Assembly (NCBI GenBank): GCA_032622095.1
Contig: CP136069.1
Span: forward strand, 3,437,566 to 3,501,565
Reading direction: 5' to 3'
DNA: 64,000 nt
Origin: Siphonodentalium dalli
Lineage: Eukaryota > Mollusca > Scaphopoda > Gadilida > Siphonodentaliidae
Part shown: in pieces, positions 1-64,000 of the stretch
Position numbering within the stretch: the stretch's first letter is position 1
Layout of the letters: each line of letters opens with the position of its first letter
The notes under the pieces: model-generated
Database searches by the model: none
Seen by the model: only the letters and a program-made list of their open reading frames with translations
What the model was told of the DNA's origin: nothing
Position numbers and translations under genes: made by a program

Positions 1-20
1 ACTGCATGTTCTTCTCCTTC
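1..20 (-). CDS. Possible next exon (partial) of the large minus-strand gene
   Basis: On the minus strand an AG acceptor at 22-21 (GAGCTCCAG) is followed by GAAGGAGAAGAACATGCAGT running off the window edge. Read in phase 0, the phase in which the exon at 2479-2574 ends, it gives EGEEHAV, a Glu-rich continuation of the coiled coil. Other nearby acceptors put a stop in phase 0. The tract before the acceptor is only moderately pyrimidine-rich and the exon is cut by the edge, so this is tentative. Confidence 0.3.
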
Positions 21-214
21 CTGGAGCTCATAATACAATCACTGAATGAATTTGATACACTTTTCCAATCCAACGAGAGTGGAGTACATGTTGAAATCAA
101 TGAAAATTAACATTTTCATTATTTCTTTATTCTAAATTTATCTCTCATGAATAAAAGTAATGTAAATGTACGTTTCAAAAACATTGATCAATAAATAAAG
201 TAATGTAAGCTCGG

Positions 215-335
215 ACAAAATCGCACAGTTTCAAACCATTAATAAGTTGAAAAAAGGGAATAACCCGACTAAAAAAAAGTCAGACAGACTTCATAATCGC
301 AAGTGAACAGATTCCCTTGGTATTAAGTATTTGAA
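215..335. repeat. Dispersed repeat, partner of 49755-49885
   Basis: The phrases AGCTCGGACAAAAT, GTTGAAAAA, GGATAACTC-like and 'CAGACNTCATAATCGCA' recur in the same order at about 49755-49885. This is a mutated two-copy dispersed repeat of the style common in mollusc introns. No coding potential is seen. Confidence 0.55.
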
Positions 336-394
336 TTAAAAAAAAAAAAGTAAAATGAAGAATTACAATTTCGGAGACTTGGACATTTATTACA

Positions 395-422
395 GGGGGG
401 GGGGGGGGGGGGGGGGGGGGGG
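395..422. repeat. Poly-G homopolymer (about 28 G)
   Basis: An uninterrupted G run of about 28 bases. Shorter relatives lie at 12210-12223 (14 G) and, as C, near 49358-49371. Exact length is likely unreliable in an assembly. Confidence 0.9.
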
Positions 423-619
423 TATAACAAGAAAATTCCACAGGGTCAGAGCGAGAACTTTGTGCTAGCTGGCATGGGTTCATCATTTACGACAGCTTCT
501 AGCCAATATTCCAAGATGGTGTGTACACAGCCTAACACAGGAAGCATCATTAGCCACAAAATATTGCATTGTCAATTGCATTGATTTCAGTTCTAAGATG
601 ACGTGGACAGAGGAATTAA

Positions 620-2447
620 AGACATATTAAGGACTTGTTTGTGTGCGTGAAACTGATGAGTTAGTATTCAGGGGCAATGTCAATTGGAGGAATGTAGCAT
701 TTTACTAACATCGCTGAAAATTTAAAACAAATCAACTGTACCACTTTAAGAAAACATCGTCTGAACTACGCTCAATTGTAAATATTTACTTCTCGAATCG
801 GGACGCAACTATCTGCGATAAACTAACAATGAAAGTGTCAATGACACTGCAGCTCAACTTAGGTAGGGGAATAATTTAATGGTTGACAGTAAATGGAGGA
901 ATTAGGAAAGGTGCTAATTGAAATGTCTCAGTAAGACAAGATGTACATGTCAATATCAACATTCATGACAAGTTTCATAATGATCGGATCAGGGATGTGG
1001 TCTGTAGGGTGTGCCAAAGGATTTAGTGATGCAAAGAGTAAATTATAAAATGGCCACCAGCGGCCATGTTTTTTGCCGAATGACCCCAAAATGACTCGTT
1101 CCCATCTACATGTCAATGTCAACATCCATGACAAATTTCATGAAGATCAAACAAACAGATCGGTCTTTAACCCATGCTGATGGATTTTGTAGAAATATTT
1201 AGTCATACAAAGAGAGCCATTGGTGGCCATGTTTTTTGCGGAATGACCCAAAATGACGTGTTCCCATCAAGAGGTCACTCCGATTATCCATATGAAGTTT
1301 GGTGATGATCAGATCAGGGATGTGGTATGTAGGGTGTGTCAAAAAATATTTAGTGATGCAAAGAGTAAAATCCAATATGGCTGCCAGCGGCCATGTTTTT
1401 TGGCCAAATGACCCCAAAATAACACGTTCCCATCTAGAGGTCACCCCGATGATCCATATGAAGTTTGGTGATGATCGGATCAGGGATGTGGTCTGTAGGA
1501 TGTGTCAAAGGATTTAGTGATGCAAAGAGTAAAATCCAAGATGGCCACCAGCGGCCATGTTTTTTGGCCGAATGATCCTAAAATGACTCGTTCCCATCTA
1601 CATGTAAATGTCAACATTCATGACAAATTTTATGGTGATCAGACAAACAGTACGGCCTGTAGCCTGCGCCAATGGATTCCAATTTGAAATCCAAGATGGC
1701 CACCAGCGGCCATGTTTTTTGGCTGAATGACCCCAAAATGACTCGTTCCCATGTACATGTCAACATTCAATACAAATTTCATAAAGATCCGACCAAAGAT
1801 ACGACGTGTAGCCAGCGCGAAAGTATTTAGTGATGCAAAGAGTAAAATCCAAGATGGCTGACGGCAGCCAAATGACCCCAAAATGATTCGTTCCCATCTA
1901 GAGGTCGCCCCGATGATCCATATGAACTTTGGTGATGATCGGATCAGAGATGTGCTCTGTAGGATGTGTCAAAGGATTTAGTGATGCAAAGAGTAAAATC
2001 CAAGATGGCCAACATTCATGACAAATTTTATGATGATCACACAAACAGTACGGCCTGTAGCCCGCGCCAATGGATTTAATTTTGAAATCCAAGATGGCCA
2101 CCAGCAGCCATGTTTTTTAGCCGAATGACCCCAAAATGACTCGTTCCCATCTACATGTCAATGTCAACATTCATGACAAATTTCATAAAGATCAGACCAA
2201 AGATACGACCTGTAGCCTGCGCCAAAGGAAATTGTTGACGGACACACGAACGCCAAGCCATGGCAATAGCTCAAACTTACAAATTAAGTTGAGCTAAAAA
2301 TGATTTCGCCATCGACAGTCACTGCATTTAATTAATATATAAGAATAATGGCATGTGTTGTCATGGGATATAAGATTAGTAAACTTTGGGCAAGATTATT
2401 GTCCATTTCTATTTGATCACCCTACTGGAGTGTTTCACATCACTTTA
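620..2447. repeat. Dispersed element R, copy 1 (interrupted)
   Basis: The two ends match other copies at about 10120-10563 and 53938-54297. The left part has 'GTGAAACTGATGAGTTAGTA' and 'ATCTGCGATAAACTAA'. The right part has 'AATGATTTCGCCATCGA' and ends in 'GTGTTTCACATCACTTTAA'. All three copies stop at the same CACTTTAA boundary, so this is a true element end. In this copy about 1.45 kb of tandem sequence (850-2297) interrupts the element. No ORF of note. Confidence 0.65.
850..2297. repeat. Tandem/interspersed array with 'CCAAGATGGCC' units inside element R
   Basis: Roughly eight degenerate units contain CCAAGATGGCCACCAGCGG, CCATGTTTTTTGGCCGAATG, ACCCCAAAATGACTCGTTCC and GATGCAAAGAGTAAAAT, in variable order and spacing. 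The block is bounded by short inverted sequences AGCTCAACTTA (near 851) and TAAGTTGAGCT (near 2285), and it splits element R. It may be a non-autonomous element that expanded internally. The small ORFs over it translate the repeat. Confidence 0.7.
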
Positions 2448-2478
2448 AACATTGCCTGACGATATAGGTGAGACATAC

Positions 2479-2574
2479 CTTTGCATTTTCTTCGCCCTCT
2501 TGCAGTAACGATATGTCTTTTTCAACATGCTCCAGCTCGGCTAACAGTTTATTACTGAATTCACCAATGACGTT
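2479..2574 (-). CDS. Exon 12 of the large minus-strand gene: coiled-coil segment
   Basis: Translated on the minus strand this gives NVIGEFSNKLLAELEHVEKD followed by ISLLQEGEENAK, a strongly heptad-like coiled coil. The donor AAAG|GTATGT at 2479/2478 is good. Two acceptors are possible. The AG at 2576-2575 keeps phase 0 with exon 11. The stronger-looking AG at 2580-2579 adds four bases and would need an unseen upstream exon of suitable phase. The Leu/Glu pattern is what suggested a chromosome-axis coiled coil (SYCP2-like) to me. That identity is inference; the exon itself is well supported. Confidence 0.75.
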
Positions 2575-2671
2575 CTTTCTGTAATTTCAACAAATCAATT
2601 ATTTTAATGAAACAGAAGAAATACAATTGATTTCCACTGAAAAACTGAAATCATGATCTGCAAGCATGAAA

Positions 2672-2887
2672 TACAGTAATGCCCTATTAATCAATTCGTT
2701 AACCACAGCAGAATTGTGGGTAACTTTTCAGGATTTAGTTGGAAATATGGCTCGTTACCATTCATCGCAAAGCTCTCATTGAGAGCTTTCCAATGAATGG
2801 CAACAAGCCATATTTCCGACTAAATCCTGAAAAGTTATCCATAATTCTGCTGTGGTTAACGAGTTGATTATTTAGGGCATTACTGTA
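2672..2887. mobile_element. Palindromic MITE family P, complete copy
   Basis: Starts TACAGTAATGCCC and ends GGGCATTACTGTA. The arms are about 105 bp and complementary along nearly their full length, with 'TTAACCACAGCAGAATT' and 'TTTTCAGGATTTAGT' in the left arm and their complements in the right. A TA flanks both ends, which fits Tc1/mariner-type target duplication (inference). No coding capacity. Confidence 0.85.
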
Positions 2888-3547
2888 GCATTATTGTCCA
2901 TTGCTAGCAATTAGGAGCTTTTAAACATTGTTCGCTGGGACTCACCTGATAAAGTGGTCCTGCTATGCGCGGTCTGCTGAATTGCTATATATGATGCTGT
3001 TAGGGCAAACTGATGTTGTTAAGAAAAATTACCGTTATTTTTTCTAAAGTTGTTATTTTCGTGCTTTTCGGATAATCTGAACATACGCAAGAAAAATCAT
3101 TATGTGTAGACCCTATCGAACATTAAAAACACAACTATATTGTGAAATATTTTAATACTGGTTGTATTAGTTGTTGCAAATTGACTATATAATGAGATGG
3201 CTATTCACATTGTTTTGCAAACACCAGCACAGACATTGTAAATTTTATCAAAAATATACTAGTATATGTTCTTGATTGTCTCCTGAAATTGCTTGTTATT
3301 AGCCAAATACCATGAAAATGAAAACTTTAGAAAAAATATATGGAATAAATATGCATTTTGTTAAATTACCATTAATTTCCATTTTGATTTTAGTCGATCA
3401 AATATGATGGCCTAGTCTGAAGCAACGAAAGTTACCATGTTACTGTGGATTTTACTTCCTATTTTGATAATAGAAGCGTGTTATATTCAAGCTATTATGA
3501 TATGTAAAAGAAGATATGACAATCCTGTCACTTTTAAAAAATATTAA

Positions 3548-4090
3548 TTAACCCTTTCAGTGCCAAGTCCGATTTTTGTATCAACCCATATTTCCTTGAT
3601 CATTTTTCAATTTTATTGATTATAATAATGTGATACATTGATGGAAAGAGCTCTAAGATCAAAGAAATATGGGTCGATACAAAAATCGGACTTGACAACA
3701 GACTTATTTTGTAGGTTTAGTGCCAGGGAATCTTACGTTTTTTCATGGGCATCAAAATTATTACTATGAATACTTGGTGATAGTTTTGAGTTATAACATG
3801 CCCCTGAGGTTTATCCAGTTTGTTTTTAAATTCGCTATAGCATGCTTAAGCATACCCAAATTATTATTATTTTTTTTAGTTTTTTTTAGGGCCTGGCACT
3901 AAACCTACAAAATAAGTCTGTTAAAGAATATAAGAAAAAATTATTAAAATTGTAAAAAATAATGAAAAATTGTTAGGCCAATGCATTCTCTTATATATGC
4001 GAGGCGACCTATGGTCGACTCGCATATATAAGAGAATGCATTGGCACAGGGTATGGGTTGATACAAAAATCTTGGCACTGAAAGGGTTGA
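3548..4090. mobile_element. TTAA-flanked MITE with ends CCCTTTCAGTGCCAAG (family T2)
   Basis: The left end is TTAA then CCCTTTCAGTGCCAAG, followed by TTTTTGTATCAACCCATA. The right end carries the complement (TATGGGTTGATACAAAAATC, then CTTGGCACTGAAAGGG) and TTGA, a one-base decay of TTAA. The terminal inverted repeat is about 37 bp. A nested inverted pair (ACAGACTTATTTTGTAGG near 3695 and its complement near 3905) and one 69-bp hairpin (3977-4045) lie inside. TTAA plus CCC-starting ends is the piggyBac hallmark; no transposase is present. Confidence 0.75.
3977..4045. repeat. 69-bp hairpin cassette H, copy
   Basis: The arms run GCCAATGCATTCTCTTATAT... and ...ATATAAGAGAATGCATTGGC. Each is 33 bp, with a three-base TAT centre and a single G/A mismatch. 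An AT-rich module containing GTTAAAGAATATAAG precedes it. Confidence 0.9.
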
Positions 4091-4189
4091 AGAATAGTAA
4101 CCTTAATTTTGAGTCCTTTGCTAAGAATGTCTGTACATGTGTCTGTGTGTTCTTCAGGGTGTCCTTCGATAAATTCTCCAGATGACTAC

Positions 4190-5450
4190 TCCGCTCCTGC
4201 GGAAAAATATTAAGGTAACGATCACAAATATATGGATAAAACCTTCATTAAATTCTCCAGGTAACTTCTCCATGCCTATGTAAAAATATTAAGGTAGCAA
4301 TCACAAATATATAGATAAAACCTTCATTAAATTAACCCGGTGACTTCTCCGCGAATGCGGGAAAATATTAAGGTAACGATCACAAATATATAGATAAAAC
4401 CTTCATTAAATTATTCTGGTGACTTCTCCGCGAATGCGGGAAAATATTAAGGTAGCAATCACAAATATATAGATAAAACCTTCATTAAATTATCCTGGTG
4501 AATTCTCCGCGAATGCGGGAAAATATTAAGGTAACGATCACAAATATATAGATAAAACCTTCATTAAATTATCCTGGTGACTTCTCCGCGAATGCGGGAA
4601 AATATTAAGGAAGCAATCACAAATATATAGATAAAACCTTCATTAAATTATTCCGGTGACTTCTCCGCGAATGCGGGAAAATATTAAGGTAGCAATCCCA
4701 AATATATAGATAAAACCTTCATTAAATTATCCTGGTGAATTCTCCGCGAATGCGGGAAAATATTAAGGTAGCAATCACAAATATATAGATAAAACCTTCA
4801 TTAAATTATCCTGGTGAATTCTCCGCGAATGCGGGAAAATATTAAGGTAACGATCACAAATATATAGATAAAACCTTCATTAAATTATCCTGGTGAATTC
4901 TCCGCGAATGCGGGAAAATATTAAGGTAGCAATCACAAATATATAGATAAAACCTTCATTAAATTATCCTGGTGAATTCTTCGCGAATGCGGGAAAATAT
5001 TAAGGTAGCAATCACAAATATATAGATAAAACCTTCATTAAATTATTCCGGTGACTTCTCCGCGAACGCGGGAAAATATTAAGGTAGCAATCCCAAATAT
5101 ATAGATAAAACCTTCATTAAATTATCCTGGTGAATTCTCCGCGAATGCGGGAAAATATTAAGGTAACGATCACAAATATATAGATAGCCTTCACTAAATT
5201 CTCCAGGTGACTTCTCCGTGCCTGCGTAAAACTATTAAGGTGGCGACAATAAATATATAGCCTTCACTAAATTCTCCAGGTGACTTCTCCGCGAATGCGG
5301 GAAAATATTAAGGTAGCAATCATAAATATATAGATAGCCTTCACTAAATTCTCCAGGTGACTTCTCTGTGCCTGCGTAAAACTATTAAGGTGGCGACAAT
5401 AAATATACAGATAAAGTCTTCATTAAATTCTCCATGTGACTTTTCAGGTT
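4190..5450. repeat. Minisatellite, about 79-bp unit, about 15 copies
   Basis: The unit contains TTCTCCGCGAATGCGGG, AAAATATTAAGGTA, CACAAATATATAGATAAAAC and CTTCATTAAATTATCC. Each unit carries a small palindrome, CCGCGAATGCGG. Two variants alternate irregularly (GTAACGATC and GTAGCAATC), and the array edges are more diverged than the middle, as expected of unequal crossover. Confidence 0.95.
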
Positions 5451-5730
5451 CTGTGAACAAATTATATGGATAAACCATAAATTATCCAAGTGACTCCTTG
5501 TGCAAAGATAGATTTTAGCTTTAAAAAATTACAAAGAAAAGGCTGTCAAGTGGACTGGCATATTTGAAGAAAAGTATTTTTGAAGCCCGAATTTGTTCAG
5601 AATTAAGTGATGTGCATCCTAGTGGTCACTCATTCAAAATATTAGAATTAAAAATATTGTCCCCTAAGTCATGTGGTTGCTTCTAGGTATCTGCATGCAT
5701 ATTCATCCATCCATTGGTCCTCGGGCGGCT

Positions 5731-5818
5731 TTAACCCTTTGAGTGCCAGGGGCTGATCTCATCGGCCTTAAACCTACAAAATAAGTCTGTTAAAGAATAT
5801 AAGAATAAATTATTAAAA

Positions 5819-5854
<36 letters not shown>

Positions 5855-5981
5855 TTAGGCCAATTAATGCATTCTCTTATATATGCGAGGCGACCTATGG
5901 TCGACTCGCATATATAAGAGAATGCATTGGCACGGGGTATATGGGTTGATACAAAAATCGACCTGGCACTCAAAGGGTTAA
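5731..5981. mobile_element. TTAA-flanked MITE with ends CCCTTTGAGTGCCAGG, carrying hairpin H
   Basis: Left end TTAACCCTTTGAGTGCCAGG; right end CCTGGCACTCAAAGGGTTAA, a perfect 16-bp inverted repeat with TTAA on both sides. The interior is the AT-rich module, a poly-A run of about 30 (near 5823-5852) and hairpin H. It is related to the 3548-4090 element but has different terminal bases. Confidence 0.8.
5859..5931. repeat. Hairpin cassette H, copy with 4-bp insert in the left arm
   Basis: Same palindrome as at 3977-4045, with four extra bases (GCCAATTAATGC) in the left arm. The centre CGACCTATGGTCG is intact. Confidence 0.85.
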
Positions 5982-6035
5982 CCCATAATGCGCCCCTCAT
6001 TGCCTGAAGCAGATGACACTTTGTACAAGCTGCAT

Positions 6036-6214
6036 GCAGAGTTCAGTCCCCTACACAGGATTTACCGCTGCCAGCACCTACACATAATGAAGCTCCGTGC
6101 AGAGTTCAGTCCCCTACACAGGACTTACCGCTGCCAGCACCTACACATAATGAAGCTCCGTGCAGAGTTCAGTCCCCTACACAGGACTTACCACTGCCAG
6201 CATTTACACATAAT
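6036..6214. repeat. 63-bp tandem repeat, about 2.9 units
   Basis: Units start at about 6036, 6099 and 6162 with GCAGAGTTCAGTCCCCTACA. Because 63 is a multiple of three, an ORF stays open through them, but I see no gene there. Confidence 0.9.
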
Positions 6215-6393
6215 GTGAAGAAATGTCGCATTTATTTATTTGAGACTTTTTTAGGTTACAATACATTCTGCATTATTCTGAGAAACTGAACTGTCCATAT
6301 TCATTTGAAAATCGTCTAGATCAAGACACAATGAATTGTAACTGACAAAACACTTCAATAAAAAATGTTAGATTTAATTAAGAAAATACACAT

Positions 6394-7651
6394 GCCGGCA
6401 GTAGTGCTGGGCGGTATTTCGGTATACCGATTATAATCGGTAAGATTTTCAATACCGTTACCGTTACCGTCATTCTTTTCCATAATCGGTAAACCTTGAA
6501 GACGGTATTATCGCGGTTACATGTCATACAGGCACATTACCGAGTATACTGTGGTTTTCCTTTGTCGGGATACAAAGAAATTACTTCGTTTCTATACACC
6601 GTATTTCATCGAAATCATAATTAAGAGGTAGCGAGTTTGTGTCAGGAGACAGCGTTGTTGTAAATTGGGCTGAGGTAGCTACTAGTGTTGCAGATTCTGT
6701 TTACCAAGTCATCCGCGAAATTGGCGCGAATATATTTCAAGATTTACGTTGTGTACCCCATGCACGTGCCCATCGACAATTTTAAAATGACTAGTCCGTT
6801 TCAATGATTGGCGTGTGCAAGTTTATGCAACGCCCTTTATGTGTATTCATCCCATGTTGCATTATCTTTTAGTTGGAAAAAACTGTTCAATCTTCACTCA
6901 TGTCACTTCTTTCCCCATGTCATTTCCAAACAAAATGTATTCCGTCGCTACCTGGGACAAAACCCAGCCCAACATTATATTGCAAGGTATGATTGCATCA
7001 TTCTGCGCTATTTTTTATCGACCGAATTTATGGGGCAGCTCATTATTTCAGGGGTGTTTCGAGTGGGAATAATTGATCACATTCATAAACCGGGATTTAA
7101 AAGTATGATTATAATAATTCAACGGGAAGTCAATAATAGTTCTAGAAGTTAAATACTTTGGAAGTAATACACTTTATTTCCAGGCATTTAATAAAATCAT
7201 TGTACTTATTCTTAAGTTATTCACACCCGGCGGAACATTCCAATATCAACATCACAGCACGTGCTCTGCAAGTCGGCACTGTCAGTGGGGGATTGTTTCA
7301 AAGCTCTTGGGTGTATCCGGCTTCGCTGAATGATGCTTGCATTAAGTTGCATAAATCGCAATTATTACCTGTATTTAAGATCAGCTCATGAATCCATGCT
7401 TGCAGATAATGATACATTCATTGATTGCAATCCATAATTTAATAAAACGGAGCGTAAATTTCCTTATTTTATGTAATCTGTAGCGATTAGATTTTCCTCC
7501 ATAAACAGTCGATCTGTGCACCAAACGAATGCTACTAAATGGGGGTTTTAAGGGATTAGTTTAAATAATCGGTAATACTGTATACCGCGGTATTATTTTA
7601 GGATTACCGCGGTATTTTTATGCTTAAATACCGCCCAGCACTGGCCGGCAG
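6394..7651. mobile_element. hAT-type non-autonomous transposon with perfect 8-bp target duplication
   Basis: The element body is 6402-7643. The left end is TAGTGCTGGGCGGTATTTC. The right end is the complement of CAGTGCTGGGCGGTATTTA. GCCGGCAG occurs directly on each side (6394-6401 and 7644-7651), giving the 8-bp target duplication typical of hAT elements. Subterminal sequence on both sides is rich in ATACCG/CGGTAT words, which may be transposase sites. The interior has only short ORFs (up to 114 codons) without recognisable hAT transposase motifs, so the copy is non-autonomous. Confidence 0.9.
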
Positions 7652-8184
7652 CGTTCAGAGATCGCATAGCGAGGGGACTGAACTCTGTTTTGCAGCTTGA
7701 ACTTAGTAGTGCATGCTGCTACCTGTTTGGGGCTCCATGTGGGTTACATTAAATTATTTGATATTATATGAACCTTAAATTGTCCTTAATGGCTAATTAA
7801 CCCATAAGGTGCCCCTCACTGCCTAGACCAGACAACATGCTGCTCAGAGCTGTTCAGTTTCACGGATTCCATGAGACTCCCGGATAACCACAGCAATTCA
7901 GCAAATACGGATAACCCCAATTTCTCCCGGATTCAGAAAAACCCGGCATTCAAACTCCACAAAAACCATGTTATTTTTTGCGGGGATTTACCCATGACAG
8001 GGATTTCCGGTACCGTAAATACTCACACATTAACATTCACAGAATTTAGGGTCGGTAACTTTTGATGTTCCCTCTGATTGAAGACTGATCAGTGGTGAAC
8101 TGTGACTGATATTAATTGATTTTCACACTCTGGTGAAGTCACATGCACGTATAAAGGGTGTTGTTATAGTATACAATATGTATA

Positions 8185-9055
8185 AAAAAAAGACATTCAT
8201 CATTAGCAGTCGGACCTCCAGAGAGCTTGGATCGCCACCTCTCAGGATGAACTCACCACCGTTAATACCAATTAGTGTCACTAATATGCTGGACGCCATG
8301 CATGTCACGCCTTGTCTGAGCTGGTCACTTCATGCTCATAAAGGCGGATACCAGCTGGTTCTGGATTTCCAAACCGGCCCGGCACAGCCCTTTTCAGGGC
8401 TCCCTACTGGACCGGAAAATACCAGATCAGCACGGAAACCACGACAAAAGATGAACAAAAAAAAGAAGAAAATCAAGGAAAAAAAGAGATGCCGAGAGAC
8501 TAGCCGCGTGGAAAGAGAAGAAGGCGACGGATGTTACACCAGCCAGCTCCTCCCATGCAGTCGAGATCCCGACCCAGTCTGTCCAGGAGATGGAATCACC
8601 ACCACCATCGCCTCTACGGCCAGACGCGGACACCTCCGACTTCATCCCGAAGACTCCGGAATACATCGAGCCGGAGCCTGCCAATCCTATATCACCGGTA
8701 ACCGAACAAGAAACAGATGCCACCCGCCTATGGAGAGAAAACTACATGAAAGAATCAGCTAAATATCTCGCCAGCGTAGACGAATCAAATAAGAAAGCAG
8801 AAGAGACTAGAATGAAAGCAAAGGCAGTCTTAGACGAATTAGATCCACCGAAAAGTAAAAAGAAAAAAGCTAAAAGCAACCAGCAAAAGCTAAACATCTC
8901 AACCTCACTTTGCCTCCGGTCAGCCTCCGCATCTGAACAGCATCAACAGCCTCAAAAATCGATCTTCATCGAATATATCAAGAAAGGGTGAAGGGAATCG
9001 CACAATGCGTTCCGACCATCCTACCCGGCCTGTGGCTGGAAACTACACAACAACT
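8185..9055 (+). mobile_element. 871-bp insertion with 14-bp direct repeat and basic ORF remnant
   Basis: TACAATATGTATAA occurs at both borders (from 8172 and from 9055). The second K copy has the uninterrupted site TATACAATACTTATAATCAC, so this is a clean insertion. It carries a plus-strand ORF that is frameshifted in an A-rich run. No poly(A) tail or terminal inverted repeat is evident, so the mechanism is unclear; a duplication of this size suits target-primed retrotransposition. Confidence 0.8.
8203..8991 (+). pseudogene. Frameshifted basic ORF (ORF1/gag-like, family unknown)
   Basis: One frame reads through about 8203-8465 with GGYQLVLDFQ, then KMNKKKKK. After a slip in the A-run near 8457-8490 the next frame continues KSRKKRDAERLAAWKEKK and then a Pro/Ser/Glu-rich region (MESPPPSPLRPDADTSDF, starting at 8590). 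A Lys-rich helix follows (AEETRMKAKAVLDELD, then KSKKKKAK), with a stop at 8991. The hydrophobic strand, the basic RRD-x-RL-x-W block and the acidic/proline region recall ORF1-like proteins of invertebrate repeats (memory only). It is not a host exon, because the whole block is a recent insertion. Confidence 0.5.
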
Positions 9056-9600
9056 ACAATATGTATAATCACAAGCGTGCAGCTGTATTGTAAGGCCCCC
9101 CCCATTGATGATAATTTCTAAGTAATTGATACTTTATGATTTAAGTTCACTGATCAGTGGTATGCATTGCGAACGGAATGTGTCCATTTCGTTTGCGGGT
9201 AAAACTGTAAGATGGGTCATTTTGTACTTTTGGTTTCACGCATACATGTCCGGTTGTAACCTGTGTAACTCTGATTCGTTTTTACTTATTTTAAAAGAAG
9301 TTTCTGCTTCTTAAAATTTGTTAATAAATGGTGGAATATGTCCATTTCGTTTGGGAGTAAGGTGAGTCCATTTTGTAGTTTATTCAGATTTTGTACTTTT
9401 GGTTTTCGCGCATATCTGGCTGTATCCGGTGGAATTCTGAGTATTTTCACTTAGTTTATATGAAGTGTCTGCTTCTTTCTCTTCAATAAATGGTGTGGTG
9501 ATCCCTCGATCAACACAGGTGGAATTTGTGTTTTGAACCAAAAATTAGCTGGTCGCGTTAATTAACGGGTGATCGCCCATCATGAATCTAGTCTAGCTTA

Positions 9601-9777
9601 CCTCCATTTGTTGGTGTAGATCGAGATTAAAACATGAATCTACTAGCTGACCTCCATTTGTTGGTGTAGATCGAGATTAAAACATGAATCTACTAGCTGA
9701 CCTCCATTTGTTGGTGTAGATTAAGATTAAAACATGAATCTACTAGCTAATTACCTTCATTTGTTGCTGTAGATCGA
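9601..9777 (-). repeat. 50-bp tandem repeat that copies the exon 11 end and its splice donor
   Basis: CCTCCATTTGTTGGTGTAGA recurs at 9601, 9651 and 9701. The exon end itself, CCTTCATTTGTTGCTGTAGA, is at 9754. On the minus strand every unit reads CTCGATCTACANCAACAAATG, then GAG or AAG, then GT. The real donor is GTAATT and the copies have GTCAGC. The exon 3' end has therefore been tandemly duplicated into the intron. Confidence 0.85.
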
Positions 9778-9939
9778 GACCGAATGATTTGACGAGAGAG
9801 TTTACTCCACCACTGATTGGAAGATTCATTTCGATGTCGTAATCGATGTTTGTCTGTGTGAGACCCTCCGATTCGCAGCTCGTTTGAGAATCCCCGGTAG
9901 TTTCTTGCATATCCCCCATATATGTGATCTCAATTTTCT
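9755..9939 (-). CDS. Exon 11 of the large minus-strand gene
   Basis: The acceptor is ATATTTCAG at 9940, the donor AAG|GTAATT at 9755/9754, and the length 185 bp. It starts with two bases that complete the GAG codon from exon 10 and ends in phase 0. It encodes EKIEITYMGDMQETTGDSQT, an acidic stretch, then ISGGVNSLVKSFGLDLQQQM and K. The second half is amphipathic and leads into the coiled coil of exon 12. The fixed phase at the upstream junction strongly supports the model. Confidence 0.88.
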
Positions 9940-10119
9940 CTGAAATATGGTGTAAAACAACCCAATACAATCACATCATCACAAGGAGCATATTACACCC
10001 TCACATCACGGGAACATTTAGATATAGATTGAAGGGAGACTGTACTCAAATATTGTTGGAAAATCCAGGGTGGCAAAAAAATCGCCTTCCTGAGACTTGC
10101 TTAGGAGGGAAAATTGCTT

Positions 10120-10563
10120 CAATTTAGTCAAATGCCAAGTAAATCTGTATTTTTCATGTAATTATTTCACAATACATGCAGTTGAGTTAAATACATATTA
10201 TGTTCATGTACTTGTTCGGGTACATGAAACTGATAAGTTAGTAATCAGACACTATGTCAATTGGAGGAATGCAACATTCTACTGACACCACCGAAAATCT
10301 GAAGCAAATCAACCGCACCACTCCATAGAAAACATCGTATGAATTACACTCAATATTTACATCTTGATTCGGGATGCATCTATCGGCAATACACTAACGA
10401 AAATGATTTCACCATCAAGTGTCACTGTGTTTAAATAATACATAAGAATGACGGTGTGTGTTGTAAATTTAGATATAATATTTGTAAAAATAACTAATTT
10501 GAACAAGATTATTCTCCATTTTTATTTGATCACCTACTGGAGTGTTTCACATCACTTTAAACT
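10120..10563. repeat. Dispersed element R, copy 2 (uninterrupted)
   Basis: Shares with copy 1 the phrases CATGAAACTGATAAGTTAGT, GTCAATTGGAGGAATG, AAAATGATTTCACCATC and the end GTGTTTCACATCACTTTAA. This copy shows the continuous sequence across the point where copy 1 is interrupted. Upstream it has ATATTATGTTCATGTACTTG, close to the unit of the 52.2-53.9 kb satellite. Confidence 0.65.
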
Positions 10564-10640
10564 TCAACCAGATTTTTCATCATTTTTTTTTAATAAATGT
10601 TTCTTACATTTTTTAGGACATAAAATAAAAAACATCCGTT

Positions 10641-10724
10641 ACCCTGCAGGGAGCCCCACACATATATAGAAGCATATAGAAGAGTGTCGTCTGCTCATGT
10701 TTGTCTGGGGCTCTGTATGGGTGA
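10641..10724. repeat. Second hairpin cassette H2, copy
   Basis: GCAGGGAGCCCCACACATAT on the left and TGTTTGTCTGGGGCTC on the right form an imperfect stem around AAGAGTGTCGTCTGC. The same cassette is at about 16668-16750, 18152-18240 and 18355-18440, always beside the same AT-rich linker that accompanies hairpin H. Confidence 0.75.
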
Positions 10725-10783
10725 AATTATAAAATTGTTAAAGAATACAAGAAAAAATTAATAAAATTGGAAAAAATTGTTAG

Positions 10784-10852
10784 GCCAATGCATTCTCTTA
10801 TATATGCGAGGCGACCTATGGTGGACTCGCATATATAAGAGAATGCATTGGC
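10784..10852. repeat. Hairpin cassette H, copy
   Basis: A 69-bp palindrome with one extra change in the centre (GGTGGAC for GGTCGAC). The AT linker GTTAAAGAATACAAGAAAAA lies just upstream, followed by hairpin H and CACAGGGTA. Confidence 0.9.
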
Positions 10853-10911
10853 ACAGGGTAAAATTTCAACCAGAATAAAGCAGATTATCCTGAAGCCAAA
10901 TAAAGTTCAAC

Positions 10912-11037
10912 AACAGTAATGCCCTGAATAATCGACTCCTTAACCACAGCAGAATTATGGGTAACTTTTCAGGATTTAGTCGGAAATATGGCTTGTTGCC
11001 ATTTATCGGAAAGCTCTCACTGAGAGCTTTCCGATGA
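10912..11037. mobile_element. Family P MITE, left arm and centre only
   Basis: CAGTAATGCCCTGAATAATC through GGAAAGCTCTCACTGAGAGC, then loss of the right arm after about 20 bases. It is a one-arm relic and lies 60 bp from a hairpin H copy. Confidence 0.75.
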
Positions 11038-11095
11038 AGTACTATTACTATTAAACCTTTCATTACTGGTGCTTCCTGAAATTTTGTGAAAACCC

Positions 11096-11165
11096 TGTGC
11101 CAATGCATTCAATTATATATGCAAATCTCTCATATGGACCCTCACATATAGCAGAGAATACAATT
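11096..11165. repeat. Diverged hairpin H relic
   Basis: TGCCAATGCATTCAATTATA followed by TCTCATATGGACCCTCACAT shows the cassette layout with many substitutions. It is older than the near-identical copies. Confidence 0.5.
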
Positions 11166-11949
11166 ATATTTAAAATGTACCTTGACGTAAATTTTTAGAG
11201 AATGCACTGACACAGAGTCTTTAATGCTCCACCAGCACAGCTCCCGTTATGAAATGGGTAAACACCTAAGAAAACCCTGTTTATACTCTGCCTGTCACTT
11301 ACTAAAAAGGAAGAATTCCATTGCATACTTTTATAACTGAATGCAGGGATAATCCATCCGGTAAGGGATAAGCACAGACTTTTATTCACTTTATTTATTC
11401 TTTCTCATCTCTGAATAACATGTGAGGTATTAACTTCTGTGAGTTCTACTATTAATTTTATTCAGTGTATACCTTCTTTCTCTAGTTATTATTAGAATAA
11501 TAATTAATTATTCCCCAATCCGCGATCGCACTTCGTTCCGGTGCCCGGTATCGAACAAATATCCGGAAATTATACTTCGTTTTCATCTGAATTCCTGTAA
11601 CATACTGGTATTGGAATATCAGCGTTATCTCACGATAGATCACCATAGTCTTCCAGAGTAGGTTAGTTTCAGGGAGCAAGGGGAGTAATTCTCCATGAAT
11701 AACTTGCGGGGTATAACCTTCTCTGAGCTTTACTATTTAATATTATTAGTATACAAACCTTCTTTCTCTTCCCTGAATAACTTGCGTGGTATTAACTTCT
11801 GTGAGTTGTTCAGGCTTTCATCATCGGACTGAGTGAGGCTTCTGAAACTCTTCTGCTGTTCCGGAGTAAAATCGTGATGCGGAGTACAATCGTGATGCAC
11901 ATTAAGGATAATTTTGAAGATTAGTTAAACATATTATTAACCAATTAGA
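11166..11949. other. Intronic stretch without recognised gene
   Basis: I see only short ORFs and a local near-duplication of 'TAACTTCTGTGAGTT' with neighbouring 'CTTCTTTCTCT' (about 11410-11480 and 11755-11800). No element boundaries were clear. Confidence 0.5.
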
Positions 11950-12060
11950 TACAGTAATGCCCTAAAGAATGGACTCCTTAACCATAGCAGAATTATGGGT
12001 AACTTTTCAGGATTTAGTCATAAATATGGCTTGTTGCATTCATCGGATAGCTCTCAGTGA
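11950..12060. mobile_element. Family P MITE, left arm only
   Basis: TACAGTAATGCCCTAAAGAA through CATCGGATAGCTCTCAGTGA, then abrupt replacement by A-rich and mollusc-type repeat sequence. It ends at the same central point as other half copies, suggesting loss of one arm at the palindrome centre. Confidence 0.75.
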
Positions 12061-12074
12061 TAAAAAAAAACGGC

Positions 12075-12490
12075 AAAAAAGGGAGGACCGATTCCATATT
12101 TGAACTTGACCTCTATTTGGAGCTGATAACCTACCAGATTTGGTTCAGATCCGATCACACAAACTAAAGTTATCATCCGTAACCTCAATACAACAAAATT
12201 CTATATAAAGGGGGGGGGGGGGGCATAACTCTGGCAAAAATGGGTGGATCGAACCCATATTCGAACTTGACCCGTATTTTGACCTCTTAAAGTTATCATC
12301 TGGAAACATTCAAAACAGATAGACAGACAGATTCTAAGTAAAAAAGGGGCATAACTCTGGCAAAAGTGGGCGAATTGAACCCATATTCGAATTGAACAGT
12401 GTTTTAGGCTGGGGAAATATTGGTTTAACAAAATTTGGTTTTGATAGCCCAAAATAAAGTTCTCATCTGGAAACTTTCCATACGGACGGA
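12075..12490. repeat. Mollusc-type dispersed repeat ('CATAACTCTGG')
   Basis: Two to three units of about 130 bp contain GGGCATAACTCTGGCAAAA, AACCCATATTCGAA and AAAGTTATCATC. The same phrase set recurs at 14180-14350, 15690-15900/16302-16375 and 18580-19215. Short ORFs here are repeat translations. Confidence 0.7.
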
Positions 12491-12539
12491 AGGATGGCTA
12501 AACACCATCTATATTAATAGTCCCACACAAATATTCGGT

Positions 12540-12655
12540 ATGCAGACATTTCCCCACCGGACATTTCCCCACTTTCAAAAGCGGACATTTCCCCACCCGG
12601 ACAATTACCCACCGGACATTTCCCCACCCGGACATTTCCCCACCCTGCTAATAAA
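12540..12655. repeat. GGACATTTCCCCACC short-repeat array, left block
   Basis: Six or so copies of a 15-17-bp word GGACATTTCCCCACC in plus orientation. A matching block of the complement lies at 13495-13635, so the 0.85 kb between is flanked by inverted arrays. The Pro/His-rich ORF here is an artefact of the repeat. Confidence 0.85.
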
Positions 12656-12869
12656 ATGCAGCCATCAAAGAATGTTTTGACTGATCAGTGAAGCCTGGTC
12701 AGTGGGGCCATCTCAAGTGATGTCCACTCAGCCGATGTAATTTCCATAAAGAGCATTTAATCATCATCATCAATCTACAAGACAGGTCTTTTGACTTTTC
12801 GTCCCGGTAACAATTACATAATATTTAGTGACAATATAACAAATAGCAGCTCGTCTGATCACCAGATTA

Positions 12870-13155
12870 TTGAGAGTCTTTAAATTGATACTTCTTGCTG
12901 TTGAAGAACGAATCCAAATGAGTTTTAAAGTCAGATAGATCAACTGCCTCTACAATCATATCTGGTAGGGAATTCCAGTCGTTAATCACGCGTTGTGTGA
13001 ATGAGAATTTCTTATATTTTTGTTCACATTCAGTTTCTGTATTTTCAGTGAATGTCCTCGAGTTTTTGTATACAACCCTCTTTGAAATAAATTATCTATA
13101 TCTAAGTTGTAATGTCCTCTGATTTGATATCTTCTCTGAAGAATAGATATAAAGA
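12870..13155 (-). pseudogene. CR1/L2-type LINE reverse transcriptase C-terminal relic
   Basis: The minus strand reads RYQIRGHYNLDIDNLFQRGL, then YTKTRGHSLKIQKLN. After one frameshift (about 13020) it continues KKFSFTQRVINDWNSLPDMI, then VEAVDLSDFKTHLDSFF. The order TRGHS, FSFTQRV, NDWNSLP, SFK-x-x-LD is the tail of CR1/L2-like non-LTR RT proteins as I know them. It is 5' truncated and frameshifted, so dead. Confidence 0.8.
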
Positions 13156-13494
13156 GCGTTCATAGTTAATTATCCAATAATATGTAAAAACTCAACGAAC
13201 AAAGCCAAGGTTTCCAGTTGATGTTTGGAATGTCCACGATGCCAGCACTTCAGAACAATCTTCATAAGCCGTGTGTGGACTTCGACAGCTGCAAGAAGAG
13301 TATGGTCGATTTCCTCGACATCATTGGCCATTCGATCAGAGTCAAGAAAGATTAAGTGTTGTTGTTAAGTGTATCGTTACTATTTTTTGTTATTGCTGTG
13401 TATATGTATATAATTTCGTTCATTGAAATATATCTGATTTTAACACATACCCATAGTATGAGTCAATATATACCAAACGCCCATAGTAACAGTC

Positions 13495-13635
13495 AAATGT
13501 GGGTAAATGTCCGGTGGGGAAATGTCCGCTTTGATATTGAGTAATTGGGGAAATGTCCGGTGGGGAAATGCCCGGGTGGGGAAATGTCCGCTTTGCCATT
13601 TCAAGGGCCGGTGGGGAAATGTCCGGGATTCCAAA
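13495..13635. repeat. GGTGGGGAAATGTCC short-repeat array, right block (inverted)
   Basis: Six or so copies of the complement of the 12540-12655 word, interspersed with short spacers such as CTTTGATATTGAGTAATT. AAATATTCGG occurs just outside both blocks in the same direction. Confidence 0.85.
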
Positions 13636-13781
13636 TATTCGGGGGACAATTACTGGGTATACATGATCAAATTTATTCTATTTATGACCGTGTGGTGTTG
13701 TTTATGTTCATGACAGAAAAAACCGAGCTCCAATGCATTCGTATATGTTTTTTAATTATGAAAACAATGCGTTCTAACTTA

Positions 13782-13855
13782 ATTTCCACATTGTATTACC
13801 GCTTTCCACATTGTATTACCGCTTTCCACATTGTATTACCGCTTTCCACATTGGC
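13782..13855. repeat. 22-bp tandem repeat, three to four units
   Basis: TTCCACATTGTATTACCGCT is repeated without interruption at about 13784-13853; the last unit degenerates into CCACATTGGCAAC. Confidence 0.9.
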
Positions 13856-13968
13856 AACATGTTGTGGAGTTCAGAACAAATAACATGTTTTCTACGGTAT
13901 AATCCAGTTTATTGTCACAATTATGATATTTGATTACCTTTACTGGTGGTTTTATGTGAGCTGGTCAT

Positions 13969-14075
13969 CAACCCTTTCAGTGCAAAGTCTGATTTTTGTA
14001 TCAACCCATATTTCCTTGATCATTTTTCAAATTTATGGATTATAATAATGTGATACATTGATGGAAGAGCTCAGA
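13969..14075. mobile_element. Left-end fragment of the CCCTTTCAGTGCC MITE (T2)
   Basis: CAACCCTTTCAGTGCAAAGT, TTTTTGTATCAACCCATA and GTGATACATTGATGG match 3548-3660. The right end is missing. Confidence 0.7.
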
Positions 14076-14179
14076 TATCCAAATTGACTCATATGTAAAC
14101 CAGCATCTCACTATCCCAATATCTTAGCTGGTTTATATATGAGCAGATTTGGGCAAAATACTCCCATGGTAATTGCAAC

Positions 14180-14350
14180 ATGGGGCCATAACTCTGGTGA
14201 AAATTTGCATGCGGAACTCAAATTCGAACTTATTGTCCAATTCCATTCATTTTAGAGTTATTAAAGTTATCTCCCAGAAACAAAATTTGTGTGCAAATAT
14301 ACCAACAAAAAGGGCCTATAACTCTAGTGAAATTGGGCAGGCAGAATCCG
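14180..14350. repeat. Mollusc-type dispersed repeat ('GGCCATAACTCT')
   Basis: Contains GGGGCCATAACTCTGGTGAA, a second unit GGGCCTATAACTCTAGTGAA and AAAGTTATCTCCCAGAAAC. It is the same family as at 12075-12490 and 15690. Confidence 0.65.
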
Positions 14351-14403
14351 AATTTGAATACGTATCATGTTGTGGAATTCTGTAACATGATCAATATATA
14401 TAT

Positions 14404-15125
14404 ACTAGAAGGTGACCCGACTTCGTCCGGGCTATTCAAAAACCAAATTTCAAGTCGATAGCTCCACCCGTTTCCGAGATCTGGTCTGCGCATGCGCGAA
14501 GCTGGTGTCGCACGGGCTCGGCGACCCGATAAAATTTGTATCCGGGGCAAGATACATTCACATACCAAATTTCAAGTCGATAGCTCCACCCATTTCCGAG
14601 ATATATATATTGCCCAATGTCATTTGCGATACCTCGGCCAGTGATGAGTTAACGCGACATCGGCCGGTTAAGAGTTAAACGCGATCACGTCACGATCTGT
14701 TGACGGCGTAATATATTTACGGAATGTTTTTCGATGAGCGAAGCATGGTCCTGCGTTCTTCCCGATAATTAAGGTAGAAACTTTAAATGTACACAGGTGT
14801 GTGATACATCATTGGAAAGAGGAAGCGCCACAGATTCTAACCGTGCAAATTATATGACTGGCAATTTATTATTCGCGCTATATCGAATCGATTTGTGAGC
14901 ACCGAACTGAAATATATTAGCGCAAAACGGCGTAAAAACAGATTTGACCTCGGCACGTGAAAAGTTGACCTCGGATCTGAAAATTAATATGCCTATGCCA
15001 CTTCCCGACCGATAGTACCCTCACATACGAAGTTTCATCGAAATCGGGTCGGCCGTTTTCGAGTTCATCGCGAACACACAGACAGATACACAGACAGATC
15101 TTCCAAAATATATAATAGATATATA
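14404..15125. repeat. RTE/SINE-like dispersed repeat ending in ATATATAATAGATATAT
   Basis: CCAAATTTCAAGTCGATAGC-TCCACC occurs twice (about 14440-14470 and 14565-14595). The right end has ATCGGGTCGGCCGTTTTCGA, GCGAACACACAGACAGAT and an AT-rich tail. This tail style resembles 3' ends of RTE-clade LINEs and their SINEs (recalled, not searched). No RT frame is visible here. Confidence 0.45.
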
Positions 15126-15353
15126 TACATTGTAATATGGATTGATTAAACCAGAGAACTTGTCTGAAATTCATGTATCTCAAGGATATTTCAATTTTCC
15201 TCTTTCTATTCTGACGTTTCTCTCCTCTGTTCCTGCCAGAAGAGGGTCCTGTGAAGAGAATAAGATAATCAGTGAAGAGAAACCAACATGAGGACATGTA
15301 AACACTTAAATTCATAGTATACATACAGTAATGCCCTAAGAATAATTGACAAG

Positions 15354-15464
15354 TACAGTAATGGCCTAAATAATCGACTCCTTAACCACAGCAGAATTAT
15401 GGGTAACTTTTCAGGATTTAGTCAGAAATATGACTTGTTGCCATTTATCGGAAAGCTCTCAGCG
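15354..15464. mobile_element. Family P MITE, left arm only, with a partial terminal duplicate
   Basis: TACAGTAATGGCCTAAATAA through GGAAAGCTCTCAG. The first about 25 bases of the same terminus also occur immediately upstream (15324-15350), an unusual duplicated end. Confidence 0.75.
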
Positions 15465-15901
15465 AATTTCTTGGGATTCCTTCGTATGCAGAAATAGAAT
15501 CAGTTATACTCCCTGTATGACTGTGAATCGAAGTAATGTAGTGAACAAAGTATACACCGTCAGATTTCAATTTGACGGGTAACAAGAGTATCATATTGCC
15601 TATAGGTGTGTCCAGAAAATAAATAGAATATAACAGGAACATCGCAAGGGGGTGTCAAAATATGCCTGTAGTGAATTAAAAAAAAAGGGCCATAACTTTG
15701 GTGAAAATTGGCGGGCATAACCCATATTTAAACTTGACTTATATTTTGGGCTAGTAAGTAATACCCACATACCAAATTTCATTCCATTCAGTTCAGTCTT
15801 CCTAATTAAAGTTATCATCCGGAAACAAAAACTTAGTGCAAATTCCAATAAAAAGGGCCATAACTCTGACGAATATTGGTGAGTGGAACCCAAGTTTGAT
15901 C

Positions 15902-16301
15902 TTAACCCTTTACCCAACAAACTGGCCAAAACTGGCCAAATAAAGCTTCAACAGCCTAAAATATCTTCCGTCTGTCTCAATAGAACCATACAAATATGGA
16001 TATCATTGGAACCGGCTCCTTGACCACATTGTGATAGTTACAGTTATGCCATGTGCCAATGCATTCTCTTATATATGCGAGTCGACCATAGGTCGCCTCG
16101 CATATATAAGAGAATGCATTGGCCTAAAAAAAATCTTTTTTTAACACTTTTTACCATTTTTTCTTACATTCTTTAACAATTTTATAATTTTTAATGTGTT
16201 AAGCCAATGCATTCTCTTATATATGTGAGGCGACCTATGGTCGACTCGCATATATAAGAGAATGCATTGGCACAGGGCCCTTCTGTTGGGTAAAGGGTTA
16301 A
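15902..16301 (-). mobile_element. TTAA MITE family T1 (ends CCCTTTACCCAACA), copy A, 400 bp
   Basis: TTAACCCTTTACCCAACA at the left and TGTTGGGTAAAGGGTTAA at the right make a perfect terminal inverted repeat with TTAA duplications. Inside are a unique arm (AAGCTTCAACAGCC, GGTCAAGGAGCCGGTTCC-type), hairpin H in one orientation (16055-16123), the AT linker, and hairpin H in the other orientation (16203-16271). It is oriented opposite to copies B, D, E and F. The ends fit piggyBac-type elements (inference). Confidence 0.9.
16055..16271. repeat. Two hairpin H cassettes in opposite orientation (16055-16123, 16203-16271)
   Basis: The first has the centre GTCGACCATAGGTCGCC, the second GGCGACCTATGGTCGAC, so the single arm mismatch marks opposite orientations. 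They are separated by the AT linker with CATTCTTTAACAATTTTAT. Confidence 0.9.
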
Positions 16302-16537
16302 CCTGTATTTTGTGCCAGTAAACCCACACCAAATTTCATTCCATTCAGTTCATTACGACTAATTCCTTACTACACCAAGTCTACTCTGTCCACAACAGCT
16401 TGGGATATCGGTCGGGTTGATGCTGTTTTGGACAGAGTCCAGTCCTGTTACTCTTCTATAACAGACTTTTTGCCCAGAATCATGGGTGGGAGTTATCTTA
16501 CTGGTATGGCTTCGAAGTCGGGATTTTTTTACCCTGT

Positions 16538-16606
16538 GCCAATGCATTCTCTTATATATGCGAGTCGACCATAGGTCGCCTCGCATATATAAGAGAATGC
16601 ATTGGC
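16538..16606. repeat. Hairpin cassette H, copy
   Basis: Centre GTCGACCATAGGTCGCC; preceded by ACCCTGT and followed by CTAACAATTTTTTACAATTT, the complement of the linker found at 18480. Confidence 0.9.
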
Positions 16607-16667
16607 CTAACAATTTTTTACAATTTTAATAATTTTTTCTTGTATTCTTTAACAATTTTATAATTTC

Positions 16668-16750
16668 ACCCATACAGAGCCCCAGACAAACATGAGCAGA
16701 CGGCACTCTTCTATATGCTTCTATATATGTGTGGGGCTCCCTGCAGGGTA
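16668..16750. repeat. Hairpin cassette H2, copy (inverted orientation)
   Basis: CAGAGCCCCAGACAAACATG through TGTGTGGGGCTCCCTGCAGG, the reverse complement of the 10641-10724 copy. Confidence 0.8.
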
Positions 16751-16819
16751 ATGGATGTTTTTATTTTATGTCCTAAAAATTGTAAGAAATTAAAAAAAAA
16801 AATGATAAAAAATTGTTAG

Positions 16820-16888
16820 GCCAATGCATTCTCTTATATATGCGAGGCGACCTATGGTTGACTCGCATATATAAGAGAATGCATTGGC
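16820..16888. repeat. Hairpin cassette H, copy
   Basis: Centre GGCGACCTATGGTTGAC (one base changed). Together with 16538-16606 it brackets the H2 copy, giving an H-H2-H triple. Confidence 0.9.
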
Positions 16889-17442
16889 ACAGGGTAAAAA
16901 AAATCCCGACTTATGGGTGGGAGTTATCTTGCCTGTATGTTTTGGAATACTTCAAATGAATGGTTTATCAACATAGAGGGCAGCCTTTCCCAAGCATGAT
17001 ATCAAACATGCACATATCAGAATCAAACATGCATATATCAGAGGTCTGATGAATGTCAATGATTTATAAGTGATCAAAGCCTTGTTTTCCTGAGAATTTT
17101 AATTTGTCATTCTATCAGAAAATGAATGGAAACAATATATTTATGACCGTATCATCACTATACCTTTTTCTATCATGGTAATTAAATGATATATCATTTT
17201 GAAAACAGATTAATTGCCAACATGTCAGATGATTAATCACATTCAGAGGTTCACATGTATGCCCGAGTTCCACTTGTAAATGTAGTAAGTCATTTCAATG
17301 AAAGTCTGTTACAGAAGAGTAAAGGGACGGGACTTGATCCAAAACAGCATCAACCCAACTGTTGTGGACCGAGAAGATTTGGTATAATCAGGTACATGCA
17401 TGTTTTACAAGCATAAAAAAATTCTGTTGTAAAATATGTTAA

Positions 17443-17728
17443 TTAAAGGGGTACTGTACACTAAATTTGGCCATTTATGAGACCATCTCCTTTTATACTC
17501 ATCAGAATATATGCAACAAATGAATGAACTTGAGCCATGGATAAGTGCAAAAAACACTTGTGTGCTCTGTCAGCAATGCAAACAACATGGTAATAATGAA
17601 AATGAATATTTGGCTGGAGTCATAAATTAATTTTCATTATAATTTATACCATGTTGTTTGCATATATTCTGAGTATAAAAGGAGATGGTCACACAAATGG
17701 CCAGATTTAGTGTACAGTACCCCTTTAA
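17443..17728. mobile_element. TTAA-flanked MITE with ends AGGGGTACTGTACAC (family T3)
   Basis: TTAAAGGGGTACTGTACACT at the left and AGTGTACAGTACCCCTTTAA at the right, with arms of more than 50 bp (GGCCATTT, GACCATCTCCTTTTATACTC) mirrored at 17665-17705. The inverted symmetry runs on about 22 bases beyond TTAA on each side (TTCTGTTGTAAAATATG), so the element sits in, or has generated, a larger palindrome. Confidence 0.8.
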
Positions 17729-17782
17729 TTAACATATTTTACAACAGAAATTTAAAAAAAATAAAAATGACATTGTTTGCTG

Positions 17783-17826
17783 GGTACCTATGGTCGACTC
17801 GCATATATTTAAGAGAATGCATTGGC
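17783..17826. repeat. Hairpin H, right arm only
   Basis: ACCTATGGTCGACTCGCATA through GAGAATGCATTGGC, with three added T in ATATATTTAAGAG; the left arm is gone. Only about 68 bp from the donor of exon 10. Confidence 0.8.
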
Positions 17827-17893
17827 ACAAGGTATTTTATATCATAGGTCTGAACCGAGAAGAATTGGTCTAAGTTCTGAATTACAAATATAC

Positions 17894-17999
17894 CTGACTT
17901 GAAGTTTTTAAGTTCAGTGTTGATGTCAGTTATAAAAGGTGTTTCATCAACTGTTTCATCTTCATCATCGCTTTCACTTGGGGATTGTTCTTCATCATC
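17894..17999 (-). CDS. Exon 10 of the large minus-strand gene: acidic segment
   Basis: The acceptor is TTTCTCAG at 18000, the donor TCAG|GTATAT at 17894/17893, and the length 106 bp. It encodes DDEEQSPSESDDEDETVDET followed by PFITDINTELKNFKS. It opens in phase 0 after exon 9 and ends with one base that pairs with the first two bases of exon 11 to make Glu. It is highly acidic with several Ser in casein-kinase-like context (inference). Confidence 0.87.
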
Positions 18000-18151
18000 C
18001 TGAGAAATAAAATAAGTCACTGTATTAAATGTATTTTCCTACATGTATGTTGTTTACGAAAATGTCTCTCACTTTGTTTTTTTTGGGTTGAAGGAATAAT
18101 CACTGACAGAGGTTCATCTGTCTTCATTTATGAAGCAGACGAGTCGGGTCG

Positions 18152-18440
18152 ATAACCCTGCAGGGAGCCCCACACATACATGGAAGCATATAGAAGAGTG
18201 TCGTCTGCTCATGTTTGTCTGGGGCTCCGTATGGGTGAAATTATAAATTTGTTAAAGAATATAAGAAAAAAATATTAAAATTGTAAAAAATAATAACAAA
18301 TGATAACAAGAGCACGCCGTAAATTTTTAGGACGTAAAATAAAAAACATCCATTACCCTGCAGGGAGCCCCACACATATATAGAAGCATATAGAAGAGTG
18401 TCGTCTGCTCATGTTTGTCTGGGGCTCTGTGTGGGTGAAA
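18152..18440. repeat. Two hairpin H2 cassettes in direct tandem
   Basis: CTGCAGGGAGCCCCACACAT starts at about 18158 and again at 18359. Each copy runs to GGGGCTC(C/T)GTRTGGGTGAAA and is followed by the AT linker TTGTTAAAGAATAYAAGAAA. The repeat unit is about 200 bp. Confidence 0.85.
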
Positions 18441-18497
18441 TTATAAAATTGTTAAAGAATACAAGAAAAAATTATTAAAATTGTAAAAAATTGTTAG

Positions 18498-18566
18498 GCC
18501 AATGCATTCTCTTATATATGCGAGGCGACCTATGGTCGACTCGCATATATAAGAGAATGCATTGGC
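18498..18566. repeat. Hairpin cassette H, copy
   Basis: A canonical 69-bp palindrome immediately after the second H2-linker unit. Confidence 0.92.
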
Positions 18567-18579
18567 ACAGGGTATAAAA

Positions 18580-19215
18580 CTGGAGTAAAGTGGGGCAAGG
18601 TTTAATTCATTCGTTTGAAACTTGGTTCAGTTCTCTCGATTCAATCTAAAGTTATCATCTGGAAACCGCATATGAGGTAAAATCTGAGTCGAAAAAGGGG
18701 CATAACTCAGTCAAAATCATGCGGACAAAACCCATATTCAAACTTGATCTGTATTTTTGGATGATAAACTAACATACCGAATTTGGTTCAGTTCACTAGA
18801 TTCAATCTAAAGTTATCATCTGGAAACCACAAATCAGGTGAAATCTAAGTCAGAAAAAGGAGCATAACTCTGTCAAAATCATGCGGACGAAACCCATATT
18901 AGAACTTGATCTGTATTTTGGTGTGTTAAAGTAACATACCAAATTTGGTTGAGTTCACTCGATTCAATCTAAAGTTATCATCCAGAATCCGAAATCAGGG
19001 AAAAATCTAAGTCGAAAAAGGGGCATAACTCAGTCAAAATCATGCGGACGAAACCCATATTCGAATTTGATCTGTGTTTTGGTGTGGTAAACTAATTACC
19101 AAATTTGGTTAAGTTCACTCGAATCAATCTAAAGTTATCATCCGGAAACCAAATACGGACGGACGGACAAACGGACGGACAACCCATTTCCATAATACGA
19201 CCTTTTTTTTCAAAA
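18580..19215. repeat. Mollusc-type repeat, four tandem units and GGAC-rich tail
   Basis: Units of about 155 bp carry AAAGTTATCATCTGGAAACC, AAAAAGGGGCATAACTCAGT, AATCATGCGGAC and AACTTGATCTGTATTTT. The right end is ACGGACGGACGGACAAACGG, then CTTTTTTTTCAAAAGGGCG. No coding. Confidence 0.8.
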
Positions 19216-19236
19216 GGGCGTATAAAAAATTGTTAG

Positions 19237-19305
19237 GCCAATGCATTCTCTTATAAATGCGAGGCGACCTATGGTCGACTCGCATATATAAGAGAATGCA
19301 TTGGC
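19237..19305. repeat. Hairpin cassette H, copy
   Basis: Palindrome with TTATAAATGCGAG for TTATATATGCGAG in the left arm; the centre is canonical. Confidence 0.9.
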
Positions 19306-19313
19306 ACAGGGTA

Positions 19314-19738
19314 TTAAAGGTACTCAATCCGATCAGACCCTCCTAAATTACTATATCTTTGGCTTCAGGGGTAAAAAATATTTGATTCAAGTCAAGGAAC
19401 CCATCCATCAAAGCTCAGAGTGATCAGATATTGATTTTTGAAGTTTGTAATTTTCGCGAGATGTGTACTAATAATTGAAACAGAAACACTTATTCAAACG
19501 GACAAAGATGGATAACTCTAAAATCAAGTGGTAATAATATCGCAATTTTGACCGAGAACATCCTTTTGACGGCGTGTTCTGTGCCACAAACAATAGAAAT
19601 AACAAAAACTTCAAAAATTTATATCTGATCACTTTTAGCATTGATGGGTACGTTCCTAGGCTCGAATCAATTATTTTTTACCCCCGAATCCAAAGAAATA
19701 GTAATTTATGAGGTTCTGATCAGTTTGAGTACCTTTAA
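19314..19738. mobile_element. TTAA-flanked MITE with ends AGGTACTCAATC (family T4), full copy
   Basis: TTAAAGGTACTCAATCCGAT at the left and GAGTACCTTTAA at the right. Inner arms AATTACTATATCTTTGGCTT and CAAAGAAATAGTAATTTA mirror each other. The ends and TTAA match the copy at 27913-28290, so this is a second unrelated TTAA family. Non-coding. Confidence 0.8.
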
Positions 19739-20695
19739 AGGCCCACTCCGACTATTCTTTTTATAGTGACTCAATATACGGTTAATTTAATAACAATCTA
19801 TGCATTAAATATGATTAAAATACTATAATTCATCACTATTTGAAACATCTGTGTCTCAGAAGATGCCCACAGAGAAATAGAAAACTGCCAAAGAATTCCC
19901 GCCTCTGGCACCCAGTATGCAACAGAATTCAAACTTTTTCAATCAAAGGGGAAAAACACTATCTTTAATATATAGAGTTATTCCCCCTGCATTAAAAATA
20001 ATACTGATTTTTACTTCAATCTTGATGACAAAACGCATTGACAACTCCACAAAGACAACATGTCCACAGTTTATCACACCGGATAAGTTGATAATATAAT
20101 GTTTTGGAGCTTCCTCTTTCAAATGGTATATAATATGGCATATATTTTATATAAAGTAATCTGGGGCAAGGCTAAACGTAATTTTTTTTCAAAATGACAG
20201 GCACCACAATCATGGTTGGTGCCTGTCAAATTTTCAGATGTTCTGAATGAGACCGTATTTAAATTTCCAATCAACTTATTGTTCGTTAATGAGTGACTTA
20301 GTGAGCGTTTAATTGCCACCCAGGAAAACCCAAGTTATTTTTTTTCTTCAAAAGTTAAAAACGTTCCGTCGTTTAATACATGCAGATGCACTTCACAAAC
20401 GAGATAATTGCATTAACTCTGAAATTAAAAAAGAACTATTTTTTACTTTCAATGTCCGATTTGGCCAGTAACGGCTCCTTGGGAATACCCAAACAGATAC
20501 AGATGGATTAAAAATTTGCATTGGACACAATGTCCGACAGATACAGAAGTGCACTGGACATAAGCTATTTTCCATCGGACAATGACCGTGACAGGCCACT
20601 TATTTTGAGCCTTGATCTGGGGGTTCAAAAATGAAAAACCAACTAGGACGTGGCTAGTCCAAGTCTGATCGTACGTAAACTAAGTGGGCCTTTAA
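19735..20695. mobile_element. Possible TTAA element with ends AGGCCCACT (abuts the previous element)
   Basis: TTAAAGGCCCACTCCGACTA at the left shares its TTAA with the end of the 19314-19738 element. The right end is AAGTGGGCCTTTAA. The inverted match is only 9-10 bp, so the pairing could be chance, although the same right end (AAGTGGGCCTTTAA) recurs at about 30944-30957. Confidence 0.4.
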
Positions 20696-20881
20696 AACCA
20701 TGCAAGGCCAAAAATATGCAAAAGCATGAGTGCCTGTGTATTTATATTTTATTAATTGGACCCACGCCAACGAAGCATTGCACCTACGCAATTTCTTCAG
20801 GTCGAATTTCAGTTGCCCATGACCATTATTTCCCAATCAGGGATTTGTAAAAAGCTTCCTCAATTTTAGTAGAAAACCCTG

Positions 20882-20928
20882 TGCCAATGCATGTCGCCTT
20901 GCATATATAAGAGAATGCATTGGGCAAA
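20882..20928. repeat. Hairpin H with internal deletion
   Basis: GTGCCAATGCATGTCGCCTT then GCATATATAAGAGAATGCAT; most of the left arm is missing. AT linker copies with GTTAAAGAATGTAAGAAAAA follow to 21130, and another left arm alone is at 21130-21158. Confidence 0.75.
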
Positions 20929-21234
20929 CAAATTTTATATTATTTTTTATAATTGTTAAAGAATGTAAGAAAAAAAATTAAAAAAATTGTTAAAAGAATG
21001 TGTAACAAATGATAAAAAATAAAAATTAAGAAAAAAAAATTAAAAAAAATGATAAAATTGTTAAAGAATATAAGAAAAAATGATAAAAATTGTTATAGAA
21101 TGTAAGAAAAAATATTAAAAAATTGTTAGGCCAATGCATTCTCTTATATATGCGAGGCATTGCACCTACACAATTTCAGTTGCAACATGATCATTATTTC
21201 CCAATCAGATATTAGTAAAAAGTTAGTTCATAGA

Positions 21235-21673
21235 TTCAATTTGTTTAATCTTTTCGACCATATTACATAGGTATTAAGATAACATATAATACATTTATGT
21301 ACATGGCTTACATAACAAATATTCAAGTGATATACATTATAATATATAAACAGTATTTACAATATAGATAATATACCTGTTTGCCATAGGTGATTTCCGT
21401 TGACACTATATACTATGGTGTCATATGATTGCATGGTCAACCCAAAGTGCGTAGACGTCCTCAATTATATTACCAGGTAGGTAATATAATTAAGAGTATG
21501 TATCCACTTTGGTTTAGTCGTTTGTGCACGTTATTTCTTATTAGCTTCGTATGAATGCAGTGTAATTTACCATCTTTTTCTGTATCTACCCAAGCTTAAC
21601 CGAATTTATAAGTTCACGATTGATTATTTTAATAAAATCGCACAATTTCCGTATGTCTGTTGAATTGTTCTGG
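21235..21673 (-). mobile_element. Non-LTR retrotransposon 3' end: last codons and 3' UTR
   Basis: On the minus strand the RT-protein tail resumes as NQNNSTDIRKLCDFIKIINR, then ELINSVKLG and a stop at 21586-21588, followed by AT-rich 3' UTR ending near 21235. It is continuous in frame with 22275-22560 once the TTAA insertion 21674-22274 is removed. Confidence 0.75.
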
Positions 21674-22274
21674 TTAAAGGGATACTGTACCCAACATGTT
21701 GTTGTTGGTTTCTATAGTCTCCGAGTCGGAGAATAAGGTAACAATTTTTCCATTATTTGAAAGTCTGTTGAGTACGAAGTAGTGTTACGGATGGCAAATT
21801 TACCGGAATGCAAAAATACAAATTGTCGTTGTCGAGTAATTTTTGTTCAGTTTTCAACCAAATGAATCAAATTAAAGTTATATTATATGCATACTAGTCC
21901 CATATTCTCATTTAAGTTATTGTATCGTCACTAGTCAGTGAGTAGCTTGAGTTTTCTCCCCATATCATCATAATGTTTAAATGATCGTGTGTGCGATCGG
22001 TTTAACAATCCAGTATCCCTCAATTACTTTATTTGATTACTTCGTGTACACGGAAATTCGTAATTTAGTCGACGCCATTTTATGGCTCCAGTCATAAATT
22101 CAATTTATATCAAATTATTAACTTTTAAATTATTAAATTTTAAGATAGCCTATTGACCTGAGCGTTTACAGAATACATCTTCGACTCAAATTACTTATGT
22201 TTCTATATATTATCGATATTAGATCGTTGTTATCACCGGAAATTTAATGAAAATGGCGTACAGTACCCCTTTAA
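21674..22274. mobile_element. TTAA-flanked element (family T3-like) inserted into LINE ORF
   Basis: TTAAAGGGATACTGTACCCA at the left and GGCGTACAGTACCCCTTTAA at the right. Retaining one TTAA joins the LINE frame perfectly (SEIL|NQNNS: GAAATACTTAACCAG). The empty site is thus readable as protein, which is strong evidence for TTAA-specific insertion. The interior is 593 bp without an ORF. Confidence 0.88.
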
Positions 22275-22560
22275 GTATTTCACTCATTGTGATCGTATTA
22301 TGTTGTCTGTTCGTGAATTTTGATAGTAATCGCCGTCGATCGGATGACAGTTTCTCGCATTCGAGAAGATAATGAAATTCATCTCCAATCTTTCTGGAGT
22401 TGCAGAGTGGACATAGTCGGTCAGTTTGTTCAGGTTTTCGCCATCGTCCTGTTTCAATCGGTAAATGGTGATTACTGGTTCTAAATTTACATAATGTAAT
22501 CCGGTTTACTACGTTCAACGTTAGATACCTTTCAAAAGATAAGTCATGCTTAAAGATTTG
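22275..22560 (-). pseudogene. LINE ORF2 C-terminal part with zinc-binding Cys motif
   Basis: Reads IFKHDLSFERYLTLNVVNRI, TLCKFRTSNHHLPIETGRW and then RLCPLCNSRKIGDEFHYLLE-C, a CPLC...H..C knuckle typical of the tail of jockey/CR1-group LINE proteins. It is in the same orientation as the 5' part at 23435-24172 but separated from it by an inverted segment. Confidence 0.85.
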
Positions 22561-23395
22561 GTATATCTCCCCTATTATTCACACTGTATTTAAACGATTT
22601 ACAAGAATATTTACTTGATAACGACGTAGTGGGCTTAAAAACAATAGATCTAGAAATAGAGAATCGACTCAACTGTTATGTAAAAATATTCATGATTCTT
22701 TACGCCGATGATACGACAATCATGGCGGAAACCCCAAAAGTATTACAACAACAATTGGATCTCTTTGAAAAATATTGCAATAAATGGAAATTAACAGTGA
22801 ATATCGAGAAAACAAAAATTATCAACCTATCGAAGACCAGTCTTCCAAAAAAGACAAAATTTCTGTTCAAAGGTAGAAGAATCCAAACAGTAAATAAATT
22901 TAATTATCTTAGAATAATATTTTGCAAATCTGGAAATCTGCAAAAAAGGCTCTGGCAGAAAAAGCCACCAAAGCCATGTACTCAGTTATTGGAAAATCGC
23001 GGAAGCACTGTCTCTCGATCAAAACCCAACTTGATTTGTTCGACCTGCACGTTATGCCAATTTTATTATATGGTTGCGAGATTTGGGGTTTTGGTAACAA
23101 TGATATCTTGGAAAAAGTTCATCGAAAATTTATCAAGCATATTCTTAATCTCAGGCCATCTACTCCCAACTTTATGCTGTATGGGGAATGTGGGAGGCTA
23201 CCAATTGACGTGTATATAAACACGAGAATAATAAAATATTGGTGTAAAATTATGAACAGTGCGGAGGTAAGATATCCCAGAATACTTCTGAAATTAGCAC
23301 AGACTATGTTTGATATCAACGCGAATAACTTCCCTTTGTTACACAGAATCCATGATTTATTAGAACACTGTAACCAATTACATGCATGGCACATG
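22560..23395 (+). pseudogene. Inverted middle segment of the LINE reverse transcriptase (YADD)
   Basis: On the plus strand: GISPLLFTLYLNDLQEYL at 22560-22615, then ILYADDTTIM (the catalytic YADD box) near 22700, and a connection domain MPILLYGCEIWGFGNNDILE with one frameshift near 22920. It ends with RIHDLLEHCNQLHAWH near 23395. It begins exactly where the minus-strand part stops at GVRQ. Confidence 0.85.
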
Positions 23396-23434
23396 GAGCG
23401 CATACCGGATACTGGTCAACTCGTTTCTGTCAAC

Positions 23435-24172
23435 TTGTCTGACACCAGCATGACAGGGGAAGTAGATGGATGTACGTCCATCTGCTTGAACACAGGATTT
23501 TATATGAGTATACATGTTGGTAATCACAGTGAATATTTTCCCATTGATCCCAGATTTCAAAAGTTTCATCCAAAGTCCTTGCCTCCACACCATGTCGAAT
23601 GCTTTTTGGAAGTCAATGAACGCGCACAATAATTTCTTGTTCAATTTTCTACTTATCTCAAATAATAGATTTAAAATGAAAATGTTGTCGGTAGTCGAAT
23701 AATATTTCCTGAAACCGGACTGACTTTCTGAGATAATGTCAAAATCATCAGTGAATTGTCCCAAACGATTGGATAAGATCTTAGTAAACAGTTTACCAAA
23801 ACAACTCAGAAGGGTGATCGGCCTATAATTACTGGGGTCGGTTGAGTCTCCCTTATTTTTGTAAAGAGGTACGATAGTACCTATCACCCAGTCTGCCGGT
23901 ATTATCCCTGTGTTTAATACTATGTTAAACAATTTGCAATATATGTCAATGAAAACATCAGAAGATGCTTTTATGTAGTCATTGAAAATAAGATCATGGC
24001 CGCTTGATTTGTTATTTTTGAGACCATTTATAGCTTGTCTTATTTCCTCTTCGGTGATCGGTCGGTTCAGGTCGGGATTCGCGTCTACTTTAAATAGTTC
24101 AGTTATATCCCGTGCGATTTATTTCATCAAAATTTTCCTGATCAAGTATGTCAAACACATTTTATACTGAGA
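23435..24172 (-). pseudogene. LINE reverse transcriptase N-terminal part (fingers/palm), 5' truncated
   Basis: Minus strand: DITELFKVDANPDL, EEEIRQAINGLKNNKSSGHD, GIIPADWVIGTIVPLYKNKG, SNYRPITLLSCFGKLFTKIL, FIDFQKAFDMVWRQGLW and then HAGVRQ at 23446-23435. These are RT motifs 0-3 in the correct order. About 40 bp of unrelated filler separates GVRQ from the inverted segment. The endonuclease domain is absent. Confidence 0.88.
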
Positions 24173-24229
24173 TCGCAGTTCATCATTTGTTTAATAAATG
24201 TTTTTATATAGTTTAAATATAGTTACTAA

Positions 24230-24440
24230 TAATGTAACGTTGGGAATCTCGATTATGCAATATGTCTTCAGCCAATTTGGGGATATAGAGAAACTAAACT
24301 AAAAATGAAATAGAATATATGTCAAGAAGTTCTTAATAAATTTGATAATAAAGAAACTTTTCAGAGAAGATGAGGCCTAAGCAGAATGAGGTCCCTCAGA
24401 GGGTGAATTGGGCAATGCTAGCCCGCTAGGATTCCAAAAT
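24230..24440. mobile_element. Partial element Q copy
   Basis: CAATTTGGGGATATAGAGAA, TTTTCAGAGAAGATGAGGCC and AAGCAGAATGAGGTCCC match the inner spacer and half palindrome of 32109-32539, in inverted orientation. It stops in the middle of the palindrome. Confidence 0.6.
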
Positions 24441-24469
24441 AGCATATGACATGGTTAAACCTCACCTTA

Positions 24470-24686
24470 TACAGTAATGCCCTAAGTAATCGACCTCTTA
24501 ACCAAAGCAGAATTATAGGTAACTTTTCAGGACTTAGTTGGAAATATGGCTTGTTGCCATTCATTGGAAAGCTTTGGCCGAGAGCTTTCCGATGAATGGC
24601 AACAAGCCATATTTCCGACTAATTCCTGAAAAGTTACCCATAATTCTGCTTTGGTAAAGAGGTCGATTACTTTGAGCATTACTGTA
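24470..24686. mobile_element. Family P MITE, complete copy
   Basis: TACAGTAATGCCCTAAGTAA to AGCATTACTGTA with both arms; subfamily with CTCTTAACCAAAGCAG instead of CCTTAACCACAGCAG. It lies 41 bp downstream (minus sense) of the exon 9 donor. Confidence 0.88.
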
Positions 24687-24726
24687 TATATATATGACAT
24701 ACACAGTGACTATGGTTAAACCTCAC

Positions 24727-24927
24727 CTTTGTAAATGCAGGTGTTGCTAATATATTGAGTGACTTTGTAAAGTTGTCGAGTGATTTGTCCCGACTTTTAC
24801 TTCTCGAGTTCTGTTGCTCTTCGACTTTATTTTTACTCTTTTCTTGAATACTCTCTCCTGATCTTTCCCTGCTTTTAATCGCCTTTTTCTCTTTCTTGCG
24901 GCCTCTTGATTTGTCATCACAAATGGC
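24727..24927 (-). CDS. Exon 9 of the large minus-strand gene: basic segment
   Basis: The acceptor is TTTTTACCAG at 24928 and the donor AAAG|GTGAGG at 24727/24726; 201 bp, exactly 67 codons, phase 0 to 0. It encodes AICDDKSRGRKKEKKAIKSR, a Lys/Arg/Ser-rich middle (EEQQNSRSKSRDKS) and LDNFTKSLNILATPAFTK. The last part looks like a conserved short motif ahead of the acidic exon 10. Likely a nuclear protein (inference from basic clusters). Confidence 0.88.
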
Positions 24928-24958
24928 CTGGTAAAAAAAGACGATTGGATTTAGTCTA

Positions 24959-25357
24959 TTAACCCTTTACCCAACAGAAGGGCCCTGTGCCAATGCATTC
25001 TCTTATATATGCGAGTCGACCATAGGTCGCCTCGAATATATAAGAGAATGCATTGGCTTAACACATTAAAAATTATAAAATTGTTAAAGAATGTAAGAAA
25101 AAATGGTAAAAAGTGTTAAAACAAGATTTTTTTAGGCCAATGCATTCTCTTATATATGCGAGGCGACCTATGGTCGACTCGCATATATAAGAGAATGCAT
25201 TGGCACAGGGCATAACTGTAACCATCACAATGTGGTCAATGAGCCGGTTCCAATGATATCCATATTTGTATGGTTCTATTGAGACAGACCGGAGATTTTT
25301 TAGGCTGTTGAAGCTTTATTTGGCCGGTTTTGGCCGGTTTGTTGGGTAAAGGGTTAA
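24959..25357 (+). mobile_element. TTAA MITE family T1, copy B, 399 bp
   Basis: Perfect ends TTAACCCTTTACCCAACA and TGTTGGGTAAAGGGTTAA. It contains hairpin H at 24989-25057 and 25136-25204 in opposite orientations, the AT linker, and the unique arm CATAACTGTAACCATCACAA, GAGCCGGTTCCAATGATATC. It lies 32 bp upstream of the exon 9 acceptor. Confidence 0.92.
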
Positions 25358-25487
25358 CTCGTTCTTTACTAAATACTCATTGACGGGTAAGTACATACAT
25401 CAGGAAATGTTTCACATAATAACTTCAACAAACAATCATTTGTTGAACTTATTATCTGAACATTTCCCACCAAAGAACATGACCAAC

Positions 25488-26027
25488 AGCAGAATTATGG
25501 GTAACTTTTCAGGATTTAACCCTTTACCCAACAAACCGGCCAAATAAAGCTTCAACAGCCTGATATATCTTCGGTCTGTCTCAATAGAACCATACAAATA
25601 TGCATATCATTGGAACCGGCTCCTTGACCACATTGTGATAGTTACAGTTATGCCCTGTGCCAATGCATTCTCTTATATATGCGAGTCGACCATAGGTCGC
25701 CTCGCATATATAAGAGAATGCATTGGCCTAAAAAAAATCTTTTTTTAACACTTTTTACCATTTTTTCTTACATTCTTTAACAATTTTATAATTTTTAATG
25801 TGTTATATAAGCCTATGGTCGACTCGCATATATAAGAGAATGCATTGGCACATGGCCCTTCTGTTGGGTAAAGGGTTAAGTGGAATATGGCTTGTTGCCA
25901 TTCGTCTGAAAGTTCTCAGTGAGAGCTTTCCGATGAATGGCAACAAGTCATATTTCCGACTAAATCCTGAAAAGTTACCCATAATTCTCCTGTGGTTAAG
26001 GAGTCGATTATTTAGGGCATTACTGTC
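25488..26027. mobile_element. Family P MITE split by TTAA MITE copy C
   Basis: CAGCAGAATTATGGGTAACT-TTTCAGGAT precedes the T1 insertion, and GTGGAATATGGCTTGTTGCC follows it, continuing through the centre to GGGCATTACTG. Joining across one TTAA gives GGATTTAAGTGGAATATGG, a slightly mutated P arm (consensus GGATTTAGTCGGAAATATGG). Confidence 0.85.
25516..25879 (-). mobile_element. TTAA MITE family T1, copy C, 364 bp, nested in P
   Basis: Same ends as copy B, but in the opposite orientation. Hairpin H is complete at 25659-25727, while the second hairpin has lost its left arm (25810-25850). Confidence 0.9.
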
Positions 26028-26242
26028 AGGGTTCGCAAGTGAGTTTTTAATTAAGGGATGTGAACTAACTAGTGAAACACATTTTATCACATAATTTGGC
26101 CATAAAAGCAGTTTCATAATTATCGGTAATAGACACGTTTAATATCAGCGCGTGCGATGACGTCACAGCGTTCTTCAAATAACTTGCGATCGCTGTAGTT
26201 TATGATTGTTGTTTTCGATGAATATTTCGCGTTGCTTCGGGT

Positions 26243-26405
26243 TTATTTGATCATGTGATAAAAGGTATCACACACTCGTCCTATTTTATACGTAATTTAT
26301 CAACCTCGTCCTCTAAATTCTATTTGAGCCTCGGTAAACCTCGGCTCAAATCGAATTTAGTGAACTCGGTTGATAAATTCCGTATAAAATAGAAACTCAT
26401 GTGAG
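26243..26405. repeat. Foldback/palindromic repeat
   Basis: TATTTTATACGTAATTTATC (about 26282) with GATAAATTCCGTATAAAATA (about 26370), and CTATTTGAGCCTCGGT with ACCTCGGCTCAAAT, form a long imperfect hairpin of about 160 bp. No TTAA or TA-type boundaries are clear. Confidence 0.7.
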
Positions 26406-26780
26406 ATCCTCTATATCCAGCATGGGTTATTCGTTACGTGTGCCGAATTACAGACAATAATATGGGAAACCAAAACAAGAAATATATCAATTAATTTATA
26501 TGTAGCGCTAATCGAACGTGGTTAAAATGTGAGTCGGAAAAAAACTATGTTCTCATAGGTCGCCTCCAGACCTGTTAAGTTTTGAAAATGTCAATCCGGG
26601 GAAATTTTTGCAGGAGGTATGCCCAAATATGTTCATGTTCCAAAAATCATTTTATGATGAAGATTACATAGTTTTTATGAGTTTCTGTTTGTGTTTATTT
26701 TATAAATATATAGACCTAAATAAAATGGTAATGAATGTCCTGTTGGTAGTTCTAATAGAGCTCCTGTGAGTGGGAGATGC

Positions 26781-27512
26781 CACCATTTATTGAAGAGAAA
26801 GAAGCAGACACTTCATATAAACTAAGTGAAAATACTCAGAATTTCACCGGATACAGCTGGATATGCACGAAACCGAAAGTACAATGTATAAAATCGGAAT
26901 AAACCACAAAATGGACTTGTCTTACCGTTTAACTCCCAAAAGAAATGCACACATTCCACAATTTATTAACAAATTTTAAGAAGCAGAAACTTCATTTAAA
27001 TAAGTAAAAACGAACCCGAGTTACAAAGGTTACAACCGGGCATGAATGGGTGAAAACGAAAGTACAAAATGACCTGTCTTACAATTTTACCCGCAAATGA
27101 AATGTACTCGTTCCTTTCGCAATTTTCACTAATCCGTTTCTAAGACCTGTTCATCAATTATGGCTAATAATACAGCTGCATACTTGTGATTATAAGTATT
27201 GTATACTATAACAACACCCTGTATGTGTGTGGCTTCACCAGAGTGTGAAAATCAATTAATATCAATCAGAGCATCGAAAGTTAATGTTGATGAGTGGGTA
27301 TTTACGGTACCGGAAATAAGGAAACCACTGTCATTTGGGAAAACCCCGCAATTTCACGAATTCGAAAAATAAAAAAACATCGTTTTTTGGGGATTTGAAT
27401 GCGGGGTGTTGCTGAATCCGGGAGATATTGGGGGTTATCCGTATTTGCGGAATTGCTGTGGCAATTTTAATCCGGGAGTCTCACGGACAATCCGTGAAAC
27501 TTAACAGCTCTG
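26781..27512 (-). repeat. Dispersed element K, copy 2 (no coding insertion)
   Basis: Reverse complement of 7844-8184 joined to 9056-9495. It proves that 8185-9055 is an insertion in copy 1. It includes the same tandemly duplicated right part with GTTTCTGCTTCTTAAAATTT. Confidence 0.85.
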
Positions 27513-27662
27513 GTCGCCTCGCATATATCAGAGAATGCATCTGATGTTTCGTAAATTTTTCCCCAATTATACGTGCAATTAAATTTGGCAAATATTTTTT
27601 TAATTTGGCAAAAAATTTGGCAAGAGAAAATTCTCGTCCAGCGCCAACCCTGTTTACTGTAC

Positions 27663-27746
27663 CTTGTAGATTGGTGTCTGCACGACGTTTGGCTGAGACG
27701 AAACATCATTAAAGCTGAAATTGAAGTTAGCCAAATCATCTGTGTT
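27663..27746 (-). CDS. Exon 8 of the large minus-strand gene
   Basis: The acceptor is TATCTTTCAG at 27747, the donor TACAAG|GTACAG at 27663/27662; 84 bp, 28 codons, phase 0 to 0. It encodes NTDDLANFNFSFNDVSSQPN followed by VVQTPIYK. It is short, hydrophilic and Asn/Phe-rich; no domain recognised. Confidence 0.85.
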
Positions 27747-27912
27747 CTGAAAGATAAGAAAAATTTAATTACACACCCATAAGTTTACTTACTTGTATTA
27801 AAATTCATCAAACTATTTATTTTTATGCACCCATCAGTATTTAAAACTGAGCGAAAAATAGTATGGCTCAAAGAGTTTAGAAAACAAACAGAAAAAATAC
27901 AGGGGTTTTGTA

Positions 27913-28290
27913 TTAAAGGTACTCAATCTGATTAAGCACCCCTAAATTACAATTTCTTTGGCTTCGGGGATAAAAAATATTTGATTCGAGTCGAGAAACC
28001 CACCATTCAAAACTGTTTGAAAAAAAATTTGTTAATTTTTCAGATCTGGTCCACTTACACGTGCTCAAATGGACAAACTGCGGGTGTAAGATGGATAACT
28101 CTAAAATCAAGTGGTTATTATTGTTAGTAGTATCCACTTGATTTCTGAGTTAACCATCTTACACCCGCAGTTTGTCCGTAATTTGTCTGTTTGAGCACGT
28201 GTGGATTCCTCGACTCGAATCAAATATCTTTTACCCCGTAGCCAAAGAAATAGTAATTTATGGGTGCTCAATTGGATTGAGTACCTTTAA
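27913..28290. mobile_element. TTAA-flanked MITE family T4, second full copy, 378 bp
   Basis: TTAAAGGTACTCAATCTGAT at the left and TTGAGTACCTTTAA at the right. Near-perfect inner palindrome with GATGGATAACTCTAAAATCA and its complement around 28110-28160. Confidence 0.85.
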
Positions 28291-28365
28291 AGGTGGATTA
28301 TCTATCTATGTTACATGTGTGTCTGTCTGTCTGTAACTCTGTCACTCTTTTGGCACGTTTAAAGG

Positions 28366-28583
28366 TATAGTAATGCTCTAAGTAATCGACCCCTTAACCA
28401 CAGCAGAATTATGGGTAACTTTTCAGGATTTAGTCTGAAATATGGCTTGTTGTCATTCATAGGAAAGCTCTCCGACAGCTGCTTTCCGATGAATGGCAAC
28501 AAGCCATATTTCCGACTAAATCCTGAAAAGTTACCCATAATTCTGCTGTGGTTAAGGGGTCGATTACTTAGAGCATTACTGTA
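28366..28583. mobile_element. Family P MITE, complete copy
   Basis: TATAGTAATGCTCTAAGTAA to AGAGCATTACTGTA; both arms are present and almost perfectly complementary, centre GAAAGCTCTCCGACAGCTGC. Confidence 0.88.
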
Positions 28584-29258
28584 TGTCACCCTCATGTCCG
28601 ATTGGCCCAAATTTTAACGTCCTGCAGCGCATCTTAGAATACGACATGTAAATTTAAAGATAAATCAGATCAAGACACCCTGAGATATAACGTGTTTGCC
28701 AAAGGTAATTAAGGCGATAGCGGCATTATTATAATTAACACACCAAATTCAAATTCTGGACAAACTCCGTGCAGTTTGCCGACTTTCTTTATATTATTAT
28801 CAGCGTGATGATATTTTGCTGCAAGTAGTGTTTGTCACCCGTCATATTTGACAGGCAATTACTTAGATGCTTAAATCCTCCTCACGGACATCAACAGTTT
28901 AAGCGACGACACTATATAGCTACATATTCTGTATTTATATAGTTTCGTGGGTATATAATAATAAATATGAAATGAAGACCATTGTGTGGAAACAATTCTA
29001 TCGATTAATATTGATTTTATTTTGAATATTTTCTTATATAATGCGATGATCAAGTGAGTCATATATTTGTTACTATTTTTAAAACAGACAGTTGAGGCGA
29101 TATCACATAGTAATAGAGATTATAACACACATTGCTACAATACGAACATGAAATGTCCAAGATTGATTGTTTTTATTGTTTTATTCCATAGTTAAAAGCG
29201 ATAATGAGTCTAATTAACGTTTATGACAAAATTTACACAATAAAATTTCTGGTCTCTG
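28584..29258. other. Intronic stretch without recognised features
   Basis: AT-rich, only short ORFs. I see no repeat shared with the rest of the window. Confidence 0.5.
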
Positions 29259-29450
29259 TTAACAGTAACCACTATTGGTTGTTAGTGACCCGGGCAGATG
29301 TGTCACCTTGCCAGGCACCCAGATAAAATTCAAGGCCATTTTCAAGGCTGAAAAACTCTGCCGAGCATGTGGATCACCCCACCAACCATGAACACATTGT
29401 GAGTATTCTGGCCTGTTTAACCATTGATTGTTGAAAGTACATTTCCCCAT
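29259..29450 (-). pseudogene. Possible transposase-type zinc-finger N-terminus relic
   Basis: Minus strand MGKCTFNNQWLNRPEYSQ, then GDPHARQSFSALK. The pattern FN-x-x-WL-x-x-PEYS ... GDPH-A recalls the first domain of BED/hAT-like proteins in invertebrate transposons (recalled only). A single short ORF with no partner exon or recognisable downstream catalytic region, so probably a decayed fragment. Confidence 0.35.
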
Positions 29451-29699
29451 TGTTGGAAAATAAAAAGAACTTGCAAAGCGAAAAATTATTTCTCAGAAAA
29501 GCTTGTGCTTTTACAAACAAAACAACATGCACACACATCACAAGTTCATGCGGTACCGGTTAGGTATAGTTGCGTACATCACTTTACGTGCTTTTAGCTC
29601 AACATAATGAAGTGAGGCATCAGTTCGCTGTACTTGTGTTCGATTTGCATTCCCCGATAGAAAGTCCGCAATCAAATGACACTGAATCGGTTGTTTCCC

Positions 29700-30246
29700 A
29701 CATCAAACTCCATGATGACTAGAATTCAAGTACTTTTCAAGCTAATAGCGTGAAATTCAAGTAATTTTCAAGGAATAAAATTCATTCAAGGATTTTCCAA
29801 TACAAGCGGAAAAATCAAGTACTTTTCAAGGCCTGTATGAGCCCTGAGAATTGTTGAATATTACTAGTATAATAACTACATGTAGTTGTACTCAGTTCTT
29901 GAAAGTTTCATACAGCCACTGGCTTTTATTTGAATCGTCCAGATTTAATAGCCAAACACTGTGAAAATGACAACTTTGGATAAAATAACAGTACTGTTTC
30001 GTAAAAAACATCAGTTTGCTCTACCAACATCATAGGAATTCAGCAGGAACCACCAACATCATAGGAAATTAGCAGGAAAACTTTACCAAATGTGAATATT
30101 GTTACGGGTATATTATACCTGAGGTTTTGGTGTCAAAATGCATCTGGACGTTCTGTTATCGAAGTTAAAGTTCAAATTCTCCAGCTGAAAGTATTCAAAC
30201 ACTTGGCTATCATGGCAGAATTAGAAAATTATATTGAAGTGCAAAT
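29700..30246. other. Intronic stretch with CAAGTACTTTTCAAG words
   Basis: TCAAGTACTTTTCAAG and variants occur three to four times between about 29725 and 29845. The remainder is unremarkable AT-rich sequence with a local duplicate 'ACCAACATCATAGGAA' (30023 and 30053). Confidence 0.5.
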
Positions 30247-30354
30247 TACAGTAATGCCGTAAGTAATCGACCTCTTAACCAAAGCAGAATTATGGGTAAC
30301 TTTTCAGGATTTAGTCGGAAATATGGCTTGTTCCCATTCATCGGAAAGCTCTCC
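30247..30354. mobile_element. Family P MITE, left arm only
   Basis: TACAGTAATGCCGTAAGTAA to CATCGGAAAGCTCTCC, then directly fused to an element-Q palindrome at 30363. Confidence 0.75.
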
Positions 30355-30362
30355 TTACAACT

Positions 30363-30462
30363 CAGCAGAATGAGGTTCCCAGAGGGTAAATTTGGTAATG
30401 CTAGCCTGCTATGCGAGGTAGCATCATTAAATTCACCCTCTGGGGACCTCATTCTGCAAATG
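30363..30462. repeat. GCAGAATGAGGT palindrome (element Q core)
   Basis: GCAGAATGAGGTTCCCAGAG with CTCTGGGGACCTCATTCTGC, arms of about 45 bp around CTGCTATGCGAGGTAGCA. The same palindrome occurs eight or more times in the window. Confidence 0.85.
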
Positions 30463-30953
30463 ACAGACGCGCTATTTCAAGGCTTGTTCTTGTCGCTTAT
30501 AGGGGTCTTTGCATTATTGTAAAGTCTATTGTGCACACATTAATATGGTTAGGTGATACAATTTAACAAAATCCATTGTTGATTACTTTTCATGAAATAA
30601 ATTATTTCAAATGGGAGGAATTGCGGCAATTAAATTACTTGCCCATCGAAAATTGCATTGCTCGACCAATCAAAAGCTTCCTGCAAAATCAATAATTAGT
30701 CACAATTTATCAATTATGAATACAAGCCCTGCCCATTATTTTTAATTGCTGCTAAAAATCTACAAAGCTTATTTAACCACAGAAAAGACGTTTTAGCATT
30801 TTCTGCCTGTTAATGAATTATGGCGATTGTTAACACATATGGGCATGTCACACGTCAATCAAACAGTAAACAGTGCCTTATATTCTGAATCATGAATAAT
30901 AATGAGCTGTCGCGAGCTGGGCATTACCTCTTCATCAAAAATTAAGTGGGCCT

Positions 30954-31118
30954 TTAACCACCGCAGAATTATGGGTAATTTTTCAGGATTTAGTCGGAAA
31001 TATGGCTTGTCGCTATTCATCGGAAAGTTCTCACTCAGAGCTTTCTAATGAATGGCAACAAGCCATATTTCTGACTAAATCCTGAAAATTACCGATAATT
31101 CTGCTGTGGTTAGGAGTC
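30954..31118. mobile_element. Family P MITE, ends trimmed
   Basis: TTAACCACCGCAGAATTATG to AATTCTGCTGTGGTTAGGAG; centre AAAGTTCTCACTCAGAGCTT. The outer CAGTAATGCCC termini are missing on both sides. Confidence 0.8.
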
Positions 31119-31145
31119 TTTTTAATCAGGGACATTTAATCTTAC

Positions 31146-31272
31146 CCTTTCTAAAGAGACAACCGGCGTAAATGAAACATTAGTGTGGAGATTGGAATGA
31201 TGAGTTCTTGTGTAAGACTTGTTCGGTTTCTTCTTTGATTTTCCATGGTTCTGTATCCAACTAATTTCATTC
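31146..31272 (-). CDS. Exon 7 of the large minus-strand gene
   Basis: The acceptor is TTACTTCCAG at 31273, the donor AAAGG|GTAAGA at 31146/31145; 127 bp. The first base completes the ATG codon begun by exon 6 (AT+G), then NEISWIQNHGKSKKKPNKSY and TRTHHSNLHTNVSFTPVVSL-ER. It ends in phase 0, as exon 8 requires. No domain recognised. Confidence 0.87.
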
Positions 31273-31341
31273 CTGGAAGTAATTAATGCAAATTTATAGT
31301 ACATCATTACCCTTGCGCTGGTGCAACAATAAAGACCCTGT

Positions 31342-31631
31342 GCCAATGCATTCTCTTATATATGTGAGTCGACCATAGGTCGCCTCGCATATATAAGAGA
31401 ATGCATTGGCCTAACAATTTTTTATCCTTTTTTATAAATTTTTCTTACATTCTTTAACAATTTTTATAATTTTTTCTTGCATTCTTTAACAATTTTTATT
31501 ATTTTTTATCATTATTTCTTACATTCTTTAACAATTATAAAAAATAATATAAAATTTTCTAGGCCAATGAATTCTCTTATATTTGCGAGGTGACCTATGG
31601 CCGACTCGCATATATAAGAGCATGCATTGGC
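31342..31631. repeat. Two hairpin H cassettes (31342-31410, 31562-31631) with AT linker between
   Basis: The two copies are in opposite orientation, separated by about 150 bp of linker with repeated CATTCTTTAACAATTTTTAT. The second copy is diverged (AATGAATTCTCTTATATTTG). The arrangement resembles the core of a T1 MITE but lacks its TTAA ends. Confidence 0.85.
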
Positions 31632-31692
31632 ACAGGGTTTTCACAAAATTTCAGAGTTAACTCTTTCATGACTGGAGTTTCCTGAAATTTTT

Positions 31693-31810
31693 CGTTAACC
31701 ACAGAATTATAGGTAATTTTTCAGGATTTAGTCGAAAATATGGCTTTTTGCCATTCATCGGAAAGCTCTCACTGAGAGCTCTCCAATGAATGGCAACAAG
31801 CCATATTTCC
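31693..31810. mobile_element. Family P MITE, centre and inner arms
   Basis: GTTAACCACAGAATTATAGG to GGCAACAAGCCATATTTCC around AAGCTCTCACTGAGAGCTCT; the outer parts of both arms are lost. Confidence 0.75.
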
Positions 31811-31921
31811 ATCATTACCCTTTGATGATTAAATAGGACCCCCTCCCACAAATGACTGAATAGGAATCTGCAGGGACATTTTAATCTTACCCTTACACTA
31901 GTGCAACATTAAATACCCTGT

Positions 31922-31990
31922 GCCAATGCATTCTCTTATATATGCGATTCGACCATAGGTCGCCTCGCATATATAAGAGAATGCATTGGC
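31922..31990. repeat. Hairpin cassette H inserted between P fragments
   Basis: Centre ATTCGACCATAGGTCGCC. It is followed after nine bases by a P right arm (31999-32058), so the order P centre - spacer - H - P right arm suggests that one P copy was broken up. Confidence 0.85.
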
Positions 31991-31998
31991 CTAACAAG

Positions 31999-32058
31999 GG
32001 AAAAGTTACCCATAATTCTGCTGTGTTTAAGGAGTCGATTACTTAGGGCATTACTGTA
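31999..32058. mobile_element. Family P right terminus
   Basis: AAAAGTTACCCATAATTCTG to GGGCATTACTGTA; an orphan right arm. Confidence 0.75.
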
Positions 32059-32108
32059 GGACCCCCTCCCACAAATGACTGAATAGGAATCCTATGTCTT
32101 CTACACAA

Positions 32109-32539
32109 GCCTGAGTTTAGTGTGCCTATCATTAGCAGAATGAGGTCCACTGAGGGTGAGGCTATCCTGCATCGTGGGCTAACATAACTAAATCCCCCCT
32201 CTAGGGACCTCATCTGCTTAGGCCTCCTCTTCTCTGGAAAGTTAATATCAAATTTCTATAGAAACTTCTTCACAAAGATTCTATTTCTTTTTAGTTTAGT
32301 TTCCCTATATCCCCAAATTAGCAGACAACACATTGCATAATCGAGGTGTAAAACCAATAGGTGTAAATCACAATATTCACCATTTGGGAACTTCAAGTCT
32401 CCCATAGCAATTGAGGCCTTGCAGAATGAGGTCCCCAGAGGGTGAATTTGGTGATGCTAGCCCACTATTCGGGATAGCATCAATAAATTCACCCACTGGG
32501 GACATCAATCTTCAAATAACAGGCACACTAAACTCAGGC
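32109..32539. mobile_element. Element Q, copy 1: two palindromes around a spacer, with inverted ends
   Basis: Ends GCCTGAGTTTAGTGTGCCTA and GGCACACTAAACTCAGGC are inverted. Inside are two GCAGAATGAGGT palindromes (about 32141-32218 and 32428-32517) separated by about 200 bp with TATATCCCCAAATTAGCAGA. Length 431 bp; two further copies at 37254-37683 and 44824-45240. Confidence 0.75.
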
Positions 32540-32587
32540 AACCTAGCACAGTAAGCGGTGATAATTATGTTCAAATTTATTATGTTG

Positions 32588-32754
32588 TACAGGAATGACC
32601 TAAATAATCAACTCCTTAACCACAGCAGAACTATGATAAACTCAGAGAAGACCCAAACAAAGTCACGAAGTCAAATCAGTTTCTAGTTTGAAATTTGAGA
32701 GCTTTCCGATGAATGGCAACAAGCCATATTTCCGACTAAATCCTGAAAAATTAC
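32588..32754. mobile_element. Family P MITE, internally replaced
   Basis: TACAGGAATGACCTAAATAA to CACAGCAGAACTATG, then about 60 bp of foreign sequence, then GAGCTTTCCGATGAATGGCA to CCTGAAAAATTACGG. Confidence 0.65.
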
Positions 32755-32814
32755 GGAAAATGAAGGAATGCATGGAATTATAGTGGTTAGCAAGCCTGAG
32801 TTAAGTGTAAACTG

Positions 32815-32892
32815 TCTTTTGCAGAATGAGGTCTCCAGAGGGTGAATTTAGTGATAGTATAGTGGGCTAGCATCACCAAATTCACCATATTA
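32815..32892. repeat. Element Q palindrome fragment
   Basis: GCAGAATGAGGTCTCCAGAG to CATCACCAAATTCACC; the right arm is cut short. Confidence 0.7.
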
Positions 32893-32908
32893 AGTGATAA
32901 GACCGAGA

Positions 32909-33098
32909 TACAGTAAGGCCCTAAATAATTGACTCCTTAACCACAGCAGAATTATGGGTAATTTTTCAGGATTTGGTCGGAAATATGGCTTGCTGCCATT
33001 CATCGGAAAGCTCTCACTGAGAGCTTTCCGATGAATGGCAACAAGCCATATTTCCGACTAAATCCTGAAAAGTTACCCATAATTATGCTGTGGTTAAC
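32909..33098. mobile_element. Family P MITE, right terminus replaced
   Basis: TACAGTAAGGCCCTAAATAA through the centre to TTATGCTGTGGTTAA. The right terminus is replaced by CCCTTTCCCAACAGCACC, which looks like a degenerate T1 terminus. Confidence 0.8.
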
Positions 33099-33454
33099 CC
33101 TTTCCCAACAGCACCTGTAGTTACACCACGTCATATAGCCAACGTCACCAGGTATAAAGGTAATTACGTTAGCCAACAGGTATTTGATGTTATTGCACAC
33201 CCAATGGCTTATTTGTGCGAAATACAGCAAAATACAGAATAATTGAAACGTTCAATAAAAAAATGTGTATTGTTCTTGAACAATACAAACCTATTACGTC
33301 AACAACGACACTGGCGACGTCATCTTTAACAGAAAATGTCTTCGCTAAATTATGGGATATAGTCTACATTATGCACATGTTTGTTCAATTAAATACAACA
33401 ATATCGACCTAAATATTAGTATGTTACAAGCTGCAATCTTCAGAGTGTGCAATA

Positions 33455-33605
33455 AACATAGAACAACACAGTTGTGTGAACATGTTAACGTTATTGCACT
33501 CGTTTGTCGTGCCGCGAGGTAAAACTCGAACCTCCGGTTCTCGTTTTACCATCGCGTCACAACAAACTCGTGCAATAATGTTAACCAGTTCACACACTTA
33601 TGTCG
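33455..33605. repeat. Palindromic repeat
   Basis: TGTGTGAACATGTTAACGTT, ATTGCACTCGTTTGT and CGAGGTAAAACTCGAACC are mirrored by GTTCTCGTTTTACC, ACAAACTCGTGCAATAAT and GTTAACCAGTTCACACA. Stem of about 65 bp. Confidence 0.8.
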
Positions 33606-33694
33606 TTCTATCTATTTATAACATAATTGGGTATTTCCCCCCACACTGATCACAGCATGTATCATCAGATATACAACAACAAACATGCTCTCAT

Positions 33695-34095
33695 TTAACC
33701 CTTTACCCAACAGAAGGGCCCTGTGCCAATGCATTCTCTTATATATGCGAGTCGACCATAGGTCGCCTCGCATATATAAGAGAATGCATTGGCTTAACAC
33801 ATTAAAAATTATAAAATTGTTAAAGAATGTAAGAAAAAATGATAAAAAGTGCTAAAAAAAAGATTTTTTTTAGGCCAATGCATTCTCTTATATATGCGAG
33901 GCGACCTATGGTCGACTCGCATATATAAGAGAATGCATTGGCACAGGGCATAACTGTAACCATCACAATGTGGTCAATGAGCCGGTTCCAATGATATCCA
34001 TATTTGTATGGTTCTATTGAGACAGACCGAAGATATTTTAGGCTGTTGAAGCTTTATTTGGCCGTTTTTGGCCGGTTTGTTGGGTAAAGGGTTAA
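33695..34095 (+). mobile_element. TTAA MITE family T1, copy D, 401 bp
   Basis: Perfect TTAA-flanked ends as in copy B; hairpins at 33725-33793 and 33874-33942 in opposite orientation. Near-identical to copies B and F, suggesting recent spread. Confidence 0.92.
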
Positions 34096-35012
34096 AGAAT
34101 AATGGAGACATAAATCAGTAGTCGAACTAAATATGTGCCAAAAACAACTGTTTATCTTCATTTTATCAGATATGTGAGAAAAAAATACTCAGTTTATGCC
34201 AATTTATGGTACCGGTAAGTCAATGTCCTTTTAAGTTTGTTTACCCACGTGCCGATACTCCTGTCGTGATTGAAAAAATAACTCATGATTTTTAAAACAA
34301 AAAGCATATTATAAATAAAATAATTCAACCAAAAGTCTTTTTATTAGATGTGAATGAACCATATAAACCAATAATTTACAAGAGTCGTAAAAATATTTTC
34401 GATAAAAGCGCAAAATATTAGCAATTACGTCACGTTGTTTGTCGATTTTCGTGCAAAAAAACACATGTCTCTTGTTGTCGATTTATTAAATGTCTTCATT
34501 GACAACCAATGAAATCAATTATTAGAACCATGCTATTGTGTGAACTGATTTCATTGGCTCAAGTTTAGGGGTGGAGTTTTCCATTGATGATAATTAGATC
34601 ACAGAAAACTAGCGCCTTCAAAACGGCAGTGGGCTAACTTAGCCGTTAGACGTCGGCTTTTTTGCTAGCAGGTGCCCTAAATACGCTGCTTGGAATATTG
34701 TTTTGTTGATATAAGTACCATGTTACTTTATACTCGGTAATTATATATGAATAAGCTTCCCAAGATGAATTTGAGATATTTGCATGTGAACTGTGAACGA
34801 GCCTTTAATTAGAAGCACTCACACTGGGCTGACTTGATGTCAAACTGGGAGATATTTACATTTTATATTGATTTCTATCGATCGATCAGTCGATGGTATT
34901 TTTGCGCGGCGTATTTGGAATCTTGAACAGATGGCTATATAAAATAATGCAAGATGTAAATAAGTGCCTCCATTGTCATTGTCATGAACTTTTGGTTGAT
35001 TAAAAAAATTAT
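34096..35012. other. Intronic stretch without recognised features
   Basis: AT-rich, no shared repeats or ORFs of interest seen. Confidence 0.5.
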
Positions 35013-36344
35013 TACCGTACTGACCCGCGTTTAGGCCCAGGGGGCCTTTGTTTTATTTGAGCTCAAAAATCCAAGTGGGCTTAAACTCGGATATGGCCCT
35101 TTGCAGACCAAAAATCCTAAGAAATCGGGACATTAAAACTTATGAAAACTGATCTAACGCCGATTATTTGGGAAATATACCCGGCTTCCAGATTAAGTCA
35201 AGGTAAGTATTTATAAGTTACTTTGAGAAAGTAATTTTTCAATTAAATGTGAATATTAAAATATTATAATAACACTTAGTCTTGTAGTTTTATTGCCCAA
35301 AATTCCCATGTTAAAATGACACTATTATGTAAGCGGCAGTGTGGGTTATGGGTAAATCCCTTATCTTATAGTCTATAAGACGTCTATAGTGTATATCAAT
35401 GTTCAGACTTAATCCGATTAGGAAAACAATAAACCCGGCGCTTTATTCGTGATCCATTGTCCACATAGAGGATGTTACAATAGCGACTAATTGCATGTTT
35501 AACAAAAGCCAGTGAGTGTAATTATTTAACAGTACTGACAAAAGGCTTGTATTTCTGCTAAAACGTATAAAAAAAAGCACCATTCTGAACTCCTCGACCT
35601 GTGACCTCTGGGTGTGACGGAATCTGACGAGGTTTGCCGAATGAAAAAAGCACGTTTGAATATTTATTGTTATTGCTCCTGAATTGTTTATACTGTAAAA
35701 CGTGAACAAAATGCAGTTTGATGTCGATAACCTTTATTTTGGTTTCGAGTGAATAACGTTTGGAATACATAATTTGTTGTTGAATGACAAGTTCCCCCTT
35801 CTGTTCCATTATTATACCCACTGTGTGTTTACATAACCAAGAAGCCAGTTCTTTGTGTTTGGTCACATGCAGGAACATACCTACGGTACGTTGTCACTGA
35901 ACACGAAAAATATGTTTTTACAGTACTGTATTTGAACAGGTGCGATTTGATTAAAGTATTGCACGCGCATAGCCGCACATGGTTTTTAAAGCTTGTTTGT
36001 TTGTTAACCTTTGGTTTCCCCCGGGAAGTATAATTGAATAAACAAATGAGAATTTAAGATTCACTTTATTTTATTTCATTTAATATTATCACTTACCTAC
36101 GAAGTATAACTTTCCATTTTTCGTGGCATTCTCGCCGTCACCGATCGTTTGGGAATATACTTCCCGTTATATTGGAATTATTTATTTGGGAAGTATCATT
36201 AGCAAATACTTACTTACCACTGCTGAAATTGACCAAAATTTGGGGTGGGCTTAAACACGAATATACCCCTGTGCATGGAATTTGGCCAAAAGATATGGGT
36301 GGGCTTAAACACGGGCAAGGGCTTTGAACCGGGTCAGTACGGTA
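35013..36344. mobile_element. TA-flanked element with ends CCGTACTGACCCG, about 1.33 kb
   Basis: TACCGTACTGACCCGCGTTT at the left and AACCGGGTCAGTACGGTA at the right. Subterminal repeats GTGGGCTTAAAC occur on both sides (GTGGGCTTAAACTCGG near 35082; GGTGGGCTTAAACACG near 36246 and 36299). TA duplication and the layout suggest a Tc1/mariner- or pogo-like non-autonomous element. No transposase ORF. Confidence 0.75.
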
Positions 36345-36865
36345 TAAACTTATTTGTTCACGACTGAAGTGACAATCATAATGGAACTCGAAAGGAAAAA
36401 CATCCCAGCGGCCAGTTCGGTAACCGTTACGATGAGATTTTGCTGCGCTGTGGCTGTTTTAACTATGACTGGGAAAACAAGTTTATATTACACTATTTGA
36501 AAATATAAACTCACAACCTAAGAAATAATACATAATCCAATATAAATATCAATTTCAAGTTAACATTGTGTGACATAGATTACCCTCGCGGTCACGCATC
36601 ACGCAATCAACAAGGAAGCGTCTCTGACAACAAATTCAGTCTTCATCGCGACCACGTGTTTCTATTTCGTTTGTTTACATTTTGTTGGCAAAAACAGCAT
36701 TCTAAGTCAACATTTTGCAAATCCACAGTAAACAATGGAAAAAAATGTTTAATATGAGGCCTTAATGATCTTAAACATCAACAGAACAAACACAATCAAT
36801 GTAAATCGTCAGTATTCCTCTTTATTCGCGTCTCAAATTCGTGTGTTGAAAATGCAAATATTAAA

Positions 36866-36950
36866 GCCGTCAAAAGACGATACGGACGCTACAACAAAAG
36901 ACATCAAAAGACGATACGGACGCTACAACAAAAGACGTCAAAAGCCGTTA
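36866..36950. repeat. Short tandem duplication, about 32 bp x2
   Basis: TCAAAAGACGATACGGACGC-TACAACAAAAGAC occurs twice in a row, then degrades to GTCAAAAGCCGTTACG. Confidence 0.85.
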
Positions 36951-36963
36951 CGTTGGAATAAGG

Positions 36964-36996
36964 GTTAAGGGGTCGATTATTTAGGGCATTACTCTA
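36964..36996. mobile_element. Family P right terminus
   Basis: GTTAAGGGGTCGATTATTTA-GGGCATTACT, an orphan terminus only about 24 bp from the donor of exon 6. Confidence 0.7.
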
Positions 36997-37020
36997 TGTT
37001 ATCACATTAAGTTTACTTAC

Positions 37021-37067
37021 ATTGATTTCACGAGTGTCAAATTAAAGCTGTCTTCATTCTCCTTGTT
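37021..37067 (-). CDS. Exon 6 of the large minus-strand gene (47 bp)
   Basis: The acceptor is TTTTGTATTCAG at 37068, the donor AT|GTAAGT at 37021/37020. It encodes NKENEDSFNLTLVKS and the first two bases of Met. Phase 0 in (after exon 5) and phase 2 out (exon 7 supplies G). Although short, strong splice sites and phase matching on both sides support it. Confidence 0.83.
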
Positions 37068-37253
37068 CTGAATACAAAAATTTAAATGGAATGTTATTCT
37101 GTTCATGAAATCATGTAAATGGAATCTGTTATTCATTGAGCATAAAATCATGAAGACAACAATTTGTATTAATCTTCCTGATCGAGGGTACCACACGAGT
37201 TCCACAACACATGCCTAGAGTTTCCCCGATGTACTATTTTTATCACTCCCAAG

Positions 37254-37683
37254 CCTGCAAATAGTGTGTGTCATTTGCAGAATGAGGTCCCCAAAGGGTG
37301 AATTTAGTGACGCTATCCCACATAGCGGGCTAGCATCACTAAATTCACCCTCTGGGGACCTCATTCTGCTAAGACCCTCAACTGCTATGGCAGACCTAGG
37401 ATCAGATTGAAGTTCCCCAGTTGAAGTTGATGATGTTCACCCATTGGACACCTCAATTATGAATGTTATCTGCTGCAAATTAGGGGATATAGAAACTTCC
37501 CAGAAGGGATAACTAAAAACAATGTTAATTTGATACTGTAGATACTTCCCAGAAGATTAGGCCTAAGCAGAAAGAGGTCTCCAGAGGGTGAATTTGGTGA
37601 TGCTAGCCCACTATGCGGGATAGCGTCACTAAATTCACCCTCTGGGGACCTCATTCTGCAAATGACACACGCTAAACTCAGGC
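37254..37683. mobile_element. Element Q, copy 2
   Basis: GCCTGCAAATAGTGTGTGTC on the left and GACACACGCTAAACTCAGGC on the right, with palindromes at about 37276-37371 and 37567-37660. The spacer (CTGCTATGGCAGACCTAGGA, GGTTATCTGC-type) matches copy 3 at 44824 closely. Confidence 0.75.
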
Positions 37684-37909
37684 AATTTCCCCATATATCA
37701 GGGATTCCATGGAGCAGCACAAATTTCCCATCATCCAAATTTCGCCTCCAACATATTCCCCTACGCGATCCACAGATCCTATACCCATGTGTCTAGCTGC
37801 CACTAATAAAAACCAACACGGGGTTATAAACAAAGATAATTTTATTTGCCCGCTAATGCTGATCACTAGTGAACCATTTTGCGGGAAAAGAATGCTTTTC
37901 AGTTAAACA

Positions 37910-38130
37910 TACAGTAATGCCCTAAATAATCAACTCCTTAACCACAGCAGAATTATGGGTAACTTTTCAGGATTTAGTCGGAAATATGGCTTGTTGCCAT
38001 TCATTGGAAAGCTCTCACTGAGCTCACAAGAGCTATGTTGATAATGAGATAATGAGTCACCATTATCAGCAAACTGAGAGCTTTCCGATGAATAGCAACA
38101 AGCCATATTTCCGACTTAATCCTGAAAAAT
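37910..38130. mobile_element. Family P MITE, left portion, split by a 6.2-kb insertion
   Basis: TACAGTAATGCCCTAAATAA through an enlarged centre to TTAATCCTGAAAAAT at 38130. The remaining right arm continues at 44352-44408 as AAAATTACCCATAATTCTGC to GGGCATTACTGTA. Confidence 0.85.
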
Positions 38131-38475
38131 GAAAATTTGATTATCAAATTGTAGTTTTATGAGTAACAAAGACTTATTCAAACCAGATACCATTAGGATT
38201 CCAATCCAGCGTGTCCCTTTAATCGCAATATATATATATTGAAGCATTTTTCGTTATGCGCATGCGCAACGAAACTTCTAGATTCTAACTCTCGTGAGAT
38301 TCCACGAGACATACCATCTTCAATTGGCGTCAAAACGTCAAATGATGGTGAAAACACAGAGTTATATTAAGTTCATAACAAAGTATAACAATCGGCGGGG
38401 AGGAAGGGTGGGCTGGTATCTGGTTTGAATAAGTCTTTGTTACTCATAAAACTACAATTTGATAATCAAATTTTC
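38131..38475. repeat. 345-bp foldback sub-element at the left end of the 6.2-kb insertion
   Basis: GAAAATTTGATTATCAAATT, GTAGTTTTATGAGTAACAAA and GACTTATTCAAACCAGATAC are mirrored at 38417-38475. Just beyond it a second end begins (ATTTCGTAACGACTTATTCA at 38482), which is the complement of the right end of the whole insertion, including the adjoining ATTTT. Confidence 0.75.
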
Positions 38476-39059
38476 ATTTTTATTTCGTAACGACTTATTC
38501 AAACCAGATACCATTAGGATTCTACCAGATTTCGTAGCAATAAACACTCTACTTATCTGGAGGTGGGCTTAATCAAACATGCATCAAATACACTCACTAT
38601 TAGTGATTTTTCCCACTAATAGCACCAGTGACTACCACTGATTCTTGATGTATGTTCACTATAATTCCCATAGAGACCCTTACGTATGTATAATATGAAG
38701 AACGCATCTACAATATCTCTTAGGATAACCATTTGTGTTAACCCGCCGAAAGAGAGTACATGATGTATTAAACGTTAATATTGGTTAGGAGACAAAACAC
38801 CAAACGTCTCCTAACAATGCAAGGTACATATATCAGAATGATACCTTACATAAGAATATATAAACCGATAGACTAGACATGGATTAGACATGTACCGGTA
38901 GGTGTACACAGTCTACATGTATATAACTATACGCAAGATATAAACAGGTACCGGTATATGATCAGCTGTAACATTGCGCAGTCAACATGCAGATGAATGT
39001 GACCAGAATAATCAAATAAAATCATCCGAAAGCAGGCCTCAGCCTAGGGGTCCAGAACA

Positions 39060-39140
39060 GGGAGACTTGAAGTCTCCCTCCAGGAAATTTAGGGAGACTT
39101 CAGGAAATTTAGGGAGACTTCATGGAGACGTGGGGAGACT
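39060..39140. repeat. Short tandem GGGAGACTT repeats
   Basis: CAGGAAATTTAGGGAGACTT occurs twice in tandem, with neighbouring GGGAGACTTGAAGTCTCCC as a small palindrome. A second tandem pair, TCTTCAAAAAGTCYGACGCG, is at about 39619-39662. Confidence 0.8.
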
Positions 39141-39699
39141 ACCAAAAATTGACAATTTTCAAATATCGCTTTAATTTATAACATCTGACAATAAAATTTT
39201 TAAAAAGATAAAATAAGAAATAAAACTAAAAAAATTTGACTTTATCTGAAATTAGCTTAATTGTTATTATACATTTAAAATTTTTGGAAATGTTTTGTGT
39301 AGCTATCATTTAAGCAAGACAATTATCAAATTACAGTAGAGTTAATTTTTTAACTAAATGAAAGTAGTATTATTTCCTGGACTGCAGCTTGGAAGATACG
39401 TTTGTACAGTCTGAATCATGATGCATGTAACTTTGTAAGTTTAATTTGGTCACGGCTGTAATGTGGGTGTCCGCTAAAATAAACAATAAGGACTAGCTAA
39501 CAAAGGAGTTGCAAAAGCTTTTATTAATTAATGGCCTCCCTTAATTAATGCCAACATCACTGGTATAATCCGATTAAAGCAATAAACTTGACATTATTTT
39601 ATTTACGGAAGCGTGTATCTTCAAAAAGTCTGACGCGGTCTCTTCAAAAAGTCCGACGCGTTACCGAAACGAACTTCCGAAGCGCCTGTACATACTCTG

Positions 39700-42600
39700 A
39701 TATTAAATGTCGTAATTGTTTTATATCTGAAAAGCGGGACGGCGGTCTATTAAGTTAATTAAAACATTTATTTGTGACACTCACGATGGTCAGTAACAAC
39801 ACAGATGCGAACATCTCATCGTGTTTTCAGCGTGTCAAAACATTCGTGATTAACATTCATTACCGCAAAGGGATCGAACAAAGGCGACTGAATAACAACA
39901 CAAAACAATAGGTCATATTTTATTTTTTATTTTAAGCAGTTGGGTCTTTGTCTCTGCATCGTCTGTTTCTTTTTGGGATGGCCGGCACAATTCATCTATA
40001 TACGGACCTGTCCGGAAAAAAAACTAGAAACAAAATTAAGAAACAAAAAAAATAAAAATCCCCCAAAAATTGAAGGCGACTTCGATTTCGCCTTAGAGCG
40101 ATGACACGGCGAAGTCAGCAACAGTAAGGTGACAATCTCGCCCGAGTCGCCTTGTGAGCTGAGGCCTGTCCGAAAGTCAATACTGGTAAGCCTGGAAGGA
40201 CCCAGTGAATTTCGTGTGGCTATAATTAAACTGGACAAGTAGAATCACTTGACAAGCATCGAGAACCTGTTGAAGAGTATGACCTAAATAAGGTACACTA
40301 GATGGAGAATATCATTTTATCACAGATACCGGATGGCGTGGTTAGTCTCTTCAAAATAGAGCTGGAGACAGACAACAAACCATATGTGAAAGGCTGGACT
40401 AGGGACAGCCCTGAAAAGTTGTAACTGCATGAACATGATTAAAAACTGATGCCAACTTAGCGTGATCGAGACAAATGACACTTAGTTGTCTCCCGACAAG
40501 AACGAACAGGTCGACGTTGAGCAAGATGTGTTCAGAATATAGACTTCGGAATAAAGAACGCTTCAGTTCAGAGAAATTATGTTGATGAAGTTGATACCTC
40601 GATTCAGGATTGCCCTGAAGTTTGCCTGTAAATCACGGTAGCGGCGAAACGAGGCGATGACTATGAAGCCACAAGTTTTCTATGGCAATAAGGTCAATGA
40701 TGCAGCCCCCAACGGCACAACTGACGTTGATATGGGTAATTGAATTTTCGTAAACGATAAATAACAGCTATGCTGGTAACAATGATTGTAGGAGGACGCC
40801 TACGGAAACCCCATTTTAACAAGTGGATTAAGACTGTGTGTACCGGGAGACCTAAGGTATATGTTACATGTATGTCACTCAAATTAAGGCAAAACTCGAT
40901 GACGTCATGAACCAAGAACTCACAAATGTGAGTATTTCAAACCTGCCAAAATTGAAATGAGGTAGGGAATCAGAACAGCCTACCCACGACGCTCCAAAGT
41001 TAAGTCCTGAATCAATATGTTGATAAATACACCAACGATTGAATTGTGTAGATTAAGTTGTAATTTCTGTGAGAGCCATGTTACCATGATCAGGTTGTGA
41101 TATGCATTTGAAAGAATTTATTTGAAAGTTGTTGGCTGAGATGGTCGCAACACCCAGTTCTGATTCTGAGATAAGAGACCTGGTAAAATTCAGTACTGAG
41201 ATGATAGGTCGGTGTAATCATAAGTTGAAAAAGTTGGGTATGTCAATACTGACGATGTCAACTGGAGCAAGCACTATTATTGTGCAATTTTTTTATGGAA
41301 TATAAGTGAGGACCTGTGGTCTCAACTGTATTGGTGAATATGCATATGTCATCAGATTGTCCTATCGATAGATTGACGATAACAACCACTCAAGTTTGAG
41401 GTTGTGATTTCCACGAACAATTATGTGCTCATTTCTCGTTCATCAATGATAGGCAGAACGATCCCGGGAATCTTTCAAATTTGAAAGATCGCCGAGACTA
41501 CCTGATCGAATTCCCATCAGTGGGACGATATTAAATGATATCAGATGAGTAAAGTAATCTTCTACCTGGTATATAGTGAAGACGTTCCCTGCTACATGAG
41601 CTGATGTTAGAAGACAGTTGTGTCTTAATTTCAGATCCTAAAGTTGTACGGTATAGGCAGACGACACAACCATACACATTATGTCCCACCCGGCTGGTGG
41701 ATATTCTGGGTGACTGATGGGCTGCTAGGTGTCTAGTGAAGTAGACAAATAAAACGTTGAGATAATAAAAGCAGGAACCTGCAGTCATTTCTAGACAGTG
41801 ATATGTTGACATTTCTCCACTGGTCACCAGTGGTTTTGACTAATTTGTTGACCCATATAACAACCCCATCGCCAAGTCCGAGATGGAGCGGTTAGTGATA
41901 AGATTCTTGTTACCTGGACCAAAAGAGCGGTACCCGATAAATGTTAAAATTGTTAAATATAAAGTCGGAGAGAGGCCTGGACAAAAATTGTGACATGCAG
42001 GCCATAAAACCCAGAAGGTTTATGCAAATCAAATATACTTCAGAAAGTGAAACAATTGCTTTCACGAAAATCAAACTAAGATTCAAGATTCTGGTTCTCA
42101 CCATAATTCGAGCCCCGATCTGATACAGAGGGATGCTTGTGGTAAGGAGATAATATAGGAGAAGATGTAACTGAATCGGTCGCATTCGGAAACATAATTG
42201 TGGTACAACATCAGTGTCAAGAGATAACCCCGAGAAAACGAATGTATTCCCGGATTGTAACCCTCCGTTGAGACATTCAGTGTGTTCGTTCTTTCCCGGA
42301 ACCAATAGATATAAGCTACAGGTATGGTTGTTCCGGGTTATTATGGTATCGGAAGAATCAGGTCATCCGTAGTCGGAAATTATTTCCCAATAGGTACACA
42401 TGAACAAGTAACTTATCGGAAAGATGATACTGACGCGTTCGAGTAATTAGTGAATGATAAATTTAGGCAGATCCAATCTTCCAGAAAGGCTACCAGGCTG
42501 ATACCGAGAGATCGAAAGAGTTAATGCGACCGAGACTATGTGGCAAATACTCAGGAACTCGGGTCTACCCCAAAATAACGTACTAGAAATTGCCACGAAC

Positions 42601-44110
42601 AGGTTCGAAATCGGAAACTGATATACCGGTACATGGACAGGTATGGACGGTGTGTTTTGAACATACCGGTACGTGAAAAAAAAAAAGGTAACACTGTAAT
42701 TAAAGTGTTAGGACAAGTAAAGCAAATTATCGATACCGGATCATTGCAGCACCTCTGATCAGGTGTCCAGTTCGAAATGGTGAATAGTGAACTATATATT
42801 TATGGTTCATTACACTAGACGTACAACGTATTTGTCCAGTTTGTTTGACTGAGAACCGTGGACGGTAAAACCCAGTTGAGAGAGACGTAACTGGTTCTAT
42901 TTGAATTTTCCATGCCATCAATTGTCGATGTTCATTTCGAGTTGGTCGGGTTCAAGAAATCGAGGAAGTCCAATCAGTAACCCCAGGTCAGAGTGTTCAG
43001 TACCTTGAGTTAACCTTTTCCTATCCGCGTGTTGATAAGAAATGAATCAAGACGTGTATTGAAATATTACTGGTGCCTAGAATACGATTATGATGTTACA
43101 AAGTACGGTAACCTTCATAAAAATACTCCCAGATATTGGAAAGTTAGAAGCATTGATGTTTAACGACGTCATCAAGTTCAGTGTCTGATAGAGCTCGGCA
43201 TATTGACACACCTTGTGTCAGAGAGGCCCAGCCTTATTTGACATATAAATGACCTTGACCTGATGACCACAGTCATCCTCTGGTGATCTCGAGAAGTCAT
43301 ACATTCCAAAAGTTAACTACGTACCTGTTGGTGGTAGAAGTGATCAGTATCTCTTCATGTGGGTTCTGTTGGATGTCGAAAGTCATCGGCTCAACCGAAC
43401 AATATCTATAAAGTGATAGAAGTACCCCATTCTCTTCAAACGATTGAGAGTAGGCACTGTCCGAAATTCTTCTGTGTCATGACCCATGCGCGGGAAATTA
43501 AATGCAACAGAATTGTCATTGTACAAAGGCACAGAAATAGTAGTTTTGTCAGGTCTACATGAATGCCTCAAATCTTTGTATGCACGTAAAGATTGGAAAT
43601 AAGTTCGTGCTGTCCTGTATCATGACAGATTGGTACATCTGGACAATATGTCAGTGTCTGCATTATCCTCCGACAGTTGCACCATACAACTAGCAAATCA
43701 TCTGTCGATAAATATGGTGATGATTTATACACTGGGACTTGCAAAAATGCAAAGGACATTGTATTAGAGTCAGAAATTACAGAATCGTCATTTCATCAGA
43801 CATCATTCTGCTTAGAGTCGTACTCATATACCGGGTCTTCCCCGATTGAGTCAGGACTCGTGTTCATTTCATCTCCAAGGTGAGATTTCATGTTTCAATC
43901 GGAAGATTGCTGTGACAATTAACTGTTGTGAAACGGTCGTTAAATCTTTTAAAAACACGTTTCAACTTCAAGTTTCATCTCTGATTTTGAAGCCGGAAGT
44001 GAAGGGAGAATTTCATCGGTCAAATCTGAAGTTTGCTGTGATGACGAACTGTCGCGAACGTTTGTTTATTATTGTCACGTTTCAAGCAGTTCGGATTAGG
44101 TCCATTCCTT
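39700..44110. other. Interior of the 6.2-kb insertion, no gene recognised
   Basis: Base composition is visibly less AT-rich than the flanks, with many AGATC, GGTAC and ACCGGTA words. ORFs (for example 41910-42305 minus, 131 codons, and 41531-41827 minus, 98 codons) contain no motif I know. It may be a decayed coding region or a filler of regulatory sequence. Confidence 0.4.
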
Positions 44111-44351
44111 AAAAGTGTGTTAAAAATACTAATTCCGTTTCAAAATAACGGAGCAAGTCAAATTGCGATGTTTAATGGCGGACGCCGAAATTGAAGATGG
44201 TATGTCTTGTGGAATCTCACGAGAGTTAGAATCTAGAAGTTTCGTTGCGCATAACGAAAAATGCTTCTATATATATATATATATTGCGATTAAAGGGACA
44301 CGCTGGATTGGAATCCTAATGGTATCTGGTTTGAATAAGTCGTTACGAAAT

Positions 44352-44408
44352 AAAATTACCCATAATTCTGCTGTTGTTAAGGAGTCGATTATTTAGGGCA
44401 TTACTGTA
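44352..44408. mobile_element. Family P right portion, continuing 37910-38130
   Basis: AAAATTACCCATAATTCTGC, GTTAAGGAGTCGATTATTTA and GGGCATTACTGTA complete the split P copy. Confidence 0.85.
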
Positions 44409-44688
44409 CATCGACACTTATTGCCTTATTCTGAAAGAAACTGAAACAGACATCGCTAAATGCCAAGTGGTTGCAATGTTACGTCGTGATTTACGTTCTC
44501 AAATACCACAATGTTCTCATTTATGATTATATAGACTAGGTCCAGATATTAACTACTGAAGGATGATCAGAATTATTTCATGGAATTGGCAATGGTGGTA
44601 ATGTTGTCATGAAAAGTAAAGTCGAACATAGCAATAAATTGTGAACTTTAACAATTTCCTCTGCTGTTGTTGCTGATGTGGTCATTTG

Positions 44689-44735
44689 CAGAATGAGGTC
44701 CCCAGAGGGTGAATTTCGTGACGCTATCCCGCTTG
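44689..44735. repeat. Element Q half palindrome
   Basis: GCAGAATGAGGTCCCCAGAG to GACGCTATCCCGCT, one arm only. Confidence 0.75.
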
Positions 44736-44823
44736 GCCGTCTGGAAAATTGTCCCAATATTATCGGAAACAGAAGTTTTTTAATTTGGCCTCACTCTAAT
44801 ATCTGTTGCTTGCCTCCAGTCAA

Positions 44824-45240
44824 GCCTGCAAATAGCGTGTCTGTCATTTGTAGAATGAGGTCCCCAGAGGGTGAATTTAGTGATGCTATCCCACATAGCG
44901 GGCTAGCATCACCAAATTCACCCTCTGGGGGACCTCAATCTGCTAAGGCCCTCTACTGCTATGGCAGACCTAGGATCAGATTGAAGTTCCCCAGTTGAAG
45001 TTGGTGATGTTCACCTCAATTATAAATTTTGCAAATTAGGGGATATAGAAACTTCCTAGAAGGGAAATGTAACTAATAACAATGTTAATTTGATACTATA
45101 GATACTTCCCAGAAGATGAGGCCTAAGCAGAATGAGGTCCCCAGAGGGTAAATTTAGTGATGCTAGCCCGCTATGCGGGATAGTGTCACTAAATTCACCC
45201 TCTGGGGACCTCATTCTGCAAATGACAGACACTTAGTTTA
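44824..45240. mobile_element. Element Q, copy 3
   Basis: GCCTGCAAATAGCGTGTCTG on the left; palindromes at about 44852-44945 and 45127-45222. Direct orientation relative to copy 2, so the two copies bracket the 6.2-kb insertion about 7.1 kb apart. Confidence 0.75.
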
Positions 45241-45269
45241 ACTGCGAATTTAAATTGACTTTTGTCGCA

Positions 45270-45645
45270 AAGTGGAAGTGGTAGCCCAGTGTCGTACTTG
45301 TAATGGTGTTAATGCACCTGCGTGAGTTCACGTCTCGCCGATGGACTATCGTCTCCACAACAGTGGTTTGGCCAGCTTAAGCGGTGTGTGTGCTATATAT
45401 AGCCACACGCCGTTTCAAATCTCGTGCCAGGTTGTGACCCTTGGGCAAGGTCACTTGTACTGTGCTCGCTTCGTCATACCTAGACGAGAAATAGGGACCT
45501 GGTTGTTGGGTAAGTGTAAGCCAAGAGCAATCTTGTGAAGCGCCATTATGGCAGCATGCAGAAGACTTGGCATTACTCAACAGCTGGGGTAATAATGAGA
45601 AGCGCTTACGCGAGGATACGTAATATATAAGCTCCATTATTATAT
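45270..45645 (+). mobile_element. tRNA-derived SINE with conserved central domain
   Basis: The head has an A-box-like stretch (GTGGTAGCCCAGTGTCGTAC, about 45275-45297) and a B-box-like stretch (GAGTTCACGTCTCGCC at 45324-45339), spaced as in a tRNA promoter. The body has TGACCCTTGGGCAAGGTCAC, then CTTCGTCATACCTAGACGAG, AAATAGGGACCTGGTTG. From memory this is the conserved central domain shared by many invertebrate SINEs (TTGGGCAAGG ... GGGTACCTGG). The 3' part has GAGAAGCGCTTACGCGAGGA and ATATATAAGC. Pol III-transcribed SINE in origin; probably inactive. Confidence 0.75.
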
Positions 45646-45659
45646 AGAGAGTAATCAAT

Positions 45660-45797
45660 TGGTTCTGAGAATTACGTTAAATAATTCACGAGAGCCGAGA
45701 GACGTCGGCAAGAAACAAGTGTGCAAGGTGCACGAGTTTCTTACCCTATACGTCTCTTGTCTCGAGTGAATTATTTAACGTAATTCTCGGAACTATT
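45660..45797. repeat. Palindromic repeat, about 35-bp arms
   Basis: GGTTCTGAGAATTACGTTAA-ATAATTCACGAGAG is mirrored by CTCGAGTGAATTATTTAACG-TAATTCTCGGAACT. The inner arms GAGACGTCGGCAAGAAAC and GTTTCTTACCCTATACGTCTC extend the stem. Confidence 0.85.
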
Positions 45798-46089
45798 TGA
45801 TTACTCTATTTATTACACTCCTGCATCAATTTGGTTTGCCAATTATGATTAAAACACACAGAATTAATGCATGAAAGTCCAGATGTGGAGAAAGATCAAC
45901 CATAGAAAATTCAGTCTATATCAGTATGCAACGTAACGTCACAAGAAATGACATAATTCACAAGTGACATTAACAGCGTTTTCAATGGAAATCGTGCAAA
46001 GGAGTGTAATAAATACAATATCAATGTTAATATGCCAAATGACAACACCCTTATATTACTTAACCCTTCAAATTGTTAAAAATAAAACA

Positions 46090-46640
46090 CAACAAGAGGT
46101 GTGCACTCGCGTGCTAGCATACCCCCACCGTGGCAAATTCAACCCGCATTATCCGTAAACCCAACAAAAAAGATTTTTAACTTTAAAGAAAAATTTTGAT
46201 TAATAATATCGATATAGCATCCACACAAAAAAAATCCCAAAATTTCCAAGTCGAAAATGAAGTGTAATGTTAGGAAAAACAGTCCGAGCCAACCCTGAGC
46301 CGCATCATGTAGAGAGGGTGTTGTGAGAAGCATGTATACCAACAATTATTGAAATTGGTTCATATTTGTTAAAGTTATTAAGTCGGACAGAATTTTCTAA
46401 GTCAAAATAAGTCGAAAAGTAAGGCGTAACTTAAAAATAGAAAGTCGGACCGCACCGCAATTAACATCATGCGGAGAGGCCGTACTAAGGAGATTGCATA
46501 CAAAACATTTATTGAAATCGGTTCATAGTTGTTCGAGTTATGAGGTCGGACGGACGGAAACACGGAGGGACAAAGTGTGACGGACTGACAGACGCAGTCA
46601 ATCCAGTATACCCCCCATTTTCTTCGAAAGTGGGGGTATA
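46090..46640. repeat. Mollusc-type dispersed repeat with GGACGGACGGA tail
   Basis: AACAAGAGGTGTGCACTCGC, CATACCCCCACCG and, after two internal AAGTCGGAC units, GGTCGGACGGACGGAAACAC, CCAGTATACCCCCCATTTTC and AAGTGGGGGTATAATTATAA. The 5' and 3' ends (TACCCCCAC / GTGGGGGTATAAT) are inverted. Non-coding. Confidence 0.7.
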
Positions 46641-48731
46641 ATTATAATGACCTCAGACTATCTGAAGATATAACTCTGCAGCACAGATGTCCAAGTCTAC
46701 TGCTAATATCATGTGATGTTTATTGTTGAATCTTTATTTTAAATTAGATACCATAGCCTTCTTTATCAGATTATTTGCACATTGGCATAAGAGACATCAG
46801 AAAATAATAAAGCCTTATCAATAGCTAAGTAGTCCAAAAGCATGGCATGGAATTGGTGAATTGGATTTAATGTTGCTCCAAAAAGATTTACCAGTACATA
46901 ACACAAGATTTTGGACCGATTTAAACAAATTTGGTGTCGGTTTTTCAAATTTGTTTAACTTAAATTTTTTTGACTTTCTATATTTCTGTAGACATTCAGA
47001 ACTTGACAGCTGATTTTCTAAATACTATTAATTATTCACAGGTAGTTATTCTATGGTTATGGTTGCAGTGTATATGTATATCTTGAGTGGATATATGGCC
47101 ATACATGTGGCAAATAGATAAACAGGGAGTGATTGCATCGCCAATGGTGAGGCGAATAGTTATACAAGAGGTGACTATGATCACGAATGTACGACTATAT
47201 GGTCATGGGTGAAGTGTAGGAGTATAACTGGTGTACCTGAATGATTGACTCATGGCTGAATAGTCATGTATTCACAGTTTGTTGACGGACTGAACAATTC
47301 CCGAGCGGCTATAGGGATACCGTTCCCCTAGCCCCTAGCGGAAAACGCTGCATGTATGTAGAATTATGTCAATAAAACCAGATATTCATTGTTCATAAAT
47401 CAGTTAAATTCATTATAGCAACCACCACAGCGCCGCAGGCGCTGTGTTGCTTTTCAAGTTTAGGCGTGAATGATGTCAATAATTTTTACAATACCATGAA
47501 ACAGAATTTCGACGCGATGAAAATCCGGACAAGAAAAATGGGTTAAAAATCACGTGACTTCCGCCCCGCTTTTGCATAGCATCCTGGGAACAATAATATC
47601 AAATTGTGAAATCACGGAATCGGAAGTGGACCAAGTTGGATGGTTATGAAATTAGCAACTTCAGTTCTTCTGAACAATTCCTATGTTATGTAGGCTTATG
47701 AATTAGTTTCATTTTGACCATTTTCGTTGGTTAGCTGACCGAAAACCAGCGAAGACGTCATGACATGGTCCATGACGTCATTTACGTCAGTTGGTTTTGT
47801 GGGCCAGAATCCAGACAGATTTGGTATTTACCGGAAACATCGATTTCACATCACTAGACTAAACGCAATTATATATACAAAATAGCCAAAGGACATTTTA
47901 TATACAATATGCACACAATAAATATGGGATCCCTCCCTACAAACGTGTTGTTTGTTTGTTTGGTTTTCATTGTTCCTTTTTTGTTTGTTCATCTTTTAAA
48001 ACTAGTGAGTGCATATTTATAAGATTATATTCTTCATCATGTTTTCAAATGTCATTTTGACTATCAGTTTGAATTTTTGACCATGCAATGAGCTAATTCA
48101 GCTGCCTTCCACAATATATACACTTAAATGTAATTAAGAGACTTCTCTAAAGACCATTATCTAGAACAATACAGACTGGATTCAAACGAGAGATGTTTTC
48201 TATTGACAAGAGCTAGCTAGCTAGCGCATGAAACTGTTCGCGCGAAAGATTTCCCCAGTGATATTTTGGGATATAGCGCCCATGTAAACATTTATATTTG
48301 TCATATATAAACGTGGGAAGTTGCTAGCTTTAGTTTGGCATGGATGTGTATGAGTTGTTTTAACGAGATACGTGGTGGCAGGGTGGTTGTACGGTAGTGT
48401 TCCGCGGAATCCGCCTCTCCAACTTTGGTGAAAGTATTCAACATTTTGAAATCCCATGACTGACACAGCAACAGGTGCAAACTACGTATATAGATGGAAA
48501 TTGTTGTGATAGTTTGATCTATTTGTGTGGTTGCTCCACTACGTGTCACGTGCGATCATATTATTGATGACCATACAATCATGTGACAACTAATGTTCAG
48601 CACATTTCTTTCTTAACGGTATCCACATTGCAAAATTGGACTGAGTTGTTCATGGAATTGAAACTATATGTCTGATAGTGACGTTCTGACATATTTTTTT
48701 GGTGAGAATTTACATATCACTGAAAATATTA
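46641..48731. other. Intronic stretch without recognised genes
   Basis: Only short ORFs. A small palindrome GCGCCGCAGGCGC-type near 47431 and CATGACGTCATTTACGTCA-type words near 47760 (CRE-like by sequence only) were seen, but nothing conclusive. Confidence 0.45.
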
Positions 48732-48942
48732 TACAGTAATGCCCTAAATAATCGACTCCTTAACCACAGCAGAATTATGGGTAATTTTTCAGGATTTATA
48801 TATGGCTTGTTGCCATTCATCGGAAAGCTCTCAATGAGAGCTTTCAGATGAATGGCAACAAGCCATATTTCCGACTAAATCCTGAAAAATTACCCATAAT
48901 TCTGCTGTGGTTAAGGAGTCGATTATTTAGGGGATTACTGTA
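48732..48942. mobile_element. Family P MITE, complete copy ending 5 bp from a splice donor
   Basis: TACAGTAATGCCCTAAATAA to GGGGATTACTGTA. Its last TA (48941-48942) lies five bases from the exon 5 donor GT (48947-48946), so on the minus strand the intron reads GTAAG then TACAGTAATC. The arms pair almost perfectly over about 100 bp. Confidence 0.9.
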
Positions 48943-48947
48943 CTTAC

Positions 48948-49011
48948 ATTTCCATGAGGTCGACACACTTCCATTTGCCTGTTCCTCTCTGATTCACTCC
49001 CTGAGGATTCA
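48948..49011 (-). CDS. Exon 5 of the large minus-strand gene (64 bp)
   Basis: The acceptor is CTTTATTTCAG at 49012, the donor AAAT|GTAAGT at 48948/48947. The first base T completes AGT (Ser) begun in exon 4. It encodes ESSGSESERNRQMEVCRPHG-N. Phase 2 in, phase 0 out. It continues the acidic Ser-rich patch EESSD from exon 4. Confidence 0.86.
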
Positions 49012-49654
49012 CTGAAATAAAGGGAGGTAATTTTTTTAATGCAATCAAATGATATATCCTCACGCAGAATCATCACATATATGGTTGCCTAGGCAGCCTA
49101 GGGCACTATGTTTCAATTTCCTGTAGGACCTCACAAACTATCAGCACATAGCTGAACACAATCACTAGAGATAAATATACCAAATACGAATAGTTTTATT
49201 GGTCAATCAAGACACCCTTTCAGGAAATAAAGTGATGATTTTGTTCATTAGTGTGAAATAATAGTATGAAAATTAGTCTTCAACCTGCCCTCTAAACCAT
49301 GTAGTACTAAGAGTGTTAAGGAGGAGGTCAGGTGACCAATCCCGGATGGGCCCCACCCCCCCCCCCCCCATGCAAATCTCCACAGCAAAAGTTATTTCTG
49401 AGTGTGACTTTGTACAGTATTGAAAACAATACACATTTATCAGGCGGGTTGGCTTGGAATTAGTTTCTGTAGAATGTTGATTTATTAATTTTTTAATTTT
49501 GATTGTTTTTCAAAACTAGGTCAAGTGTTGTATTTCCAGAAAAAACTAGAGATGGGCCTGTCCCAGATGGGACTGAGATATACCCCCCGTATTCAACATG
49601 TTATTTGAATGTAGTAGCCATTACTGTATATTGGGCACTGAAATTATGTGAACA

Positions 49655-49735
49655 GGTAACCCTAAATCCCCTAAGCCCTAACACTAATCTTGAACCTCTT
49701 AACCCTTAACCTTAATCCTAAAACCTATTGACTGA
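49655..49735. repeat. Degenerate telomere-like CCCTAA stretch
   Basis: AACCCTAAATCCCCTAAGCC, CTTAACCCTTAACCTTAATC and similar over about 80 bp. Imperfect; probably an interstitial simple repeat, not a chromosome end. Confidence 0.6.
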
Positions 49736-49895
49736 AAAATGTAGGAATAAAAGCTCGGACAAAATTATGCATTTTGAGAAGATTTTCTAAGTTGAAAAAT
49801 GGGGATAACTCCACAAAAAAAATTCGGACAGACCTCATAATCGCAGGTGCACAGGTTCCCATGGTTGTAATTATCTGTGCCAAGTTTCAAAACAA

Positions 49896-50131
49896 AACAT
49901 ACAAACAATCATATAATAAAGACATAAAACCCATATTATCTCTTTTGTTCTCTTATTCTGAGGAAAGCCCACGACTTATAAAGAAATTTCTAAACGAATA
50001 GCTATAGTATATTTATAAGTGGATGACACTACATTTTAGCTACCATTATAATCATTTGTTATATACCATGTATTCATGTTTATGACCTGAATAAAAATTA
50101 TAAAAAAAAAAAAAAAAAAAATTCAAAACAA
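49896..50131 (+). mobile_element. 5'-truncated LINE 3' end with poly(A) and 10-bp target duplication
   Basis: TTCAAAACAA precedes (49886-49895) and follows (50122-50131). The insert has a short C-terminal reading frame (YNKDIKPILSLLFSYSEE, then SPRLIKKFLNE, stop near 50001), a 3' UTR with GACCTGAATAAAAATTAT and about 20 A. This is a textbook target-primed insertion of about 226 bp. Confidence 0.85.
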
Positions 50132-50576
50132 TTGACCAGAAAATGTAGGAATAAAAGCTCGGACAAAATTGTGTCCACGGTACTACCTACATGTACCCCT
50201 CATTGCGGGGGGGGTATAAAAAAGTAATGATATGGCTGCTTTAGTTCCCTGACAAATATTTCTGAGTGTGTACTTTGTACGGTATTGAAAACAATACACA
50301 TTTATCAGGCGGGTCGGCTTGGAATTGTTCCTGTAGAATGTTGATTTATTAATTTTTTAATTTTTTATTGTTTTTCAAAACTAGGTCAAGTGTATTTCCA
50401 GGAAGAAAAAAAAGTTATGATATGGCTGCTTTAGTTCCCTGACAATTGCTTCATATAACCTCCGCTGGGGAGACCCGCATGGAAACCCCCTTCCAAAACC
50501 AGTCACCTGACCTCCTCCTCAAGTACGAATAGTTTCATTGGTCAATCAAGACCTTTTCAGGGAAAAACAATTACTC

Positions 50577-50830
50577 TTAAAGGTACTCAATCCGATTAAG
50601 CACCCCTAAATTACTATTTCTTTGGCTTCGGGAGTAAAAAATATTTGATTCGAGTCAAGGAACCCACCCTTCAAAGCTCAGAGTGATTACTGATTAGATA
50701 TCGATTTTTGAAGTTTGTTAATTTCTGGAGATGTGGTCCACTTCCACGCGCTCAAACAGACAAATTACGGGTGTAAGATGGATAACCATAAAATCAAGGG
50801 GTTAAATAGTAACCACTTGATTTTATTTGA
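50577..50830. mobile_element. TTAA MITE family T4, left half
   Basis: TTAAAGGTACTCAATCCGAT through TTTCTTTGGCTTCGGGAG and GTGTAAGATGGATAACCATA; the right arm is lost just after the centre. Confidence 0.75.
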
Positions 50831-51022
50831 AAGATAGAGAGGAATAATGTTTTATCTGCAACCAACTTACCATTTTTGTTCTTGCCGTCAAATGTATTTC
50901 CAGGCGTTTTTCAGGCATGATCATTAGCATTATCGGACCAGAGCTGTATCATTTATCAGAGGCTAGCAATTTCTCAGTGATAATGCACAGATTTCTGATG
51001 TCATTTAAATCTGGATACTTAC

Positions 51023-51199
51023 CTGTCTGATGACTCCTCATAATGTACAGATTTCCGATGTCGTTTAGGTTTGGATGCTCGCTTCTTGCTTCGAGACTGA
51101 TGATCATGGCCAGAATCTGATTCCACTGCAGCGTTTTTATACGATCTGTCAGTGTCACCTCTATGATGTACAACAACACCATCATCTCTGTGAGATTTG
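51023..51199 (-). CDS. Exon 4 of the large minus-strand gene
   Basis: The acceptor is TATTGACAG at 51200, the donor ACAG|GTAAGT at 51023/51022; 177 bp. Its first base completes AGC begun in exon 3. It encodes KSHRDDGVVVHHRGDTDRSY, KNAAVESDSGHDHQSRSKKR, ASKPKRHRKSVHYEESSD and ends two bases into a Ser codon. His/Lys/Arg-rich with a likely nuclear-localisation cluster (SKKRASKPKRHRK). The pyrimidine tract at the acceptor comes from CCTATCCTATCCC that looks like a LINE tail. Confidence 0.87.
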
Positions 51200-51213
51200 C
51201 TGTCAATATTCAT

Positions 51214-51640
51214 AAGGGATAGGATAGGATAATTTATTTACAATATACACATCAATAATACAATGACAGTAACATATAATAATATAAATGCTGTATATAT
51301 TGTTGGGGGTTAGCCTACCCCTATCGGGCTGTCTTCCTGCTACCCCCTAAAACAAGTATCACTATAATTATTTGCATAGATGGCTTGTATTTTTATCCAC
51401 ACATACGTACAGACTACATGTATTATCGTGTATAAAACTAACTAGAAACTAGTTTTGGGGCATATCACAGACAAGTGTTGGTGTGGTTGTGAGACAATCC
51501 AGGCGAATTGTAAGATACCGCCGTCTTTAGTTAAGTAAGTAAGATAGGAATTATCTATATATATCGCTGGAAAGTCTTTTTTTGTTTTGTTTGTTGAGTG
51601 AGGTGTTGGGATATTCAAATTAACAGTATTACATATATGT
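51214..51640 (-). mobile_element. LINE 3' UTR fragment with CCTAT microsatellite tail
   Basis: On the minus strand: AGCAGGAAGACAGCCCGATA-GGGGTAGG, TTGATGTGTATATTGTAAAT-AAATTATCCTATCCTATCCC. A 3' UTR ending in TAAATAAATTA and a short repeated tail is typical of CR1/L2-like and related LINEs (recalled). It stops about 14 bp upstream of the exon 4 coding start. No RT frame remains; the upstream limit is uncertain. Confidence 0.5.
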
Positions 51641-51781
51641 AATGTTTATATGTATGTTAGTGTCAAGAACAATTACGATTTTGCATCGAGTATAACAATG
51701 AATATTCATATTATTTATAGAGCACAGTCGGGGCATCCTTTGGAGGATAAAAGTGGATGATCTCAAATGAGACTTCAAGGA

Positions 51782-52156
51782 TTAACCCTTTACCAAACAG
51801 AACGGCCCTGTGCCAATGCATTCTCTTATATATGCGAGGCGACCTATATAAGAGAATGCATTGGCTTAACACATAAAAAATTATAAAATTGTTAAAGAAT
51901 GTAAGAAAAAGTGGTAAAAAAAGATTTTTTTTAGGCCAATGCATTCTCTTATATATGCGAGGCAACCTATGGTCGACTCGCATATATAAGAGAATGCATT
52001 GGCACAGGGCATAACTGTAACCATCACAATGTGGTCAACGAACCGGTTCCAATGATATCCATATTTGTATGGTTTTATTGAGACAGACCGAAGATAATTT
52101 AGGCTGTTGAAGCTTTATTTGGGCGTTTCTGGCCGGTTTGTTGGGTAAAGGGTTAA
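51782..52156 (+). mobile_element. TTAA MITE family T1, copy E, 375 bp
   Basis: TTAACCCTTTACCAAACAGA (one change) to TGTTGGGTAAAGGGTTAA. The first hairpin has lost its centre (51812-51865: CGAGGCGACCTATATAAGAG); the second (51935-52003) is complete. Confidence 0.9.
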
Positions 52157-52221
52157 AATATATAATTTTTATCAATAAATAGTAAAACTTTCTCTATAAA
52201 CCAGTAAAACCATTGAAATTA

Positions 52222-53945
52222 AAGAAATATTATGTACTTATTAAAGATATATTATGTACTTATTAAAGATATATTATGTACTTATTAAAGATATATTATG
52301 TACTTATTAAAGATATATTATGTACTTATTAAAGATATATTATGTACTTATTAAAGATATATTATGTACTTATTACAGATATATTATGTACTTATTAAAG
52401 ATATATTATGTACTTATTAAAGATATATTATGTACTTATTAAAGATATATTATGTACTTATTAAAGATATATTATGTATTCAGGTGTAAGTTAGTATTCA
52501 CTCTAAAGATATATTATGTACTTATTAAAGATATATTATGTACTTATTAAAGATATACTATGTACTTATTAAAGATATATTATGTATTCAGGTGTAAGTT
52601 AGTATACACTCTAAAGATATATTATGTACTTATTAAAGATATATTATGTATTCAGGTGTAAGTTAGTATACACTCTAAAGATATATTATGTACTTATTAA
52701 AGATATATTATGTATTCAGGTGTAAGTTAGTATTCACTCTAAAGATATATTATGTACTTATTAAAGATATATTATGTACTTATTAAAGATATATTATGTG
52801 CTTATTAAAGATATATCATGTACTTATTAAAGATATATTATGTACTTATTCAAGATATATTATGTACTTATTAAAGATATATTATGTACTTATTCAAGAT
52901 ATATTATGTATTCAGGTGTAAGTTAGTATACACTCTAAAGATATATTATGTACTTATTAAAGATATATTATGTACTTATTAAAGATATATTATGTACTTA
53001 TTAAAGATATATTATGTACTTATTAAAGATATATTATGTACTTATTAAAGATATATTATGTACTTATTAAAGATATATTATGTACTTATTCAAGATATAT
53101 TATGTACTTATTAAAGATATATTATGTACTTATTCAAGATATATTATGTATTCAGGTGTAAGTTAGTATACACTCTAAAGATATATTATGTACTTATTAA
53201 AGATATATTATGTACTTATTAAAGATATATTATGTATTCAGGTGTAAGTTAGTATTCACTCAAAAGATATATTATGTACTTATTAAAGATATATTATGTA
53301 CTTATTATAGATATATTATGTACTTATTAAAGATATATTATGTACTTATTAAAGATATATTATGTACTTATTAAAGATATATTATGTGCTTATTAAAGAT
53401 ATATTATGTACTTATTAAAGATATATTATGTACTTATTAAAGATATATTATGTACTTATTAAAGATATATTATGTACTTATTAAAGATATATTATGTACT
53501 TATTAAAGATATATTATGTATTCAGGTGTAAGTTAGTATTCACTCTAAAGATATATTATGTACTTATTAAAGATATATTATGTACTTATTAAAGATATAT
53601 TATGTACTTATTACAGATATATTATGTACTTATTAAAGATATATTATGTACTTATTAAAGATATATTATGTACTTATTAAAGATATATTATGTACTTATT
53701 ACAGATATATTATGTACTTATTAAAGATATATTATGTACTTATTAAAGATATATTATGTACTTATTAAAGATATATTATGTACTTATTACAGATATATTA
53801 TGTACTTATTAAAGATATATTATGTACTTATTAAAGATATATTATGTACTTATTAAAGATATATTATGTACTTATTAAAGATATATTATGTACTTATTAA
53901 AGATATATTATGTACTTATTAAAGATATATTATGTGCTTATTCAG
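52222..53945. repeat. 22-bp satellite, about 78 units, with a higher-order variant
   Basis: The unit is AAAGATATATTATGTACTTA-TT. About eight times the run is interrupted by GTATTCAGGTGTAAGTTAGT-A, then CACTCT, which is derived from the start of element R (53938 onward: TTCAGGTGCATGAAACGAGT). The array therefore grew out of the R copy at its right edge. Non-coding. Confidence 0.97.
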
Positions 53946-54297
53946 GTGCATGAAACGAGTAAGTTAGTATTCACTCTATTGCCAACTGGAGAAATATAGC
54001 ATTTTAGTAACATCACCGAAAATTAAAAACAAATCAACCTTCCCACTCCGACCATAGAAAACATTGTCTGAACTTCAAGCAATTGTAAATATTTACTAAT
54101 GGATTCGGGTCACAATTATCTGCGATAAGCTAATGAAAATGATTTCGCCATCGAGAGTCACTGTATATAATTAATATATAAGAATGACGGTGGTTGTTGT
54201 CAATTTATATATAATTTTTGTAAAATTACTACTTTGAGCAAGATTATTCTCCATTTCTATCTGATCACCCTACCGGAGTGTTTCACATCACTTTAAT
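53938..54297. repeat. Dispersed element R, copy 3
   Basis: GTGCATGAAACGAGTAAGTT, ATTGCCAACTGGAGAAATAT, AATGATTTCGCCATCGAGAG and the end GTGTTTCACATCACTTTAA match copies 1 and 2. Confidence 0.7.
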
Positions 54298-54470
54298 AGT
54301 GAATATGTGACTTTAATTAGTCTCAAACCGATTCAGAAGTGAGAATTATTATATTATTATAAGGATTATTATTATCAAGGTGTTGTAAATGTCGACAATA
54401 TAATTTTTCATATGTTTATACAATGTTTTATAACATGGACATGGCATTAATTCGATAATTGTTTTATTAC

Positions 54471-54529
54471 CTTTTTGAAGTCTGACGTTTTGATTTGTTC
54501 TGATTTGAAATCTTCTTAGTTTTCGTTAC
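54471..54529 (-). CDS. Exon 3 of the large minus-strand gene (59 bp)
   Basis: The acceptor is TCTTGTATTTTAAG at 54530 after a TTATTTTTTTTTATC tract, the donor AAAAG|GTAATA at 54471/54470. It encodes VTKTKKISNQNKSKRQTSK and two bases of the Ser codon finished by exon 4. Phase 0 in, matching the end of exon 2. It has no Met and could not be found by ORF length; phase agreement on both sides is the main support. Confidence 0.82.
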
Positions 54530-54926
54530 CTTAAAATACAAGATAAAAAAAAATAATTTAAAATCCTACTAAATTATGTTTCTTAAACACTGGATGATAT
54601 GCTCCACGATTTCTCATTCCGCCCGAGCAAAGTCCGATTCCGTTTTGAGTTTTTCCGATTGTCGACCAAGCAATTTAAAAAAATTTACCGGCAGAATAAC
54701 TTATAATATGTTATTAAACGTAACTTATATATGTCTTTATGTTAATTTTTACCTCTAGCTTCAACCGGGACATGTTCCCCGATCATTTTGTTGCCAAAAA
54801 AGCCCAGCAAAATGCTGTAATCGGTAATTTATGTTTTCGCTCCGATTCCTGCCCTGTATGTTCCGTTATCGCCCGAGTAAGTTCAATTGTCGCCCGAGCA
54901 ATGCTATTTAGATTTCGACTATAGAA

Positions 54927-56443
54927 GGGTGAATATCTGAAAACTGTACAATTTGATGTTACTACCATTGGCCCTATAATTACAGAATTGTGTGCAACGG
55001 GAGTAAACCAAATAATATTTTTTCCAGGTGACATCATATTTATAATGAATTTCAGGCAAAAACCTGGATCAATTTTGAGCTGTTGGATTTTTACAGAGCC
55101 AACTTGGGGCCATGTCATGAAATTGCTGAATGTTACTTTTCAACATTCAACACTACATAGATCATTTTTTTCCTCAAAATATAAGATAAATTCAACATAT
55201 TCAATCTTATTTGAGTCCATGAAACATGAACATAACAACTATAGGTGGAAGATGGACTTTCTTCTTTCAAACTTTAAAATATAGACCACATTGCACCTGT
55301 TACCAATTTTTGTGTCACTCCTGTTACCAAGAGTATAACAAGGCATTACACTAGGGTGTAGAGTAGCCTTCTTGAGAAACCTGCCACCAGAGAGAAGTTC
55401 ATTAAATAGGTAATCCCAACAAAAGTTCAAAAGGCGGTGATTTGAAATCATTTCTGCAGACCGGAGCACATTGCTGAACAAATGAAGAGAGTAGGTTAAT
55501 TGTTTGTCACTCCTGTTACCGCAATATCATTTCTTTCCATCATTTCCCATTTATCAGGAATATATGTTTTATATACTATATTGAGTCTTTTGTGCAAATC
55601 ATAAGTCATTTGTTATCAAATCCTGGAACATTTTTCGAAATTTTCTATAAACTACCATATATGTCACTCCTGTTACTGTCACTCCTGTTACTTTTTTGGT
55701 AACAGGAGTGACAGTAACAGGAGTGACAGATATGTGCAACAAACAGTTATTGCCATCACCCCTTTTACTGGCCAGTGTTTGTCCATGTAGATCAAGAAGA
55801 TAGGAATTCAATATAAGCCATTTAAAAAAAAAAACTTATAACAACATTGTAAAAACCAGGTGTGTCACTCCTGTTACCAAAATGTCACTCCTGTTACCAA
55901 TGTCACTCCTGTTACCAGCGCATATTTCCATTTTGCTAAAACAATACTCACCCAAAGAAAACATTTATTATTATAATGGGATTGATACAAAGTGTAGACA
56001 CATATGCATATGTGATCATCTGGGAACTCTTGAGTTCATGGCCTACAGAGTAATCAGTTTTGCACTTTTATGCAAGAAATATGCGAATTCACCCAGCGTA
56101 TAGGGATTTTAAACATATTTACTATGATGAGCTTATTCAAGTTTAATTATTTCCTGGAAGTAACAAAAGGTAATAACAATAAATACATTTTAGTTGGGTG
56201 AAATGGCCGCACTTGGTGTAAGCTGATTGTTGTTTGTTAGTAACAGGAGTGACATGTTTTACTACCTACCTTGAGTGAGTCATGTTGCCATGGCAATGGG
56301 AATAAAATTCCAGCATGCCGAAGCAAATCCTAATTCATGGTAAGTCATCAGGTTCAACATGGAAATGTTTTTTTATGCGAATTTGAACTATGAATTTCGA
56401 GCAATGCAATCCTCCAAATTGTACAGTTTTCAGATATTCACCC
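54927..56443. mobile_element. 1.5-kb element with 29-bp perfect inverted ends and a repeated 15-16-bp word
   Basis: GGGTGAATATCTGAAAACTG-TACAATTTG at the left is perfectly inverted at 56415-56443. AGAA flanks both sides (54923-54926, 56444-56447), a candidate 4-bp duplication. Inside, TGTCACTCCTGTTACC or its complement occurs about ten times, at about 55312, 55506, 55662-55729 (two inverted pairs), 55863-55917 (three in tandem) and 56239. A plus-strand ORF of 98 codons (54988-55284) has no motif I recognise. Confidence 0.8.
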
Positions 56444-57234
56444 AGAAACATCCAGTTTTCTAGCGATAGACGTCTCCATGGGACGGCCCTTAGATTTTGT
56501 CTTCAAAATGATGATGAGAGTATTAAAGGGGCATGCATTCAGACTCTTTATGCAGTACATTTTCGGATAATGTTATGAAATGTTCTCAATGTCTTCATTT
56601 TCCTGATATAAACAGTATTCGTCGTTGAAAACTTTCCTACGTCAGTTTCGTATCGGAAGTCTCACAATTTAATTTGAAATTGTGCCGAGCGACGTATATA
56701 TATATATCGATTAGCTGGGCAAATAATCATGCAACGATGATATGAGAGGATAACTATATGGCTTTTGACTGAAACGGGAATTATCATAAGCGGGTACAAG
56801 CAAATACCGATTTTCCACGAGCGGCTTCATATAATGTGTTCAGTCAAAAGCCGTAGGTTTCCTTTTTATTATATGCGGTTTCGTGATTTTGATTTACAAT
56901 TATTGCTGTCAGGCGACTGTTTTGACAAATTAATTGTAGATGAAAACGAATCGGCTGATCGCCAATTGAATGACTCGTCTCTTGCTCATAGATAAAACCG
57001 TATACCCGAAGCTCGATATCGCTATGTAACGTGCATTCCCATCAGAGATCAGTATGGGCCAATCGCCATCTTAAAAGTATAGATAATTTACGTCATCGAT
57101 AGCAACGCACTACGAAAAACAAATAACCCCAACATATTCCCGATACAGTTACTAAAATGTTGTTTTGTACCTCTACTGACTAATGTTACATGAGCACATT
57201 ATTTTGAGCATATACTATGTCATTTAATAAATAA

Positions 57235-57910
57235 TTAAGCTTAAGTGCAATAAGGAATTAAGCTTAAGCACAATAAGGAATCACTAATTGCGCTTAAGCG
57301 CAATAAGAATATTCGTTATGATACACAATGATATATTCCTTATTGCGCTTAAGCGCAATATGATCTTTTCTTATTGTGCTTAAGCTCGATTAGATTTTCC
57401 CGTATTGCGCTTAAGTGCAATTAGAGATTCCTTATTGCGCTTAAGCTAAATAAGACGTTCCTTATTGCACTTAAGCGCAATTACATCTCTGGCTCCTCAT
57501 CAGTATTGCGCTTAAGCACAATTAATATCTCCCTCATGAGATCACCCCTCTGTGCAAATAGTAGAATCCGAATAGGCCTATGTGTGGACAGTCACCAGGT
57601 GCACCCATTGCACTATGGACTACACCATTTGAATTACAGGGTGGTTATGTAATGTGGCTAATTGTGTTTGAGGGCAATAAGGCAGATTCATTTTTAATTC
57701 CACTTAAGCCCAATTAGCTCTTATTGCATTTAAGTGCAATAAGGTATATTCCTTATTGCACTTTAAAATTGCAATTAGATATTCCTTTTTGCGCTTGAAT
57801 GCAATAAAATATTCATTATTGCAATTAGATATTTCCTTATTGTGTGCTTAAGCACAATCAGATCTTCCCTTATTGCGCTTAAGTGCAATAAGAGATTACT
57901 TATTGCGCTA
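57235..57910. repeat. Array of TTGCGCTTAAGCGCAA palindromes
   Basis: About fifteen variants of CCTTATTGCGCTTAAGCGCA-ATAAG, centred on CTTAAG and spaced roughly 30-40 bp, over two blocks (57235-57535 and 57690-57910). Each unit is itself a near-perfect palindrome, unlike ordinary minisatellites. Confidence 0.9.
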
Positions 57911-58350
57911 TAAGATGCATAATCCGAATTAACGATCGTAAATTACTATTTCCTTGGCTTCGGTGGTCAAATATTTGATACGAATCGAGGAACCCACTCA
58001 TCTAAGTTCAGAGTTATTTTTGGAATCTATTATTTTTCACTACCGATCATTTTTAGTGGCCCAGTAAAAGGTCGACGAGAAGACGGTCTCGGACCAAATT
58101 GCGGATGAAGATGGATAACTCTGAAATCAAGTGGCTTTTTGTGTCAAATAATTGACAAACCGGCAAAATTTCATTGAACAAAATGTTGATAAATAACAGG
58201 TTTTGGGCAATTTTGTATGTAGTTCACTGATTAGCATTATTTATGGCCAATTAATCGATTCTGATAACTGGAGCAGCATTTTAAAAAAAACGTTGTTATT
58301 TTTGGAATCTGATAAAATGGGGACCATCGAATCGGATTGAGCACCTTTAA
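57911..58350. mobile_element. TTAA MITE family T4, diverged copy
   Basis: The right end GAATCGGATTGAGCACCTTTAA is intact. The left end is decayed, but AAATTACTATTTCCTTGGCT and CGAGGAACCCACTCATC follow as in the other copies. Confidence 0.6.
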
Positions 58351-58867
58351 GCTCAATTATTTATTAAATGTCAATTTGGATTCCCACATACATGTACATG
58401 TATGTTTGGTGTTTTTAATAAAGTACCTCAAGATATTATAGGAAAATATAAAAACATCGCATCAAAATAAACACCATTGACGTTGAAGATCTGTTGTAGT
58501 ATAAGATACTAATTCGTTGTACTTAGTCAATCATTATAGGACAATTTTCCGTCACGTAGAAAGGTCGTGAAGCCAGCAAAATGAAGCAATTAACTGGATT
58601 ACGGTAAACATTTATCCGGAATGCTGAAATTGTGCGTGTCGTGAATCGGAACACTCCGAAAACAGAATCGGAACGTATGGTAGTGTTACTTTGAAGGCAT
58701 TATGTCAATTAAGTTAAAATAGCGTATTTTGATCAACTGTATTTTTAAAGTAACGATGGGTTGTTTGCGGATACACATAAGCAATTTGTTCTACAAAACA
58801 TTATATCTTTCGCTTCGAAATTCACATTTGTACAACTTTATGTAGACTAAAAGTAAAGTTTTTTTTA

Positions 58868-59267
58868 TTAACCCTTTACCCAACAGAAGGGCCCTGTGCC
58901 AATGCATTCTCTTATATATGCGAGTCGACCATAGGTCGCCTCGCATATATAAGAGAATGCATTGGCTTAACACATTAAAAATTATAAAATTGTTAAAGAA
59001 TGTAAGAAAAAATGGTAAAAAGTGTTAAAAAAATATTTTTTTTAGGCCAATGCATTCTCTTATATATGCGAGGCGACCTATGGTCGACTCGCATATATAA
59101 GAGAATGCATTGGCACAGGGCATAACTGTAACTATCACAATGTGGTCAAGGAGCCGGTTTCAATGATATCCATATTTGTATGGTTCTATTGAGACAGACC
59201 TAAGATATTTTAGGCTGTTGAAGCTTTATTTGGCCGGTTTTGGCCGGTTTGTTGGGTAAAGGGTTAA
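58868..59267 (+). mobile_element. TTAA MITE family T1, copy F, 400 bp, 8 bp from a splice donor
   Basis: Perfect TTAA-flanked ends. Hairpins at 58898-58966 and 59046-59114 in opposite orientation. Its right TTAA ends at 59267, and the exon 2 donor GT is at 59275-59274, so only GTAAGGCA of the intron precedes the element on the minus strand. Confidence 0.93.
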
Positions 59268-59275
59268 TGCCTTAC

Positions 59276-61329
59276 CTCTTCTTCAGAGCTTTTCTCTTCA
59301 TCCTCCATCTCGCCAGAGAATTCCTCCGCGTTTGACGATGGATTCCTTGTCCTTCCACAAATATTCTCTGAGATTTCCTTCTTCCGACTCTGTTGATTAC
59401 TCTCGGAGTGAGCCTTGTTCCGACTCTGTTGATTACTCTCGGAGTGAACCTTCTTCCGACTCTGGCGGTCACTAGATAAGTTCTGTTTCGACGAACACTC
59501 TTTCACTTGTTGGATGTGAATCTGCGAAGGATGAACATTCACATCTGCATCATCAGTTTCCACTTGAGAACTGCGTTCTTCGGAAAGCGGTGACAAACAA
59601 TGAACGGGATTGAGAATCTCTGGAAACATATGTTCTTTGAGAGTCCTCTGAAGTTGCTGTTCGGTGTTCCTAGATATGTCTGTTGTTTTATTTGTTCTGT
59701 CAGATTTTCTCCTCGCTTCCACAACAACAGGTTTAATCTTCCTCATTTTAACACCAAACTCATCTGCAATATCCTTTAATGCAGAAAGGTGATCTTTTGG
59801 TTTGTTCACTTTAGTGATAGTCGGTACATCAGTCTCAGGTTGATCATAAACCTCTTTTGGTTTGTTCACTTTGGTGACAGTCGGTACATCAGTCTCAGGT
59901 TGATCATAAACCTCTTTTGGTTTGTTAACTTCAGCGACAGTCGGTACATCAGTCTCAGGTTGATCATAAACCTCAATTTCAAAATCCTCAATTCTAATCT
60001 TTTTCTTTTTCCCTTTCTCCCGAGATCTGTCTCTTGATTTTTTACTTCCTTTCTTATCACGTTTGGAATTATTTGCGTCGTCCAGGACAACCGGAGTGTC
60101 CTCAAATAAGAAAGGACCCGATTTCCGCGTATCTGAAAGTCTACCTAACTTGCCGAGTTTAGAACCAGGTTCCTTGAATATAATAGGTTTGATAATTTCT
60201 TCAGTTTCTTCAACTTCTTCGATTTTATTCTTCGTTTCCTTTCTGCGATGCTGAACTTGACACTCAGAATCAAAATCATACGGATCCTGAGACGAAACGC
60301 TCTTTACTGGTGAAATTTTATTTCTGCTTTTGAAAATCCTGTTTTGTTTCTGAACATCCGATGTCTGGCTGTTTTTAAATGCATATGTTGGCTTGTAGGT
60401 CACAACTTTAGATTTTAAAGTTTTCTTATAAGTTTTACGGCCACATTTGTCTTGTTTGAACACAACATTGGTCTGACTACTAAACACATTAACACTAGCA
60501 CAATTCTTTGATTTTATTTCAGCAACATTAGAATCTTGGCTGCAATCTAGATCAAATTCATCTGTTCTCTGAACAATTTCCTGCTGAATAATCGCCTGAT
60601 GTTCACCTTTTACCAAAATTTTCCTTCCAGAAACTCTCCTACTTTTTGTTTTCTGTTTAATACCATCAGTTTCTCTGTCCTCATTTTGATGTCCATCCTG
60701 GAATGAAGCAGTTACCATGGAAACCTCAGCAGTATCCAAAACATCCACAGCTTCTTGCTTACTTTCGTCTTTCGCCTTATGCCGTTTGGACTTCTTTTGA
60801 GTGTCAAATTTCACCTTCTTAATATTTTTGGTCAAATCTTTATTTTTCTCATCGATATCAGGTGACTCATTTTCCATATCATCACTTACCATCAAACTTG
60901 ACCCATCAACTTTAGATTCATGCATCTGATAGGCTGATTCTATTTCGACAGAATTTACCTCTTCTGTGTCATCGTGTTGATCATCTCCTGAAGAATTCCT
61001 CTCAGTGACAACGTTATTTTGTTTTGACTTCTTTTCATTATCGGTAACAGGCGATGATAATTCTTGTGACGCAGATGATTCTTGTGATGCCGATGATTCT
61101 TGTGATGGCGTGCAGTTTTCGATGTCCTTGTGATAGTTAACTTCTTTAGGTTTCAGTCTGCGAGATCTTCGGGGAGATATAATTGGAGTTTCCTGAGATT
61201 CCGGCATAACTGGCTCGATCAATTTAGATTTACTGGGCCTGCGTGTGCTTGACGGTGTCGCCAAACCACTTCCTTCCAATATATGATCGGCATTCAAAAA
61301 AGATGTTTCTGGGTTGAAAAGCTTGGATT
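59276..61329 (-). CDS. Exon 2 of the large minus-strand gene: low-complexity, Lys/Ser/Glu-rich
   Basis: The acceptor is TTAACTGTTTCAG at 61330, the donor GAAGAG|GTAAGG at 59276/59275; 2,054 bp. Its first two bases complete Glu from exon 1, followed by 684 open codons: SKLFNPETSFLNADHILEGS, then SPRRSRRLKPKEVNY (basic patch), a Ser-rich repeat SQESSASQESSASQEL, mixed-charge regions, KKKKIRIEDFEIEVYDQ, and three exact 20-residue repeats beginning EVYDQPETDVPT (about residues 450-510). Near the end SRKKVHSESNQQ repeats. No enzyme domain is seen; probably a disordered nuclear scaffold (inference). Confidence 0.9.
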
Positions 61330-61457
61330 CTGAAACAGTTAAGAAATGAAGGTATTAAAAAGAAGTATTTGGTTTCCAAGACTGAAATATATTTCTAAGT
61401 GAAAATTGATCAATTTCATATTTCAGGGCTTTAAATTCCGCCAAATACAAGCCAAAA

Positions 61458-61656
61458 TACAGTAAGGCCCTAAGTAATCGACTCCTTAACCACAGTAGAA
61501 TTATGGGTAGCTTTTCAGGATTTAGTCGGAAATATGGCTTGTTGCCATTCATCGCCCCGAGAGCTTTCCGATGAATGCAATAAGCCATATTTCCGACTAA
61601 ATCCTGAAAATAATTCTGCTGTGGTTAAGGAGTCGATTACTTAGGGCATTACTATA
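61458..61656. mobile_element. Family P MITE, nearly complete
   Basis: TACAGTAAGGCCCTAAGTAA to GGGCATTACTATA. The centre is shortened (CATCGCCCCGAGAGCTTTCC). It lies in the intron between exons 1 and 2, about 130 bp from the exon 2 acceptor. Confidence 0.85.
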
Positions 61657-61805
61657 GGTGTGTCCAAAATAAGGAATCGTGATCCTATTAGTACAGATGA
61701 AAACATGTTTTCTGATGCATTTGAATAGAAATATTAAAACTTCAGATATTTTCATTTTAGCAGAAAAAAATAAATTCTAAGTTTTCTTGAAGCAGGAATC
61801 GAGCC

Positions 61806-62127
61806 TCAACCCTTTCAGACAGGAGCTGCGCTGGTGCAGCATTAACAATCCTGTATAAGTGAAATTTCTTATATATTCGAGTCTCCCATAGGGAGCCTCG
61901 CATATATAGTCCAGTCAAACTAAGTATGAAATAAATTCTGTACATATTTTGAGCTCATATTTGTTGTATTTTGACTGGACTAATAAAAGAGGTTGCACTG
62001 TCTGTCAAGATCAATATTGCAAGGCCTATGTATTCTCATATATATGCGAAGCTCCCTCAAAAATATAAGAGAATGCATTCGCATAGGGTTTTCACAAAGT
62101 TCAGAAGCTCCGGTCATCGAAGGGTTA
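61806..62127. repeat. Diverged relatives of the hairpin/TTAA cassettes
   Basis: TCAACCCTTTCAGACAGGAG, then TTTCTTATATATTCGAGTCT-CCCATAGGGAGCCTCGCATA (an altered H hairpin), and AATATAAGAGAATGCATTCG-CATAGGGTTTTC. Old copies with several substitutions. Confidence 0.55.
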
Positions 62128-62224
62128 AACTACCCTTATTGAGCCCCTCACAGACGACACTCAGCAATACAAGCTGCCACCTGTATGGGGCTCCCTACAG
62201 GAAGCTCCAGTCATCAAAGAGTTA
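62126..62224. repeat. GGAGCCCC hairpin cassette (H3), copy 1
   Basis: TTAAACTACCCTTATTGAGC, CCCTCACAGACGACACTCAG, GCTGCCACCTGTATGGGGCT-CC and TCATCAAAGAGTTAA. TTAA occurs at both edges. Related to H2 in sequence (GACGACACT / GGGGCTCC). Confidence 0.7.
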
Positions 62225-62272
62225 AGAAAGGAGAGTAACTCTGTGAAAAACGATTTTTTTCTGTCATCCATA

Positions 62273-62409
62273 TACAGTAATGCTCTAAATAATTGACTCC
62301 TTAACCACAGCAGAATTATGGGTAATTTTTCAGGATTTAGTCAGAAATATGGCTTGTTGCCATTCATCGGAAAGCTCTCAGTGAGTCGATTATTTAGAGC
62401 ATTACTGTA
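62273..62409. mobile_element. Family P MITE with most of the right arm deleted
   Basis: TACAGTAATGCTCTAAATAA through GGAAAGCTCTCAGTGAG, then directly TCGATTATTTAGAGCATTAC-TGTA; 137 bp instead of about 215. Both termini are retained, so it was deleted after insertion or moved as a shortened form. Confidence 0.85.
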
Positions 62410-62543
62410 CATGTTGCACAAAAAAATAATATTTTCCATCGTGTGTGATGGACACATGAACGGACAGACATTTGTCCAATGGATGGACGAAGGTCATTTC
62501 TATAGTTCCCCGATTGATTAAAGTTCAATCAACTCTTATCTAC

Positions 62544-63477
62544 CTGATTTTCTCTTGGACCTTCCTTTTTGCACTGATTTATTCTGAGGCGTTTTCCCAT
62601 CTGAAGCAGTAGTTGCCTTGTTCCGAGCTTCGTCAGTTTGTTGAACAGTTTCCGGAATAATCTGTTGCTTGGTATTCTCAGAGGAATCACCAGCAACGTT
62701 CCGAGCATCGTCAGATCGTTCAACAGTCTGCACATTTTTCTGCTTGATGGATCTCTCAGAATGATTATCACGAGTTACATTAACAGGCTCCTCGACTTGC
62801 GCTGACTTCACGTTGTTCTGTTTCATGCTTCTCTCAGAACGATTATCACAAGTTACATTAACAGGCTCCTCGACTTGCGCTGACTTTTCGTTGTTCTGTT
62901 TCATGCTTCTCTCAGAACGAGTTACATTAACAGGCTCCTCGACTTGCGCTGACTTCACGTTGTTCTGTTTCATGCTTCGCTCAGAACGATTATCACGAGT
63001 TACATTAACAGGCTCCTCGACTTGCGCTGACTTCTTCTCGTTGTTCTGTTTCATGCTTCTCTCAGAACGATTATCACGAGTTACATTAACAGGCTCCTCG
63101 ACTTGCGCTGACTTCTCGTTGTTCCGCTTCATGCTTCTCTCAGAACGATTATCACGAGTTACACTGGCAGGCTCCGTGAATTCACTACTGTTCGCTGGCT
63201 TTTCCTTACTCTTAGACCGTTGTTTATTTTTATCACTCTTCTGATCATTTATGGGTGTAATATCACCTTCAGCATCGTCGTCTGTGAAATCAAACGTACT
63301 CTTAGCTTTCTGTGGAGCTGTCTTCTCTGACACACTTGCATCTTCAGCTCTCTCTTTGACATGCTTTGTGACATCTTCAGCTTTCTCTTTGACATCCTTT
63401 GTGACGTCTGATTTGTTCTGTTTCCCAACTAAATCTTTGTCAAGCTTAGCCTTTGAATAGAATTTACTACTTGGAAT
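62544..63477 (-). CDS. Exon 1 (first visible) of the large minus-strand gene, with in-frame repeats
   Basis: The acceptor is TTTTTTCTTCAG at 63478, the donor AAATCAG|GTAGAT at 62544/62543; 934 bp, 311 codons plus one base, opening in phase 0. It starts IPSSKFYSKAKLDKDLVGKQ, then a DVTKDVKEKAEDVTKHVKER repeat, STFDFTDDDAEGDITPIND, and six tandem units of 23-27 residues built on EEPVNVTRDNRSERSMKQNN (about residues 105-255). One unit lacks the DNR triplet. The tail is KKGRSKRKS-like. Upstream exons lie beyond the window. The strong in-frame minisatellite makes allele length variation likely (inference). Confidence 0.9.
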
Positions 63478-63541
63478 CTGAAGAAAAAAGTCATATTTAT
63501 AAATATTATAGGGTTCTATGTATCAATTCAATGTGATTCTA

Positions 63542-63778
63542 TTAAACTACCCTTATGGAGCCCCTCACAGACGACACTCAGCAATACAAGCTGCCACCTG
63601 TATGGGGCTCCCTACAGGAAGTTCCAGTCATGGAATGGTTAAAGTGACATGAGGCAGATATGAGAAAATAGATTGATTAACTACCCTTATGGAGCCCCTC
63701 ACAGACGACACTCAGCAATACAAGCTGCCACCTGTATGGGGCTCCCTACAGGAAGCTCCAGTCATGGAATGGTTAAAG
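63542..63778. repeat. Two H3 cassettes in direct tandem (about 136-bp unit)
   Basis: CTACCCTTATGGAGCCCCTC starts at about 63546 and 63682. Each copy ends CATGGAATGGTTAAAGTGAC, then ATGAGGCAGATATGAGAA. TTAA borders each cassette. Confidence 0.85.
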
Positions 63779-63795
63779 TGACATGAGGCAGATAT

Positions 63796-63839
63796 GAGAA
63801 TGCATTGGCACAGGGCCGTTCTGTTGGGTAAATGGTTAA
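63796..63839. mobile_element. T1 MITE right-end fragment
   Basis: GAGAATGCATTGGCACAGGG, then CCGTTCTGTTGGGTAAATGG-TTAA; the hairpin end and terminus only. Confidence 0.75.
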
Positions 63840-64000
63840 GGGTCCCATTCCCCCAGCCAATTTTTCCCCTTCTGTCATACCACAGGACATATTCCATATG
63901 TATAAAGGTATAAAGATGTTTACTTCTCAATTTTGTTGGGACAGTACTAAGAAATTTAAATAGTTGACAACTTTATTTGATTTCTAGCGAGAATGCACAC

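Follow-up and report, generated by a model that had tools for sequence, protein, structure and literature searches.

The closest precedent for the repeat described here is the coral CMITEs, with which it is compared by description. The likeness lies in TTAA duplications, several families with different tips on one core, and tandem arrays (PMC2872659, in the portion of the text available). According to that portion, the interiors of different MITE families are typically less alike than their tips; in CMITEs the core is better conserved than the tips, which are 13-14 bp long and in five families out of six start with CCCTTT. A CMITE is about 100 bp long and has a core of 75 bases, the copies numbering about 1,600 (PMC2872659), whereas the repeat here is a 69-bp near-palindrome, often two per element, whose centre occurs 123,074 times; neither "hairpin" nor "palindrom" occurs in the available CMITE text. 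The ends of piggyBac share the TTAA target and carry near the tip a palindromic internal repeat, bound by a dimer of the cysteine-rich domain of the transposase (PMC7351741, available part); this likeness too is one of description, since that repeat measures 19 bp, against a full 69-bp hairpin in gene-less elements here. Pearl-type MITEs of bivalves are likewise small and modular, and DTC84 has a palindrome conserved near its repeat junction, but they contain satellite-like tandem repeats, and the term TTAA is absent from the part of the text available (PMC5139131). T2-MITEs of the Kolobok group share the TTAA target and form long-lived MITE families, but, as far as the available part of the source describes them, Kolobok elements carry a terminal RR (AGGRR in T2-MITEs), in contrast to the CCC-starting tips here (PMC6004289).

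We analysed a stretch of 64,000 nucleotides from Siphonodentalium dalli (the 64-kb window), in which a 69-base near-palindrome, with 33-nt arms around a TAT/ATA centre, recurs. The 69-mer was verified at all 18 positions given in a preliminary description, and two near-full copies (at 5863, with an altered left edge, and at 31563, with five changes) and about ten more fragments or decayed copies were added. Among the resulting 20 near-full copies, ten equal the consensus exactly, eight are one base off, one three and one five. The conserved mismatch said to give the hairpin a direction was borne out: the G/A mispair stands at arm position 28 in 20 of 20 copies and always faces the same way, with the GAGGCGACC arm inner and the GGTCGACTC arm adjoining an outer tract; this tract is ACAGGG in 18 copies (the exceptions are ACGGGG at 5863 and ACATGG at 16055). 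Among the further fragments, the one at 51812 has C instead of A at the mispair position of its outer arm, and the inner partner is deleted. RNA folding of 3960-4054 gave -55.7 kcal/mol (z = -11.5; none of 200 shuffles was equally good). Compensatory stem changes had also been raised as something to look for; no single-base change in a window copy is matched by one on the opposite arm. Decay is visible in old copies.

Table 1. Elements of the window that carry the hairpin or its remains.
Element	Position	Strand	Ends
Family A MITE, 399 bp; two opposite hairpins, 24989-25057 and 25136-25204	24959-25357	+	TTAA both sides, CCCTTTACCCAACA tips
Family A MITE, 401 bp; hairpins 33725-33793 and 33874-33942	33695-34095	+	TTAA-bounded
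Family A MITE, 400 bp; hairpins 58898-58966 and 59046-59114	58868-59267	+	TTAA-bounded
Family A MITE, 400 bp; hairpins 16055-16123 and 16203-16271	15902-16301	-	TTAA-bounded
Family A MITE, 375 bp; left hairpin (from 51812) with 15-base deletion and change at the mispair position, right hairpin (51935-52003) almost whole	51782-52156	+	TTAA-bounded, left tip one base changed
Family A MITE, 364 bp; hairpin 25659-25727 intact, second partly deleted	25516-25879	-	TTAA-bounded
Family B element, 543 bp; one hairpin, 3977-4045	3548-4090	+	TTAA left, TTGA right, tips CCCTTTCAGTGCCAAG
Family B element, 251 bp; one hairpin, 5863-5931	5731-5981	+	TTAA both sides
Old family D element; two decayed hairpins, the left with older inner stem CTCCC/GGGAG and the same G/A mispair	61806-62128	+	TCAA left, TTAA right
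Old family D left end; decayed hairpin at 11099	11051-11180	+	left end TTAAACCTTTCATTACTGG
D-like double-hairpin core; hairpins 31342-31410 and 31563-31631	31307-31638	+	
Single hairpin beside D-like left tip	31922-31990	-	
Family C double-hairpin element; hairpins 16538-16606 and 16820-16888	16524-16902	+	TTAA ends not found
Family C copy; one hairpin, 10784-10852	10573-10864	+	10-bp direct repeats TTCAACCAGA at 10563-10572 and 10865-10874
Family C fragments with hairpin 18498-18566	18155-18577	+	
Single hairpin, usual inner-side spacer absent	19237-19305	+	
Double-hairpin core, both hairpins partly deleted	20870-21165	+	

The hairpin is very probably the conserved subterminal core of non-autonomous piggyBac-like MITEs with CCCTTT tips, inserted at TTAA sites (Table 1). 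All six family A elements in the window (364-401 bp) have TTAA at each side and tips reading CCCTTTACCCAACA, a single base being changed in one tip out of 12; the family B element at 5731-5981 likewise has TTAA at each side, with tips CCCTTTGAGTGCCAGG, and deviations of one base from TTAA occur in the B element at 3548-4090 and the D element at 61806-62128. These A and B tips fall within 12-19 bp and carry the piggyBac tip motif CC[C/T]T (PMC2872659, available part). The tips differ among families A, B and D, and the hairpin core is common to all three, which is the arrangement of CMITEs. Bounded elements (12 in all across the window and loci L001-L030) measure 238-543 bp; no transposase domain was found in any of the six frames of at least 150 aa, nor in the 10 of 19 stop-to-stop frames that were scanned. 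In elements with a whole tip-side hairpin, it lies 26-46 bp from a TTAA end, and in families A and B it is near one end only. Direct repeats of 10 bp, in place of TTAA, flank the family C copy at 10573-10864. We also observed tip-like TTAACCCTTT sequences without a hairpin behind them at 13968 (one changed base) and 33094 of the window.

The hairpin had been introduced as a cassette; it is real, but part of larger MITEs rather than free-standing, and that reading was set back as the main one because the six A elements are TTAA-bounded outside the hairpins. Kolobok or T2-MITE membership was rejected, as it requires RR tips and the tips here begin CCC, and a Helitron-type 3' hairpin was dropped because the TTAA ends fit a piggyBac-like MITE.

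We identified piggyBac transposase genes in the same genome (128 matches to PF13843, some genes giving two rows). One locus (L053) holds a 3,413-bp element with TTAA and CCCTTTATCTGC tips matching at 12 of 12 positions; another (L067), a candidate autonomous partner, has TTAACCCTTTACCCATCA upstream of the transposase frame, 17 of 18 letters being like the family A end, and the right end of this element was looked for and not found. The piggyBac tips at L060, CACGTTGACTGC, also match at 12 of 12 positions and do not begin CCC. The hairpin arm, allowing up to three mismatches, was found in none of the 20 transposase loci L031-L050. Across L031-L070, which reach 1.5-2.5 kb to each side, 14-base arm resemblances occur at L048, L059, L060 and L069, a hairpin being recognisable at L060 alone, where it lies outside the bounded piggyBac element, in a neighbouring MITE; no hairpin was found inside a transposase-bearing element at the approximately 40 loci examined (of the 128 matches). 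An exact search with a 27-base arm gave no match in the viral contigs and none in the genome contig collection.

The hairpin-centre pattern occurs 123,074 times in the 2.23-Gb genome and the reversed control pattern not once, so chance is excluded; exact matches in the window number 14, versus 3.5 predicted from the genome average. As to whether a recent master copy or a selected structure explains such constancy, the alternatives originally offered, the counts and the TTAA boundaries speak for spread as a mobile element, and the mispair shows no sign of selection. The two perfectly paired versions of the hairpin, at 193 and 529 copies (together 722 genome-wide), are rare but not depleted. The change from A to C at the mispair, which restores pairing, is about five times commoner than at the one matched control A; the G-to-T excess, measured against a single control position in another sequence context, has p = 0.067, or 0.0036 with an 8-row tandem array collapsed (splits hand-counted from the first 100 of 297, 936, 305 and 1,225 matches). 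Since pairing-restoring changes are not depleted and one is in excess, the mispair appears to be inherited, not protected, and its maintenance by selection against perfect pairing was rejected on these variant counts. Other possible origins of perfect palindromes are exchange or deletion between an element's two hairpins, which face opposite ways, and amplification of a few corrected copies. In an older branch, two neighbouring inner-stem pairs are changed, in both arms 1,981 times versus in one arm 37 times (26 + 11). Such paired two-arm changes, and arm-templated correction of mispairs, resemble template switching at imperfect palindromes, which in the available part of the source was studied in RNA genes (PMC8794818), as against very many copies of one near-palindrome here.

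Divergence among 10 (or 7) non-A copies is 2.9-3.2% in the hairpin versus 22-29% in the adjoining spacer, whose alignment is partly of different segments. Within family A, variable columns number 4 of 134 in the hairpin versus 28 of 262 elsewhere (p = 0.006) when four hairpin columns and one spacer column at a deletion edge are excluded, and 8 of 138 versus 29 of 263 with all columns kept, which is not significant (p = 0.10). The low divergence between copies with differing spacers and tips, together with the paired change in the older branch, makes constraint on the palindrome itself possible.

Taken as a whole, the reading that we hold with moderate confidence is a subterminal palindromic core of piggyBac-like MITEs that combines a putative cis site with an inherited mispair. 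Counting against it are the all-column result within family A, the absence of a hairpin from the transposase-bearing elements examined, the missing right end at L067, the piggyBac tips at L060 that do not begin CCC, the position of the hairpin near one end only in families A and B, the hairpin-less TTAACCCTTT sequences and the 10-bp repeat of the family C copy. Its functional part is more tentative: the palindrome may be a cis site for mobilisation, the likeliest form being a dimeric site near the element tip to which a transposase or helper protein would bind, much as in the palindromic 19-bp internal repeats of piggyBac. Copies lacking the hairpin would then leave fewer descendants, and the core would remain unchanged as spacers and tips drift or are exchanged. 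The mispair of G with A probably predates the split of the old and young branches and is carried along, with one arm occasionally rewritten from the other by a template switch or by exchange between an element's two hairpins.

That the hairpin is instead a neutral passenger, an unbound internal piece of a recently spread MITE group that looks conserved through youth, we consider somewhat unlikely. Youth is evident from the identical hairpins in 10 of 20 copies and from the four undamaged family A copies, 96.8-98.0% alike across the whole element; the uncompensated single changes, the undepleted pairing-restoring changes and the all-column test within family A agree with it as well. A passenger fits less well with one hairpin joined to different tips and to spacers as far apart as their partly unmatched alignment gives, or with a palindrome kept through the paired change of the older branch. 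The same core also stands beside different sequence at 19237 and 31922, and 31913-31997 matches 3970-4054 at 98.8% identity over 85 bp, as would be expected if the hairpin with short flanks (TTGTTAG...ACAGGGTA, about 84 bp) had itself been passed from one MITE family to another, through insertion or ectopic exchange, with conversion keeping the copies alike. We regard this as distinctly unlikely: the direct repeats around the family C copy suit it, but by eye no target duplication hugs the core in families A, B or D, and the two-hairpin layout is old, being already present in the decayed D element.

The strong RNA fold would suit transcripts whose 33-bp stem feeds siRNA or miRNA pathways, an improbable role given the three-base loop, the absence of Rfam matches at gathering scores in the window and the lack of compensation for single changes. 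Least credible is over-homogenisation of very common repeats by consensus polishing; the extreme abundance of the core could have mispiled reads, and the hairpin is more constant than its flanks, but old copies are still diverged and many variants survive.

If the preferred reading is extended, the palindromic core would be an exchangeable, tip-independent mobilisation signal that spreads with any piggyBac-like tips, has colonised several MITE families and has its pairing renewed by arm-to-arm copying; we think this unlikely. More than 120,000 copies with the same mispair would, if it is true, be a natural assay of template-switch correction. The copy number and the marked mispair also make it possible to estimate how frequently one palindrome arm is rewritten from the other in a genome. 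That the inside is shared and the tips differ, in these elements and in coral CMITEs alike, is relevant to the way in which elements without genes make use of borrowed transposases.

All 18 hairpin positions named in the preliminary description were present as near-full copies of the 69-bp hairpin, and two more (5863 and 31563) bring the number in the window to 20; 10 of these are identical to the consensus, eight carry one change, and one each carries three (a small insertion disturbs its left edge) and five. About ten further fragments and decayed copies were found. The G/A mispair, described before for nearly every intact copy, was seen in 20 of 20, at arm position 28, and the hairpin is directional as proposed: all 20 place arm GAGGCGACC inner and GGTCGACTC outer, and the tract adjoining the outer arm is ACAGGG in 18 (with a one-base difference in two). 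The RNA fold of 3960-4054 has a free energy of -55.7 kcal/mol (z -11.5).

We identified 12 TTAA-paired elements with matching tips and hairpin arms in the window and the 30 loci scanned with it (L001-L030), a count from which repeats of the same stretch were removed and in which L001 and L002, 11 kb apart, may be a tandem copy. The six family A elements (364-401 bp) can be aligned end to end, and their sequences diverge beyond the TTAA at both limits; their tips are CCCTTTACCCAACA, with a single exception. Each has two oppositely facing hairpins in its interior; in the four copies without damage, the distances between hairpin and element end are 26 bp and 149 bp. Thus, each of the hairpin pairs 147-149 bp apart noted earlier consists of both hairpins of one family A element. 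Family B has tips CCCTTTGAGTGCC or CCCTTTCAGTGCC and a single hairpin, separated from the right end by 41-46 bp. A further family D copy (L006) has a left end without intact TTAA.

Hairpin-bearing elements of families A, B, and D in the window
Family	Coordinates	Strand	Features
A	24959-25357	+	TTAA both sides
A	33695-34095	+	TTAA both sides
A	58868-59267	+	TTAA both sides
A	51782-52156	+	TTAA both sides; one changed base in left tip
A	15902-16301	-	TTAA both sides
A	25516-25879	-	TTAA both sides
B	5731-5981		TTAA both sides; one hairpin near right end
B	3548-4090		one TTAA base changed; one hairpin near right end
D (old)	61806-62128		one TTAA base changed; two hairpins 39-45 bp from ends

In place of TTAA, the family C hairpin copy at 10563-10874 lies between perfect direct repeats of 10 bp (TTCAACCAGA), which points to another route of insertion or to a repeat arisen by chance; among 2000 random pairs of 40-mers, 6 had a shared word this long. 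On each side of the double-hairpin copy of family C at 16482-16950 stands an 18-bp direct repeat (ATGGGTGGGAGTTATCTT), outside an inverted AAGTCGGGAT stretch. The window also contains an array in which a 22-bp AT-rich unit is repeated ~79 times, directly past a family A element (52218-53942), RVT_1 reverse transcriptase matches in opposite orientations (22629-23219 and 23378-23932), and four long inverted repeats without the hairpin (2688-2870, 24468-24688, 28366-28583, and 32937-33097; arms of 80-106 nt, 91-96% complementary, spaced 1-12 nt). A separate ~100-bp sequence lies between TTAAs in three copies (62125-62225, 63542-63642, and 63678-63776), starting TTAA(A)CTACCCTTAT and containing GAGCCCC...GGGGCTCC; by eye, its right end is like the family D tips.

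Genome-wide, the hairpin centre pattern (six positions left free) occurs 123,074 times (61,484 + 61,590) in 2,226,750,531 bases, about one per 18 kb, and the reversed pattern has 0 occurrences in the same genome; the window holds 14, with 3.5 expected. Among the matches listed, hairpin pairs recur every ~11,175 bp and ~14,558 bp on contig C1 (837459-915868 and 742230-771528), a periodicity of large tandem arrays bearing the MITE, and eight rows of one hairpin variant every ~7.9 kb form another array (C1:94237244-94292483).

The hairpin appears more constant than its surroundings. In the non-A copies (n=10) its divergence is 2.9% vs 29% in the adjoining 56 bases, and in seven of them 3.2% vs 22%, the spacer divergence being inflated since some spacers are different segments. 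In family A, variable columns number 8/138 in the hairpin and 29/263 elsewhere (p = 0.10) with all columns kept, or 4/134 and 28/262 (p = 0.006) with deletion-edge columns omitted.

Selection on the mispair, one of the readings proposed earlier, is not supported. With the rest of the centre at consensus, there are 193 perfect G:C and 529 perfect T:A versions (together 722, or 0.6% of 123,074). Apart from the G:C versions, the mispair A shows 297 changes (61 G and 39 T among the first 100 listed), and a control A, chosen in the same GAC context, shows 305 (12 C, 61 G, and 27 T among the first 100 listed). Scaled from these, A to G is alike (~181 vs ~186) and A to T similar (~116 vs ~82), whereas A to C is in excess at the mispair (193 vs ~37; share test p = 3e-8). 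At the mispair G the remaining changes number 936 (86 A and 14 C among the first 100 listed), and at a control G 1,225 (69 A, 27 T, and 4 C among the first 100 listed); the T excess is weaker (p = 0.067, or 0.0036 after collapsing one tandem array), and G to C is likewise raised (~131 vs ~49), so the contexts of the two positions differ. Since perfect-pairing changes are not depleted relative to the controls, there is no selection against loss of the mispair, and at the A pairing is regained more frequently than expected from the control. In the copy at 51812, a pairing-restoring base stands at the mispair position, alongside a 15-base loss. Perfect palindromes would result from any of three routes: arm-templated correction, a mechanism described in PMC8794818; exchange between an element's two opposed hairpins; or amplification of a small number of corrected copies.

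In the window copies with one change, no compensation was found: the eight single changes each add a mispair, and 0 of 8 are matched on the opposite arm. The decayed family D hairpin at 61855 has the inner stem CTCCC/GGGAG instead of CGACC/GGTCG and the same G/A mispair, so the mispair likely predates the split of the two hairpin branches. This two-base change is linked across both arms, since the genome has 1,981 exact copies of the CTCCC/GGGAG type but just 26 and 11 of the versions with one arm changed; it may reflect a single template-switching event inherited by all, and is by itself no proof of selection.

Hallmarks of piggyBac are duplication of TTAA and tips with CC[C/T]T (PMC2872659), whereas Kolobok, another TTAA group, has RR tips (PMC6004289). 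The genome contains at least 128 matches to the piggyBac transposase (PF13843), a lower bound in which some genes are counted as two rows. Among 40 of these examined with flanks (L031-L070), L053 shows a TTAA-bounded element of 3,413 bp whose tips, CCCTTTATCTGC, match at 12/12, so CCCTTT tips do occur on piggyBac elements in this genome; L060, a 2,537-bp piggyBac element, has CACGTTGACTGC tips, so not all tips start with CCC. At L067, TTAACCCTTTACCCATCA, which resembles the family A tip, precedes a 680-codon frame; a right end to match it was not recovered, nor did a further 3 kb of sequence yield one. No hairpin was found within a transposase-bearing element in the 40 loci: full arms were present in 0 of 20 (L031-L050), and 14-base pieces, sought in L031-L070, were recognisable solely at L060, outside its bounded element. 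As far as the flanks covered reach (1.5-2.5 kb), this counts against those transposases needing the hairpin.

Judged by titles and abstract openings, none of the papers listed reports TTAA MITEs with a hairpin core of 69 bp. The closest precedent is the coral CMITE group, in which conservation between families is higher in the core than at the tips (PMC2872659); its authors speculate that the core is important for transposition and might permit cross-mobilisation (PMC2872659). In piggyBac, palindromic 19-bp repeats are bound by a dimeric domain, and these repeats lie near a tip (PMC7351741). What the data show directly is the hairpin's place within the elements, its fixed orientation, its occurrence in several families, its abundance, and its decay; by analogy, we infer that the hairpin, close to at least one tip, may serve these elements as a cis site for mobilisation, where it would be bound by protein and required.
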